This document shows positions 1 through 64,000 of a DNA stretch of 64,000 bases, piece by piece. Source of the DNA: Panaeolus papilionaceus (Eukaryota; Basidiomycota; Agaricomycetes; Agaricales); the NCBI GenBank assembly GCA_015501605.1, contig JADNRZ010000021.1:496001-560000 (forward strand), read 5' to 3'. Positions within the stretch are counted from its first letter, which is position 1, and each line of letters opens with the position of its first letter. A model generated the notes under the pieces. The model made no database searches. It saw nothing but the letters and a program-made list of their open reading frames with translations, and had not been told where the DNA came from. Position numbers and translations under genes: made by a program.

Positions 1-1345
1 CCGATCTCTCAGAACGGCCACAAACGCGGTGTCTCTGAGTAGGAGTTCCAGCGCGAATACAAGAGAACTTGGGATGTGAGGGACCACGGGCAAATCTATC
101 GCTCCACACTGCTCCATATCACAGTCCTCAGTCTCCTCGTACGCAACGACATGTCTCCTCCTCGCCAAACGCGTGTAAACTCTATGCCTCACGCACCACC
201 ATCGCGTCTTGTCGTACTACAATCACCCCGAGCCTCATCTCACCTCCTTCGCCTGCGCCTTTCACCCTTGTTTCTGAGGTGGATACGGAGCAGTTGTGGG
301 TGGTGTCATCCCTGATGCTAGGCGATGAAGCGGGCTGGCGCAGGAGATTAGGAGCACGAGATTGGGTTGGTGTTATCGCAGACTGATGGATCGGGTCAGA
401 GTGGGTATTGTGCGCAGAGTAAAATATAGAGATGAAATGGAATAAATTCAGGTGAGGATAATGACCATATATACATGAGTGAATAAAATATCTAGAATAT
501 TCTATCAGTAAGAAATCGGCTTGGACAACGCAAGCCAAGACGAATTAACTACATTAAGAAAATACTAATTAATTCTCGATTATTCGAGTACAATTCCAAC
601 AGTGGGTACAGAGGGGCTAGGGGTATGGCTAGAATCCCGTCCGGATGTGGCGAAGGCAGGTGGGCGGACGAAGATGCGGGGACGATACGGAGTCTGGTGT
701 TAGGGACTTTGATGAGTAAGGTTTCATCAAAGCTGAGTGTGGCGAAGTGGGATAAGATAAGACCTGAGAGCGTGTTGGTGTTGGGGCATGATCGGGGAAG
801 GGTGAGGATGTGCAATTCCGGAAATTTGTCTGGATTTTAAGGACGCCATTACCTTTCGTTTCGGTTTCAAAGAGGTCTTGGGGAAGTGAAAGAGAGTTGG
901 AGTAAGGGGCTGGAGAGAGAGGGAGCGGCAAGGTTAGACAGAGAGGAAGATGGAACGGAAGTCCGAATCACCAGCGTTTGACGCTTGAAAGACACAAGAC
1001 ATATGGCTTTGGATCTTGTTTCAGCACATGGCGAGGTGTCTTGAGTTCGTTGATTCTTCATGGATGTGCCGCGTTGGGTTCATTTCAGAGCGCATCGTCT
1101 CAAGGCCGGTTTTTTAAAAATTTCCCATTGAAATTCATTTGATAGTGTGGAGGGAGTGATGGTGTTGCGTTGGCTAGCCTATTATTGTGATTGAAATATC
1201 GGTTTTTTTCACTTCAGTGATTGCACCCTCGTTTCTCCCCAGTCCGATTGTCCTCGTTCCCAGTTCGCTCATTCTATTTTCCTTGAAGGAACCGATGCCG
1301 TACCCCCATCTCCGACCGATGTCATCCCTTCGTTCTCCAGGACAA
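1..1345 (+). repeat. Array unit 0: upstream module E0, GTPase gene deleted
   Basis: This stretch matches, by eye, the modules starting near 4820, 12208 and 29946, which precede the GTPase-like genes. It holds a decayed short frame beginning ISQNG..KRG (1-120) that in this copy is broken by a TAG at about 40. It then has a GT-rich tract and a CT-rich tract. Unlike the other copies it never reaches a GTPase gene: near 1341-1352 it switches, at the shared string caatatattt, into sequence that elsewhere lies downstream of the GTPase gene (25.8 kb). I infer a deletion that removed the whole gene in this unit. No intact gene is seen here. Confidence 0.7.
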
Positions 1346-4300
1346 TATATTTTTCACTTTGTCTTTCTCATTGTGAACCAGAATAGCGTTCCGAGTCCTC
1401 GCACGACGGCGAGATGTGGGCGAACTCCTTACCAGGGGTTTTCGTAAACCGTTCAAAGATAGGGATAAAGAGTGAATTTTACCTCAATAGGACTTGAAAT
1501 GTGATTATTTGAACAGCTAACAGGGACACACGCTTCAGATTCAGGCTCTTTCGCACTTATCACCATATGCTCCGACGCTTGGTTGAATCATAATGCGTCT
1601 TATTCCACTTTTATAGATTAATCACCCAAGACTATATGCATACACAACGCTCTGTCGGTCTCTAAAAGTCAGGGCGAAGTCGAAGCTACTATCATTTCAT
1701 ATCAATGAGGTGGAGATATGAGGATCGTCTCCATGTCAAAGGCTTGGATCTCGAAAGTAGGGCAATGGATTTGCTGCATCGCACCGAAACTCCTTCGCGT
1801 GGTGCCACTGCTGCGATAGCCACATCGAGATCGAGCTGATGCGTGATTGAGACAATGTATACTACGGCACTGTTGTCTCGACCGTGATGCTTGGAGTGAA
1901 TCAGCGCCTAGCAAAATCACATAGTCTGATCAAGAATACATTGTTCGTGAGACGTAGTGTAAGTTGAGCGTAACGCAATGATAATGTAGGCGCTCAAACA
2001 CAAGAAAAGGATCGGTATAAAATGTCACCCGACATCGATAGAGCCCCCTATTTTTCCCCTCTGGTTCTTTTCGGAAGTGCAGTGACTTGGCAGAGTTTAC
2101 GATAGGAATAATCAAGTTAAGGGTGAAAAAGGGTGAAAAGTGAGAGGTGAAGCGCATCGTACGAGCTCGCTGCAGTCGAAACCACCACTGTCAGACACGA
2201 AACACACTGACACCACCCATGTGGGTGTTGAAGATTATCAACATTGGCGCTGCGTTCATCAAGGGACCTCTGTTGAGTGGTTTGGGGATGAGTAGTGAGG
2301 CAAACGGGTCTGAAAAGGGAGGGATGAAGGGAGTGGGTGAAATACATAGGAAGAACAAGAGAGAAAGAGGAGAGAAAGAACGAAGGGCGATCCAGATTAT
2401 CCGGTCCAAAGACAGGCCGGGATCGGGAGGGTAATCAAAATACTGTCGGTTCAACAAGAATATGCTGTATGAGAGCCGGCCCACACCTGGTTCGTCAATC
2501 TTCGATGTTCTACTTTATAGAGAGTATGGTACAGACGAAGTGATATCAGCGTTAACATTAGTCGAAAAAAGAGAAAAGGGGTGCAACGAAAACACTCCGC
2601 CAACTGAAATGCAAACGACGACAAAAGAGCACGACGGAGAAAGCGAGACGAACGTGATTTACCTCACTTGATAATGTCATCATATACAGCATTTTGCAAT
2701 TTATACACCTCCCATATGTCGTCGCTAGTACAATGGGCGGAGAATATGTGAGCATACAGTGATCGAAGGCGACAACAGGATTAAACGCAAGAATGGGGAT
2801 AACCAGACGGTCAGGATGAAAAAGACAGGGAAAAAGGAGGGGACGGGGTATCTTAGACTGCTGTAAAATTGGATAATAAAGAGAAGCGGGAAACTTGTCT
2901 ATGTTCAATGTAAGTAACTGAACGACGGTGTTACGGTCTTATTTTTGAGAGGTAATCATTGGTGATGTCACTAATGTGACGAGTTGCACATGACGTGACG
3001 TGGGCGGTGATCACGGTTCGTTCATGACCAGCTCCCTTGGTTTTGACCACGTAGGCCCCACTCAGAATCACTCACAAACGGCTTTCTCTCCCCTCATCAT
3101 CACCCTTATAGATAATTCTCGATATTCTGGCACATTTTTGCTCAGAATCGGTTGTTTGTATCACGCCATCGTATTCTGACTAGTTCTATGACATTGACGG
3201 TATGTCTCTTTTCCTTACTCACTCTTTCGCCCTTCATTGAATACACGTCCTTTGCTGACTATTATCTAGATATTCATCGTTGCTGTACCTCAATCCCAAC
3301 ATAATGTTAACCACCGCTCTCTTTCCGCCGCCGTGTCACTTCCAGACTCAAAAACCCGAATACTCTAACTCGTCGACGTAGAGATACCGCTGTCTTGACT
3401 TCCACTCCATGTACTACCACGTCATCTTTGCACCGGTCGCATCCGCTTCCAATTCTGCAGAGGATATAATATGGAGGGTCTGTAAGAGCGAGGTGAGGAT
3501 AACGAGCAGTATGTTTCTATTCTTGGTCGTTTCCTTTTGGTTACTTTGCTGTTGCTATTCTCTATTCGTTTTCTCAGCGTTCTCTTTCGCTACTGGTCTG
3601 CTCCTTGCCTCTGCGTTCATATCCATTCCTTAATTCGATCGCTGCTGTTTTTTCTTTCTTCCTTTCCATCGTGCTCGTGCGGTCAACCCGACACCATATT
3701 CACCCCAACACGAGGCGATGCTAGGCGTCCTCAAGCCTTGCGTCCATTATCCCACATTCATGTGGGGTGCCATGATGCTGAACTATTCAGCCTGGCCTCG
3801 TGGAGTTCTATTCATGGCCCTTATTATTCTTAACTCCTGAACGTGCCCGTTCTGGCCCTATTAAAGTTACACCCTCCCCTCGTGTCTGAAGGACACCCCT
3901 CAATCCGGGATCACCCTTATTTTTCTGCTGGGGGTCCAGATCTTGATAGACCCAACGTCGCCATCCCACTCACCAACTGCCTTACATGCCTCTGCCCCAT
4001 CCCGCTTTCCTTTCATGATACCCTCTTATGATGTCATGTTTATCTCTTCTACCATTCCATTTCTTTCCGTTGGTAGAGGATGGGGGCAGTCTTCGGTCCC
4101 TGTTTTTGATGTTGGATAGAGTGGAATGGGTGGTTCTGTTGCCCGATAAACAACTTCTTTCGTGTTTTCATTGCCGTCGTGGTTAACCTTCTCGTCTACC
4201 ATGAGCCTTCGTGTTTCTCATTTCTATAATCTCGGGATCACGTTAACGAGAACGCTAGAATGAGTCTATTCTTTGCTCGTATTCCCATTTCTTGACTTGC

Positions 4301-4820
4301 TGGCGATCACTGCGGCATTCAATGGGAAACGCTGATCCAGGGACGCAGAAATGAAAACCTTGAAGCAACACCCCGCAGCTCAGCGTTGGGTCATGGTTGT
4401 GTTGGTGTCGTTGAGCCGGCCTGTGGGATGGATGGTATTCGTTCGTCCTTCTCCCGTCTTTCTCTTTCATCGTTTGCTTTGTCATTTTATTCTTCTTTTC
4501 TGCCTCAATTTCTGCCTCAATGCGTTCTTTCTGAATCTTTCATTCCCTATCCCCTTCAACTTATTCTTTACGACGGTCTTCAATAAATCACGAATACTGA
4601 CATACTTTCGCCTCTATCCACCCAGATCGTATCACCCACCAGTAGCATCCCCCACATCGGCTCATCCCCATATCGCTTTCTAGCCCCAGGTTCATGATCC
4701 CGCCCAACTATCGGCTCGGGTTCAAACTCGTCAGACTGTCCCTCTGCCATCGCGAACTCAGCCTCACCCCTCCACGTACGGTCACCAATACTGCCAAGAT
4801 TTTTTGGAAACGTCGCCACT
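1346..4820. repeat. Array block D1 (duplicate of D3, about 95% by eye)
   Basis: This block is repeated at about 25.83-29.94 kb (D3, roughly 5% different in the stretches I compared) and, more diverged, at about 9.04-12.2 kb (D2). No confident intact gene is present. Conserved relics are a TGACG-rich segment (2960-3060); a short two-exon frame starting MTLT and resuming after an intron ending ctag as IFIVAV (about 3190-3368); hydrophobic frames at 3410-3835; and a minus-strand frame (2558-2908) containing SDDIWEVYKLQNAVYDD-like residues next to a possible intron. In-frame stops differ between copies, so these look like decayed genes or conserved non-coding DNA. Confidence 0.65.
2960..3060. promoter_or_regulatory. 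Conserved TGACG-rich segment of block D1
   Basis: Several TGACG half-sites (CRE/bZIP-like) and the string GGCGGTGATCACG lie within 100 bp, and the same cluster recurs near 10220-10320 and 27900-27990 although the surrounding DNA has diverged. It lies just upstream of the short conserved spliced frame, so a promoter or upstream activating role is plausible. Which gene it serves is unknown. Confidence 0.35.
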
Positions 4821-6180
4821 TGGTCCCCGATCTCTCAGAACGGCCGCAATTGCGGTGTCTCTGAGCAGTAGTTCCAGCACGAATATGAGAGAACTTGGGA
4901 TGCGAGGGACCACGGGCAAATCTATCACCCTCAACCCCCTCGTCTTGAAATTTGGCTCAACACCGCTCCATACCACAGTCCTCAGTCTCCTGGTACGCAC
5001 TGTCACACCTCCTCGTCAAACGTGTATCAACTCTATGCCTCACGCACCACCATCACGTCTTCTCGCACTACAACCGCCCCTTGCCTCATCTCATCCTCGT
5101 CACCTGCGCCTTCCAACTCCCATTTCTGAGCCGAATACGGAGCAGATCTGGGTGGCGTCATTCCTACTGCTGGGCAATGAAGCAGGCTGGCGCAGGAGAT
5201 GAGGAGCACAAGATTCGGTTGGCGTTATCGCTGACTCATGGATCGCGCCAGAGTGGGTACAGAGGGGGCCAGGGGTATGGGGAGAATCCGTCCCAATCCG
5301 TCCCGGTGTGGTGAAGGAAAGGGAGTGGACGAAGATGCGGGGACGATGATACGGAGTCTGGCGTCAGGGACTACGATGAGTAACGTTTCGTCTAAGCCGA
5401 GTGTGGCGAAGGGGGATGTGATGAGACACGAGACACGAGAGCGTGTTGGTGTTGGGGTATGATCGGGGAAGGGGTGAGGATGTGCGATTGCGGCTGTTGG
5501 GCATTGGGGTTGTCCTTGACGTTCGTTTTAGTATCGGAGAGGTTTTGGGGAACTTCGTGAAAGAGAGTCGGAGTAAGGAGCTGGAGAGGGAACGGCAAGA
5601 CGAATAGGAGAGGAAGACGAAACGGGAAGTCCAAATCACCAGCGTATACCTCTTGAAAGACCCGAGTCGGATGGCTTCGGGCCATGCGGGAGCGCATGGA
5701 AGAGGAGTGGATTGAATTCGTCGTTTTTTCATGGACGCTTCGCGTTGGGTTCCTTTCCAAGGGCATCACCTCAACCCCCGTTTCTTTTTTGACTGTGAAA
5801 ATATTTTGATGTCGTGGAGGACAATGTTGGGTTGGTCTATCGTTTATCGTGATTGAAGCATCGGTTCCTTTGACTTGTGTCTTTTCGACATCGTTTCCTC
5901 CCCTGCCTTGCGATCGTCGTTCCGTTTTCGCCCCCGGTTTGTCTGTACGAACTGAAGTCGTAGCCCGTCACTATCTCCCATTGATCTCACCTCCTTGTTC
6001 TCCGGGATATCACGTGAAATCCACAAGCGCATCTAAATGCCTGCGGTTGAAGTAGATATTGGATCGGTGTTGGTTGCGTGCATGTTGATACACACCCATG
6101 ACTAGGAGGGTTACCATTGCCGGCCATGGTGCCATGTTTTAGCCATTATACGTATATTCCCCTCATGCGTGTTGATATCA
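4820..6180 (+). repeat. Array module E1, upstream of the intact GTPase gene
   Basis: This is a copy of the modules at 1, 12208 and 29946. It starts with the relic frame (ISQNGRN.., broken by a TAG after SEQ) and continues with GT-rich then CT-rich DNA. It includes minus-strand frames (5364-5769) that are shadows in GT-rich sequence and that I do not regard as genes. It ends just before the conserved A/T-rich TATA region of the GTPase gene. No independent gene is supported. Confidence 0.6.
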
Positions 6181-6190
6181 TGGCGATAGC

Positions 6191-6210
6191 TAATAATATA
6201 ATATAAATGT
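6191..6210 (+). promoter_or_regulatory. TATA-like region of GTPase-like gene, copy A
   Basis: The string AATATAATATAAATG is preserved at the same relative place in copy B (13546-13562), and in weakened form in copy C (31301-31316, TTTAATATAAATG). It lies about 365 bp before the start codon and is followed by a conserved leader with the string TTCTTATCCGATGAAATCAC. Preservation in three copies whose surroundings have drifted supports a core-promoter role, but no transcription start can be shown. Confidence 0.45.
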
Positions 6211-6568
6211 TTGCATGTCTACACATTCACGTCCCGCGCGACACGCTGCGCTAAGTTCTTATCCGATGAAATCACTACATTCATTGAGAATGTAATCCAT
6301 CAAAACGAGTGAAGCTCATCGACCATTCGACGATGTGTTTGCTAGAGAGAACCGATCGTCTTGATCTGACAACTTGGATTCATGTCCAACGTGGCAGCTG
6401 ATTGCCGTGACACTCACATGCCATGTCATGGACGCCTCGATGTTTACTCGTGTGCATTTCACCGTATACAGGGAGCTTGCACTTCACCATCTGCTCCCTT
6501 TTACCAACTCGACTTGATTTGATACCACGACGACCCAGTTCTACACTCGCAAATATCTTGCTATCATC

Positions 6569-7908
6569 ATGGAAAATCCTACCACCGTGTACAAGAAAAT
6601 CAGGGTTGGAGGCACCGTATCAGTCGAATTGATTGACCGTCTCGAGGAGGTCAGAGGCAAATTACATCCTACCATGGTTATCTTGTGAATGGATACCTCT
6701 TTTCATATGTCCAATTTTTTATTAACCATTGTTTAGAATTCTGGGGCCCACCGGAGCAGGGAAAAGCACCGTAAGTCTTCATCACCAGGAAATTCTTTCG
6801 AGGTTGCTGATGCTCAGCGATAATTTCCCAGTTTATAGAAGCACTGGACTCGAATAAATCCCTCAAAATATCCAGCAATCAGCTCGAAGGTTTCACGCAG
6901 TCGATATCCCTCTACAAACTTATCAATGTGGAGCGTGGAGTTAATCAAGTGTATCTTATTGATGTGCCTGGATTCGCTGATACAAAGATATCGGAGATGA
7001 GGATTGTGTCCATGTTGAAGGATTGGATGAAAGCAGTAGAGCAAGTGTCCACCCCTCCATCAATGGAACAGGACGGCTAAATATGTCTACTAGGTTGTTT
7101 TATATATACCGTGTTCTGTATTTCACACCTGTCAACAACCCACGTTTGCCAGGGAGTCACCGACAGGTGCTTCGTACTTTCCAGGCTCTAACAGGTGTTC
7201 GCACAGCTAAAAGTATCACTATTGTAACAACAATGTGGGACTGTGTCTGGAACGAGACAGGAAGGAAGCGGGCAGAGAGTAATTACAATCAGCTTCAGGA
7301 AGACATATGGAAGGTGGCTGTGTTGTGGATAGAACCTTACATGTTCTGACCTTTTATTTCAGGAATATGTGGACCAGGGCACAGTGATTCTCAAATTCCA
7401 CAATACACAAGAATCAGCCCTCTCCATTGTGGATAAGGCTTTCAATCGTTATTCTGGGCCTAATTTTGCACTTGTGGGAATGGTAGTCTCTGATGCGACT
7501 CATGTTCGAGACACCTCGTTTGGCACAGACCTTTATAACAACCTCCAGCAACGGATTCACAATCTCAACATGGAAATCACCAACATCAAGTCTGACTTAC
7601 TCGGAGCAGCGGAACAGGGCGACACACAGCTGACAGCGACACTCACTCCACGACTTTCCGAGGCGAAAAAGCTTCTTGCGATGTTCGAGCAAGAGATGTC
7701 CGATTTCGGATCGCACCTTCATGCCCCTCCGATTGACAATATGCCACACCCTCAGATGTTACAGTCCGAACACACACCCCACCCGCTCGCCACTCCCGCT
7801 CCTTCCATGCATCCTCAAATCAACTCGCGCCGCATAGCCACATTTGATAGAGCCCTGAACTCGCTCAAGGAGTTAGGCAAGAGGTTCCACAAGCGTCACG
7901 AGGACTGA
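6569..7908 (+). CDS. P-loop GTPase-like protein, copy A (intact, five exons)
   Basis: Exons inferred from phase and splice sites: 6569-6684, 6737-6770, 6832-7040, 7094-7313, 7363-7908, giving 374 aa. Residues 37-50 form a beta strand plus Walker A/G1 motif (VILILGPTGAGKST). DVPG at 94-97 fits G3, and TTMWD at 165-169 sits where AIG1/septin-like GTPases have their G4 strand. Residues about 250-305 look like a coiled coil (LYNNLQQRIHNLNMEI) and the tail is basic. There is no signal peptide or membrane segment. The family resembles the 'G domain-containing' (AIG1-like) P-loop proteins common in Agaricomycetes; the substrate and role are unknown. Intron 3 uses a GC donor (gcaagt) where copy B has gtaagt. 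It is the only uninterrupted member of the array. Confidence 0.85.
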
Positions 7909-9040
7909 AATCATTGGTGCGGTCACGTCGATGTTTCAGGGTGTTGGATATGAAGTACATGGGTTGCCGAGAATGTCCAAGAGCCCCTGTCGTTTAGCAT
8001 GATTGTTGAGGATGTCTGGTCGGACAGCAGTTGTCGTTCCGTTTCTCTCCCTGTCATAGTTCCCTTGTTATTTCTTGTTCTGTTTTCTTTATTTTATGTT
8101 TGAAGCTTTTCTTTAACGCTCTTACCACTACGACATCGCTTTTTGCTTCTCCTATCAATAATTCATGAACATTGATATGTTTATCCTTCATATTCATCAG
8201 GATCATACTATGCAACTGTCGCATCGTGCACCAATGTACTACAATATCTCTTAATCCCGAGCTCGATGTTTTCCTGAGGCACGCGATACCACTCACACAG
8301 CCCCTTCAACCTCTCCCACAGTCTACACGAACCCAGCATTCACCCTTCGGCTTGCACTCACTCCCAATACTCGCAAGACTTATCTGAATGCTCCACGCTC
8401 GGTCGTCCTACCAGATACCTATACCCAGTCTCACCTGTTAGGGGCCAGGGATGCGGGTTGGCGCATGCGATAAGGAGGGACGCAGCTGGTTGGAGTTGTC
8501 GCAAATTCAAAGTACCAGTCCAGGTGGGAGGATGGAAGCCTCTGGGTATACCAGTGAGAGAGGCGGGTTCAAGGGTGGCAGTTGGCAGTCCACGAGCTTG
8601 ACCCAGTACGATTTTATCGGTTCTCAATGTATTGTTGTTTTGGGCTGTGATGGGACCATGATTGCGAAGACCTCTCTGGCGTAGAGGAGGTTATGGACGT
8701 CCCTTTCAGAGCCTACGAGGTTTTCAGGAATGACATTCAAGTATTGAAAGACGGCAGTCAGAGAGCTTTGAATCATGCGAGAGTGCATGGGGGTTGGATT
8801 TGTCGTTTATCATGAACAACTTATCGGTTTTCGTTCACATTTTTGGCGTCGTGATTCTCGTGTGGTGACAAATTCGTTGTCCCTTGCTGGACGGAGGCGC
8901 GTCGGATGGTCTTTCAACTGAATGCTTTTTGATCTTAATTTTCTCCTTCATCGATCCACAAACTACATCGTGTGGTATGATAAACCCGCCAAGATCAAGC
9001 CTATACGCGAAGGGGGATGTGAATATCAAAGCAGCCTAGT
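7909..9040. other. Spacer after GTPase copy A, diverged E-like relic
   Basis: The DNA just after the stop is A/T-rich and probably holds the 3' end of the transcript. About 8250-8830 resembles, weakly, the GT-rich part of module E (matching 290-950), so it is an older and more diverged copy. Open frames here are short and lack homologous reading frames in the other copies. I see no gene. Confidence 0.4.
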
Positions 9041-12000
9041 TGAGATCGTGATGCTTGTAGTAAATCAGAGGAGACCAGAATCATGTCGTCTGGTCCGGGA
9101 GACACGGGTCGCGAGATGTAGTGCCAGTCGAGCGTAACGCAATGAGAACCCAGCCAATCACAAGAAAAAGAGGCATATATAAAAGATGGGTGGCCACGTC
9201 ATCCGACGTCGACGGAAGACTCCTCAAGTTTGCTCGTTTGTTTATGAAGATGATGCGAGCATATCAGAAGTGCCACGATTAGAGCTTTGATCTGCTGCTT
9301 TCATTCCAGTGGTGTAGTGCGGTGATCTCGCAGAGTTGGCAGAGATCAATAATCAAATTAAGGGTACAGGAAAGGGTGAAAAGTGAGGGTTGAAGCGCAT
9401 GTTATTAGCTCGCAGTGTCTTAAACACACCCGTACACCAATATATACTCAGGTCACCCGTTCAATGTTGAGGAATATCATTTCGAGGCTGTGTTGATCTA
9501 GGAGCGTCCATCGAGTGGATCCTGGATGAATCATGGCGAACGCGGGTCTGAAAAGGAAGGAATGAAGAGAGTAGATGAAATATATAGGGCGGAAAAAAAG
9601 AGCAAGAGGGCAGAGAGGGCGAAGGGCAGTCTAGATTATCCTGTTCCAACAATAATGTCGGGATCGGGAGGGTAATGAACGTACCATCGTTACAACCTGA
9701 ACATGCTGTATGAGACCCAGTCCACACCTCGCTCGTCAATCTTCAAAGTTTGACTTTACAGAAAGTAGGTATCGGACGAAGTGGTATCGGCGTTGCACAG
9801 TAGTCGAAAAAGAGACAAGGGGTGCAATGAAAACGCTCCGACGACTGAAACGCAAGCGATGACAGGGAGAGCACGATGGAGACGCGAGAGGAACGTGATT
9901 TACGCCACTGGATAACGTCAGGGTATGTTGCACTTGTCAATTTGTACACGTCCCATATGTCGTCGCGATTACAATCGGCGAAGAATGTGTGAGCATAGAG
10001 TGATCGAATACGACAACAGGATTACATGCGCGCAAAAATGGGGAAAACCAGAAGGCCAGGATGAAAGAGAAAGGGAAAAAGGAGGGAACGAGATATCTTG
10101 GACTGCTGCAGAAATTGGATAATGAAGAGAAGCGATAAAATTGTATATGTTTGGTGTAAGAGATTGAACGATGGTGTTATGGAGTTATTTTTGAGAGTTT
10201 ATGATACTTATGGTGCTTTGGTGACGTGACTGCGTGACGAGTGGCACATGATGTGACGTGTGGCGGTGATCACGGTTAGTTGACCGCATTCCTGATCGTC
10301 TCCCTTGGTTTTGACCACGTAGTAAGGCTCATGCCCCCCTCAGACTCACTCAATAACTGCTTTCTCTGCTCTCTTGTTTCGTCTCATAATCACCCTTGAA
10401 GCTAATTCTTGATATTCTGGCACCTGGCTGCTCAGAATTGGTTGGTTGTATCGCGCCATCGTATTCTGACTAATGCTCTGAGTTCGCCAGTAAGTCTCTT
10501 TCCTTCCGAACTCTTTCGCCCTTCATTGAAGAGACATCCTGTACTGACTATCATCCAGATATCCGATAAACCTTCCATATTCATCGTTACTGTGTCTCAA
10601 TCCCAACATATCAACAACCGCCGCTCTCTTTCCGCCGCCGTGGCATCTCTAGACTCGGAACCCGAATACTCGTCGACGTAGAGATACCACCGTCTTGCCT
10701 TCACTCCACGTACTGCCACGTCATGTGTGCACTGGAATTGTGACCCAGATAGGCCGCATCTGCTTCCAATTCCGCAGAGGGTGTCTCAGCACGTAGAGAG
10801 TATATGCATTGGCAGTGCGAGGAGGAGGGAGGTGAGAATAACGAGCGGTATGTTTCTATTGTTGGTCCTTTCCTTTTCGTTGTTTTACTGTTGCTCTTCT
10901 CTATCCGTTTCTTCATCGTTCTTCTTCATTACTGTTCTGCTCCTCACCTTTGCGTTCGTAAGCATACCTTTCTTTGATCTCTGCTGTTTTTTTCTTTCTT
11001 CCCTTTCCACCCTGCTCGCGCAGTAAACCCGACACCATATTCATCCCAACACGAGGCGACGCTAGGGGTTCTAAAGCCTTGCGTCTATTATCGCACGTTC
11101 ATGTGGGATGTCGTGACGCTACACTCTGCAACCTGGCCTCGTGGAGTTCCATTCATGGTCCTCCTTGTTCTCAACCCCTAAACGTGCCCGTTCTGGTCCT
11201 ATTAAGGTTACACCATCCCCTCGTGTCTGAAGGACACACCCTTCAATCCGAGATCATCGTTATTCTTCTACCGGAGGTCCAGCTCTTGATCTACCCACCG
11301 TCGCTGTCCCACGCATCCAATTACCTTTCACGCCCCTACCCCCTCCCTCTTTCCTTCTGTTACCCCCTTATGATGTCATGTTTATCTCTTCTGCCATTAC
11401 ATTTGTTTCCGTTGGTAGAGTGTGGACGTTCGGACCCCGTTTTGGGTGATAGATGGAGCGGAAGGGATGGTTTTGTTGCCCGATATACGATATCTTCCTT
11501 GTTTTCATCCTGTAGTCGTTAACCTTCTCGTCCACCTCGAGCTTTCGTGTTTCTCATCTCCAGAATACCGCGATCACGTTAACGAGACCGCTAGAATGAG
11601 TCTATTCCACTCGTCTTCCCATTTCTTAACTTGCCGGCGATTGCAGCGGCACTTCATGGGAAGCACTACTCCGGGGACGCTGGAATGAAACTAAAATGGA
11701 ATTGCTGGAGACGTTGAAGCAACACCCCGCAGCTCAGCGTGGGGCCATGGTCGTGTTGGGGTCATTGAGCTGGCTTGTGGGATGGATGGTCCTTGTTCGT
11801 TAATCCCCCTGTCTTTCGCTTGCGTCGTTTCCTTCGTCCTTTTATTTTTCTCTTCTACTTCAATTTCCGTTTCAATTCGTTCTTCCAGAATATTTCATTC
11901 TCCATCCCCATCAGCTCCTTCTTTACGGCGCTCTTCAATGCTTTCACGCATACTAACCGACTTTCGCCTCTGTATCCGCCCAGATCGCGTCATTCTCCCG

Positions 12001-12200
12001 TACCATCACCCACATCAGCTCATCCTGATATCGTCTTATATCCCTAGGTTTGTGATCCCGCCCAAGTATCGGCTCAGGTCAAGCTTGTCTGAATGTCCCT
12101 CTGCAATCACGAATTCAGCTTCACCCCTGCACATACGCTCACCAGTACTGCCATGATTCTTTGGAATGGTCGCCACTTGGTCAACCGACAGGATGCCTGT
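9041..12200. repeat. Array block D2 (diverged copy)
   Basis: This is the same order of landmarks as D1 and D3: the string agatcgtgatgcttg, a TATA-like catataaaag, the G/A-rich stretch, the TGACG cluster (10220-10320), then the short spliced frame. Here that frame resumes after the acceptor as ISDKPSIFIVTVSQSQ and ends PEYSST at about 10680. D2 differs from both neighbours far more than they differ from each other. A hydrophobic frame at 10840-11025 and frames at 10974-11690 have no intact counterpart elsewhere. No gene is called. Confidence 0.6.
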
Positions 12201-13545
12201 CCCCGATCTCTCAGAACGGCCGCAAACGCGGCGTCTCTGAGCAGGAGATCCAGCGCGATTACGAGAGAACTTGGGATGTGAGGGACAGGCAACTTTATCC
12301 CCCCCAACCCCCTCGTCTTGAACTCTCGCTCAACACCGCTCTGTAGCACAATCCTCAGTCTCCTCGTACACATCATCCCATTTCATCCTCCCCAAACGCG
12401 TATCAACTCTATGCCTCACGCACCACCATCACGTCTTCTTGTACTACAATCGCCCCTCTCCTCATCTTACCCTCGTCGCCTGCACCTTCCAACTTCCGTT
12501 TCTGAGGCGGATACGGAGCGGTTGCGGATGGTGTTATTCCTGCTGCTGGGCAATGAAGCGGGCTGGCGCAGGAGATTAGGATCACAAGATTGGGTTGGCG
12601 TTATCGCCGACTCATGAATCACGCCAGAGTGGGTACAGAGGGGGCCAGGGGTATCGGGAGAATCCGTCCCGATGTGGTGAAGGAAGGTGGGCGAACGGAG
12701 ATGCGGGGACGATCTTACAGGGATCTGTGTTAGGGACTACGATGAGTAAGGTTTTGTCTCAGCTGAGCGTGGCGAAGGGGGATATGATAAGACAGGAGAG
12801 TATGTCGGTGTTGTGGTATGACGAACGAGGGGTGAGGACGCACGATTATGGAAACCTGTCGGGGGTTAAGGTGGTCCTTGATTCTTTTCAGTATCGGAGA
12901 GGTCTTGGGGGAACGATGTGAAAGAGGGTAGGAGTAAGGAACGGGAGCGGGAAGGCCAGACGGAGAGGAAGATGGAATGGGAGGTTTCAATCACCAGCGT
13001 TTGAACCGTGAAAGCCCCGAGTCGGATGACTTTGGATTATGCGTGAGCGCATGGGCGAGGCGTGCCTTGGGTTCATCGTTTCTTCATGGATGCGCCGCGT
13101 CGGGTTCCTTTCAGAGCGCATCATCTCAACCCCCCCTCTCTTTCTTGACTGTGAAAATATTTTGATGGCGTGGAGGAGGTGACGATGTTGGGTTGGTCTA
13201 TCGTTATCGTGAATGAAGTATTGGTTTCCTTTCGACTTACGTCTTTTCATCTTCATTTTCTTTTCTTCCCTATTGTTTTCATTCCATTGCTCCTACATTC
13301 AATTTTCCTTTATGGAACCGATGTCGTACCCCCAGCTCCCACCGTTCTCGCTTCCTTGTTCTCCAGCATATCGACGCGACATCCACGAGCGCATTAAAAA
13401 GGCAGCGGTTCAAGTAGAGGTTGGATCGGTGTTGGTGTACACACCAGATTGTGACTCGGAAGGTTAGCATCGCTGGCCATGGCGCCACGTTTTAGCCAGT
13501 ACACGTATACTCGCCTCATGTATCTTGATATCATGGCGATAGCAA
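12201..13545 (+). repeat. Array module E2, upstream of GTPase copy B
   Basis: This is a third copy of the upstream module. The relic frame reads ISQNGRKRGVSEQEIQRDYE and continues into a Ser/Thr/Pro-rich stretch, but a TAG interrupts it near 12345. GT-rich and CT-rich tracts follow, then the conserved TATA region at 13546-13562. No intact gene is seen. Confidence 0.6.
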
Positions 13546-13928
13546 ATAATATAATATAAATGTTTGCATGTCTACACATTCACGTCCCGCGCGACACACT
13601 GCGATAGGTTCTTATCCGATGAAATCACCTCATCCATTCAAAATGTTAAAGAATGTCCTTCCATCAAAACGAGTGAAGCTCATCCACAACTCAACCACAT
13701 GTTTGCTGGTCAGAGCACTGATCGTCTTGATCTGACAATTTGGATTCAAGTTCAAAGGGGCTGGCACCCGGCACCTCATTGCCGTGACACTCACATGCCA
13801 TGACATGAATGCCTCGAGGTGTACTCATGTAGGTATACGGGGTGCTTGTACTTCGACTTCTCCTATTTACCAACTTGATTTGATACCACAACTACCCAGC
13901 TTTACACTCGCAATTATCTACTACCATC

Positions 13929-16900
13929 ATGGAAACTCCTCCTACCACTGAGTACAAGCAAATCAATGTTTTCGGCACTGTATCAGTCGAATTGATTGAC
14001 CGTCTCGAGGAGGTCAGGGTCATATTAGATCCTTCCTATGTTATCTTGTGAATGGATACCTCTGTTCATATGTCCCCTTTTTTATTAACCATTGTTTAGA
14101 ATTTTGGGTCCCACAGGGGCGGGAAAAAGCACTGTAAGTCGCCATCACCAGGAAATTCTTGCGAGGTTGCTTGTAACGGTTCGATTTTATTTTCATTTCA
14201 CTTCTTCGTCATTTCTTCCCTTAGTATTATCAGTCAGAAAAGCCTCACAAAACCCCTATCCCATTCTTATCTTATCTTTCATCAGACCCCTTCGTAGACT
14301 ACCAACCTCCTTTATTTGTTTATCTTTAACTTCGCTTACTCCTTGGTAGTTTTATAGTATTTGTTCTTAAACCTTATTTTAGCGTATAAATAGTCGAGTA
14401 AGAGGACTCATTGTCCTCAGTTTGAATCCATTGCGTTAAACTGTATTTTTACCGCGTGCATTTGAGCTACCCCAATTCCCGTGTGCCGTTTTAACCTCAA
14501 CGTCGCCTTCGCCACCGTGAGCACGAAACGTCACATATTTTTTTACATATACGCAAGAAAACTCGACAACACCGACATCTTTTTCTTTTATCTCTTTCTC
14601 TCTCTTTTTGAAAACAACAAACCCCAAAAACATCGACCCTATCGACGACCACGGCTTGATCACCCGGTGAGTTTTAGATAGTTTTATTTCTTTTATTTCT
14701 CTATCTACTGTTGATATCCAGAGGCTAGTCCCTGGATAATTTGATTCTCGCGAGACTTTACTTTACGATACCTGACGCTATTTCTAATAGAATGGCGACC
14801 ATCGATGGACCCAGAACCCGACACCGCGTTGCCGCTGCTAGCGCCGCGATGAATGCTCAACCCGAAAACCAAACCCGACGAAACACAGACACCAATGAAG
14901 AGGAACCAGGACCACCTTCCCGCTCCTACGCCAACGTCGCCGCTCAACCACCATCAAGGCCCGTGACCCCGTCTGGTTCAGAGAACGAGACACGAGGCCT
15001 TATGATACCTGGTACGTTGCACGATACCCCGCCGCATCAGGCGCAATCACAACCTGGTCCTCGAGACTCAGGGTTGGAAGAGTACCAGACTCCTGTACGG
15101 AGCCGTGGTCGTGTTCTCCGTTACACCCCGCCTGATGAAACAGGCTGGGGTATGGTGAATCGGAGGAGGACCCGTAGCCACGAGTCCCCTCTCCAGGATG
15201 GCACTACTCGTGCTGTCACCTTCATCACATCGAATAGATTTGCTGGACTCCCAGAGCAGGAGCTCCCCAGCAACGTAGATAATCGCAATCGCGATAATGA
15301 AAATTTATTCTTGAGAAATAACACGCGTGACCTCAATATTGAAAGGGCCCATGAAAACCTGACTCAGAACCAACGCGCTACCATTTCGCGAAGATTTGAG
15401 CGCGTGAGCCCACCTGAGGAGCGCCAAGAAAGCGAAGATCCGGCCCCGAAAGCCAAAGGAAAGGGTCCAGACCCCCGTAACTGGGGTCAACTCCAATTAG
15501 ATGATTATGAGCTAGATGCGGAGACTCAACAAGATCTGCTTAACCAGATACAACGAACCAAGCGCACAGCTCAGGATCGTCCAGGACCCTCAGGTATTCA
15601 TGATAGGATTGACATTGATGATAGGACACGAGGATTTAGAATCCCCAGTGAAGCTCCCTCGAACAGAAGCCACAGGAGCAACCGTCGCGAGACGGTGCAC
15701 CCTATCCAACAGATCTCACGCGATAGCATCCTAGGACGGCTACGCGAGCGTGAAACTCAGAACATACCCCCTGAAGGTGGCAGACCAAGCCAAGAGTTCC
15801 GGGATAACCCAGAAAGGGTAAACCGTGCTCATGATCACCACCGACAACAGGTCCCGTATTATGGCCCCAACAATCCAGGAGACCCTGACGACGGCGATGA
15901 CGACGACGACGGCTGGGGTGAGCGTAGGAGACCTCCATCTCCCCCTCCTCGTCGCCCCCGCCGACGACCAGAACCTGCTTATGATAACTATGAGTATGAT
16001 GATGGGTATTACCCTAGGAAACCCATCATCGCTCCACAGAGTCCTAAAGCTTACAAGGGTGAACAGGACTTGGACAAGTATATCAGGTTTAGGTCTGAAG
16101 CCACAGGGTACTGTCGGCGCGGTCGAGTACACCCTCAGGATCAAATAGAAGTAATCGCACCTTACCTCGAGGGGAAGGCTTATAATTTTTATTTATCCCG
16201 AGCTGCTGCCAACCCTGGTGAATGGACCTTGACTGATTTCTTGGACGGTTTATTTAATTACTGCTTCCCACGTAACTTTAAATCTAAATTGCGTTCAGAT
16301 CTCAAGCATGAGAGGCAAAACCGACGTCGTGTTTGGGACTTTGCACGCGATCTAACGAATAAAATGGACACGGTTGGAATTAATGACCTCAGGGACAGGA
16401 TTAACCGTCTCTGGGATGGATTTGACGAAGAAATTCAAGCACACTTGTGGAGAGATCGACTAAACCCTGAGTTCTCATCATGGTCTGACATTATGGAATC
16501 AGCAGAAGCCGCTGAAAATGCAGAGTATGTTATTCGTAAAAAGCGGAATGAACTCGGGAAGTTGAACAACGACAAAGGTACTTCCTCTGGTCGCAACAAC
16601 AATGCACAGTCATCTCAGCCCAGTGGCAATAGAAATAACCGTGAATCAGGATCAAACCAAGCCAATAACGGAACTAACTCGCGCGCTGAGAACAACCCTG
16701 CGAGAACAGAGCAACGATCTACTCCGAATACCTCGGGTTCATCGCGCAATGCTCAGACATCCAACAACGGGCAGAGCTCTGGGTCTAATAACACGGGTAC
16801 TCAGAAAACTTATCAAACACCAAGACCCAAGATGAGCGAGGCCGAAATTCAAGAGCACAAAGATCAGGGCAAGTGCTTCAACTGTCACCAGCACGGGCAC

Positions 16901-19900
16901 TTGTCGCGCAATTGCACCAAGGCGAACGTTATGAGATCGAACAACCCAGGAAAACCTCCGGGAAGTAATGCCATGGCGGTGCACTCCCTAGAGATGGGCA
17001 TCACAAACTTAGACGAGTCCCCAGTACTTGACTCAATTCCACTATCCTCAATAAATTTCAATGATACAGTGGATCATGGCGGTTCATCCTTACAAGGAGA
17101 ATACGAGTATGACGGATACTACCAAGAAAGGGAGGGGTTCCTTGAACCCGACTGGATGGCTCAGTACCGAGAATCCGAACCTGGCAAATCTTATGCACGA
17201 AATCACATCGGTGATGCACTATCTATGCAAGCTGAGTATGTACTCTCTATTTCTCAGCCATATCCCGGGGACAGCCGCGAGATTTGTGAACAGCAAGGAG
17301 TGCGTGGGCGATTTACGGTCGTTCAAATCAATGACATGTTTTATGGCATCCACGACAGCGTGGCTAAAGAATCACTGTGGGTTGAGAAGCGTCGCCTCGA
17401 ACATCCTAACTTCCGGTTAGGCAGGTTCTACGCGCGCTATCGCAACTGGCAGCTTGGCCGACCCGATGTGATGAGAGCACCCTATGCCACTCGAATGGGA
17501 GATGCATACGGAATCGTAGCCGCATACCTACTCAGAGATGGTATCTGGTCTCATTACCCCAACTGCTCAATGGACGCCGACTCTGAAGATCGGTTCCACG
17601 TCGAGTTATGGGCTCAGGGACACGACACTTACGTTGTCATGGACTATGATCGCGACATAGCGACACTGATCAGTGGCACGCACCTCAGAAATGAGAAATT
17701 CGACCTTGTTAGGTGGTACCAACTCGTATTGAATAAGAAACGAGATCTCCACAAGGAGACATACCCTCTTAGGATGTTTGAACGAGGGTCAGGTACGACA
17801 CTACCACCCAATCCACTGTCTGATGACGGATCTCTGTGTGAGTACAAGAGTGGTGAGCCCGCTGTTGATGACGCCTCAAGCGCGTTCAACTCGTCGAAAT
17901 CGGAAAACACAGCGGACTCATGTGAAAGCATTGAGGAAATGCCTGGTTTACAATCCGTGAGTAACACTACGTCTGAAGAGGATGCAGAAATGGAAGAACT
18001 AGATGTCACAGACATGTTGCGGAAAGAATACGAAAGATACAAGGGCCGTGACGTTACTATAGACAACGCTCTTGGGGAAGCAATCGCTGAGGCACTGGAC
18101 AGCTATGCACCTTACCCTGGCGATGATCAATTTGAACGACCCAGTGTGGAAAGATTTGACGTGTTCTGGGATGAGGACTCCTACCAGAACATGTTCATAA
18201 TCATGGACCATCGGAGAAATCAGGTGGCACAGCTATATGTGGACCACATGAGAGATAATGACTTTGACATAGGACACTGGTATGCTTCTGCCTGTTGGGG
18301 ACGCTGCCCGAATAACGACATTGATTTTGCTGAAGAAATGCACAGATGGCGCGAAATTCACCCATTGGGGCTCTCGACCATTGAACGGCGATTTGAACTA
18401 AGAATTGAAAGGGCCATGGTGGTGGCAGCAATGGGAATCGACCCTCAATCGTTTAACGAAATTGAGAACCCTCTGTGTCGGTTTGAGGTCCAACGAAGAC
18501 ATTCGTGCCTCGAACCATCCTTTCGGTTAAGCCATGATCCTGTCTTGTACCCATCTGTAGAACTTGAGATTTATGATCGCTGTCTTCACACACGCAGAAC
18601 CATTCGCAGCACTGCGATTGAACGAGACATTTTTAATCTGACTGCATGGTTAAGATCCGAACAGGATGAATCTGACGCTTTCTTGAATATGTTAGTTGAT
18701 GAACACCCAGAAACGAACCCATTCTCAGGAGAGGCCCATGATATGATCAACCTAGCTCGTGTCGTCGCTACAAATCCTCATGCGTGGCACCGCCTCAGGA
18801 AATCAACGAATCCCCTCTGGAGGATGAAATTCACCCGAAAAGCTGCAGAGCGCACACTGGAGCACAGACTAAGCCGCAACCTCATGGATGAACTTGGTCT
18901 GCACCTGTCAGCCGTTCAGGTACCTCAGAATTCATACCCAGCGGTGCAAAGAAATTCGGTCTCTACCCGAGGTGGCAACAATCTGGTACCCAAACCGCTC
19001 GTTATTGTAGTCAAGATTAATGATAAACCTGTACGGGCTCTTCTCGACACTGGAAGTTTGGGGGATTTCATCTCTACAACGCTCGCCGACCAATTGAAGC
19101 TCAGTCGTATCGAGCTTGATCCCCCTGTTCCGATTCAGCTTGCGGTTCAGGGATCCAGATCAAAAATAAATTCTTCAGTTAAAGTTAACCTCAAATACCA
19201 GTCTATAGACGAAGAACGAGTTTTAAATGTGATCAACATTAATTCTTATGACATGATACTCGGCACACCCTTCATTTACCAACACCAGATGTGCATTGGC
19301 CTCAATCCAGCACGTGTCGTTGTAGGTTCATCCAATTCACTACCAATTGATAAAGGTGTAAACACTCGCCCTGTAATAAGCAAAATTGACTTTGACGATC
19401 CGGAAATCGTGGAAGCTCGGAGACTCCTGATGACCCTTGCTGAACCACTGTGCAAGGACGTGGCAGACACACCACTACCACCTCTGCGTGCGATTAACCA
19501 CACCATCCCATTGATTGATGAGGAGAAGGTGTATCCCTGGCGCCCATCTAAGTGCCCCGAAGTATTTCGTGAGCAGTGGGCTAAGAAACGCGCAGACTAT
19601 GTTAATACTGGACGGTGGGAAGTCACTTCTGCAGGAAATACGGTTCCCATGCTTTTGATCCCTAAGCCGAAGAAGGAGACCCCAGAGTTACGCACTGTGT
19701 TTGATCTTCGAGAACGAAATAAAAACACCAAGAGATTCACGTCTCCTTTGCCAGATATCGACGGCATCCTAAGACGGGTGTCCAACAAGAAATTCAGATC
19801 TTCTCTGGACCTCAAGGCAGCGTACGAGCAGATTCGAGTAGTGCCTGAGCACGTAAACCGGACTGCAGTTACGACACCAGATGGTAACATTGTGTCTCAT

Positions 19901-22900
19901 GTCATCCAGCAGGGCGATTGCAATGCCCCGGCTACTTACCAAGCCCTCATGAATCATATTTTCAGCCCATATATTGGTCTGTTTATGGATGTGTATTTGG
20001 ACGACATCATCATATATTCGGACACGGTACAGGACCACATTAAGCATGTAAAGATAATTTTTGAAATATTGAAACGAGAGAAATTATATCTGAGCAAGGA
20101 CAAGCTCCGGTTCTTTGCAGAGGAGCTGGAGATTCTGGGACATGTGGTGGACTCGAATGGCATCAGGATGGATCCCCACAAAGTCGATTCGGTTGCTAAC
20201 TGGAAGACCCCCACTAATAGGGACCTGCTTCGTGGGTTCTTAGGATCTGTTGGTTACCTTGCGGATAACGTACCTGGTGTCCGTATCCCTATGGGTGTTT
20301 TGAGTGCCATTACCGGAGATGCAGTTCCTTTCCGCTGGACTTTCACAGAACAACGCGCGTTTGAAGACGTCAAAGCACTGGTAGCAGCTGCACGAGACCA
20401 TCGTCGCAAGCCTCTCTCCTACGCAGCGGACGCGAAGCAGATCTGGATGGTTACAGATGGCTGTAACACTGGTATATCTGGTGTAATAAGTCAAGGAGAT
20501 GACTGGTGTAAGGCCGATGTCGCAGCCTTCTACTCGGCGAAGTTGAACCCTGCTCAACAAAATTACCCAGTGCATGAGATTGAAATGCTTGCGGGTATTG
20601 AAACGATGCTACGACATCGTGATATCCTGCAAGGGGTTAAGTTTAAATGGGTCACTGATCATAAGGGACTCATTCACCTGTTGAATCAGAAAGAATTCAA
20701 GTCTGGACGGCAAGCGCGCTGGATGGAAAAGGTCGGCATGTTTGACTTTGAAATTGTGTATGTGCCTGGTGAGGAGAACATCTTAGCTGACTCGCTGTCT
20801 CGGATCTATTCGAACGATGCCTCTGGCACTGTTCGAGCGCGTTCAGAGTACACCTACCATGATGTGGTGGACGAGGATGCGCCGATCTCGTCTGGTCTAC
20901 CCATGCCGATTACGACGGGCCTAGAGGCTCTCGCTATATCCCCTGGTGAGGGCGAAGCGGAGGGCGCGAACACACGACGCTCTAACCGACTGCAGAACGT
21001 ACCCAGGGTGGACTATTCTGGTCGTAATGCTCGTGCACAAAACAAAAAGAATAGCTCTCCAACCTCCGTTCCTGTCATCCCTGGGGAACGAAGGGAGGGC
21101 GGGAGTATTATAAACCACGAACCAGAGCACGCAGGACATGAAGAACCTACAAATGCGGACAATGACAACAGTGAAAACACGTCGCTTGTTGAAATACTGA
21201 ACTCAGACTTTGGTAATGATGGTCAAAAATTCATGAAAGCAATTGAGCCGCTATATGAAAAGGACCCGATTTTCAAACGAGTATTAGACAAACCTGAGGA
21301 ATTCAGAAATTTTGAGATAATCAATGGACTCTTATACCTCAACGACCGAGGGAAGACACTGCTATGCATTCCCAAAGGCATCATCAATAATAGAAGCACC
21401 TATGAGATTGTAATCGGAGAGGCGCACTCAGTACTGGCTCATCTGGGCGCTGCTAAGACTGTTAGCTATCTACGAGATCATGTCTATTGGAAAGATTTGG
21501 TGAATCATGTACAGTCGTACTGCGACTCATGTATCACCTGCCGACGCAACAAGCCTGATAATCAACGACCCTACGGACTGCTCAATCCCCTGAAGACCCC
21601 CAACTACCCCTGGCAATCTATAGGCGTGGATTTTGTGGGACCTTTGCCCGAATCCTGTAATCGCGATGGAACATTTGATAGTATTACAGTTGTAATCGAC
21701 CTACTGTCCTCAATGACACACCTAATACCGTCGAGAACAGACTACACGGCAAAGCAACTAGCTGAGTTAATGTTCGAACATGTATACAAACTGCATGGCT
21801 TACCTGAAAAGATCGTATCGGATCGAGATGTGCTATTTACAAGCACGTTCTGGTCTCACCTAAACAAATTAATTGGACCCCAACTGAAGATGTCAAGTGC
21901 ATACCATCCTGAAACAGATGGCGCAACTGAAAGAGCCAACCGCACATTAGTGCAGATGCTACGAGAACTTGTAAATAACAAACAAACAGACTGGGTGCAG
22001 CGCTTACCAGCAATTGAGTTTGCACTCAACCTGGCACGCTCTGACTCAACGGGTTTCTCACCGTTCTTCCTGAACCATGGGCGACTCCCTCGTTCCATGA
22101 TCTGGGACGCTGCTTCGAATACAGAGTTCCCTGCAGTAAGAAACTTCGCTCTGCAACGCAAGATGGCTATAATGTCAGCTCACGATAGCATTATTGCAGC
22201 ACGGGTGAAACAAACATATGACGCCAACAGGAAACGCCGCCCTGCTCCGTTCGTAAAAGGCGATCTGGTGTATCTTTCCACCAAGAACATTTCATTCCCG
22301 AAGGGACTAGCCCGTAAAATGGTCCCTCGATACATTGGACCGTATCAAATTACCCAGGACTTCGGGAACCAGTCGTTTAAATTGGATTTGCCACCTGAAC
22401 TGAAGCAGCGTGGTGTTCACAACGTATTCCATGCGTCTCTACTTAGAGTCCATGTACCCAATGACGATCGACTCTTCCCTGGCCGAAATTTCCGACAAAT
22501 CATGGCCCATGCCAAGAATGATGAAGAACTAAGTGAAAACGAATGGGCCGTTGAACGAATTGAATCACACCAAGGATCCGGAGAAGATTCCACCTTCAAG
22601 GTCCGTTGGAAGGCTGGTGATGCCACTTGGTTATCATACCACGAGGTGTCACACTTACCATGCCTAAAAGCTTATTTTGAAGCTCTTGGAATATCCGAGA
22701 TATCGGACCTCCGGAGAGGAACAAGCGTCGGACCTTCCGATGACGCGCAGGTGGTTGCATCTTAGCGATCGCAACACCACCTGATCACTCCCCCCTCCTC
22801 TCCTTCCCTCTCCTACTACCCCCAACCCCTTCTCCTCTTTCGTTCTTTCTTTCCTTTCTTTTCCTTTATTAGATAGATTACACAATTTTCTTCATACCAA

Positions 22901-25567
22901 CATCCCGATTTTATTATTTTTCATATGATACTTGCTTCGAACTTTTTAGCATAAATACCCGTCTCTTCACCTCACAATCGATTCCCTACTGCTCACCTTC
23001 TCTGCCAACACACTGCCATCGTCGCCTTCTGCTTACCGTCTAAACCATGGCTCCATTCCGCTCCCCTGGACGCTCATTTGGGCAAAATCATCATCCATAC
23101 GGCCAACGACCTCCTCCCGTCTCGCCTCGCGGCCCTCGTGCACCTTCTGTCTACGAAAAGGAACCCTACAACATCCCGGCATTCGCTCATCCCTACCTCC
23201 AAAAGATATCCGGACCGCTATTCGTCCTCAACCAGGAAAAGCGAATCCCAGGACAACTCACCACTGCTCGTCTGACGACTGCCGCTGAAGTTCACGAGAT
23301 CTGCCAGGCCAACGATGTCCTCCGCACCAACAACATACCCAAGTATATCCCCCTCTCGTACGAAGTGTTTGCCACCTGGTTCAATAAGGGTGCAGAAGAG
23401 TTCGGCTCCCCTATCCGCTTCTGCATCATTGAGCGCGCTACCTCTGTTATCCAACATCGCGACGCGGAACGTCCCAAGTGGAACCATTTCGGGATCCAGA
23501 AAGAGCACCTCGGCAACGGTATCAGCCCTCAGAGCATCGACCACAACCCTATTCGAAGGAAGCTCGTCACTAACCTGCTCTGGGATCACACGGAGGCTAC
23601 CTACGGCCACGTCGGTCACTTCGGTGGCCCACCAAACATGTTTGGAGCACCGCCCAACTACCACCACCAAAGCCAGTCTGTATACGACCCCGATCTCGAA
23701 GGCTACCACGTTCACGACACGCCTACCCACGTCCCGTATCAGTACAACCCCCCCCGGGAATCCGAATCCTCAGCATCGGGCTCGTCTTCTGGCAGCGGCT
23801 CTTACACCTATGTTCCGCCTCCGTCCGACCACCTCCCACCTAGTGCCACTCCAGCCACCCCCGGCGTTGTTCCAACTGTCACCAACGTCGCTACTACAAC
23901 CAACAACGCTACATCTGCATCCTACGCAGATGTCGTATCTAGCAGCAAAACCTCCGCCACTCGAGGACGTGCCTCTCGCGCTAAGGAGAAGCAACGCGCT
24001 ACGGATGAAGTCATCGATGGGACTGGAGACGTCTCTATGACTTGAGCTCCAAGACTAGCCTTTACCATTCCTGCAGAATGGCAGGAGGGCGTGTGTAACG
24101 GTTCGATTTTATTTTCATTTCACTTCTTCGTCATTTCTTCCCTTAGTATTATCAGTCAGAAAAGCCTCACAAAACCCCTATCCCATTCTTATCTTATCTT
24201 TCATCAGACCCCTTCGTAGACTACCAACCTCCTTTATTTGTTTATCTTTAACTTCGCTTACTCCTTGGTAGTTTTATAGTATTTGTTCTTAAACCTTATT
24301 TTAGCGTATAAATAGTCGAGTAAGAGGACTCATTGTCCTCAGTTTGAATCCATTGCGTTAAACTGTATTTTTACCGCGTGCATTTGAGCTACCCCAATTC
24401 CCGTGTGCCGTTTTAACCTCAACGTCGCCTTCGCCACCGTGAGCACGAAACGTCACATTGCTAATGCTTGGCAATAATTTCCTAGTTTATAGAAGCTCTG
24501 GACTCTAACAAATCCCTCCAAATTTCCAGCAATCAGCTCGAAGGTTTCACGCAGTCCATATCCCTCTACAGACTTATCAATGTGAAGCGTAGAAGTAATC
24601 CAGTGTATCTCATTGATGTGCCCGGATTTGCAGATACAAAGATATCAGAGATGAAGATTGTTTCAATGTTGAAGGATTGGATGAAAGAAGTAAAGTAAGT
24701 GTCCACGCCTCTATCAATGGAACGGGACGGCTAAATATGTCAATTAGGTTGTTTAATATATACCATGTTCTGTACTTCACACCTGTCAACAACCTGCGTT
24801 TGCCAGGGAGTCACCGACAGGTGCTTCGTACTTTCCAGGCTCTAACAGGTGTCAACACAGGACAAAGTATCACTGTTGTAACAACAATGTGGAATTGTGT
24901 CTGGAATGAGAATGGAAGGAAGCGGGCGGAGAGTAATTTCAATCAACTTCAGGATGAAATATGGAAGGTAGGTGTGTTGTGGATAGAACCTTACATGTTC
25001 TGACTTTTGTTTCAGGAATATGTGGACCAGGGCACAGAGATTCTCAAATTCCATAATACACAAGGATCAGCTCTGTCCATTCTGGATAAGGCCATTGATC
25101 GTGTTTCTGGACCCAATTTCACACTTGTGGGACTGGTAGACCCTGATTCAGATGTGACCCATGTTCGAGACACCTCATTTGGCCCCAACCTCTATAACAA
25201 CCTCCAGCAACGGATTCAAAACCTCAACATGGAAATCGCCAACATGGAGTCTGACTTGCATGGAGCAGTGCAACAAGATGACACACAGCTTGCTGCGATG
25301 CTTGTTCCACGACTCGACTCAGCACAGAAACTCCTTGCAACGTTCGAGCAGGAGATGCATGACTTCGGACCGCCCCCTGAAATCCGTCCAACTCGTGACA
25401 TACCACAACCCCAGATGTTACCGTCTGAACAGCCACCCTACCAGCCGGTTACCGCCCCCACACCTAATCGACCCCGCATGAACTCGCGCCGCATAGGGAT
25501 ATTTGACAGAGCCCTGAGCTCACTCAAGGGGTTAGGCAGGAAGTTCCCCAAGCGTCGCGAGGACTGA
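13929..25567 (+). CDS. P-loop GTPase-like protein, copy B, split in intron 2 by a chromovirus
   Basis: Exons: 13929-14047, 14100-14133, then, across the inserted retrotransposon, 24486-24694, 24748-24967 and 25016-25567. Summed, these give an uninterrupted 377-codon frame with the same VILILGPTGAGKST, DVPGF and TTMW motifs as copy A and a similar coiled-coil C terminus. The retrotransposon landed 38 nt after the intron-2 donor, so no coding base is lost. If the roughly 10.35-kb intron were spliced, the protein would be normal; more likely the LTR terminates or redirects the transcript. The intact frame agrees with a recent insertion. All splice sites are canonical GT-AG. Confidence 0.75.
14172..14535 (+). 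repeat. 5' LTR of the chromovirus
   Basis: The LTR is 364 bp, TGTAACGG...CGTCACA, identical by eye to 24094-24457. It contains a TATA box (TATAAATA, 14385-14392) followed by a short inverted repeat (gaggactcattgtcctc), as expected of a promoter-bearing LTR. Confidence 0.93.
14385..14392 (+). promoter_or_regulatory. TATA box in 5' LTR
   Basis: TATAAATA lies 215 bp into the LTR and 349 bp before the gag-pol ATG. It is duplicated at 24307-24314 in the 3' LTR. It is the probable core promoter for the genomic transcript. Confidence 0.6.
14741..22765 (+). CDS. Chromovirus Gag-Pol polyprotein (2674 aa, single frame)
   Basis: A continuous frame without stops. Residues about 435-600 are a Gag capsid-like domain (retrotrans_gag type), and a CCHC zinc knuckle (CFNCHQHGHLSRNC) is at 712-725. 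An unusual region of about 500 residues (830-1320) holds four diverged copies of one module. Then come the protease (LLDTGS, Asp1436), reverse transcriptase with YLDD at 1752-1755, RNase H (TDG near 1904), integrase with HHCC zinc site (about 2220-2270) and a D,D35E-type core, and a C-terminal chromodomain (about 2600-2655, AVERIES...WLSYHEVSHLP). This order defines a Ty3/gypsy chromovirus. There is no frameshift or stop between gag and pol. The next in-frame ATG (MATIDG, 14792) is an alternative start. All motifs look catalytically competent. Confidence 0.95.
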   Translation: MILARLYFTIPDAISNRMATIDGPRTRHRVAAASAAMNAQPENQTRRNTDTNEEEPGPPSRSYANVAAQPPSRPVTPSGSENETRGLMIPGTLHDTPPHQAQSQPGPRDSGLEEYQTPVRSRGRVLRYTPPDETGWGMVNRRRTRSHESPLQDGTTRAVTFITSNRFAGLPEQELPSNVDNRNRDNENLFLRNNTRDLNIERAHENLTQNQRATISRRFERVSPPEERQESEDPAPKAKGKGPDPRNWGQLQLDDYELDAETQQDLLNQIQRTKRTAQDRPGPSGIHDRIDIDDRTRGFRIPSEAPSNRSHRSNRRETVHPIQQISRDSILGRLRERETQNIPPEGGRPSQEFRDNPERVNRAHDHHRQQVPYYGPNNPGDPDDGDDDDDGWGERRRPPSPPPRRPRRRPEPAYDNYEYDDGYYPRKPIIAPQSPKAYKGEQDLDKYIRFRSEATGYCRRGRVHPQDQIEVIAPYLEGKAYNFYLSRAAANPGEWTLTDFLDGLFNYCFPRNFKSKLRSDLKHERQNRRRVWDFARDLTNKMDTVGINDLRDRINRLWDGFDEEIQAHLWRDRLNPEFSSWSDIMESAEAAENAEYVIRKKRNELGKLNNDKGTSSGRNNNAQSSQPSGNRNNRESGSNQANNGTNSRAENNPARTEQRSTPNTSGSSRNAQTSNNGQSSGSNNTGTQKTYQTPRPKMSEAEIQEHKDQGKCFNCHQHGHLSRNCTKANVMRSNNPGKPPGSNAMAVHSLEMGITNLDESPVLDSIPLSSINFNDTVDHGGSSLQGEYEYDGYYQEREGFLEPDWMAQYRESEPGKSYARNHIGDALSMQAEYVLSISQPYPGDSREICEQQGVRGRFTVVQINDMFYGIHDSVAKESLWVEKRRLEHPNFRLGRFYARYRNWQLGRPDVMRAPYATRMGDAYGIVAAYLLRDGIWSHYPNCSMDADSEDRFHVELWAQGHDTYVVMDYDRDIATLISGTHLRNEKFDLVRWYQLVLNKKRDLHKETYPLRMFERGSGTTLPPNPLSDDGSLCEYKSGEPAVDDASSAFNSSKSENTADSCESIEEMPGLQSVSNTTSEEDAEMEELDVTDMLRKEYERYKGRDVTIDNALGEAIAEALDSYAPYPGDDQFERPSVERFDVFWDEDSYQNMFIIMDHRRNQVAQLYVDHMRDNDFDIGHWYASACWGRCPNNDIDFAEEMHRWREIHPLGLSTIERRFELRIERAMVVAAMGIDPQSFNEIENPLCRFEVQRRHSCLEPSFRLSHDPVLYPSVELEIYDRCLHTRRTIRSTAIERDIFNLTAWLRSEQDESDAFLNMLVDEHPETNPFSGEAHDMINLARVVATNPHAWHRLRKSTNPLWRMKFTRKAAERTLEHRLSRNLMDELGLHLSAVQVPQNSYPAVQRNSVSTRGGNNLVPKPLVIVVKINDKPVRALLDTGSLGDFISTTLADQLKLSRIELDPPVPIQLAVQGSRSKINSSVKVNLKYQSIDEERVLNVININSYDMILGTPFIYQHQMCIGLNPARVVVGSSNSLPIDKGVNTRPVISKIDFDDPEIVEARRLLMTLAEPLCKDVADTPLPPLRAINHTIPLIDEEKVYPWRPSKCPEVFREQWAKKRADYVNTGRWEVTSAGNTVPMLLIPKPKKETPELRTVFDLRERNKNTKRFTSPLPDIDGILRRVSNKKFRSSLDLKAAYEQIRVVPEHVNRTAVTTPDGNIVSHVIQQGDCNAPATYQALMNHIFSPYIGLFMDVYLDDIIIYSDTVQDHIKHVKIIFEILKREKLYLSKDKLRFFAEELEILGHVVDSNGIRMDPHKVDSVANWKTPTNRDLLRGFLGSVGYLADNVPGVRIPMGVLSAITGDAVPFRWTFTEQRAFEDVKALVAAARDHRRKPLSYAADAKQIWMVTDGCNTGISGVISQGDDWCKADVAAFYSAKLNPAQQNYPVHEIEMLAGIETMLRHRDILQGVKFKWVTDHKGLIHLLNQKEFKSGRQARWMEKVGMFDFEIVYVPGEENILADSLSRIYSNDASGTVRARSEYTYHDVVDEDAPISSGLPMPITTGLEALAISPGEGEAEGANTRRSNRLQNVPRVDYSGRNARAQNKKNSSPTSVPVIPGERREGGSIINHEPEHAGHEEPTNADNDNSENTSLVEILNSDFGNDGQKFMKAIEPLYEKDPIFKRVLDKPEEFRNFEIINGLLYLNDRGKTLLCIPKGIINNRSTYEIVIGEAHSVLAHLGAAKTVSYLRDHVYWKDLVNHVQSYCDSCITCRRNKPDNQRPYGLLNPLKTPNYPWQSIGVDFVGPLPESCNRDGTFDSITVVIDLLSSMTHLIPSRTDYTAKQLAELMFEHVYKLHGLPEKIVSDRDVLFTSTFWSHLNKLIGPQLKMSSAYHPETDGATERANRTLVQMLRELVNNKQTDWVQRLPAIEFALNLARSDSTGFSPFFLNHGRLPRSMIWDAASNTEFPAVRNFALQRKMAIMSAHDSIIAARVKQTYDANRKRRPAPFVKGDLVYLSTKNISFPKGLARKMVPRYIGPYQITQDFGNQSFKLDLPPELKQRGVHNVFHASLLRVHVPNDDRLFPGRNFRQIMAHAKNDEELSENEWAVERIESHQGSGEDSTFKVRWKAGDATWLSYHEVSHLPCLKAYFEALGISEISDLRRGTSVGPSDDAQVVAS
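22766..23046 (+). promoter_or_regulatory. Leader or possible internal promoter of the chromovirus second ORF
   Basis: A 281-bp gap separates gag-pol from the second ORF. It is C/T-rich, with a TATA-like CATAAATACC at about 22950 and a pyrimidine-rich leader ending AACCATGG, a good start context. It may be a subgenomic promoter or a spliced leader acceptor. It could equally be simple spacer. Confidence 0.35.
23047..24045 (+). CDS. Extra ORF between pol and 3' LTR of the chromovirus (332 aa)
   Basis: A complete frame starting MAPFRSPGRS and ending 48 bp before the 3' LTR, in the position where some retroelements carry env. No signal peptide or membrane segment is seen, so it is not env-like. 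The N terminus is basic and Pro-rich. Residues about 38-185 look folded (PAYLQKISGPLFVL-type, PIRFCIIERATSVIQHRD). The tail is His/Tyr/Ser/Pro-rich, with a SYADVVSSS motif that echoes SYANVAAQ near the start of Gag, and ends basic (RGRASRAKEKQRA). I do not recognise the family. The shared SYA(N/D)V motif suggests a Gag-like or nucleic-acid-binding accessory protein, which is inference only. It is intact, in keeping with the identical LTRs. Confidence 0.8.
   Translation: MAPFRSPGRSFGQNHHPYGQRPPPVSPRGPRAPSVYEKEPYNIPAFAHPYLQKISGPLFVLNQEKRIPGQLTTARLTTAAEVHEICQANDVLRTNNIPKYIPLSYEVFATWFNKGAEEFGSPIRFCIIERATSVIQHRDAERPKWNHFGIQKEHLGNGISPQSIDHNPIRRKLVTNLLWDHTEATYGHVGHFGGPPNMFGAPPNYHHQSQSVYDPDLEGYHVHDTPTHVPYQYNPPRESESSASGSSSGSGSYTYVPPPSDHLPPSATPATPGVVPTVTNVATTTNNATSASYADVVSSSKTSATRGRASRAKEKQRATDEVIDGTGDVSMT
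24094..24457 (+). repeat. 3' LTR of the chromovirus
   Basis: 364 bp, identical by eye to the 5' LTR and followed by the TTGCT duplication (24458-24462). The preceding purine run gcaggagggcg is a candidate polypurine tract. Confidence 0.93.
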
Positions 25568-25842
25568 TATGATTGGTCCGTCTATTTTTCCCTTTTATTA
25601 TGGGCGATCTTATCGACCGCAATGAAATAGATCTTTAATATTCCACGGTCCACTTTCGTTTTCCCTTTCACTTCCTCGTATATAGCTTTTGTACTCCTAG
25701 TTCGAGCTCTTGTACGGCGTCATCTTTTCAATCTCTGATGTGAATTCTCATTATCCAATGAATGTTTGTCTGGAGTTCGTTCTCTTATTCTGTCATGTAG
25801 CGTTACGAACAATATATTTCCGACTTTGTCGTTCTCATTGTG
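25568..25842. other. 3' flank of GTPase copy B
   Basis: A/T-rich sequence after the stop codon, probably containing the poly(A) site. It passes at about 25830 (acaatatatttcc) into block D3. No gene. Confidence 0.4.
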
Positions 25843-25919
25843 AACCAGAATAGCATTTAGAGTCCTCGCACGACGGCGAGATGTGGGCGAACTCCTCACA
25901 GGGGTTTTCGTAAACCGTT

Positions 25920-26413
25920 GATGAGCACCGCACCTGTATCCCCCTATTTTTCGGTTTTTCTCCCATTTTCCGTTTATTTCTATTTGCATCAGCGCTTCGT
26001 TCACGCGCCGAGCTCTCTTGGTTTCCGAATATTTCGAACATTTTCTTTTGATTTCTATGATTTTCCATAGCTTTACATACTTAATGTACGTAGTTTACAA
26101 CCAATACAATTCTCTTTCCGCCCTCGTATTTCGTGTTTAGTCTCCGTATTTCGTCTTCGTCTTCGTCCGGTGTCCGTGTACACCTTCGTCAGCGCTTATT
26201 TTCATCATTTTCGTCGTCTTCGTCCTCCATCTTCGTCTCATTTCACCTCACACTCATCTCACCCTCCCATCTTCTTATTTCTCTCACATATCGACCCCAC
26301 GAACTCGTACCGCGCGTCCCAGCTTCCCTCTCTATCCAACCATATCATCCCCTCATCACACCTTCACCCTCATTTACCTTTCACTCAGATCTCCTCACGC
26401 GCACATCACTGTT
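25920..26413. other. 494-bp presence/absence segment with GTT at both edges
   Basis: D1 runs directly through gtaaaccgttcaaagat at about 1445-1460, while D3 has this extra segment between two GTT triplets (25917-25919 and 26411-26413). It is low-complexity, with many TTCGTC repeats at about 26150-26245. Either D3 gained an insertion with a 3-bp duplication or D1 lost the segment through GTT microhomology. No clear terminal inverted repeat is visible, so I favour deletion in D1. Confidence 0.5.
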
Positions 26414-28809
26414 CAAAGATAGGGATAAAGGGTGATTTTTACCTCGATAGGACTTGAAATGTGATTATTTGAACAGCTAACAGGGACACACGCTTCAGAT
26501 TCAGGCTCTTTCGCACTTATCACCATGTGCCCCGACGTTTGATTGAATCATAATGCGTGTTATTCCACTGTTATAGATTAATCGCCCAAGATTATATGCA
26601 TACACAACACTGTGTCGGTCTCTAAAAGTCAGGGGCGAAGTCGAAGCTACTATCATTTCATATCAATGAGGTGAAGATATGAGGGTCGCCTCCATGTCAA
26701 AGACTTGGATGTCGAAAGTAGGGCAATGGATTTGCCGCATCGCACCGAAACTCCTTCGCGTGGTGCCATAGACACGTCGAGATCGAGCTGATGCGTGATT
26801 GAGACAATGTATACTACGGCACCGTTGTCTCGACCGTGATGCTTGGAGTGAATCAGCGCCTGGCAGAATCACGTCGTCTGATCAAGAATATATTGTTCGT
26901 GAGATGTAGTGTAAGTTGAGCGTAACGCAATGATAATGTAGGCGCTCAAACACAAGAAAAGGGTCGGTACAAAACGTCACCCGACATCGATAGAGCCCCC
27001 TAGTTTTCCCCTCTGGTTCTTTTCGGAAGTGCAGTGACTTGGCAGAGTTTATGATAGGAATAATCAAGTTAAGGGCGAAAATAAGGGTGAAAAGTGAGAG
27101 GTGAAGCGCATGGTACGAGCTCGCTGCAGTCGGAATCACCACTGTCAGACATGAAACACAATGACACCGCCCGTGTGGGTGTTGAAGATTATCAACATTG
27201 GCGGTGCGTTGATCAAGGGACCTCCGTCGAGTGGTTTGGGGATGAGTAATGACACAAACGGGTCTGAAAAGGGAGGGATGAACAGAGTGGGTGAAATACA
27301 TAGGAAGAACAAGAGAGAAAGAGGAGATAAAGAACGAAGGGCGATCCAGATTATCCGGTCCAAAGACAAGGCCGGGATCGGGAGGGTAATCAAAATACCG
27401 TCGGTTCAACAAGAACATGTTGCATGAGAGCCGGCCCACACCTGGTTCGTCAATCTTCGATGTTTTACTTTATAGAGAGTATGGTACAGACGAAGTGATA
27501 TCAGCGTTAAACAGTAGTCGAAAAAGGAGAAAAGGGGTGCAATGAAAACACTCCGCCAACTGAAATGCAAGTGACGACAAAAGAGCACGATGGAGAAAGC
27601 CAGACGAACGTAATTTACCTGACTGTATAATGTCATCATATATAGGACTTTGTAATTTCTACACCTGCCATATGTCGTCGCTATTACAATCGGCGGAGAA
27701 TATGTGAGCATAGAGTGATCGAAGGCGACAACAGGATTAAACGCAAGAATGGGGATAACCAGAGGGTCAGGATGAAAAAGACAGGGAAAAAGGAGGGGAC
27801 AGGGTATCTTAGACTGCTGTAAAATTGGATAATAAAGAGAACCGGGAAACTTGTCTATGTTCAATGTAAGTGACTGAACGGTTACGGTGTTATTTTTGAG
27901 AGTTAATCATTGGTGATGTCACTTGCACATGACGTGACGTGTGGCGGTGATCACGTTTCGTTCATGACCAGCTCCCTTGGATTTGACCACGTAGGCCACA
28001 CTCAGAATCACTCACAACGGCTTTCTCGCCCCTCATCATCAGTCTTATAGATAATTCTCGATATTCTGGCACCAGGTTGCTCAGAATTGTTTGGTTGTGT
28101 CACGCCATCGTATTCTGACTAATTCTCTGAAGTTGATAGTGCGTCTCCTTTCCTTCCTCACTCTTTTCGCCCTTCATTGAATACACGTCCTTTGCTGACT
28201 ATTATCTAGATATTCATCGTTGCTGTATCTCAATCCCAACATAATGTTTACCACCGCTCTCTTTCCGCCGCCGTGTCACTTCCAGACTCAAAAACCCGAA
28301 TACTCTGAATCGTCGACGTAGAGATACCACTGTCTTGACTTCCACCCCACGTACTACCACGTCATCTGTGCACCGGTCGCATCCGGTTTCAATTCCGCCG
28401 AGGATATAATATGGAGGGTCAGTAAGAGGGAGGTGAGGATAACGGGCAGTATGTTTCTATTCTTGGTCGCGTTTCCTTTTGGTTACTTTGCTGTTGCTAT
28501 GCTCTATTCGTTTCTCATCGTTCTCTTTCGTTACTGGCCTGCTCCTTACCTCTGCGTTCATATCCATTCCTTAATTCGATCGCTGCTGTTTTTTCTTTCT
28601 TCCTTTCCATCGTGCTCGTGCGGTCAACCCGACACCATATTCACACCAACACGAGGCGACTCTAGGGTCCTAAAGCCTTGCGTCTATTATCCCACATTCA
28701 TGCGGGATGTCGTGACGCTTAACTATTCAATCTGGCCTCGTGGAGTTCTATTCATGGTCATCCTTGTTCTCAACCCTTGAACGTGCCCATTCTGGTGCGA
28801 TTAATACTA

Positions 28810-28987
28810 CAGTCGACTCTGTTATAACCGATAGGTCTTGGGAGTCACCAAAAGCTATCGGTTATGGGAGGTTATCGGTTATCACATCGGGTTTTAGGCC
28901 TTGGAAGGCAATTTGGGAGTCACCAAAAGTTATCGGATATTAGAGGTTATCGGTTATGACAGCTATCGGTTATGACAGAGTCGACTG
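28810..28987. mobile_element. 178-bp MITE, Tc1/mariner (pogo/Fot1)-type
   Basis: Terminal inverted repeats CAGTCGACTCTGTTATAACC / GGTTATGACAGAGTCGACTG are flanked by TA on both sides (28808-28809, 28988-28989). The empty site is present in D1 (attaaagttacaccctcc, about 3863) and D2 (attaaggttacacc, about 11203). The interior has repeated tatcggttat and gggagtcaccaaaa strings. The TIR start CAGTCGACTCTG and the TA target are typical of fungal pogo/Fot1 elements. It has no coding capacity. Confidence 0.9.
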
Positions 28988-29905
28988 TACACCCTCCCTC
29001 GTGTGCGAAGGACACACCCGTCAATCCGGGATCATCCTAATTCTTCTCCTGAGGTCCAGATCTTGATCTACCCAACGTTGCCGTCACGCCCCTACCCCAG
29101 TTCGCTTTCCTTCCGTTACCCTCTTATAATGTCATATTTATCTCTTCTGACATTCCATTCGCTTCTGTTGGTAGAGTATGGGGCGGCGTTCGGTCCCTGT
29201 TTTTTATGTTGGATGGAGTGGAATGGGTGGTTCTGTTGCCCGATATACAATTTCTTTCGGGTTTTCATTTCCCTGGTCGTTAACCTTCTCGCCTACCTCG
29301 AGCTTCGTGTTTCTCATTTCTATAATCTCGTGATCACGTTAACGAGAACGCTAGAATGAGGTTATTCTGTACTCGGATTCTCATTTCTTGACTTGCTGGC
29401 CATCGCAGCAGCATTTCACGGCAAACGCTGCTCCTGGGACGTTGATATGAAACTAAAATGGAATTGCCGAAGACGTTGAAGTAATGCCCTACAGCTCAGC
29501 GCGAGGTCACGGTCGTGTTGGGGTCATTGAGCTGGCTTGTGGGTTGGATGGTATTCGTTCGTTATTCCCCCCGTCTTTCTCTTCTATCGTTTCCTTCGTC
29601 ATTTTATCCTTCTGCTTCAATTTCTCTGTCAATTCGTTGGTTCTGAATCTTTCACTCTATCCCCTTCAACTCGTTCTTCACGACGCTCTTCAATACTTTC
29701 AGGAATACTGACATACTTTCGCCTCTATCCACCCAGATCGTATCACCCACCAGTAGCATCCCCCCACATCGGCTCATCCCCATATCGTCTTCCAGCCCCA
29801 GGATGGTGAACCCGCCAACCATCGGTTCGCGTTCAGACTGTCCCTCTGCCATCACGAACTGAGCCAAACCCCTTCACGTACGCTCACCAGTCCTGCCAAG
29901 ATTTT

Positions 29906-30253
29906 TTGGAATCGTTGCCACTTGGTCAGCCGAGAGGATACCTGTCCCCGATCTCCCAGAACGGCCGCAAACGCGGCTTCTCTGAGCCGGAGTTCCAGCG
30001 CGAATACGAGAGAGCTTGGGATGAGGGGGAGGATCATAGGCAAATGTATCACCCCCAACCCCCTCGTCTTAGACTCTCGCTCAATGCCGCTCCATGCCAC
30101 AGTCCTCAGTCTCCTCGTACGCCCCGTCACACTTCCACACCAAACGCGTATCAACTCTATACCTCACGCACCACCATCACGTCTTCTCGTACTACAATCG
30201 CCCCTCTCCTCATCTCACCCTTGTCACCTGCGCCTTTCAACTCCCGTTTCTGA
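29906..30253 (+). pseudogene. Relic frame in module E3 (115 aa, function unknown)
   Basis: This is the longest surviving version of a frame seen in four array copies (PISQNGRKRGF..EFQREYERAWD, then a Ser/Thr/Pro-rich tail ending in LSPAPFNSRF). In the copies at 1, 4830 and 12190 the same frame carries stops. The run of similar residues in four copies argues that it was once coding. The uneven stops and short length argue that it is now a relic, or the 3' exon of a lost gene. I do not recognise it. Confidence 0.35.
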
Positions 30254-31300
30254 AGCGAATACGCAGCAGTTGTGGGTGGCGTCATTACTGCTGCTAGGCG
30301 ATGAAGCGGGCTGGCGCAGGAGACTAGGAGGGTGGAGGGTGCGTTGGCGTTGTTGCAAACTCATAGATCGCGTCCAGGTGGGTACGGAGGGGGGCAGGGG
30401 TATGGGGAGAATCCGTCTGGGTGTGGTGAAGGAAGGGGAGCGGACGAAGATGCGGGGACGATACGGAGTCCGGTGCCGGGGACTACGATGCGTAGCGTTT
30501 CGTCGAAGCCGAGTGTGGCGAAGCGGGATGTGATAGGACAGGATAGCGTGGTGGTGTTGTGGTATGATGGGGAAGGGGGGAGGATGTGCGATTGCAGAAA
30601 CCTGTCGGGAGTTGAGGAGGTTCTTGACATTCGCTTTAGTATCGGAGAGGCCTCGCGGAACGACGTGAAAAAGAGTCGGTGTAAGGAGTGGGAGTGGGAG
30701 CGGCAAGGCGAGAGGGAGAGGAAGACGGAACGGGGAGACCAAATCACCAGCGTTTGACTCTTGAAAGACCCGAGTCGGATGGCTTCGCGTCATGTGAGAG
30801 CGCATGGAAGAGGAGTGGGTTGAATTCGTCGTTTTTCCATGGATGCGCCGCGTCGCGTTCCTTTACGAGCGCATCATGTCAACTCCCGTTTCTTTCTTGA
30901 ACATTCTTTTGATGGCGTGGAGGGGGGTGATGTTGGGTTGTCATTTATTGTGACCGAAGCGTCGGTTTCCTTCGACTTGTGTATTTTCCACATTATTTTC
31001 TCCCCCGCCTTGCGATCATCGTTCTGTTTTCGCCCCCGGTTTTTCCTCTACGAAGTGAAGTCATAGCCTGTCATCATCTCCCACTGATCTCACCTCCTCG
31101 TCCTTCAGGATATCAACGCGACATTCACAAGCGGATTAAGAAGCCTGCCGTTAAGTAGAGGTGGGATCGGTGTTGGTCGTGTGGATGTTGATACGAACCA
31201 GATTGTGACTCGGAGGGTTAGCATCGCTGGCCATTTCGCAATGTTATAGCCAGTACACATATACTCCCCTCATGTATGTCGATATCATTGCGATAGCTAA
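29941..31300 (+). repeat. Array module E3, upstream of GTPase copy C
   Basis: A fourth copy of the upstream module: relic frame, GT-rich tract (30360-30760), CT-rich tract (30960-31110), then the weakened TATA region at 31301-31316. The minus-strand frames of 128-193 aa (30224-30805) mirror the GT-rich DNA and have no preserved counterpart in the other copies, so I do not call them genes. Confidence 0.6.
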
Positions 31301-32329
31301 TAGTTTAATATAAATGTTTGCATTTCAACACATTCACGTCCCGCCCGACGCGCGCGCCAAGTTCTTATCCGATGAAATCACCACATCCATTCGAAATGTT
31401 AAGAATGTCCTTCCATCAAAATGAGTGAAGCTCATCGACAATTCGACGACGCATGTGCCGATCAGAGCACCGATCGTCTTGATCTGACATCTCGAATTCG
31501 CGTTCAGCATGGGTGGTATCCGGATCCCGATTGCCGTGACACTCACATGCCACGTCATGGATGCCTCGATGTTTGCTCATGTGCATTTCACTGCATACAG
31601 GGAGCTTGTACTCCATCATCTCCTCCCTTTTACCGACTTAACTTGATACCACGACCACCCAGTGTTACATTCACAATTATCTTGCTACCATGGAAACTCC
31701 TACCACCGAGTACAAGAAAATTGAGGTTTTAGGTACTGTATCAGTGGAATTGATTGACCATCTCGAGGAGGTCAGGGGAAATTTAAGTCCTAGAGATGTT
31801 ATTTTGTGAATGGATACCTTTGTTCATATGTCCGATTAGTTATTAACCATTGTTTAGGATTTTAGGTCCCACAGGAGCAGGAAAAAGCACCGTAAGTCTT
31901 TGTCACCAGGAAAATGATTCGAGGTTGATGATACTCGGCTATAATTTCCTAGTTTATAGAAGCACTGGACTCCAACAAATCCCTTCAAATTTCCAGCAAT
32001 CAGCTCGAAGGTTTCACGCAGTCAATAACCCTCTACAGACTCATCAACACAAGTCATAAACATTATTATAAGCCACTTTATCTAGTCGATGTGCCGGGAT
32101 TCGCTGATACAAAGATATCGGAGATGAAGATTGTCTCGATGTTGAAGGGTTGGATTAAAGCACAGGTAGGGAAGTTACAATGTAGCGACTTTGTTGGTCC
32201 GCGGACTAGCTACAACGTAATGACTGAGTGTGATCCATGGATTGCCATGGATTTCCTACATTTTGGGTAACTACACTAAATAGTTATTTCATTAGATAGA
32301 ATATAAGTGAATTAATTATTACTAGTAGG

Positions 32330-32720
32330 TGGGTGGGTTGGGTAGGGTGGATTTCCGAGTGAGCGGCGGGTGAGCTGGAATGGGTGGATTGGTAGTTTTC
32401 CAAGGGAATGGGAGGGGGGTAGCGGGTAGGTTGGGGTGGGTGGGTAGTAGTGGATTGGGGTGGATTGGGAGATTTCCGCGGAAATGGGGGGAGGTTGGGG
32501 GGTGGTTTGGGGTGAGTTTATTGTAGTGGATTAGGTTGGAGTGGGCACATTGGGGTGGGTGGGTAGTAGTGGAATAGGGTGGATTGGTAGATTTCCGCGG
32601 AAATGGGGGGGGGGGGTGGTTTGGGGTGAGTTTATTGTAGTGGATTAGGTTGGATTAGATGAATTTACAAGGGAATGGGCAGGTAGGGATGGGGGGGTTT
32701 TTATATTTCCGCGGAAATGG
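32330..32720 (+). repeat. G-rich tract, left arm of foldback element 1 (mirror at 35790-36180)
   Basis: Runs such as GGTGGGTGGGTTGGGTAGGG recur on the plus strand, with the C-rich complement in the right arm. The spacing of G-runs could support G-quadruplexes. A similar tract occupies the same position in foldback element 2. Confidence 0.7.
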
Positions 32721-33190
32721 GCAAATTTAGGAATTTTTCAATGCATGGATTTTTGAATTTCCGCGGAAATGGGGAATTTTGAAAATGGTGGATTCTTGAA
32801 TTTCCGCAGAAACGGGTGAATTTGGAGATTTTCAAATGCATGGATTTGTTAATTTCCGCGGAAATGGGTGAATTTGGAAGTTTTTAAATACATGGATTTT
32901 TGAATTTCCGCGGAAATGGTGATTCAATTTTGTAGATTTCCGCGGAAATGGGGAATTTGGAAATGGTGGATTCTTGAATTTCCGCGGAAATGGGTGAATT
33001 TGGAGATTTTCAAATGAGTGGATTTGTGAATTTCCGCGGAAATGGTGGACTTGTTAATTTGTGAGCAAAGGTTCCGCGGTATCGGAAATTCATTCCAATA
33101 TTGAAATGAGTCAATTGTTGAACTTCCGCGGAAATGGTGGATTTTCTGTGGAATTGGGTGGATGCCATTCATAGATTTCCGCAGAAGAGG
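32473..33190. repeat. Array of 12-bp TTTCCGCGGAAA palindromes, left arm (mirrored in right arm)
   Basis: Nine exact TTTCCGCGGAAAT copies begin at about 32473, 32592, 32706, 32758, 32853, 32905, 32937, 32979 and 33031. There are at least four variants (e.g. TTTCCGCAGAAA), with spacings of about 32-120 bp. The mirror array in the right arm (about 35330-36040) has some CCGTGG versions, fitting C-to-T change at CpG. Each copy is itself a perfect palindrome and would suit a dimeric DNA-binding protein. Confidence 0.85.
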
Positions 33191-33997
33191 TGGATATTAA
33201 CAAACTATAACCCAAGGGTGTTGCAAACATTGTCAGCAAATAAGCAGAAGTAATTAACTCCTGCAGGTTGGGAAATAAGTTTCCAATTAAATTCTGACCC
33301 AGTACCATGTACCCGCAGGTAGTCTTTACAAAATGAATCCAAAATCATCCAAAACAAGCAACATTTGGCAGAGATACTAATATTTCAAGCATTTTCTGCT
33401 TGATTTTACACCGTTTCAGGCGCTCTTGGACCTGTTTTGAAGTCCGCAGGTACACCAGCTTTCATTCATGACCCGGTACCATGTACCTGCCGGTATTCCG
33501 CCCGAAACAAGTCCCAAATCATTCAAAACGGCTGTCATTTAGCTAAGATATCCATGTTTTGAGGATATTATGCTCAATTCTGCACCGTTTTGGGCGCTCC
33601 GGGCTTGTTTTGAAGCCCGCGGGAACACCAGAATACAACTGGAAACATATCAGACCATTTACTTCATCCACCCCCAGGTGGAAAAGCAATATTGATTGAG
33701 GAAAAGGCAGAAATCATCATACCTGCAGGCAACAAGGTGTATTAAAGTATGCTTTCCCGCGGGTAGCCCACATTTCATCAAACAACACCCTATCTAACTC
33801 TGGCATAAATTAGATGTAACTCCCTCAGTTCTGCATTATTTTGAGTGATATTGGGCTTGTTATGAGCGGATTATCTATGGCTACAATATGGTATGTATAT
33901 TCAGGTGTTCAGAGAATGATAGCAGTTGATCTTTGCGATATCTCCTCTTTTACAGGTACCCCTCTCAGCCCTACATCATAGATAAGGATATTTCTGG

Positions 33998-34509
33998 CAA
34001 TAGAGAGCATTCAAATAATGCTGATGTTCTAAATTTTAGACTTGAATTGTGTTCTACATGTTTCATTCACAACAAAGTTCCAGAATACACCTGACAGACA
34101 AGGACTGGACAACTATTTTACAGGATATGGTTCCAATGTACCATATTACATCCATTTTTGTAGCTTATATGACTGATATGTCGGATTAATGACCAAGAAA
34201 GAAGGAAACAAGAGTCAGAAGCAATTCTTAATGATATCTTGAGACTTTCTTCAACAAAAGTACCAAAGAAAACACCCACCAGACAATGGTGAGACAATGG
34301 TTAGACAGGATGTTGTTGAAACAGAAGCATAAGTCTCTTCTTCGTCCTGTTCAAACAACAAAAGTCAAAGAGAATACTGCATGGATATTAAGAATAATAA
34401 CATGTAGGACATATCTTGTCTCAAATACACTCATATTAGTGTCAAATGTTGTTTCTAGCACATACTCCCCTCTCATTGTATCATTATCCAATATATAACC
34501 CATGTATTT
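33998..34509. other. Unique centre of foldback element 1
   Basis: A 512-bp A/T-rich segment between the arms. The only open frame (34286-34498, 70 aa) has no recognisable motif or good context. No transposase remnant is visible. Confidence 0.6.
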
Positions 34510-36698
34510 CCAGAAATATCCTTATCTATGATGTAGGGCTGAGAGGGGTACCTGTAAAAGAGGAGATATCGCAAAGATCAACTGCTATCATTCTCTGAAC
34601 ACCTGAATATACATACCATATTGTAGCCATAGATAATCCGCTCATAACAAGCCCAATATCACTCAAAATAATGCAGAACTGAGGGAGTTACATCTAATTT
34701 ATGCCAGAGTTAGATAGGGTGTTGTTTGATGAAATGTGGGCTACCCGCGGGAAAGCATACTTTAATACACCTTGTTGCCTGCAGGTATGATGATTTCTGC
34801 CTTTTCCTCAATCAATATTGCTTTTCCACCTGGGGGTGGATGAAGTAAATGGTCTGATATGTTTCCAGTTGTATTCTGGTGTTCCCGCGGGCTTCAAAAC
34901 AAGCCCGGAGCGCCCAAAACGGTGCAGAATTGAGCATAATATCCTCAAAACATGGATATCTTAGCTAAATGACAGCCGTTTTGAATGATTTGGGACTTGT
35001 TTCGGGCGGAATACCGGCAGGTACATGGTACCGGGTCATGAATGAAAGCTGGTGTACCTGCGGACTTCAAAACAGGTCCAAGAGCGCCTGAAACGGTGTA
35101 AAATCAAGCAGAAAATGCTTGAAATATTAGTATCTCTGCCAAATGTTGCTTGTTTTGGATGATTTTGGATTCATTTTGTAAAGACTACCTGCGGGTACAT
35201 GGTACTGGGTCAGAATTTAATTGGAAACTTATTTCCCAACCTGCAGGAGTTAATTACTTCTGCTTATTTGCTGACAATGTTTGCAACACCCTTGGGTTAT
35301 AGTTTGTTAATATCCACCTCTTCTGCGGAAATCTATGAATGGCATCCACCCAATTCCACAGAAAATCCACCATTTCCGCGGAAGTTCAACAATTGACTCA
35401 TTTCAATATTGGAATGAATTTCCGATACCGCGGAACCTTTGCTCACAAATTAACAAGTCCACCATTTCCGTGGAAATTCACAAATCCACTCATTTGAAAA
35501 TCTCCAAATTCACCCATTTCCGCGGAAATTCAAGAATCCACCATTTCCAAATTCCCCATTTCCGCGGAAATCTACAAAATTGAATCACCATTTCCGCGGA
35601 AATTCAAAAATCCATGTATTTAAAAACTTCCAAATTCACCCATTTCCGTGGAAATTCACAAATCCACTCATTTGAAAATCTCCAAATTCACCCGTTTCTG
35701 CGGAAATTCAAGAATCCACCATTTTCAAAATTCCCCATTTCCGCGGAAATTCAAAAATCCATGCATTGAAAAATTCCTAAATTTGCCCATTTCCGCGGAA
35801 ATATAAAAACCCCCCCATCCCTACCTGCCCATTCCCTTGTAAATTCATCTAATCCAACCTAATCCACTACAATAAACTCACCCCAAACCACCCCCCCCCC
35901 CCATTTCCGCGGAAATCTACCAATCCACCCTATTCCACTACTACCCACCCACCCCAATGTGCCCACTCCAACCTAATCCACTACAATAAACTCACCCCAA
36001 ACCACCCCCCAACCTCCCCCCATTTCCGCGGAAATCTCCCAATCCACCCCAATCCACTACTACCCACCCACCCCAACCTACCCGCTACCCCCCTCCCATT
36101 CCCTTGGAAAACTACCAATCCACCCATTCCAGCTCACCCGCCGCTCACTCGGAAATCCACCCTACCCAACCCACCCACCTACTAGTAATAATTAATTCAC
36201 TTATATTCTATCTAATGAAATAACTATTTAGTGTAGTTACCCAAAATGTAGGAAATCCATGGCAATCCATGGATCACACTCAGTCATTACGTTGTAGCTA
36301 GTCCGCGGACCAACAAAGTCGCTACATTGTAATTACCTTATATCGATGTATACCGTGTTCTGTACTTCACACCTGTCAACACCCCGCGTTTGCCAGGCAG
36401 TCACCGACAGGTGCTTCGTACTTTCCAGGCTCTAACAGGTGTCACAACAGCCGAAAGTATCACTATTGTAACAATGATGTGGGACAGTGTCTGGAATGAG
36501 ACAGGAAGGAAGCAGGCAGAGGGGAATTTCAATCAGCTACGAGATGAAATATGGCAGGTAGGTGTGTGGTGGATATAACTTTATCTGTTCTGACCTTTTT
36601 TTTCAGGGATATGTGGAAAAAGGCACAAAGGTTCACAAGTTTTATAATACACAAGAATCTGCCCTTTGCATTCTGGATGAAGCTTTCGATTGTATTTC

Positions 36699-36723
36699 CA
36701 TCAGGAAAAACGGGAAATGCTTA
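36699..36723 (+). repeat. Left terminal inverted repeat of the Plavaka-type element
   Basis: CATCAGGAAAAACGGGAAAT then GCTTA. It matches the right end (49046 back to 49022) at 20 of 25 positions. The boundary is fixed by the interrupted GTPase frame. Confidence 0.85.
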
Positions 36724-36946
36724 TAATTTTAAATAAAGTACAATAAGTGAAGATAAGTAGAGGCTCACATGATTTGAGCTTATTGGGCCTTATCGTGACT
36801 TATGCCATCACAGTCATATGAGTAATTTACTTATTGGGAGATTATTACCGCATATGGCAAGGTACTTAATATAGTTCGAATCCAGCAAGCAATAAAAAGT
36901 TGCGAAAATATGGTGTATTCCAACTATGAGAAAAACACATTTTAAT

Positions 36947-37864
36947 CTACTCTTCTTTAGCTTTCCCTTTACCCAACTTCTTTGTCATACGGCTGAGAAG
37001 CTCCTCCGTCTGCTGAAGCTCTATCTCCAAATCCAAGCGTCTAGTGGCAAGAATCTGGGCCTGCTGATAGGCTTCGTTGTGAGTGAGGCCAGAAGGGGAG
37101 GGGATCCATGACAAGAACTCCGACCGGGGTGCCAGTTGATGAACAGAAGTGGAGGGGACTGTGGGATTGACTGAGGCCAACGAGACTGAGGCTCGGGGTT
37201 GTACCTGCATTGGTTGGATGGTGGAGGTGCTGACTGGTGACCAAGGAAACCCCGAAGAGCAGGGACTTGGAGGCAATACCGGAGAAGGCGACTGTTGTAA
37301 TGTGTTACAATAAAGTCAACTAATATTTCTAATGATAGAAACATACCTTCGATTTGAGGATACGACGCCTCTTTTTTGGAATCTTGCTCCTTGTAGCCTT
37401 TTGCATAGGCCTTGGGGGCATAACCACTCGATTACTATCATACTCTACCACTTGTCGGGATCCAGAAGCAAAGGGAGTCCTTGAAGACGCTTCATAGATA
37501 GGCTGCATGCGCCATAAAGCCAGATGCGTAAGCCTATAAAATTTAAGCAATTCGTGTGCCACATACCATGCGAGCTGCAGAGGACTGCCTTCTGACCTGA
37601 CGACTGAGTCTTCCAGCATGGCGGGGAGAGCCAGCATTTTGGTTTTTATTACTAGTCAACGGTTCCTGTATGATGGAGTTAGAAAGCTTAAACGATTGAA
37701 AATTGACTGACACTTACTAGTTCCACGAGAGCAGGGCTAGACTCGGAATCGGACTGATGAACTAGATCAGTACCGTTATCTGAGCCGCCTTGGTTTAATT
37801 GCACCTCTTCTTCATTATCACTGTCAGTGATAGATCCTCCATCTTTACCAGGTGGTCGCGACAT
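36947..37864 (-). CDS. Unknown acidic then Pro/Ser-rich protein of the Plavaka-type element
   Basis: On the minus strand a first exon begins MSRPPGKDGGSITDSDNEEE (37864) and reaches a gtaagt donor near 37730. A second, open from at most 37637 to about 37347, contains LQLAWYVAHELLKFYRLTHL and ends in a basic KKRRRILKSK run before gtatgt. The last exon (about 37294-36947) is Pro/Ser-rich, then helical (EAYQQAQILATRRLDLEIEL) and basic, ending KGKAKEE. The join between the first two exons does not fit phase cleanly, so the true start may be MLALP at 37637. The basic patch could be a nuclear localisation signal. The family is not recognised. It is the gene nearest the left end. Confidence 0.55.
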
Positions 37865-38047
37865 TCTTGATGAGTTGAAGTAATGGATGAGTGGTTAAAA
37901 AATTAGAGTTCAAGCGGCGAGCGGAGTTTGCTTACAGGAATGGCAAATCCCAGACTCCGACTGCGTTCCCCGTCCCGACGAAAACTTCTAGTTACCATTG
38001 GAACCTTAATTCCCGAGGCAAGAAGTCATTTTTTTTTGTACCCCTCA

Positions 38048-39155
38048 ATGGATTTCGACTCGGAGTTCGAGACGAAAGTCAAAATAGAGCCTGTGACTCA
38101 GACACCTACAATGCCACACGCCACCTCTGGCCAGGTTCCCAAACCGGTGATCCCTGTTAAAAGGTACGTGTTAACTAGATCCTTGACCACGGAAAATAGG
38201 ATTCACTTAACTGAGTTTTCTGGTAGATTTCAGAAAGCTAAGCACGACCAGGTATGTATAATCTTGTATCACTCAAGCTTAAGTGGCTGATGGTTTTGAA
38301 TTACAGCACCAAGAGTCATCGCCTAGTGGTGCACGGTGTCGGCAATTTCGACGTCCGACAGGGCCTGCTGCAGAGCTGCTTCAGAATGTGGAGGACCAGT
38401 TGGAGAGTCTCCGTGTTGTCCGACGCGCCACTTCTTTTTTCTCTTTTGATGAAATCGAGCTGACACGGGAAGAAATCGAGGAGCTTGAGGATGCTCGAGA
38501 AGAAGATGTCAGTTGCTTGCGGGGCGGCGAGATTACATTCTTCGAGCGCGCAGTGCGCGGAAGAATAGAGGATGAGCACTGGCGAGCTCGTCGTCTCAAG
38601 CCTGCAAACTCCACTCTCGCTCAACGTCCTTTGGTGTCTCGGAATCCTTTTCTTGACCCTGTGGCCCGGCAAGGGTATAATAGTGGAGAAAATATTGGTG
38701 GACTGGGTCCAGCTGACCATCGGGATAACGAAGTCAGACCAGCCCCGTTGCAGGTGTTAGGGGGTTATGAAAAGATCACAGTTGTTGGTGATGGTGACGG
38801 TGGTGATGGTGAAAATCAGGTTGGTGAGCCTGCTGCGAATGGAGGTGGTTATGAAGATGAATCCGGTGATAGTGGTGTTGACGTTGGGCCGGATGATGGA
38901 ACTGGTATGCTTGCTGGTGAGGATGGGATGAAGGTCGAGATGAGAGAAACAGACCCAAACGAAGAGGGCAGTGGTGAAGCTGTCGAGGATAGGATGAGCG
39001 AAACAGACTCTATTGAGGGTAATAGTGACGAACCAGTACAAGCCCCCGTTACGCCTCAACGCCCTAAAGTTCGTGCAGTCTATTCCACGTCTGCTCCACA
39101 TGTCAAGCGAGAGGCGTTGCCTTTGAACCCGGTTGAGCGGGGATTCATGTTCTAA
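38048..39155 (+). CDS. Unknown acidic protein of the Plavaka-type element (329 aa, three exons)
   Basis: Exons 38048-38163, 38227-38251 and 38307-39155 with GT-AG introns join in phase to 330 codons including stop. The N terminus is MDFDSEFETKVKIEPVTQ. Residues about 75-145 are charged and helical (ELTREEIEELEDAREEDV, then EHWRARRLKPANSTLAQRP). The second half is Gly/Asp/Glu-rich with a Ser-Glu-Thr tail. No known domain is recognised. The last 399 nt lie antisense to an open frame that continues the Spt5-like gene. A role in transposition or transcription of the element is possible from location only. Confidence 0.65.
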
Positions 39156-41456
39156 CCAGCATTCCTTGCCCTGTCGCTTGCCCCTAAACGATAGGGTTCC
39201 ATCGCCCTTTTCGCGTACACTGACCACCATTTCCGTTCCTGGTATCCCGCCCCCGTGTACGTTAACCTTGAAGCTCAGTCCCACAAGACGCGGATCTAAA
39301 AGTTCATGTGTCGATGACGCGGTGACGGTGACGTGTGTCTGCGAAGCTTCTCCTGAAAGAGGCGTCAACGAGTTTGGGTCCCAGGCGGGGGTTGATGGTG
39401 AGAGATTAGTAGCGCCATGCATAGGAGTGTGCATCGGGCTTTGATTAGAGGTGGCGCCCTGCTCATCGGATCCGTCCCCGACATCGGAGTTTAACGTCTG
39501 GCTCGGAGGAATTGTCGTTGGCGGAGGGATATACATGTGTCGTTTCTTGAAGTAATCTCGTAGTTGGTCCTTAGTACTGCAAGTAAATATAATCAGTAAT
39601 GGTGATTTGACAGGTAGTAGATGCTTACTTCGCCTCAACAACGTCCCCATAGCCAAGCGTGAGGTCGTGGAAGGGAGCATTGGGATTATACTCCTCCAGG
39701 CGTACTACCAGTCCATAATCGTCACCTCGGCTGAACCAGTTTTGAATTGTTCCGTGACGTCCTTTATGAGCGGTCTTCACGATCAACACTCTTAGCCCAA
39801 CCCACGGTAGATGGTCTTTTGGAATGACCGAAGGTCCCGATGAACGATATGTAGAACTAACGAACGGGGTGGATGAGAGCCCAATCCAATTGACGTGTGC
39901 CTCAACGTGCTGTCGTCGTGAAAGAAATTAAGTTAACTGTGGACTGAGAAATCCATAACGAAAATGGGACCGTGACTTACCAAAACCTTATGATCTTGGG
40001 TGGTGACTATCGTTGCGATATCTCCGTTCACAGCTATAACCCAGCCATTTCTCTCCTTGTAAGGCCCACTGGCTATGTCGACGTAGTCCCCGACCCCGAC
40101 CACTTTACGAAGAGCCTTCCATGGAACTGAGAAAAGACCGCTACCATCTTCGGCCTCCATCTCGGCAAATGTTGCCTCGATCTTGTGTACACGTCCTCGT
40201 CGTCCGGAATAAAAGTCCTTGATGAAGTCCTTGTGTCGTATGGCCCATTCTTGAGGTTTCGGCGAATAGTATTGTGCTGAGATCGCCAAAGGGTGATTGC
40301 TTGAGGCGAAGTTGAAAAATGTTGAAGATGATATAACTGGAGGACCAGGGCGAATTCCATAGAAACTACAGAACCCTCGCAAGAGCCCGTACTCAAATTT
40401 CGACGTGCCCACTTTGTAACAATTGGGTGACGTCTCCTCAACGTCCCAACCGCGACTTTTGGCTTCATCGGGCTCCAGCCACAGACGTGCCTCAGGTAAA
40501 ACCTGCATCCTCTTGCGCTTCTTCATGACACTTGCACCTTCTAACACCTCTCGTTCAATCATAACACTTGGTATTCGTGGTACGACTAGTAACTCGACCC
40601 CCCATGATTCAACGCGCACCACCAAGCCGACATCTCCATCATAAATCGACCCATCGCGTACTGTTACCCACTGTCCTACCACCGCCTTCTCTGCCCGTCC
40701 CTTCATACTCAAGACCTTGCTCCAGTCACCCTGCGCTATTCCCTCAGTCACTGGTCCATTTTTTGTTTTCCTAATCCCGGGCGTCTTCATCAAAAGCGAT
40801 TTCACATCCCCGTCCAACATCCCCTCAACGTACACATAACCCACAATAGTTGGTCGGACTATGATACTGGCGATTCTTTCTTGTCGGATTTTTTGGTAGA
40901 TAAAAAACATCACAGATTCTTCCTGTCCAGGCTGCGTATGTAGTGAGTACAACGGTAGATTTTTGAATAAATGAAAAGTCTCACCACACAAGCAACGCGG
41001 TACAGAGGGTAAGCAGGTACTAAAATCGTGCCGTCTGATGATCTTCCTGCGACTGTGGTGACATTGGGCGTCGCGCGTTCATTCAGTCGATCTTGGAGGT
41101 GTTTCATGAAGGAGGCAGTTTCTTCCTCTTGCTCCAGTTCGTCTTCTTGAAGCAGTTCCGCCCATGTTTTGAAGGCAGTTGATTGAGGGTCGTCTTCCAC
41201 CTCATCTGGAATGAAATAGTCTGAAGCAATGGTCGATCAGATAGTTATATGCATGAAGAAATCATGGATACGCACCCAACATAGAATCTTGGTCCTCTCC
41301 TTCACTTCCAGATTCCACCTCCTGTTCGTCATCGTCGACATCGACTTCAAGATCCAGAAAAGGATTGGTCTGAAAATAATAATAAAATTCGTGAGTAGGG
41401 GTTACTTTACCACACATTGTTAGCATGAAGCTACTTACACGTCGCTTTCGGGGCAT
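38757..41456 (-). CDS. Spt5/NusG-like (NGN and KOW-type) protein encoded within the Plavaka-type element
   Basis: Minus-strand exons 41456-41439, 41369-41276, 41220-40985, 40931-39981, 39909-39629 and from 39576 join in phase. The N terminus is acidic (FLDLEVDVDDDEQEVESG). Then come an NGN-like segment (RIASIIVRPTIVGYVYVEG...PGIRKTKNGPV) and KOW-like segments (VVGQWVTVRDGSIYDGDVG; VGDYVDIASGPYKERNGWV; PWVGLRVLIVKTAHKGRHGT). The C-terminal part contains WDPNSLTPL and LLDPRLVG, as in Agaricomycete 'KOW domain' proteins I recall. Eukaryotic Spt5 binds RNA polymerase II and controls elongation; whether this copy does is unknown. The last frame stays open to 38757 (799 aa in total), but it overlaps another gene antisense, so the real end may be nearer 39150. 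Confidence 0.75.
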
Positions 41457-41991
41457 GGCGAGTTGAAAATAGGGTGGATACTATGAGGATTGGTGAGGAC
41501 ATTAGCGCCGCCGTCGGGTCATCGGAGTCGGTGAATGAGATGACGTGTATAGTTGTACAGTACTTCTCCTCCTGACTGCCGTCCTCCATGGCAGTATCAA
41601 CACAACTGCAATCAAGAAAATATCTCCCTTTTCCACATATTATGGCGTAAAAGTGACGGACCTTGGGTATGTGGATAGGGCGGGTCTCTAGATGTGGCGG
41701 TGGTTGTATACAGAGGGCGAAAAAGGTAATTCTCCCACATCGGTGCGTGGACGTACCACTGGAATCACTGATGGGATGAGTTTCAAATTTGAACTCCGCC
41801 ATCAGTGATTCCCGTGGTATATCCAGTGGTGACGTAGCACGTTTGGAGCTTTTCCCTTTCTTTCTCTTCCCCCGACCCCGCCCCCATTCTCTCAGGTCTC
41901 CAGGCCATCGCCGTATCGCTACATCATTCAGGTCATTGTCGTTCTTAACGGACATGAAGCCACCATGACATCCGTCCACGCCCTCCCGCAT
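41431..41991 (-). CDS. Possible small gene or 5' leader frame upstream of the Spt5-like gene
   Basis: An open 186-aa minus-strand frame begins MREGVDGCHGG, with a basic run (GRGRGKRKKGKSSKRA). It contains a possible intron (gtacgt near 41755 to cccaag near 41665) and ends 25 nt inside the Spt5-like exon 1 in another frame. It could be a separate small gene, an upstream exon of the Spt5-like gene, or chance. No domain is recognised. Confidence 0.3.
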   Translation of the reverse strand: MREGVDGCHGGFMSVKNDNDLNDVAIRRWPGDLREWGRGRGKRKKGKSSKRATSPLDIPRESLMAEFKFETHPISDSSGTSTHRCGRITFFALCIQPPPHLETRPIHIPKVRHFYAIICGKGRYFLDCSCVDTAMEDGSQEEKYCTTIHVISFTDSDDPTAALMSSPILIVSTLFSTRHAPKATCK

Positions 41992-42387
41992 TTCTCAGAC
42001 TGGCTTGTTCTTCTTGACACGTCATCCTCGCCCTCTGAACCCTAGCGAGTCCTTGTGAACCACGCCATCACCTGCACCGACTAATTTCGGTCACCCATCT
42101 TCAACACCACCAACACCACACAAGTCGCCATCAGGATCTACATATTTCCTTCCACCACTCCTACATGTGTTGATCACCATCCCACCGATGCCTCCCTCCC
42201 CCTATCCGTATCGATCACTCCCTCACTCTCCGCGCAAGCTATGCTGGCATCGTCCCAAGCCTCTATCGTATTAGTTACTCTCATTGATCTTCTCAGCGTC
42301 CATTAAATACATTTTATTCGCCTTGCTTTCTATTTTAGATGCCAGTATGATCCCCAAGTAGAACCACTGATCCCATGTAATCGATGT
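41992..42387. other. Gene-free gap inside the Plavaka-type element
   Basis: C/T-rich sequence between the 3' end of the transposase gene and the leader of the Spt5-like gene. It probably contains the transposase poly(A) site and the Spt5-like promoter. No frame worth reporting. Confidence 0.4.
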
Positions 42388-45300
42388 CTACAGAGTCGCA
42401 TACATGAATCTATCGGAAAAGACACTAACGTAGAACACTTCAGCCTCGTCGAGCACATTGCTCGATGTCCAGGCAACAGGCGCTTGTGGGCCAAACTTGG
42501 CATAAAGATGAACGCTGGACTTGATCAACTCAACGGGGATCACGCTGGCGTTCCTCTCCCCTTTGTTGTTGGTCAAACGACGCACTCTGTATAACTGTGT
42601 GTTGGGGTCCACCGTCGCCCGCCTCAAAGGTGTGAACCATTCAACATAAGCCAAGTGTCGAAAGGGGAAATCCTGCCCCAACAGAATGTTACGTCCCCTC
42701 TCTGGTAGGCCAAATACACATCGCACTTGAGCAATTCCGAAATCTAATAAAAATCAGCATTGGTTATCGGGTAATCAAGCAACGCCAATGAAAGCATACC
42801 TGCCGCAGTATCTTGTAAGTCCACGCTCTCAGGCTCTGATTTGATTCGCACTAACACCACGTCAAACCTGCCAGGGATAGGGTTACCGTACTTGTCGGGG
42901 TGTTCCGGTTCGACGTGGATAGAGTCAACGGTGCTCTCATCCAAGGGGTTGAGGGCGTGCATGTCAAAGCTGACGAACTTGATCCGATGATACACGGGCA
43001 CTTTTTGGAATGGTAAGTGAATAGATCGAACATCTGCCTCCAGTTGAGCGTTTGTTGACCCAGGATGGCGGTAGCCAGCAACATATTTTCTCAGAGCGTG
43101 TTCGAAACCCAGCGCACCATAGTTATTCACAATCTCCGTAATCGGAACAAGATTACGAGTCGGCTTGATCGTCATGCGAAGACGGCGTTGGGGTATAAGG
43201 GATGGTAGCGGCTTCACGACGTGGAGAGGTGAGTTGGAGGTGATATCCAATCGACGTCGAATAAACTTTTCATGCTGTTGCATCTGTTCCTTTCGGTGCA
43301 CCCAGCGGGTCATCTGTGGGTATTCGTCCTTGCAGTTAGAAGCCTCGTACGCCTGCTTGGTGAAGTCGATATGCAAGCGCTCGGAATACTCGGTGTTAAA
43401 GTTATCAGGTGCGCCCAAATATTCTATAAAGTCCCGATAATGGCACATAAAATGGACTTTAGGGATATTGAAGTTCTCGCGAACGCCCAAGTCAATAAAT
43501 ATCGCTTTGTTCTTGTGGAATGAATCCAAGGCTTGGTCGAGTTGGTTGAGGGTATCCGTAGTGTGGATAGGGAATCGCGCGAGATATATGAAGTCAAGCA
43601 GGGCGCGGACACATTTAACGAGACGGACGTTTGATGCACCATTGGGAAGACGGATGTCGGCTACCAGCGCCAACAGAAAACGCGATATTTGGTCATGCTC
43701 CGTACCAGTAACTCGCGAAAGATTTGATATGCCCTTCATGAAGAGTCGGATATGGTGGTTTGGAGGGAGCCTTCGACACCTGGCGTCGATCTCGGCTTCA
43801 CCAACAAGGGCCTTTATCCAGGCGACAGTGTGTTTAAAAACTCCTTGATAGAGTTGATGCAGGATATCTGGCGTGATAGCACGATAGATGTCGACGTGCG
43901 GCAGGCTTTTCCAGAAAACAGACTGGACGGGTTTGACGCCAACCTCTCGACACGCGTTCTGAAATTCCTCCGCCCCATCTTTAACTTTGTCGAGAGCTGC
44001 AATGACCGCAGGGGTTGAACGTGGCGCACGCTTACTGGTAAGTTCACCTATTTCGTTACGCGGCGCAGGGCAAACTGGACACTGACCACTCTTCACAAGT
44101 GTCACTAGAAGTTGTTCAGGGTAGTCTGCGGGGTATGCTGCCAAGATGGGAAAGCAACGCCTGACGGCGCCATCCCCACTCGTCAGCATTACACCATCTC
44201 GACCCGCTCGCTCCAGTGATTTGAGCACGAAACGCATGCAGTGGTGGAAGAGGTTAGAGAGGCATCGCCAGCGGGACGCCTTGTTCGTGATGTGCGGCAG
44301 TTTTGACGTAGGAAGGTATGCTAGAAGTATCTGACCCTGGCGAGACGGCTTACGACGTATGTGTTTAGGTATATTTCCGAGAGTGAGATACACAGGATAT
44401 GCCTGTTTACCTCGGAAATCGGTAACCTGCGTCTTGTCGGAGGAAATGATCACTGGCAGGATAGTGCACATATCACTTTTAACGTCACGCTCTACGGCTT
44501 TCTATGCATTAGTGAGTATGATACCATAGCCGAGGCGACGATGATAACTAACCTGTGTATTCCACCACCAGTTGCCGGTGTGGATGTCATGGTACATCCT
44601 AACGGAACAGTCTGGGTCTGCAAATTGTCGTTCAGGCTCAAGAATCAGGTCGTCGACGAAATCCGGATCCCGCCATAACGATTGGATGCACTCCATCACG
44701 TCGCGGGAGTAGAACTCCAGAGACTCTCCTCCCTGGTTAACCTCGTGTCTCGTGAACTGGGGCCGAGAGGGTAATTTTTTGTCGATAATATTGTTTAGCT
44801 CATCGGAGTTCTTGTATGAGAGACCAAGAGCATCGGACATCTAACAGGTACGACAATGTGAAAGATACTAGAATTCAGATCAATCGGAGAACTTACGCCT
44901 TCAATAGAAAGCAGTTCTGAAAAGGCAGTCGATCCTTGCCCCCGCAGCTTTGCCCATCGCGCAACCTCCCAGTCAAGACGCGATGTAAACGGAGCCCACG
45001 GATTCTCGCCTCCCACTGCGGATTTGTATTGTGTATCGGTGGATGCTACCCTCTGGATTGGCTGGCCAGCGCGTGACTGGGGGTACTTTTCGCTGTAACG
45101 TAGGACGACGGTTGGCTTGACACCGTATCCTTCAGACATCTTGAAGCGGATCCGCGGCATGGAGGCATTGGTAGGTTGCTCCTCTTCCCCAGAATGCGAG
45201 CTTGCTGACTCGGAATCAGGATCATTGTCATCTTCGACAGAGGGACGATTGACGGGAGCCCCGTCTCGTCGAGGCTCCCAGCCATGCTCAAGTTCAGCCT

Positions 45301-45718
45301 GCATGGCAGCAACGTCGTCCTCGAGTTCATCATTAAGGTCCCCTTGTTCAACTTGGTCCAGGCCTGGCTGAAAAACTTCATCACCCGACTCGACCTCTGA
45401 ATCAGTATCTTCGTCGCCTAGCCCTTCAAGTCTATCATCCAAAGGATCCATATCCTCATCTTGAAAGGCGAGCATACTGCCAACCTCGTCAGACTCTGAA
45501 TCAGACTCAGCGGACAAGAGAGCAGCATGAGCAGCAGCCGTTAGGCGGTCATAATAGACTGCTTTGCATGGCGTTCCGTCAGCGCTCTGAGCAAGGTGAT
45601 TCTGCAAGCCTTTCATGGTGAATGATGACCTGCAAGCGGGACATTGGCCGTGTGCGTCGGTGGGATGATAGTCGGACATTGAGCTGAGACTCGGAGTGGG
45701 ACTGGATGAGTGCAGCAT
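42388..45718 (-). CDS. Plavaka-family transposase (four exons, 1055 aa)
   Basis: Exons on the minus strand: 45718-44897, 44840-44553, 44501-42800 and 42743-42388; phases agree and sum to 1056 codons. The N terminus has a zinc-finger-like CPACRSSFTMKGLQNHL...C. A long acidic Ser/Asp/Glu linker follows, then LPSRPQFTRHEV and the hallmark PERQFADPDCSVRMYHDI..GNWWWNTQ. The catalytic region has TQVTDFRGKQAYPVYLTLGN, SGDGAVRRCFPILA, ITPDILHQLYQG and NTEYSERLHIDFTKQAYEAS, giving candidate acidic residues of the RNase H-fold nuclease. These features match the Plavaka transposases of Agaricomycetes, relatives of CACTA/EnSpm. An alternative start is MSDYHPTD at 45679. The gene is complete, without stops, so it may be active. 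Confidence 0.92.
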
Positions 45719-45969
45719 TCGTAATAGATGATAGACAAATAGTTAGTGATTAACCTGAGATTGCAGAAAACGTCCATTTTTTGCGTAGGAGTGAGTTTTA
45801 ACCAAGTTTGGAAACGCGGGATCATTTAAAGGCGCAGACCAACAGAGCACAAACAAAAAAAAATCGTATCCGCCTGCGTTTTTTCTTATCTTCCTGGTCT
45901 GCGTCTCTCATCTTCCTTGTATCCAGCCCGAAAAAAACTGGGTTTTCATTAAAACCCTGTTCTGGTGTC
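45719..45969. promoter_or_regulatory. Shared divergent promoter region of transposase and DUF6532-type gene
   Basis: Only 251 bp separate the transposase ATG (minus) from the DUF6532-type ATG (plus). The gap is A/T-rich in the middle and holds no frame, so both genes probably share it and may be co-regulated. Confidence 0.55.
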
Positions 45970-48724
45970 ATGGACTTGTCCGACAGCGAAATTAATCGCA
46001 AGCGGGTGGCTGATCAGAGGACCTTACGTCGCAAAATGGACCTACAGGCCGCAAAAGAAGCAGCCGATGAGATGACCATTGCCGCTGGTCGAGGTAAGTC
46101 ATTTTTTTTAAAAAATTTCTGCTTTACACTCAATGTCTTGATGCGCATCTCACCTTAGGTCAAAGGAAGGCCATGGAGAAAGCAAAGAAGAATGCCAGTA
46201 AGTCTTGGTTTATTGTCATCCAGAACTATCTCTTGTTGAAAATTTTCTCAAATAGTATGGCGTGAAGAAAAAAGAGGAACCAAACGCAAGCCCTCTCGTT
46301 CCCCTTCCCCCGTGGTTAAAAGAAAAAGGACAGGTATTTTCTGTAGTTCAAGGTTCATCTTTTTTTTCTTCATCTGATAAAATTCGTTGTAGCTGCCAGT
46401 ATCAAACAGACCGACTCGGAAATATCCACAGCAACCCAGCGCCTTCCACGTCCCAATACTGTGAAAAAAGGTATGTATCCTAGTCGCCTCATATTGACAC
46501 CAACGCTTACTATACATATGCAGGGACTTCGTCATCTACTAAGACCCACAGGACAAAAATCGTCGTCCCAAGCTCCGACATTTCCGCAGACGAGTCTCCA
46601 GTTGACCTCTCTTCGGATGAACAGTCGTTCTCCGATGAAGAACAATCAGAGGACGGTGATCACGGTGATGAGCTCAGCTGCGACGACGACAACGAAGCCT
46701 TTTCGGAAAGTGGCTTGAAACGCCAGATGCTTGAAGAAGTACTCGTTCATTTTACATTGTTAAAAACTTACTCATCTTTAATAGATACCCTCCATCGGAG
46801 GCGGCGTAGAGAACATCTTCGACGAGGACGATGATGTTGAGTTTGTACCTCGCAGAAAATTATCATCCTCTCCTATGGAGTACCCAGACTCCGTGTCTTC
46901 GTCGCCATCACCAGACATCAAGGCTCACAGCGCCAGGGCGTCCAACAAGTCCACGTCCAAGGGTGGCTCACAGACCACATCCAAAAAAAATGAACAAGTT
47001 TCGGTGAGTGGAAACCAATTGACCTTTATTATGCTAACAAGTACTACGCAACAGGACCACAACGACGATTTGGGTGATTCGGATTCGTCGCTTCCCAAAA
47101 GCATTCTCCCTGAACACTTAATCACTGGCAAGCGGAAGAATGTCGACAAGGTAAGCACGTTCAAAATCAATACATCAGTGTCGATGAGCGAAATTCACTC
47201 ACCCTTCATGTGAGTACAGAACAAAGCTACTAATAAGAAAGTCAAAAAGGTACGGACTACATATTTGTTGTCTTCATGCAATTGTTAATGACAACATCAC
47301 AGCGCGACTTGGCAATGTTATCAGAGGTACGTTCATTCCATCATCAATGAGATTTGATTTCTGACAGCACACAATACTAGCGATCATCGTCCGTCAAGTC
47401 TCAGGCTATTGGACGATCATCCATTAGCAAGACCCAACACCGTCACAAGCTCATGGTGGCCAAAGTTGCGGCAGCCCCATCGGATGATGAGCCATCAGAC
47501 GAGAACCCTTCAAGTTCACTGGCACCCCCTTCAGAGGACGAAACTGAATGGCCTCGTGTCGCACGACTCGACCTGCGAGGCAACGGAAAACTTCTCAACC
47601 AAAACCGATACATCATCGCCCTCGTTCACCTCGCAATCGACATTGTTCTCAAAACCATTCATCTCGAAAATCCCTGGCCCGAACGTGAGAAGTGGGCCGC
47701 CTATCGCCTAGAAATATTATTAAAGGCAGCCAGGAAATTGCTGAAGAAAGAACGGGAGTACTCCAAGATCATTCTCCGCGTTCAGCTTGACCCGACTTTC
47801 TGTAACAAAGTCGGCAAGTGGGTAAGTTGTTCTATTTTTATATTTCGCAAACTCGATTACATCTCCATCACCAGTTCATGGACCGCATCTCACACTGCCG
47901 TAATGGTGTCATTGCTGCTGCCCGCCGCGAAATATGCGCATATCGACTAGGAAAGGGTGACGAATGCATTGAGCGAGTTAGGCTTCTCATGCTCGACGAC
48001 GCATATTGTCACCCTGGCGGCTTTGCAACGATGGGACCTGAGAAAAGGGTGAGTAATATTCATTATAGTTGACAGTTGCTTTGTCTCACTGTACCCAGAT
48101 CGAGTACATTTCCGAGAGCACGCCCTCCAAGAACCTTAAGTTCATGAATCCTGTCATCATCGATACGGTTATCGAGGCCTTTTTCTCTAAGTCGACATCC
48201 TCAGGTTGGAAATACAGGGATTTATACGAGACGTCACTCCCTGATCGCCCGGAACACCAGAGACCCGAGATTCCAATGAGCTTGCTCGCTTTGGCTGCTG
48301 CTGCAGTAAGTCATATTAGTATTCAAGTTGATCATGACAATAACTTTTCTTACATTCCTTCAGGTTCGTACCGCCATCTGGGAGATGCGAGACGGGGTGA
48401 TTCCCCTCACTGCAAAGCAAGTCAAGCAGTCGGGCTCTACTGATGCTCGCGTTCAAGACCAGTTCACCGGAGACGCAGTCTTTGGAGTGTACCAGGGTCA
48501 CATCAGCCACCTCAAGGCATTGCAAGTGAAAGGAAAGGTCAGCTATCATAAGCTCATGGCAGAGATCTACGAGCGAGTTAAGTAAGTATTTTTTTTCTCT
48601 TCAACCTATTTTTCTGATCATCTTCGTTAGGGCTCGTGATACCGGTGGAGGGTCTGGTCTCCCTGACGGCAAGTTCACCAGTGCTCCTCTTGCAGGTGTT
48701 GATACTAGTTTCCTCGAAAATTAA
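45970..48724 (+). CDS. DUF6532-type protein within the Plavaka-type element (678 aa, 14 exons)
   Basis: Exons: 45970-46093, 46159-46197, 46256-46333, 46393-46470, 46524-46738, 46785-47003, 47055-47150, 47220-47249, 47303-47326, 47381-47821, 47875-48048, 48099-48305, 48364-48581, 48631-48724. They sum to 2037 nt, an exact 679 codons. The first about 320 residues are Lys/Arg- and Ser/Asp-rich, with KRKPSRSPSPVVKRKRT as a likely nuclear signal. The C-terminal half is folded (RYIIALVHLAIDIVLKT, YRLEILLKAARKLL, VIIDTVIEAFFSK, LLALAAAAVRTAIWE). This matches my memory of the Agaricomycete domain DUF6532, whose function is unknown. It is divergent from the transposase and is the gene nearest the right end. 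It may help transposition or target chromatin, which is inference. Confidence 0.8.
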
Positions 48725-49046
48725 TTGTCATGTAGTAATCCTGTCATCATCATATTTCTATCAATGTCATTGTTAAACCCCCACTCATTATTACTTGTGT
48801 GATATTACCTAAGCTTATTACAGGGTTTGAATTACTTTTTTTTTACTTATGACATGTATATGCCATGGTTATATTGCGCTTATTGATGCTTATTGATGCT
48901 TGATGGACATGGAATAAGTTGCGATTTCTTTGGGACTTACATTATTCTACTGATTCCACATATCCTGCTTATCTTCACTTAATATACCTTATACCTTTGT
49001 ATTGTTGCTTATGTGTTGCTTTAAGTAGATCCGGTTTTGCCTGATG
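48725..49046 (+). repeat. Right end of the Plavaka-type element with subterminal repeats
   Basis: A/T-rich DNA with repeated cttattgatg, tgcttatct, ttgcttatg and ttgcttta strings. It includes the complement (48968-48981) of the left-end motif TAAGTGAAGATAAG and ends in the terminal inverted repeat at 49022-49046. It probably also carries the 3' end of the DUF6532-type transcript. Confidence 0.75.
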
Positions 49047-50084
49047 TCTGCGCCCGACTTTGCACTTGTGCGAATGGCATACTCTCAGCATATTCGAGAG
49101 AGCTCGTTTGGCTCCAACCTCTATAACGACCTCCAGCAACGGATTCAAAACCTCAGCCTGGAAATTGCCAATTTGCAGTCTGACTTACTTGGAGCAGCAG
49201 AACAAGACGATGCGCAGCTGACTGCAATGCTTATTCTGCAACTCGACTCAGCACAGAAACTCCTTGCCATGTTTGAGCAGGAGATGCATGAATTTGGACC
49301 GCCGCCTGCCAACACCCCTCCAGTTCACAATCTAATTTCAGTATCACCCAGATCTAGGACACTAGCTGCGGTCTCCCAGACATTAGATGTACTTACAGAC
49401 ACGCCTCCTGTAAACGCCATTCAAATTGTGGATTCAGCATCAAGAGAATCCGGGGATCAAATACAGGAACCAGCATCGTCGATGCCTGTTCTTGTTCTTC
49501 CTGCTACACAAATATCCGACCCTGTTTATCACCAACCACTTATGGTTCTTCAAGTCAACACTTCTCATGCTCCCCACACGCCCGTTTCTCTGCCAGAAGA
49601 GCAAATAATTGACCCTATTTCGATTCAGGCAAACCCCAATAGCCTTCGCAGAGCAAGGCTCACCAGAGTTGTGGACTGGATGAAGGGGTGGATCAGGAAG
49701 TTGCGCGAGCGTCTCAATAATTGATTTATCTACTTGGTGCGTCTGCTGTCCCATAATGTTAAAGAGTTGCTAACATGTGATCATTAGCACTTGGTTCTGT
49801 ACCACTCCCGTTTGTTGATGAAGATACAATTTTCTTCCCTGTTATTCTATTTCTCGTTTCTTTGTTGTGATATTTTTCACTCGTATCTCGTAGCACTAGC
49901 GCCCAACTTTCCCTTCTCTCGATGACCGCTCTTAGTATTCATACCATCTCTACGAGCTTGTTCTATACAATATATTTATTCCATCGCGACAGTAATTCTC
50001 ATACCTTTTGGCCTAGTCTGATTGATCAATATCGATGCCGCATGAAAGTGAAGGAGAACTTAACAGCCGAAGTACAGGAATGGT

Positions 50085-50285
50085 TCTCGGGTGACATAAA
50101 TCTGATCGGATTGGAGCGGGAGACTCAGAGGACAATGCGCAACTCGATGCCATTCTGGTTTCACAACCTGACAAGACGCTACTTGCAGCATTCGAGGGTG
50201 GGATATGCGAGTTTGGATCACCCCCTGTGACGCCTGGGACCTTTGCCATTTTCTCGAGACTCGCACTCCTCCCATCCCACATCTG
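50085..50285 (+). pseudogene. Decayed C-terminal fragment of another GTPase-like copy
   Basis: In one frame the DNA reads SDRIGAGDSEDNAQLDAI, then LLAAFEGGICEFGSPP. This lines up with SDLLGAAEQDDAQLTAML...LLAMFEQEMHEFGPPP of copy C, 0.8 kb upstream. The 5' part of the gene is absent and the frame ends shortly after, near 50289. It is a fifth, older member or a local partial duplication. Confidence 0.65.
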
Positions 50286-51423
50286 TTGTTGGGACACCAT
50301 TTCTGAAGCTTATTGATAACAGATTTACCTACTGTGTCCGTAGTTTCATGGTGTTAGTCTTTAGAGCGTCGCTCATAGGTGTTCAGCTGTCACGTATCTT
50401 TCTTCTCTCGTTCTACGTGAGCCTACAATGTACCTTTCTCAGGACACCTTGAATCCTCAATTTTTCAATCTGATGTCTTTTGTTCATTATCTTCATTCAA
50501 CCATGTTACCTACATACCAGCCTACAACCTTTTCCCAACTGTTCTCTGTGATCAACATTCCCAGTACTGATGTTAAGACTCGACTCATGACATCCCTTGC
50601 TTGTCGTGTTTGTTCATTTCATTAGTATTATCGTCTTACATGTCATCGTTTTACATCGGATCCTTCGTGATACTGACACGCAAGCCAATGAACTCTAATG
50701 GTGAACTGTGAGCCTGGAGACTTAACGGTTCCCATCCTCAGTTATCGCATAGCAAACAGGGTCGTAAGCACATTAGGTAGGTTAATCGAATGTCACACAT
50801 ACCTTGCTCATTAATCCTGAATACTCGACTTTGGAAGGAAAATGGTATTGAGAAATAGGATAGAAGCGCTGATGAGAGGAGAGAGAACAACAGCAACTAC
50901 AGATAGTACTGTTGACCAGAACCGCATAGTTGGATTTTGCTCAGTTCACACTTTGACTCTTCGGCTGTGTGTCGGCTCCTACTGACACCCCCCTCTGATG
51001 GAGTCGCACGCCCCTATTTATTGACGGAGCCTTCATGAAGTTTACTGAAGTAGCACAAGTTCATGTTGGAATGTAGTGTGGAAATTATTTTTCACTTAAT
51101 TTTATATGTCAAATATTGAATATATGTAGCCAAGACAAAACCGAAAAATTCTGGCAAGGACTCGGAGTTGTGAGTAATTGATTATAACTTGTACTGTGGC
51201 CGTTATCCTGGGTGTGTCCATTCTATCTTGGCTAGTGTTGCTGCGAGCACGAGCGAACTCCACTCGAGGTGGCCTCAAGTTTGACATTTGGATATAAAAG
51301 GGAACTCGACTCGAGCTGGCTCGATCCTAATATAGAAGAGTGGTTTGATGCGGCCAACACCTTTTCTTTGCCAACACTGTGAATTCTGAGTCCTGCCTAT
51401 CTGTCACTAACATTCATCGTCGT
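50286..51423. other. Gene-free stretch between array remnant and second retrotransposon
   Basis: Mostly A/T-rich with scattered short frames and a TATA-like gatataaaag near 51292. No recognisable domain, RNA gene or repeat boundary was found. Confidence 0.35.
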
Positions 51424-51426
51424 TGA

Positions 51427-52040
51427 TGAGCAGCTATAGCCCCTACACCCTGGAATAGGATTGTAGTAATTATTCAATTAGTATTGTTCATCTCGCTTCC
51501 TTATCACATGACCTCCGTTTCACAGCTGTAGTCATGTGACCTCCGTTTCACAACCTCTTTAGTTTAACTATTAGTTTAGCTCACGGCTCCCTCTCGTGAC
51601 CAATTCATTCCCAGCCCATACTTGCAGAGTCGATGCACTTAGCGCTCATAAAACCTGTAGGACGACATTTATCCCCTTCTCAAACACTCATAAATCCCCT
51701 CTTCATTTCCCTCCACATTTTGCTTTTATCCCATACCTTTCAACATCTAGTTACATTTTATGATTCAATTCTTTTGTAGTTTTACATTTCACTCCTCATA
51801 TTTTAGGGTTTTATTACCAGTTAATTGGTTGTATGACCAGTTCATGTGTAGTTTATGACCAGCTTATGTGTAGTTTATGACCAGCTTATGACAACCTCAG
51901 CTCCCTTTTGGTTAGTTACTTCTAATATATAAACCATGTATTTAGGATAGTTTTAAGGAGAGACAATTTTCGCTTCCTTTCCTTCACTCAGATTAAGACA
52001 TCAAAATCATTCTATTTCTAATCCACTATCTACTTCTACA
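51427..52040 (+). repeat. 5' LTR of the second Ty3/gypsy element (right edge approximate)
   Basis: Begins TGAGCAGC. It holds two close copies of catgacctccgtttcaca (about 51507-51551), a short tandem repeat gtgtagtttatgaccagctt (about 51845-51895) and the TATA-like atatataaacc (about 51929). The right edge, perhaps ..TTCTACA near 52040, cannot be set because the 3' LTR is truncated. Confidence 0.75.
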
Positions 52041-53034
52041 ACTACCAAGGTCAACAAGTAGGCCCTCTGCATCGAAGTCCGTGACCCGCAACCTCAGAGC
52101 GCCCCCTTCAGCAATTCGCTTTCTGTGTTATTTACTTTATTTGCATCGTTAGCCGGATTGCACGCGCATCAAATTGGAGCCCACCGCGAGGGATTTCAAA
52201 CTATTGCGTCTACTCGTTTCCGAACCCTCCGCCAACCCTCACATAGAGAGGTTGACGTTCGCTCATTTGAAACTCGATCCAACCACGAAACTGACACCGA
52301 GTCAGACGATTTATTCGAACCGATACCAGCTGCCAAAGCTACACACAACAACCTTTCTCCTTTAAATTCCGGCTCCCCGCTTTATCTACAGTCAGACCTC
52401 CCACCCGATCCACAGAACATCAGCAACCATTTCAATAACTGGTCACCGTTTAGACCTCTCTCAGCCACTCACAAATCACCAAATCATTCAAGTCCTCAAT
52501 CCTATACTCCACCAGGCCTTCCATCATCATATCTCAACTTCCACCCTCTCTCAACATCAACCAGCATCGACCTCGAAGCACTTTTAATTCCTCGTTCACC
52601 TGAACCACTCCAATCACCACCTCCATTAGCTCAAGCATTGCTTCCTTCACATATTCAGGTTATGGCAACCACACCTTCCATGCCGCTACGTGGAGAACGT
52701 GGCGCACCAACTTTCAATACCAAGCACCCCACTGACATACACCGATACTTTACCGCCCTTGAGACTCTCTTCACTCGCTGCTCAGTACAGCAGGAGATTG
52801 ACAAAAAGTCTTGGGCAATTCACTACCTCGACTCGACTCTAGCAGACTCTTGGGAAGCTTTACCTGAGTACTCCGATGCAACAAAGACCTTTGCCGATCT
52901 CAAGACCCAACTTCTTGACCTTCACCTGTAGAGGCTGGCTTCATTAATGAAAGACTGTCTTTCGACAGTGAGTGCTCATTTATCAGAACTGTCCATGGGC
53001 AGTGACTGTCAATAGGCAGTGGGCTGGCTTTTGT

Positions 53035-53300
53035 CAGTGGGGGGGGATTTTCCGGGGGTGGGGGATGGGTAGGGGGGTGGGTAGGGGCATATAGGGGGTG
53101 AAATAGGTGATATTCCGGGTGTAGGAGGATGGGTAGGGGGTTGGGAATAGGGGGGATGGATGGGGGGATGCTGGATAGGGGCTGATGGCTTATCTGGCTG
53201 GGTAGGGGTAGGGGAAATATTGCCGGATAGATATGATATGGGTATGGGGGTGTAGAGAAAAAAATCAGGATCCCGGAATGGGTATTTTCGGGGTGGGGGG
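53035..53300 (+). repeat. G-rich tract, left arm of foldback element 2 (mirror at 57180-57450)
   Basis: Dense runs such as GGGGGGATTTTCCGGGGGTG and GGGTAGGGGGGTGGGTAGGG, with the complement in the right arm. It lies just inside the terminal repeat, as in foldback element 1, and could fold into G-quadruplexes. Confidence 0.7.
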
Positions 53301-53479
53301 ATCAGTGGTTGGCGAGCAATTAAGGAAATACACTCTCAGAGCTGGTGATAAATCAAAATAAATCGAAAAAATAATATAAATCGCAAATAGCGCGCTCAAT
53401 TCTGCTCCGATTAGGCTGAAATTTTGAACGCAGCCTCCCACATATGATCCCTATCGACCCTTAAAAAATGTTTTTTTAT

Positions 53480-54640
53480 ATGGGTCACTTGAAAAGCCCC
53501 TATCTTTGGCCCAAACAGTATCCTGCTCAATATTGCACCGCTCTGGGCACCATTTTGGATGATCTATATATCGTTAGAAAGCTATTAACAGCCTCTATAA
53601 GATCCCACCATCCGATCCACCAAATTGTACCAGTAACCCAGCAGATCAGGTTCGCTTTTTCCGCTTTTTTAGCCCCTATTCCCCCTACTACAATTATTTC
53701 CTCAATATTGCTTCGCTTTTGGCACTATTTGGGGGGGGATATATATCATTAGAAAGGTATACACTATATCTATCCATTCATGTGGTCTGATCTGCCAAAT
53801 GTGGCCACAGAAGCAGCAGATCTGCTCTGGTTATTGTGCATTGATTAAATGAGCCCCTATTTGCAAATCAGATCTTCGTCCTGATCAGGAATATTAATGT
53901 GATGTCATTGATCCCATTTAATCTCGTCAATCCTCATTAATTAGCTTCGCTTTTTTGGGAAATTGGTATCACTGATCTGCTCTCAGGCACTAATGACATC
54001 ACACTAATTAATATTCCTCTTCCACCATTATTGCAGCATTTATTCCACCGCTTTTTTGGCCCTTTTATATGGATATATATATATCACTAGAAAGCTACAG
54101 TTGTCTAGTATTTGAATCTGATTTTTACTTAGTTAATTCCCTCCAGTAGATTACCCAAAACAGCTCCGCTTTTTTGATAATCAATAGCCCCTATTTATTA
54201 ATAGCATTATTACTGCTGCATTTTCCACCGCTTTTTTGGCTCTTTTTCTGCACACCATATATACCATTAGAAAGCTATAAGTGTCTAGTTTAAGAATCTA
54301 TCATTATATTATCACTATCCTCACTGGGGACTGCACCATTCAATTTCGCTTTTTTGGTAATTAAATGGGCCCCTATCTTTCATTATATTTCTTTGTGCAC
54401 CATTTATATTTATTCCCTTTATTATTTTAATTGACATATATATATCACTGGAAAGCTACAATTGCCTACTTTCAGAATCTGAAAACAGAATATAAATGTT
54501 GTGCTTATGGAGGGAGTAATTGCATTTCGCATTTTGGGTACCAGAGCGTGGGAACACACCTTGATCCTCCTTCTCCTCCTCCCCCCTCCGCTTTTTTGGC
54601 TTCATTCCTCCACACTCCCTGCAGCTGCTAACCTGAAACT
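53480..54640. repeat. Degenerate tandem modules of foldback element 2 (mirror at 55840-57010)
   Basis: About five to six repeats of a unit whose conserved pieces are agcccctat, (c)cgcttttttggc and atatatcattagaaagctat, separated by variable A/T-rich DNA. The frame of 94 aa seen on both arms (53468-53752 and its mirror) is a by-product of the repeats. Confidence 0.65.
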
Positions 54641-54652
54641 TGGTACACATTT

Positions 54653-55833
54653 ATATATACTATATATATATATATATCTCCCCTTATATGCAAACTGAAG
54701 AGGTTCCACTCATTCTATTCACCAATTAAATATTAAAATACCAATTTGCACCATATATACTTAATAAACCATGCTTTTGGCTCCTCTACTGCCCCCAAAA
54801 CTTTTGAATATTACTCATTGCATGTAAAAGCATTGAACTTCACACTCAACCGCTTCAAAAGTTCAAGGAACAGAATAGAAAACACTAAATACTACCTCAG
54901 GGTATGCATAATAGTAATTTGTGAATATCTTCATGAATATTGACCGCTTCAACATGCTCCAAACTGCTCTGAGGACGCTTCCATTGTGCCTTCAAAAGTA
55001 GCCCACCTCCAAAGGATTCTGAGCAGGTCTCAAAATCGTTCCAATTTCCACTGATAAGCTTATGACAGAGGATCAGAGACAAAATAATTTAATCAGAACA
55101 TACAGATACATGGAGAGACATGATATGTAATGTTCACAAAAGGTTTGAAGTGATTTGGATGATTGTGGAAGGGTAGAGCCTCAAAAAAGCGGTCACAAGG
55201 AGTTTGATGTAGTGGTGATGGTGTGTATTCTTGAAACATCCAGTATCAACTATGATGGTTGCACACAATTTTGAACCTACAGATGGCTACACTTGTCCAA
55301 ATCACTTGGGGTTTTTTACATTGTGTAAATATAGTTAGTATATTTGTTTCCTGCTATTTATGAAGTATAGATACTGTTGCTATGGTATAGTAAATTGCAG
55401 AATGGTGTATTTTAAGCCCTGCATATATATATGGCTAATATTACAAACGTGGCTCAACATATCAGGTGGTGGGCTGTGTAGAACATTAAATATGGTGTAT
55501 ATGAACGCTTGGACAATGCTAGAGATATGTATATGCAGTGAAATACTGATGGATAAAGCCATAGGAGCCCAGACTAACAGGAACATGCATTTTGCTAATT
55601 ATACATGCAAATATACATATACATAATGCACTTTCATTGGATTTCAAATCCCCAGTATGCAATATTGATAAAGCAATATCGTTTACTGGCATACATCATA
55701 CAGAAGCATTACATTTTGGTGCGCTTTTTTGAGAATTTAAGGAGTTACATATTAATATGCTGATAGAATGCAAAATAGTGTGTATTTTAGCTATTGGGCC
55801 GGTGAGATCCATTTAATAATGATTATAAAGAGG
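54653..55833. other. Unique centre of foldback element 2
   Basis: About 1.18 kb of A/T-rich DNA between the arms. Frames are short (88 aa at most) and without motifs. No transposase or RNA gene recognised. Confidence 0.55.
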
Positions 55834-58800
55834 TGTACCAAGTTTCAGGTTGATAGCTGCAGAGGGAGTGGAGGAATGAAGCCAAAAAAGCGGAGGGGGG
55901 AGGAGGAGAAGGAGGATCAAGGTGTGTTCCCACGCTCTGGTACCCAAAATGCGAAATGCAATTACTCCCTCCATAAGCACAACATTTATATTCTGTTTTC
56001 AGATTCTGAAAGTAGGCAATTGTAGCTTTCCAGTGATATATATATGTCAATTAAAATAATAAAGGGAATAAATATAAATGGTGCACAAAGAAATATAATG
56101 AAAGATAGGGGCCCATTTAATTACCAAAAAAGCGAAATTGAATGGTGCAGTCCCCAGTGAGGATAGTGATAATATAATGATAGATTCTTAAACTAGACAC
56201 TTATAGCTTTCTAATGGTATATATGGTGTGCAGAAAAAGAGCCAAAAAAGCGGTGGAAAATGCAGCAGTAATAATGCTATTAATAAATAGGGGCTATTGA
56301 TTATCAAAAAAGCGGAGCTGTTTTGGGTAATCTACTGGAGGGAATTAACTAAGTAAAAATCAGATTCAAATACTAGACAACTGTAGCTTTCTAGTGATAT
56401 ATATATATCCATATAAAAGGGCCAAAAAAGCGGTGGAATAAATGCTGCAATAATGGTGGAAGAGGAATATTAATTAGTGTGATGTCATTAGTGCCTGAGA
56501 GCAGATCAGTGATACCAATTTCCCAAAAAAGCGAAGCTAATTAATGAGGATTGACGAGATTAAATGGGATCAATGACATCACATTAATATTCCTGATCAG
56601 GACGAAGATCTGATTTGCAAATAGGGGCTCATTTAATCAATGCACAATAACCAGAGCAGATCTGCTGCTTCTGTGGCCACATTTGGCAGATCAGACCACA
56701 TGAATGGATAGATATAGTGTATACCTTTCTAATGATATATATCCCCCCCCAAATAGTGCCAAAAGCGAAGCAATATTGAGGAAATAATTGTAGTAGGGGG
56801 AATAGGGGCTAAAAAAGCGGAAAAAGCGAACCTGATCTGCTGGGTTACTGGTACAATTTGGTGGATCGGATGGTGGGATCTTATAGAGGCTGTTAATAGC
56901 TTTCTAACGATATATAGATCATCCAAAATGGTGCCCAGAGCGGTGCAATATTGAGCAGGATACTGTTTGGGCCAAAGATAGGGGCTTTTCAAGTGACCCA
57001 TATAAAAAAACATTTTTTAAGGGTCGATAGGGATCATATGTGGGAGGCTGCGTTCAAAATTTCAGCCTAATCGGAGCAGAATTGAGCGCGCTATTTGCGA
57101 TTTATATTATTTTTTCGATTTATTTTGATTTATCACCAGCTCTGAGAGTGTATTTCCTTAATTGCTCGCCAACCACTGATCCCCCCACCCCGAAAATACC
57201 CATTCCGGGATCCTGATTTTTTTCTCTACACCCCCATACCCATATCATATCTATCCGGCAATATTTCCCCTACCCCTACCCAGCCAGATAAGCCATCAGC
57301 CCCTATCCAGCATCCCCCCATCCATCCCCCCTATTCCCAACCCCCTACCCATCCTCCTACACCCGGAATATCACCTATTTCACCCCCTATATGCCCCTAC
57401 CCACCCCCCTACCCATCCCCCACCCCCGGAAAATCCCCCCCCACTGACAAAAGCCAGCCCACTGCCTATTGACAGTCACTGCCCATGGACAGTTCTGATA
57501 AATGAGCACTCACTGTCGAAAGACAGTCTTTCATTAATGATTCTAGCCTCTATGGCTGTGACCTTTACAACCAGTCTAGCCTCCGATATACACTCCCTGA
57601 CCTCCACACACTGATTGGAGAGTGTAAACTCCTTGGTCTTCGAACGCTTCAGGATCTCACCGACTTCCACCTTCGCTTCACCACAGTCTCCACATATTTA
57701 GTCACTGCTGGTATACTTGGTAAAACTGAGCAGTGTCGTGCCTATACTCAGGTTTTCAGCGATGCACACTGTGCTCAAATGTCGAATCGCCTTCAAATTC
57801 ACCTTCCAAATCATCATCCCAGCATTCCCTATTCAATGGATGAGCTCTACGACGCCGCTCGATGGGTACTTCAGTTTCTACCCTCTTCCTCTGTCCCATC
57901 CACCAATATTCCGGGTATTTTACAGATTCCATTCGGGCTCCCACCTCCGGTCATTCCCAACACTGCTATGTCACCAAATTCATCTAATTCACCTCCTTCG
58001 AACCCTGGTTATGTCAAATCGGAGCAACTTAATGATATACTAGCTTGATTCACTCAATCCATCGTTTCAGCTATTCAAACCTCTCGTCCCAGCCAATCTA
58101 ATTCGAACAATAACACCTCTAGCACATCTTCGAACGCCGGACCACCCTACAATTGCCGTTTCTGCACTGGCTCAGGTCATTTTGTTCGGGAGTGCCCAGT
58201 AGCCAACACCTACATTGCACAAGGAAGGGTTATGAAGAACCTCAAAGGTCGACTGGTTCTTCCCTCTGGTGATTACATTCCCAAAGAGATTCCTGGTGCT
58301 ACCCTTTGTGAACGATTTGATGAATGGCATCACCGAAACCCAAACCAAACCGCAGCCACTGGAGCCATGCTTCAAGAGGTGTTTCCCTATCTTCCTTTGC
58401 CCCAACATTCTCCTGTCGTCCTGATTCGTGCTTCCGCTTTCACCATGGAGGATCGTTTAATTCTCATGGAAGCAGAACTTACTGCTCTGTGATCACAGCG
58501 ACCTGCTTTCGCTGTTCGTACCTGTGCCCAGAGGAATCAAGGTGTTGAGGACACTGATTCAGATAGCCCAAATCGTGTTCCAACCCCTTCAGTCCCTTTC
58601 ACTCCACCCAGAACCCCTGCTGATAGAACTATCAAGCCAATTCGTCAGGAAGCACCAGAACACCCATTTCGAAACGCTAAGGACGCCGCTTATGCCCCAC
58701 CCAGAGACAGAAACTTCGCCGCTGTTCCGAAGCCTATTCCTGCATCGAAAAAGGCTGATCCAGCCTATCGAACTTTACCACCCATCCACAAGCCGGAAAT

Positions 58801-59559
58801 CGCTTCGAAAGTCCAGACTCGAGCACTAGAAACCACTATCCCAATCACCGTCAAAGAATTGCTATCTTTATCGCCAGAAATTCGCGCTCAGATTCGTGAT
58901 CTCACTACCACTCGTCGCATTCAATCCAAGGACATTCCTACCGAGCAGACTTTCTCTCAGGATATCCAGGACCAGATGGAACCTGATGAAACCATTGACC
59001 ATTATCTCCATGCTTCGTTCGAAGCATCTGCACCATTACCAATAACTGTCAACATTCTGGATCCTGCTCAACCTACCCTCACCATTGATTCCAATGAATC
59101 TGACACTACTGAAGTTGGGAAGGATGCCTGTACCCTTCGCACCCTATGCCCTACTATCAATGGAATTCGGCCAGTTGAATGCATTCTCGATCCAGGTTGC
59201 CAAATCGTCGCCATGTCTGAGGATGTCTGTCATCACCTTGGACTTGTCTATGATCACAAATCAAAGATCAACATCATGTCGGCAAATGGTTCAGTTAATC
59301 CATCACTAGGCCTATCACGGAACGTTCCATTCGATTTCAATGGAGTAGTCATTTTCCTCCAGGTTCACATAGTCCGAAATCCTGCTTATGACATTTTACT
59401 TGGACGCCCATTCGATATCCTCACTCGCGCTATAGTCAACAACTTCAGTAACGAGTCTCAAACCATCACAATTCATGACCCCAATTCTTCAAACTCTGTC
59501 TCTATACCTACCAATCCTCGTGGAAGGCATCGCCCACTTGTTAGTCAGGATTTTCGGGG

Positions 59560-62500
59560 ATGAAGGGTTTCGAGAATGGTTCAAGAACAGCGCCTATACC
59601 CCTTTTGGATGAGGTAACAATTCATCCTCTACTTTGTGATTCCTATATTTCCACATTTTCATATATGACTCTTGATTTTGATCTCACCACGGACAAACTT
59701 TCATACTCCACATTTTCTTCATTCGATGAAGCAGTTTCAGATGAGTTTTACTTCAATGGTAGTGACTCTCAGATAGAACTCCCCACTCTAGTATTTACAG
59801 ACTCGTTTAATTCATTTTCTACCCAAATTCTGCGCCCAACTCCTGAATCAACTAGTAGCCCTTCAAAGCCTGATTTATTTACTGATCCCTCTTTGCCTCA
59901 TTCTGATTCTGACTCGTTTTTACCTATGCCATCTCCTTCTATTTCTGATATTAATATTTCGAACAATTATGTTCCCGAAATTCCTTCAACTTCATATACT
60001 ACTGATAATTTTCTAGGTTCCAAAAAGAAGTACAAACCAGTAGCATGCAAGGTTCGCCCTGTCATCACAGAGCTCCCTGAGTGATTCCGCATCATTCGAA
60101 ACATTACTGGCGACCCTCTCGAAGCTCTTCCCATCCTTACTCCTAATCCACCTCCATTCAAACCTACAGACCGATACACAACAGAACGTCGAGACGCAGT
60201 TCGAGAGCGCCATCCATTTCTGCACGATGCAGAACTTGACCTTCTGGATCATTTTATCTCGCTTCATGACCAAGGTTTCGCTTGGGATGACTCAGAGCGA
60301 GGTCATTTCCGAGAGGAGTTCTTCCCTCCTATCGAAATTGCCACAGTCCCTCATACTCCATGGGTTAAACGTGTAATTCCCATTCCACATGCGCTTCGAG
60401 GAGCCATTACAGCTCTTGTATTTCGCAAGATGGAGGCTGGAGTCTTTGAATGATCCAACTCTGCCTACCGATCTCAATGGTTTGTCGTTGTTAAAAAGGA
60501 TGGAACCTCCTTAAGGATTGTTCAATCGCTTGAACCGCTCAACGCCGTCACTATTCAGCACTCTGGAGTCCCTCCCTTCACCGAAGAAATTGCAGAACAG
60601 TTCGCAGGACTTTCCTGTGGTGCTATCTTGGATCTCTATGTTGGATATGACGAGCGTGCACTTTCCCCTGCTTCCAGGGATCTTACTACATTCCAATCAC
60701 CATTCGGACCGCTTCGAGTCACCAAATTACCCATGGGATGGACGAATTCTGTTCCCATATTCCATGACGATGTCACCCACATTCTACAGAACGAAATACC
60801 CCATGCCACCGTTCCATACATTGATGATGTTCCAGTTAAAGGTCCGAAATTCACCCAGGAATACAACAGCGTTCTTGACAGTAACCCTGGCATTCGAGTT
60901 TGTGTTTGGGAACTATTCCTTACCCTCAACAGAATTGTACAGCGCATGAAATACGCTGGAGGAACATTCTCTGGCAGTAAATCTGTGTTTTGTTCTGATA
61001 CTTTCTCTGTTCTTGGACACCACTGCACCCCTATTGGCCGCCTACCTGATCCCACTCGAACTGACAAGATTGTTAACTGGGGACGCCTCTACAACTTATC
61101 TGATGTTCGTGCATTTCTAGGCACCATAGGTGTCTGCCGCATGTTCATTCAGAACTTCGCCCATCGTGCCCATCACCTCAATAAGCTCACACGAAAGGAC
61201 GCTCCCTTCAAATATGGCCCAGATCAAGTATGCACTCAGGATGATCTCAAACAAGCACTCCTTGATTCACCTGCCCTTCGACCACTTGACTATTCCTCAA
61301 CCGCACCCATTATCCTAGCAGTCGATACTTCACAAATTGCAGTTGGATTTATCCTCTCCCAATGCTCTCTCACTGATCCTCACTGCTGATACATCGCCCG
61401 ATTTGGTTTGCTTACACTTAACGATCGAGAAGCCAGGTTCTCTCAACCGAAACTTGAACTCTACGGTCTCTATCGCTCCCTTCGTGCGCTCAAAGTTTAC
61501 CTGATTGGCCTTCGAAACCTCATCATTGAGGTTGATGCCAAATACATCAAGGGAATGCTCTCTAATCCAGACATGGCACCCTCTGCTTCAATGAATCGCT
61601 GGATCGTCACCATCCTCCTCTTCCATTTCGATCTAGTTCATGTTCCAGGTACTCACCATGGTCCTGACGGCCTCTCTCGACGCACTGCTCAACCAGAGGA
61701 TATAGAGGACACCAATGATCCTGACTTTGACGATTGGGTTGATCAAATGCATGGGTTTATGCACATGATTAATGTTCCAGCCATCGCTCCTGCTATCCAA
61801 CAACTACCTGTACTCGCTTACATTGCTGAAGCGAACGAAGATCATTTTAATACACCCTCTCGATCCCCATCTCCCTCACCACCGTCAGCTGTCCCATCTG
61901 CACACGACTATTCCATTATTCCTCGATCTGACCAAGCTTGTAAAGCCGATGAACGCCTCATCCAAGTCCGCACATTCCACAACAATCTTCAACGTCCTGA
62001 TAACCTCTCAGATGCCGACTACACCTCATTTATGAGATACTGCACTGAATTCTTTGTTTCAAGCAATCGACTATGGCGAAAGGACCCCAAAGGCGAACAC
62101 CGACTGGTGGTTCCACCTCACAAGCGATATTTTATACTTGCTGCTGCGCATAATGACGTTGGACACCATGGCTTCTTTGCTACAAATTCCCTTATTTCGA
62201 TTCGATACTGGTGGCCACTCATGGCTCATGATATCGCTTGGTATGTCAAGACTTGTGATCTATGTCAAAAGCATCAACATTGTCAGGTTCTACTACCACC
62301 CACCGTCTCACCACCTGCCCCACTCTTCTCCAAAATCTATGCTGATACAATGCACCTTCCAACATCAGGAGGATTCAAATATATTGTCCAAGGTCGCTGC
62401 TCACTCTCTCATTGGGTCGAATTCAACATGCTTCGAAGAGAAACTGCTAAAACCATTGGAGAATGGATTATGCATTCATTTGTCTTTCGCTGGGGAACCC

Positions 62501-63345
62501 TCCTCGAAATTGTGACTGATAATGGTACTCCATTCGTGAAAGCGCTCGCCTACATCGAAAAGCGCTATCATATCAAATGGATCCACATATCAGGCTACAA
62601 TTCTCGTGCCAACCTGGCAGAACGACCACATTTCGATGTTCGACAAGGATTGTTCAAGGCTGCTGATGGAGATCAATCGAAATGGTCTTCAGTTGCTTAC
62701 TCTGTGTTTTGGGCCGATCGTGTCACCACCTGCCGCCGCATGGGATGCTCACCTTATTTTGCTGTCACAGGAACACATCCCCTCCTTCCTCTAGATGTTG
62801 TTGAAGCTAGCTATCTATTACCTCCACCAGATTCAATTCTATCAACCACCGATCTCATTGCTCGTCATGCTATTACCCTTCAGAAACGTTGTGATCAACT
62901 CTCCATTCTACACACCAAAGTTTTCGAAGCAAGAAATCGAGCCGCTCGACGATTCGAGGAGCATCACTTTCGCACCATTCGAGACTACAACTTTCACCTC
63001 GGAAATCTTGTATTAATTCGAAACACAGCAATCGAGAAATCGCTGAATCGCAAGATGTGTGCCCGTTATCTCGGTCCACTCATTGTAATATCCCGAAACA
63101 GAGGGGGCGCTTACATTTTATGCGAACTGGACGGCTCCCTTCTCGATCGACCAACTGCTGCCTTTCGTGTCATACCATATTTCGCTCGCACTTCAATTCC
63201 TTTGCCTCCACTCCATGAATTATTGGATGTATCAACAAATCGACTTCGAGAACTCGAAAACTCGACACAAGAAGATCCCGAAGATGACAATGAAGAACTG
63301 GACGACCTTGATGACACTCAAAATCGACTTTCTCAACCAGACTAA
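59560..63345 (+). pseudogene. Pol frame of second Ty3/gypsy element (RT, RNase H, integrase) with three in-frame TGA
   Basis: The frame opens with ATG at 59560, overlapping the upstream stop as ATGA, and is open to 63345 except for TGA at 60082, 60451 and 61387. RT motifs: SNSAYRSQWFVVVKKDG, FQSPFGPLRVTKLPMGWTNS and YIDDV (about 60820). RNase H: AVDTSQIAVGFILSQ (about 61318) and KLELYGLYRSLRALK. The integrase zinc site is GHHGFFATNS...CDLCQKHQ, and its core has ADTMH, VTDNGTPF and NLAERPHF, supplying D, D and E. The C terminus is acidic and no chromodomain is evident. It belongs to an Agaricomycete Ty3/gypsy lineage different from the chromovirus at 14-24 kb. Confidence 0.85.
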
Positions 63346-63540
63346 GGACAGTTACCAATTCAGTTGGGAGGACAACATCCCTTTCCATTTATTCCACATT
63401 GCACACCCCATCCAATCATTACCTTTACTTCTTTCATTTCGAACCCACCCCATCATTTTTTCGACATTCTTATACTATCCCATTGTTCTAGCTCCAACTG
63501 CTGACTGCGGACAGTCAGATTTTCAGTTGGGAGGAGATGA

Positions 63541-64000
63541 TGAGCAGCTATAGCCCCTACACCCTGGAATAGGATTGTAGTAATTATTCAATTAGTATTG
63601 TTCATCTCGCTTCCTTATCACATGACCTCCGTTTCACAGCTGTAGTCATGTGACCTCCGTTTCACAACCTCTTTAGTTTAACTATTAGTTTAGCTCACGG
63701 CTCCCTCTCGTGACCAATTCATTCCCAGCCCATACTTGCAGAGTCGATGCACTTAGCGCTCATAAAACCTGTAGGACGACATTTATCCCCTTCTCAAACA
63801 CTCATAAATCCCCTCTTCATTTCCCTCCACATTTTGCTTTTATCCCATACCTTTCAACATCTAGTTACATTTTATGATTCAATTCTTTTGTAGTTTTACA
63901 TTTCACTCCTCATATTTTAGGGTTTTATTACCAGTTAATTGGTTGTATGACCAGTTCATGTGTAGTTTATGACCAGCTTATGTGTAGTTTATGACCAGCT
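63541..64000 (+). repeat. 3' LTR of the second Ty3/gypsy element (truncated by window end)
   Basis: The first 460 bp of the LTR, identical by eye to 51427-51886. It follows the purine-rich GGGAGGAGATGA. Confidence 0.9.

Follow-up and report, generated by a model that had tools for sequence, protein, structure and literature searches.

Mushroom genomes often contain KDZ transposons, but few descriptions exist of how these elements end. Kyakuja, the KDZ group of Agaricomycotina, is described as making 7-bp target duplications and having CA..TG ends, and two Laccaria Kyakuja families are reported without terminal inverted repeats (PMC12730594). We take the missing repeats as a trait of those Laccaria families and not as a definer of the transposase group. 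In Cryptococcus neoformans, insertions of KDZ1, KDZ2 and KDZ3 are reported as caught in a reporter gene, the shortened KDZ elements of this species being, by implication of that account, not caught moving (PMC12810828). KDZ and Plavaka elements are given as about half of the DNA elements of Marasmius oreades, with end motifs of both placed in a supplementary figure (PMC8290104). The literature we searched held no description of KDZ palindromes or foldback KDZ elements, which is a result about those texts and does not show absence from print.

Here we analyze 64,000 nt of Panaeolus papilionaceus (GCA_015501605.1, JADNRZ010000021.1, 496,001-560,000, forward strand), hereafter the window, in whose numbering all positions are given (+ strand unless marked -). 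A sequence-only reading had drawn two giant palindromes in it. We searched the same genome with the arms and centres of both, and we refer to copies of the element 1 type as family 1 and to those of the element 2 type as family 2.

Two palindromes with unlike tips

Inverted-repeat alignment bore out two palindromes with near-perfect arms of about 1.7-1.8 kb. Element 1 (32163..36344, 4,182 bp) has tips CAGGTAGGGAAGTTA.. / ..TAATTACCTTATATC that are present in 19 complete copies, and its inverted repeat extends over 32167-34002/34505-36340 around a 502-bp spacer. The left tip, CAGGTAGGGAAGTTA (32163..32177), differs from the right tip, which reads GATATAAGGTAATTA inward (36330..36344, - strand); 20-mers joining tip and arm start have 30 exact genome matches on the left and 24 on the right. 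Counted from the ends, six mismatches fall within the tip (positions 1-12), and the arms then agree as far as 1836 except at 677, 678, 688, 696 and 874, with inverted copying beginning at position 13 and running inward. The left arm (32178..34002) is repeated inversely in the right arm (34505..36329, - strand). A terminal block (32163..32325), with an inverted copy at the right end, is followed by a G-rich tract (32350..32800; tandem units of 76-119 bp) and by tandem modules (32431..33060), several of which hold TTTCCGCGGAAA, a motif found nine times in the left arm. The centre (34003..34504, 502 bp) has 16 genome matches, two of them partial.

Element 2 (52923..57558, 4,636 bp) is built likewise, its inverted repeat extending over 52929-54657/55824-57552 around a 1,166-bp spacer. 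Its tips are kept between copies and are also unlike: the left is CACCTGTAGAGGCTGGCT (52923..52940) and the right reads CAGCCATAGAGGCTAGAA inward (57541..57558, - strand), or CACCTGTAGAGGCTGG / CAGCCATAGAGGCTAG in short form. Mismatches occupy six tip positions (3-18), with none thereafter before 1692, and inverted copying begins at position 19. Between the left arm (52941..54657) and the right arm (55824..57540, - strand) lies the centre (54658..55823, 1,166 bp), with at least 40 genome matches at 86-100% identity (the best 40 of 104 candidates scored). Three 16-bp dyads, ACTGTC-N4-G(A/G)CAGT, are spaced at offsets of 32, 66 and 83 relative to the tip (52954..53020) and likewise at the right end, and a G-rich tract follows (53030..53330).

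The elements had been said to share a plan and no sequence, and we indeed found no blastn match between them and no more shared k-mers than in shuffles; on the same two results we rejected sequence kinship between the families. Within that plan, the G-rich tracts are present in both elements (inward-strand G 0.44 in element 1 and G 0.48 in element 2; C 0.06 and 0.07), while the module arrays stand out in element 1 and are weak in element 2, whose arm yielded two short scored arrays and no others. The proposal of G-quadruplex-prone ends gained no support from the two window tracts: judged against dinucleotide shuffles, they have 4 and 2 motifs where shuffle means are 1.84 and 2.40, no more than composition gives. 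Counts in the tracts of two larger elements, C23 and C27, were within shuffles, and the tract of a third, C34, has 1 motif, its shuffles averaging 0.15 and reaching at most 2.

The palindromes had been read as free of a transposase, and for KDZ the window bears this out: when the KDZ gene of C34 was cut into fragments of exon size and run against it by tblastn, one match at E 0.79 came back. Two ORFs per element, picked from lists of 20 and 25 that include flanking ORFs, matched no Pfam family; among them is the single ORF checked in the element 1 centre. The ORFs flanking element 1, which look like a single gene split by the insertion, had no Pfam match either.

Target duplications, flips and exchanges

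Both palindromes had been placed precisely between TA duplications, as expected of TA-inserting foldback elements, Tc1/mariner-like or similar, and TA does stand at the inner edge of both tips in each element (as TTA in element 1). This TA proved to be part of the tips: the actual termini are farther out than first drawn, by 15 bp in element 1 and by 8 bp in element 2, and the sequence outside the TA is conserved between copies. An empty site had been suggested as a check, and the uninterrupted target of element 2 was found on another contig, C5. Flank comparison with it shows TGACCTT on both sides of element 2 (52916..52922 and 57559..57565) and a single TGACCTT, with none of the tip bases, at the empty site. 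The duplication is thus 7 bp, which refutes TA insertion for element 2 and leaves it practically no chance as the general explanation.

Further copies, likewise suggested as a check, are numerous, with at least 66 genome matches to the element 1 arm and at least 42 to that of element 2. Multiple matches to arms and centres exclude a single-copy local inversion duplication. Among the 19 complete family-1 copies scored, 12 have an exact 7-bp duplication and seven do not, including element 1 of the window (flanks TAAAGCA/GATGTAT); two of four additional copies also have one. Of eight gene-less family-2 elements bearing one tip of each kind, left and right, five are flanked by exact 7-bp duplications, and two others match at six of seven bases. 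Two elements carry two right tips and one carries two left tips, and all three of these like-tip elements, when examined, lacked duplications. The centre of element 1 is reversed relative to the tips in 4 of the 13 family-1 copies that have it, and one pair of copies, C57/C50, have exchanged their duplications. That last case could reflect contigs wrongly joined across a repeat of 4.8 kb, and one might suspect assembly artefacts from inverted-repeat reads throughout. The many copies with different flanks, the exact 7-bp duplications and the empty site argue against this, and we give it hardly any credence.

KDZ-bearing elements with the same ends

The sequence-only reading had proposed an autonomous partner, its transposase gene flanked by similar arms, and the genome does contain large elements that combine the tips of the palindromes with KDZ transposase domains and inverted arms, several of them with exact 7-bp duplications. 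C8 (34.8 kb, TCCACAA) has tips identical to those of element 1, C21 (28.3 kb, TGACAAG) has 16-base tips identical to those of element 2, C34 (13.3 kb, GATGAAG) has tips nearly equal to the latter, and C54 (22.9 kb, GAATGTC) has variant tips, each duplication being exact. The duplication of C14 matches only with a one-base shift, and none was found to be exact in C27, C37 and C20. Inverted arms are present in the KDZ-bearing elements whose ends were read (C8, C20, C23, C27, C34, C37). Gene pieces of C34 match CxC2 (E 4e-38) and KDZ (E 6e-31) in Pfam, and its dyads stand at the same three offsets (32, 66, 83) as in element 2, at both ends.

KDZ matches also lie preferentially on the inner side of the tips. 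Within 8 kb of family-2 right tips, 14 were inside vs 3 outside, and 10 of these 14 are 2.4-3.6 kb away and oriented toward the tip; the counts are 6 vs 0 at family-1 left tips and 2 vs 1 at family-1 right tips. Alignment between the palindromes and the compared KDZ elements is confined to the terminal blocks, about 100-165 bp long and 84-89% alike (for the element 1 block, common to C23 and C27, 85-88% over 151-157 bp). Past this block, the arms of element 1 and C23 share 10 11-mers, with a maximum of 6 in 100 shuffles. As a further likeness to Kyakuja, four of six TET/JBP matches in the genome have a KDZ match no more than about 4.1 kb away, those four being below the family cut-off.

Altogether, palindromes and larger elements have the same unlike tips, alike terminal blocks, 7-bp duplications and, in family 2, dyads at equal offsets, and the larger elements contain KDZ domains. 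Because the same tips bound KDZ domains in larger elements, and because of the 7-bp duplications and, in family 2, the Kyakuja-like CA..TG ends, both window elements are very probably non-autonomous, foldback-like KDZ (Kyakuja-type) DNA transposons, mobilised in trans by the KDZ transposase of larger elements with the same ends, an assignment made from sequence. The sequence-only reading knew of no named fungal family with this plan; KDZ is such a home. The transposase would bind the terminal dyads of both arms, a productive pair would require one left and one right tip, and movement would be by cut-and-paste with a 7-bp stagger. A palindrome may arise when such an element loses the block of genes that its inverted arms enclose and keeps a short centre in their stead.

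Several observations count against this filing. In family 1 the right tip terminates with TC where TG would be expected, and long inverted repeats lie just inside the tips, unlike in the Laccaria families. Exact duplications are lacking from the seven family-1 copies and from C27, C37 and C20, and C14 needs its shift. Alignment to KDZ elements is limited to the terminal blocks, and self-arms are not uniformly closest in family 1.

Likeness of the two arms within copies

The two arms of one palindrome are far more alike than the same arm in different copies. Arm divergence is 0.0013 within and 0.042 between copies in family 1 (16 copies), and 0.007 and 0.077 in family 2 (8 copies); in 20,000 relabelings of the arms, the observed within-copy divergence was never reached. 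Arms evolve in concert within the copy in all eight family-2 copies examined. In family 1 the own arm is strictly closest in only 6 of 16 copies, the remaining ten belonging to near-identical groups or, in one case (L041), having an unlike arm pair.

Such identity, strong in most compared copies, might arise if the palindrome were rebuilt off one arm at each transposition, by hairpin or foldback synthesis, rather than by later gene conversion, and the elements with two right or two left tips fit this idea. Rebuilding from one arm should duplicate the tip as well, so the unlike tips that persist beside identical arms count against it, as do the three like-tip elements without duplications, and we regard it as unlikely. 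Under gene conversion, the reading we favour, the arms of one copy would pair, via folding or between sister chromatids, and would therefore be copied onto each other repeatedly, with an occasional crossover flipping the centre. Exchange between copies would produce the swapped duplications and the like-tip elements.

A transcript across either element would be expected from the arms to form a long hairpin, and the ends are alike to those of KDZ elements at the level given above; that the palindromes are sources of hairpin RNA silencing KDZ elements with shared ends is nevertheless a rather remote prospect. More broadly, and tentatively, KDZ elements here may need two unlike tips while their giant arms rewrite each other, a self-correcting palindrome in which selection for a left/right pair keeps the tips apart, and gene-less palindromes may also produce hairpin RNA restraining their parents; we hold this combined picture to be possible and somewhat doubtful. 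Since the tips are asymmetric, polarity, flips and exchanges can be read in each copy, and arm-to-arm conversion can be traced across many natural copies.

Comparison with known systems

The term foldback, used in the sequence-only reading, is apt as a structural description: both elements have long inverted arms, internal repeats and a short centre, the arm of element 2 being weakly repetitive. Zisupton and Dileera are marked by 8-bp duplications, compared with 7 bp here, and Tc1/mariner by TA duplications, where the element 2 empty site shows 7 bp. Mutator-like elements make 9-11 bp duplications and have another transposase. They resemble our elements in long terminal inverted repeats, which are described there as holding transposase binding sites (PMC3310237).

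A close structural parallel outside fungi is Galileo of Drosophila, whose inverted arms are long and repeated internally and which makes 7-bp duplications, has exchanged duplications (ascribed there to ectopic recombination) and has middle segments in both orientations, all of which are also present here (PMC2775673, PMC4168063, PMC3573991). The palindromes could on this ground be taken for P-superfamily members; the transposase within the same tips is KDZ, which makes that very improbable. Galileo differs in its P-superfamily transposase and animal host, and the portions consulted mention no unlike tips (PMC2775673, PMC4168063) and, for D. mojavensis, no arm conversion or homogenisation (PMC3573991).

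Cryptococcus neoformans KDZ1-3 (about 9-11 kb) share the KDZ transposase and terminal inverted repeats with the elements described here. Their repeats are 139-241 bp, their duplications are 8 bp (KDZ1) or 4-8 bp (KDZ2, KDZ3), and they carry CxC1 where C34 carries CxC2 (PMC12810828). Kyakuja, as described, agrees in the 7-bp duplications, in the CA..TG ends (family 2, CACCTG..GGCTG) and in the KDZ transposase, found here in larger same-ended elements. It differs in that the present elements have long inverted arms directly behind unlike tips of 15-18 bp, that palindromes without genes are common among them, and that family 1 (CAGG..TATATC) starts with CA and ends with TC on one side (PMC12730594). 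Reports of missing inverted repeats in Kyakuja might reflect unlike tips concealing inner arms; here such tips conceal very long inverted arms just inside, which shows annotators where to search.

Ends and target duplications of the two palindromes

Both palindromes proposed by the sequence-only reading in the window, which spans C14:496001-560000, element 1 (32163-36344, 4,182 bp) and element 2 (52923-57558, 4,636 bp), were borne out by our sequence analysis of the 50.9-Mb genome, but comparison of copies showed that their boundaries had been drawn too short. In complete copies of family 1, to which element 1 belongs, conservation runs 15 bp beyond those boundaries on each side, although these copies were picked by near-exact tips and their tip conservation is therefore no independent test. 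The two sides differ, the left tip of element 1 being CAGGTAGGGAAGTTA and the right tip, read inward, GATATAAGGTAATTA. The true ends of element 2 lie 8 bp further out, with CACCTGTA as left tip and CAGCCATA as right tip. The TA taken earlier for the target duplication is the inner edge of the tips. In both window elements the arms are identical all the way to the tips, which are nonetheless unlike.

Once the true ends are used, the family-1 target duplication is 7 bp. Left and right tips could be paired in 17 of 20 fetched loci (not in L036, L050 or L052), which yielded 18 elements after one overlapping pairing in L046 was set aside; the window copy brings the total to 19. The duplication is exact in 12 of the 19, matches at 6/7 positions in L049 and 5/7 in L047, and at three or fewer in L033, L038, L039, L045 and element 1. 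Among four further family-1 tip pairs, it is exact in C51 (12.3 kb) and C27:25517-28486, and matches at 2/7 in C4 (2.7 kb) and in a MITE-sized element of 577 bp with both family-1 tips but no matching duplication (C37:110913-111489). The duplications GCTTTTG and CCATAAG are swapped between L038 (C57:3191-8006) and L039 (C50:22780-27596). Contigs C57 and C50 have exchanged flanks via the family-1 element, by translocation or by misassembly; swapped duplications are a pattern reported for ectopic recombination among Galileo copies (PMC2775673), and misassembly across the 4.8 kb repeat would give an identical picture.

One further copy of element 2's left flank exists in the genome, at C5:1292742-1293241. 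This stretch, contiguous in the fetched locus L042, passes directly into right-flank sequence, with TGACCTT present once, and is an empty site, 97.8% and 98.4% identical to the element's flanks. Eight gene-less elements of family 2, each with a left and a right tip, were examined (window, C8:457942, C31, C4, C10, C7, C14:927660 and C14:776418): five have an exact 7-bp duplication, C7 and C14:927660 match at 6/7, and C14:776418 has no match. Element 2 appears to have inserted into a retroelement of Gypsy type. Downstream ORFs (window 58493-63345) hold an integrase zinc-binding domain above cut-off and RNase H domains slightly below it; element 2 sits within a gag-like ORF upstream of them. The ORFs on either side of element 1 (window 31953-32162 and 36333-36575) read as a single interrupted gene, which we presume to be GTPase-like from its LVDVPGFADT motif; these ORFs had no match in a Pfam search.

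Tip pairing, centres and arms

Three elements have like tips: two right tips at C1:936440-940315 and C21:418206-422129, and two left at C23:2157612-2173321. A 7-bp duplication was sought in each and found in none. These three cases are consistent with transposition needing one tip of each kind; like-tip elements would arise by exchange.

Elements with the same family-1 ends hold differing centres, of 502 bp or, in L048, L049 and L051, of 882 bp. Of the 13 family-1 copies with the 502-bp centre, 4 have it inverted with respect to their tips, and one of the three 882-bp centres is oriented opposite to the other two; crossing over between arms would be expected to produce such flips. Palindromes at C35:53029-56578 and C38:151031-154580 have lost the centre together with some 176 bp of one arm, and their two arms, of unequal length, are joined directly.

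Arm alignments indicate that the two arms of a copy evolve together. Mean divergence in family 1 is 0.0013 between arms of one copy versus 0.042 between copies (16 copies aligned out of 19; L037, L051 and the 2.1 kb element of L046 were excluded for their short or broken arms). In family 2 it is 0.0070 versus 0.077, with identities of 97.3-100% within and 80.7-98.0% between copies (eight copies whose centres came back as loci, read outward from the centre). None of 20,000 relabelings gave a value as low as the observed within-copy divergence in either family. The other arm of the same copy is strictly the closest in 8/8 family-2 and 6/16 family-1 copies; the other ten family-1 copies lie in near-identical groups or, for L041, have an unlike arm pair. 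Within family-1 copies the arms differ by 0-10 gap columns (154 in L041), while the nearest other copy differs by 83 and 87 (L042 and L043, of one group), 153 (window copy) and 225 (L045); L048 and L049 give larger values, in part because their arms are shorter. Grouping of left arms with left arms, as simple inheritance of two arms predicts, does not occur in the copies compared.

Ends shared with KDZ-bearing elements

We read both palindromes as non-autonomous KDZ transposons sharing ends with transposase-bearing elements. An exact 7-bp duplication flanks four of the eight KDZ elements with unlike tips that were examined: C8:613001-647794 (34.8 kb; duplication TCCACAA, two KDZ matches, family-1 tips, both 20-base ends as in element 1), C21:385199-413543 (28.3 kb; both 16-base tips as in element 2), C34:1669468-1682732 (13.3 kb) and C54:20372-43249 (22.9 kb; variant tips). 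For C14:936457-947865 the two flanks agree after a one-base shift, whereas those of C27, C37 and C20 show no matching duplication. Nested insertions may account for part of the length of the larger elements. In searches with pieces of the C34 gene, both CxC2 (PF18803) and KDZ were matched.

The KDZ domain (PF18758) has 134 genome matches, many of them exon fragments and 6 below cut-off. After fragments belonging to a single gene had been merged or removed, 80 KDZ places entered a tip-distance test limited to 8 kb, in which two genes (C37, C21) were each counted with two tips. For the 78 family-2 right-tip matches, which include chance ones (16 in a reversed-pattern control), KDZ lies inside in 14 and outside in 3; ten of the 14 lie at 2.4-3.6 kb and read toward the tip, and four read away. 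Family-1 left tips (44 of 49 matches, five chance-like ones dropped by eye) have KDZ inside in 6 and outside in 0, at 4,633 bp inward in C23 and C27 alike; right tips (30 of 34, four dropped) have 2 inside and 1 outside.

The terminal 151-157 bp of element 1 are 85-88% identical to the KDZ elements C23 and C27, and a G-rich tract follows in both. Within C23, and likewise within C27, the two ends are inverted copies (identity 100% across 522 bp in C23 and 99.4% across 502 bp in C27), with matches persisting beyond 1 kb. Inward of the terminal block, the element 1 arm gave no alignment with the C23 or C27 arms; it has 10 11-mers in common with the C23 arm, whereas none of 100 shuffles exceeded 6. 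The terminal 101 bp of element 2 are 86-87% identical to C34, and both ends of each carry three dyads, ACTGTC-N4-G(A/G)CAGT, at offsets 32, 66 and 83. These dyads, whose spacer letters differ, are likely transposase binding sites. The C34 arms stop at about 416 bp, so simple inheritance from this element does not explain the longer arms of the palindromes.

Comparison with known systems

Kyakuja elements of Laccaria are described with 7-bp duplications and CA..TG ends and, in the account given of them there, without inverted repeats; Zisupton and Dileera have 8 bp duplications (PMC12730594). Cryptococcus KDZ1-3 are reported with 139-241 bp repeats and with duplications of 8 bp (KDZ1) or 4-8 bp (KDZ2, KDZ3) (PMC12810828). 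Duplication length and the family-2 ends favour assignment to Kyakuja by published description, whereas the TC right end of family 1 and the long arms do not fit Kyakuja as described. TET/JBP (PF12851) has six matches in the genome, four of them no more than about 4.1 kb from a KDZ match (C24:387378, C10:954035, C61:16043 and C23:2142824); these four fall below the family cut-off, and the sole match passing it is elsewhere. The weak TET/JBP matches beside KDZ resemble the published TET-bearing Kyakuja. In their working the palindromes are like Galileo, but with a different transposase.
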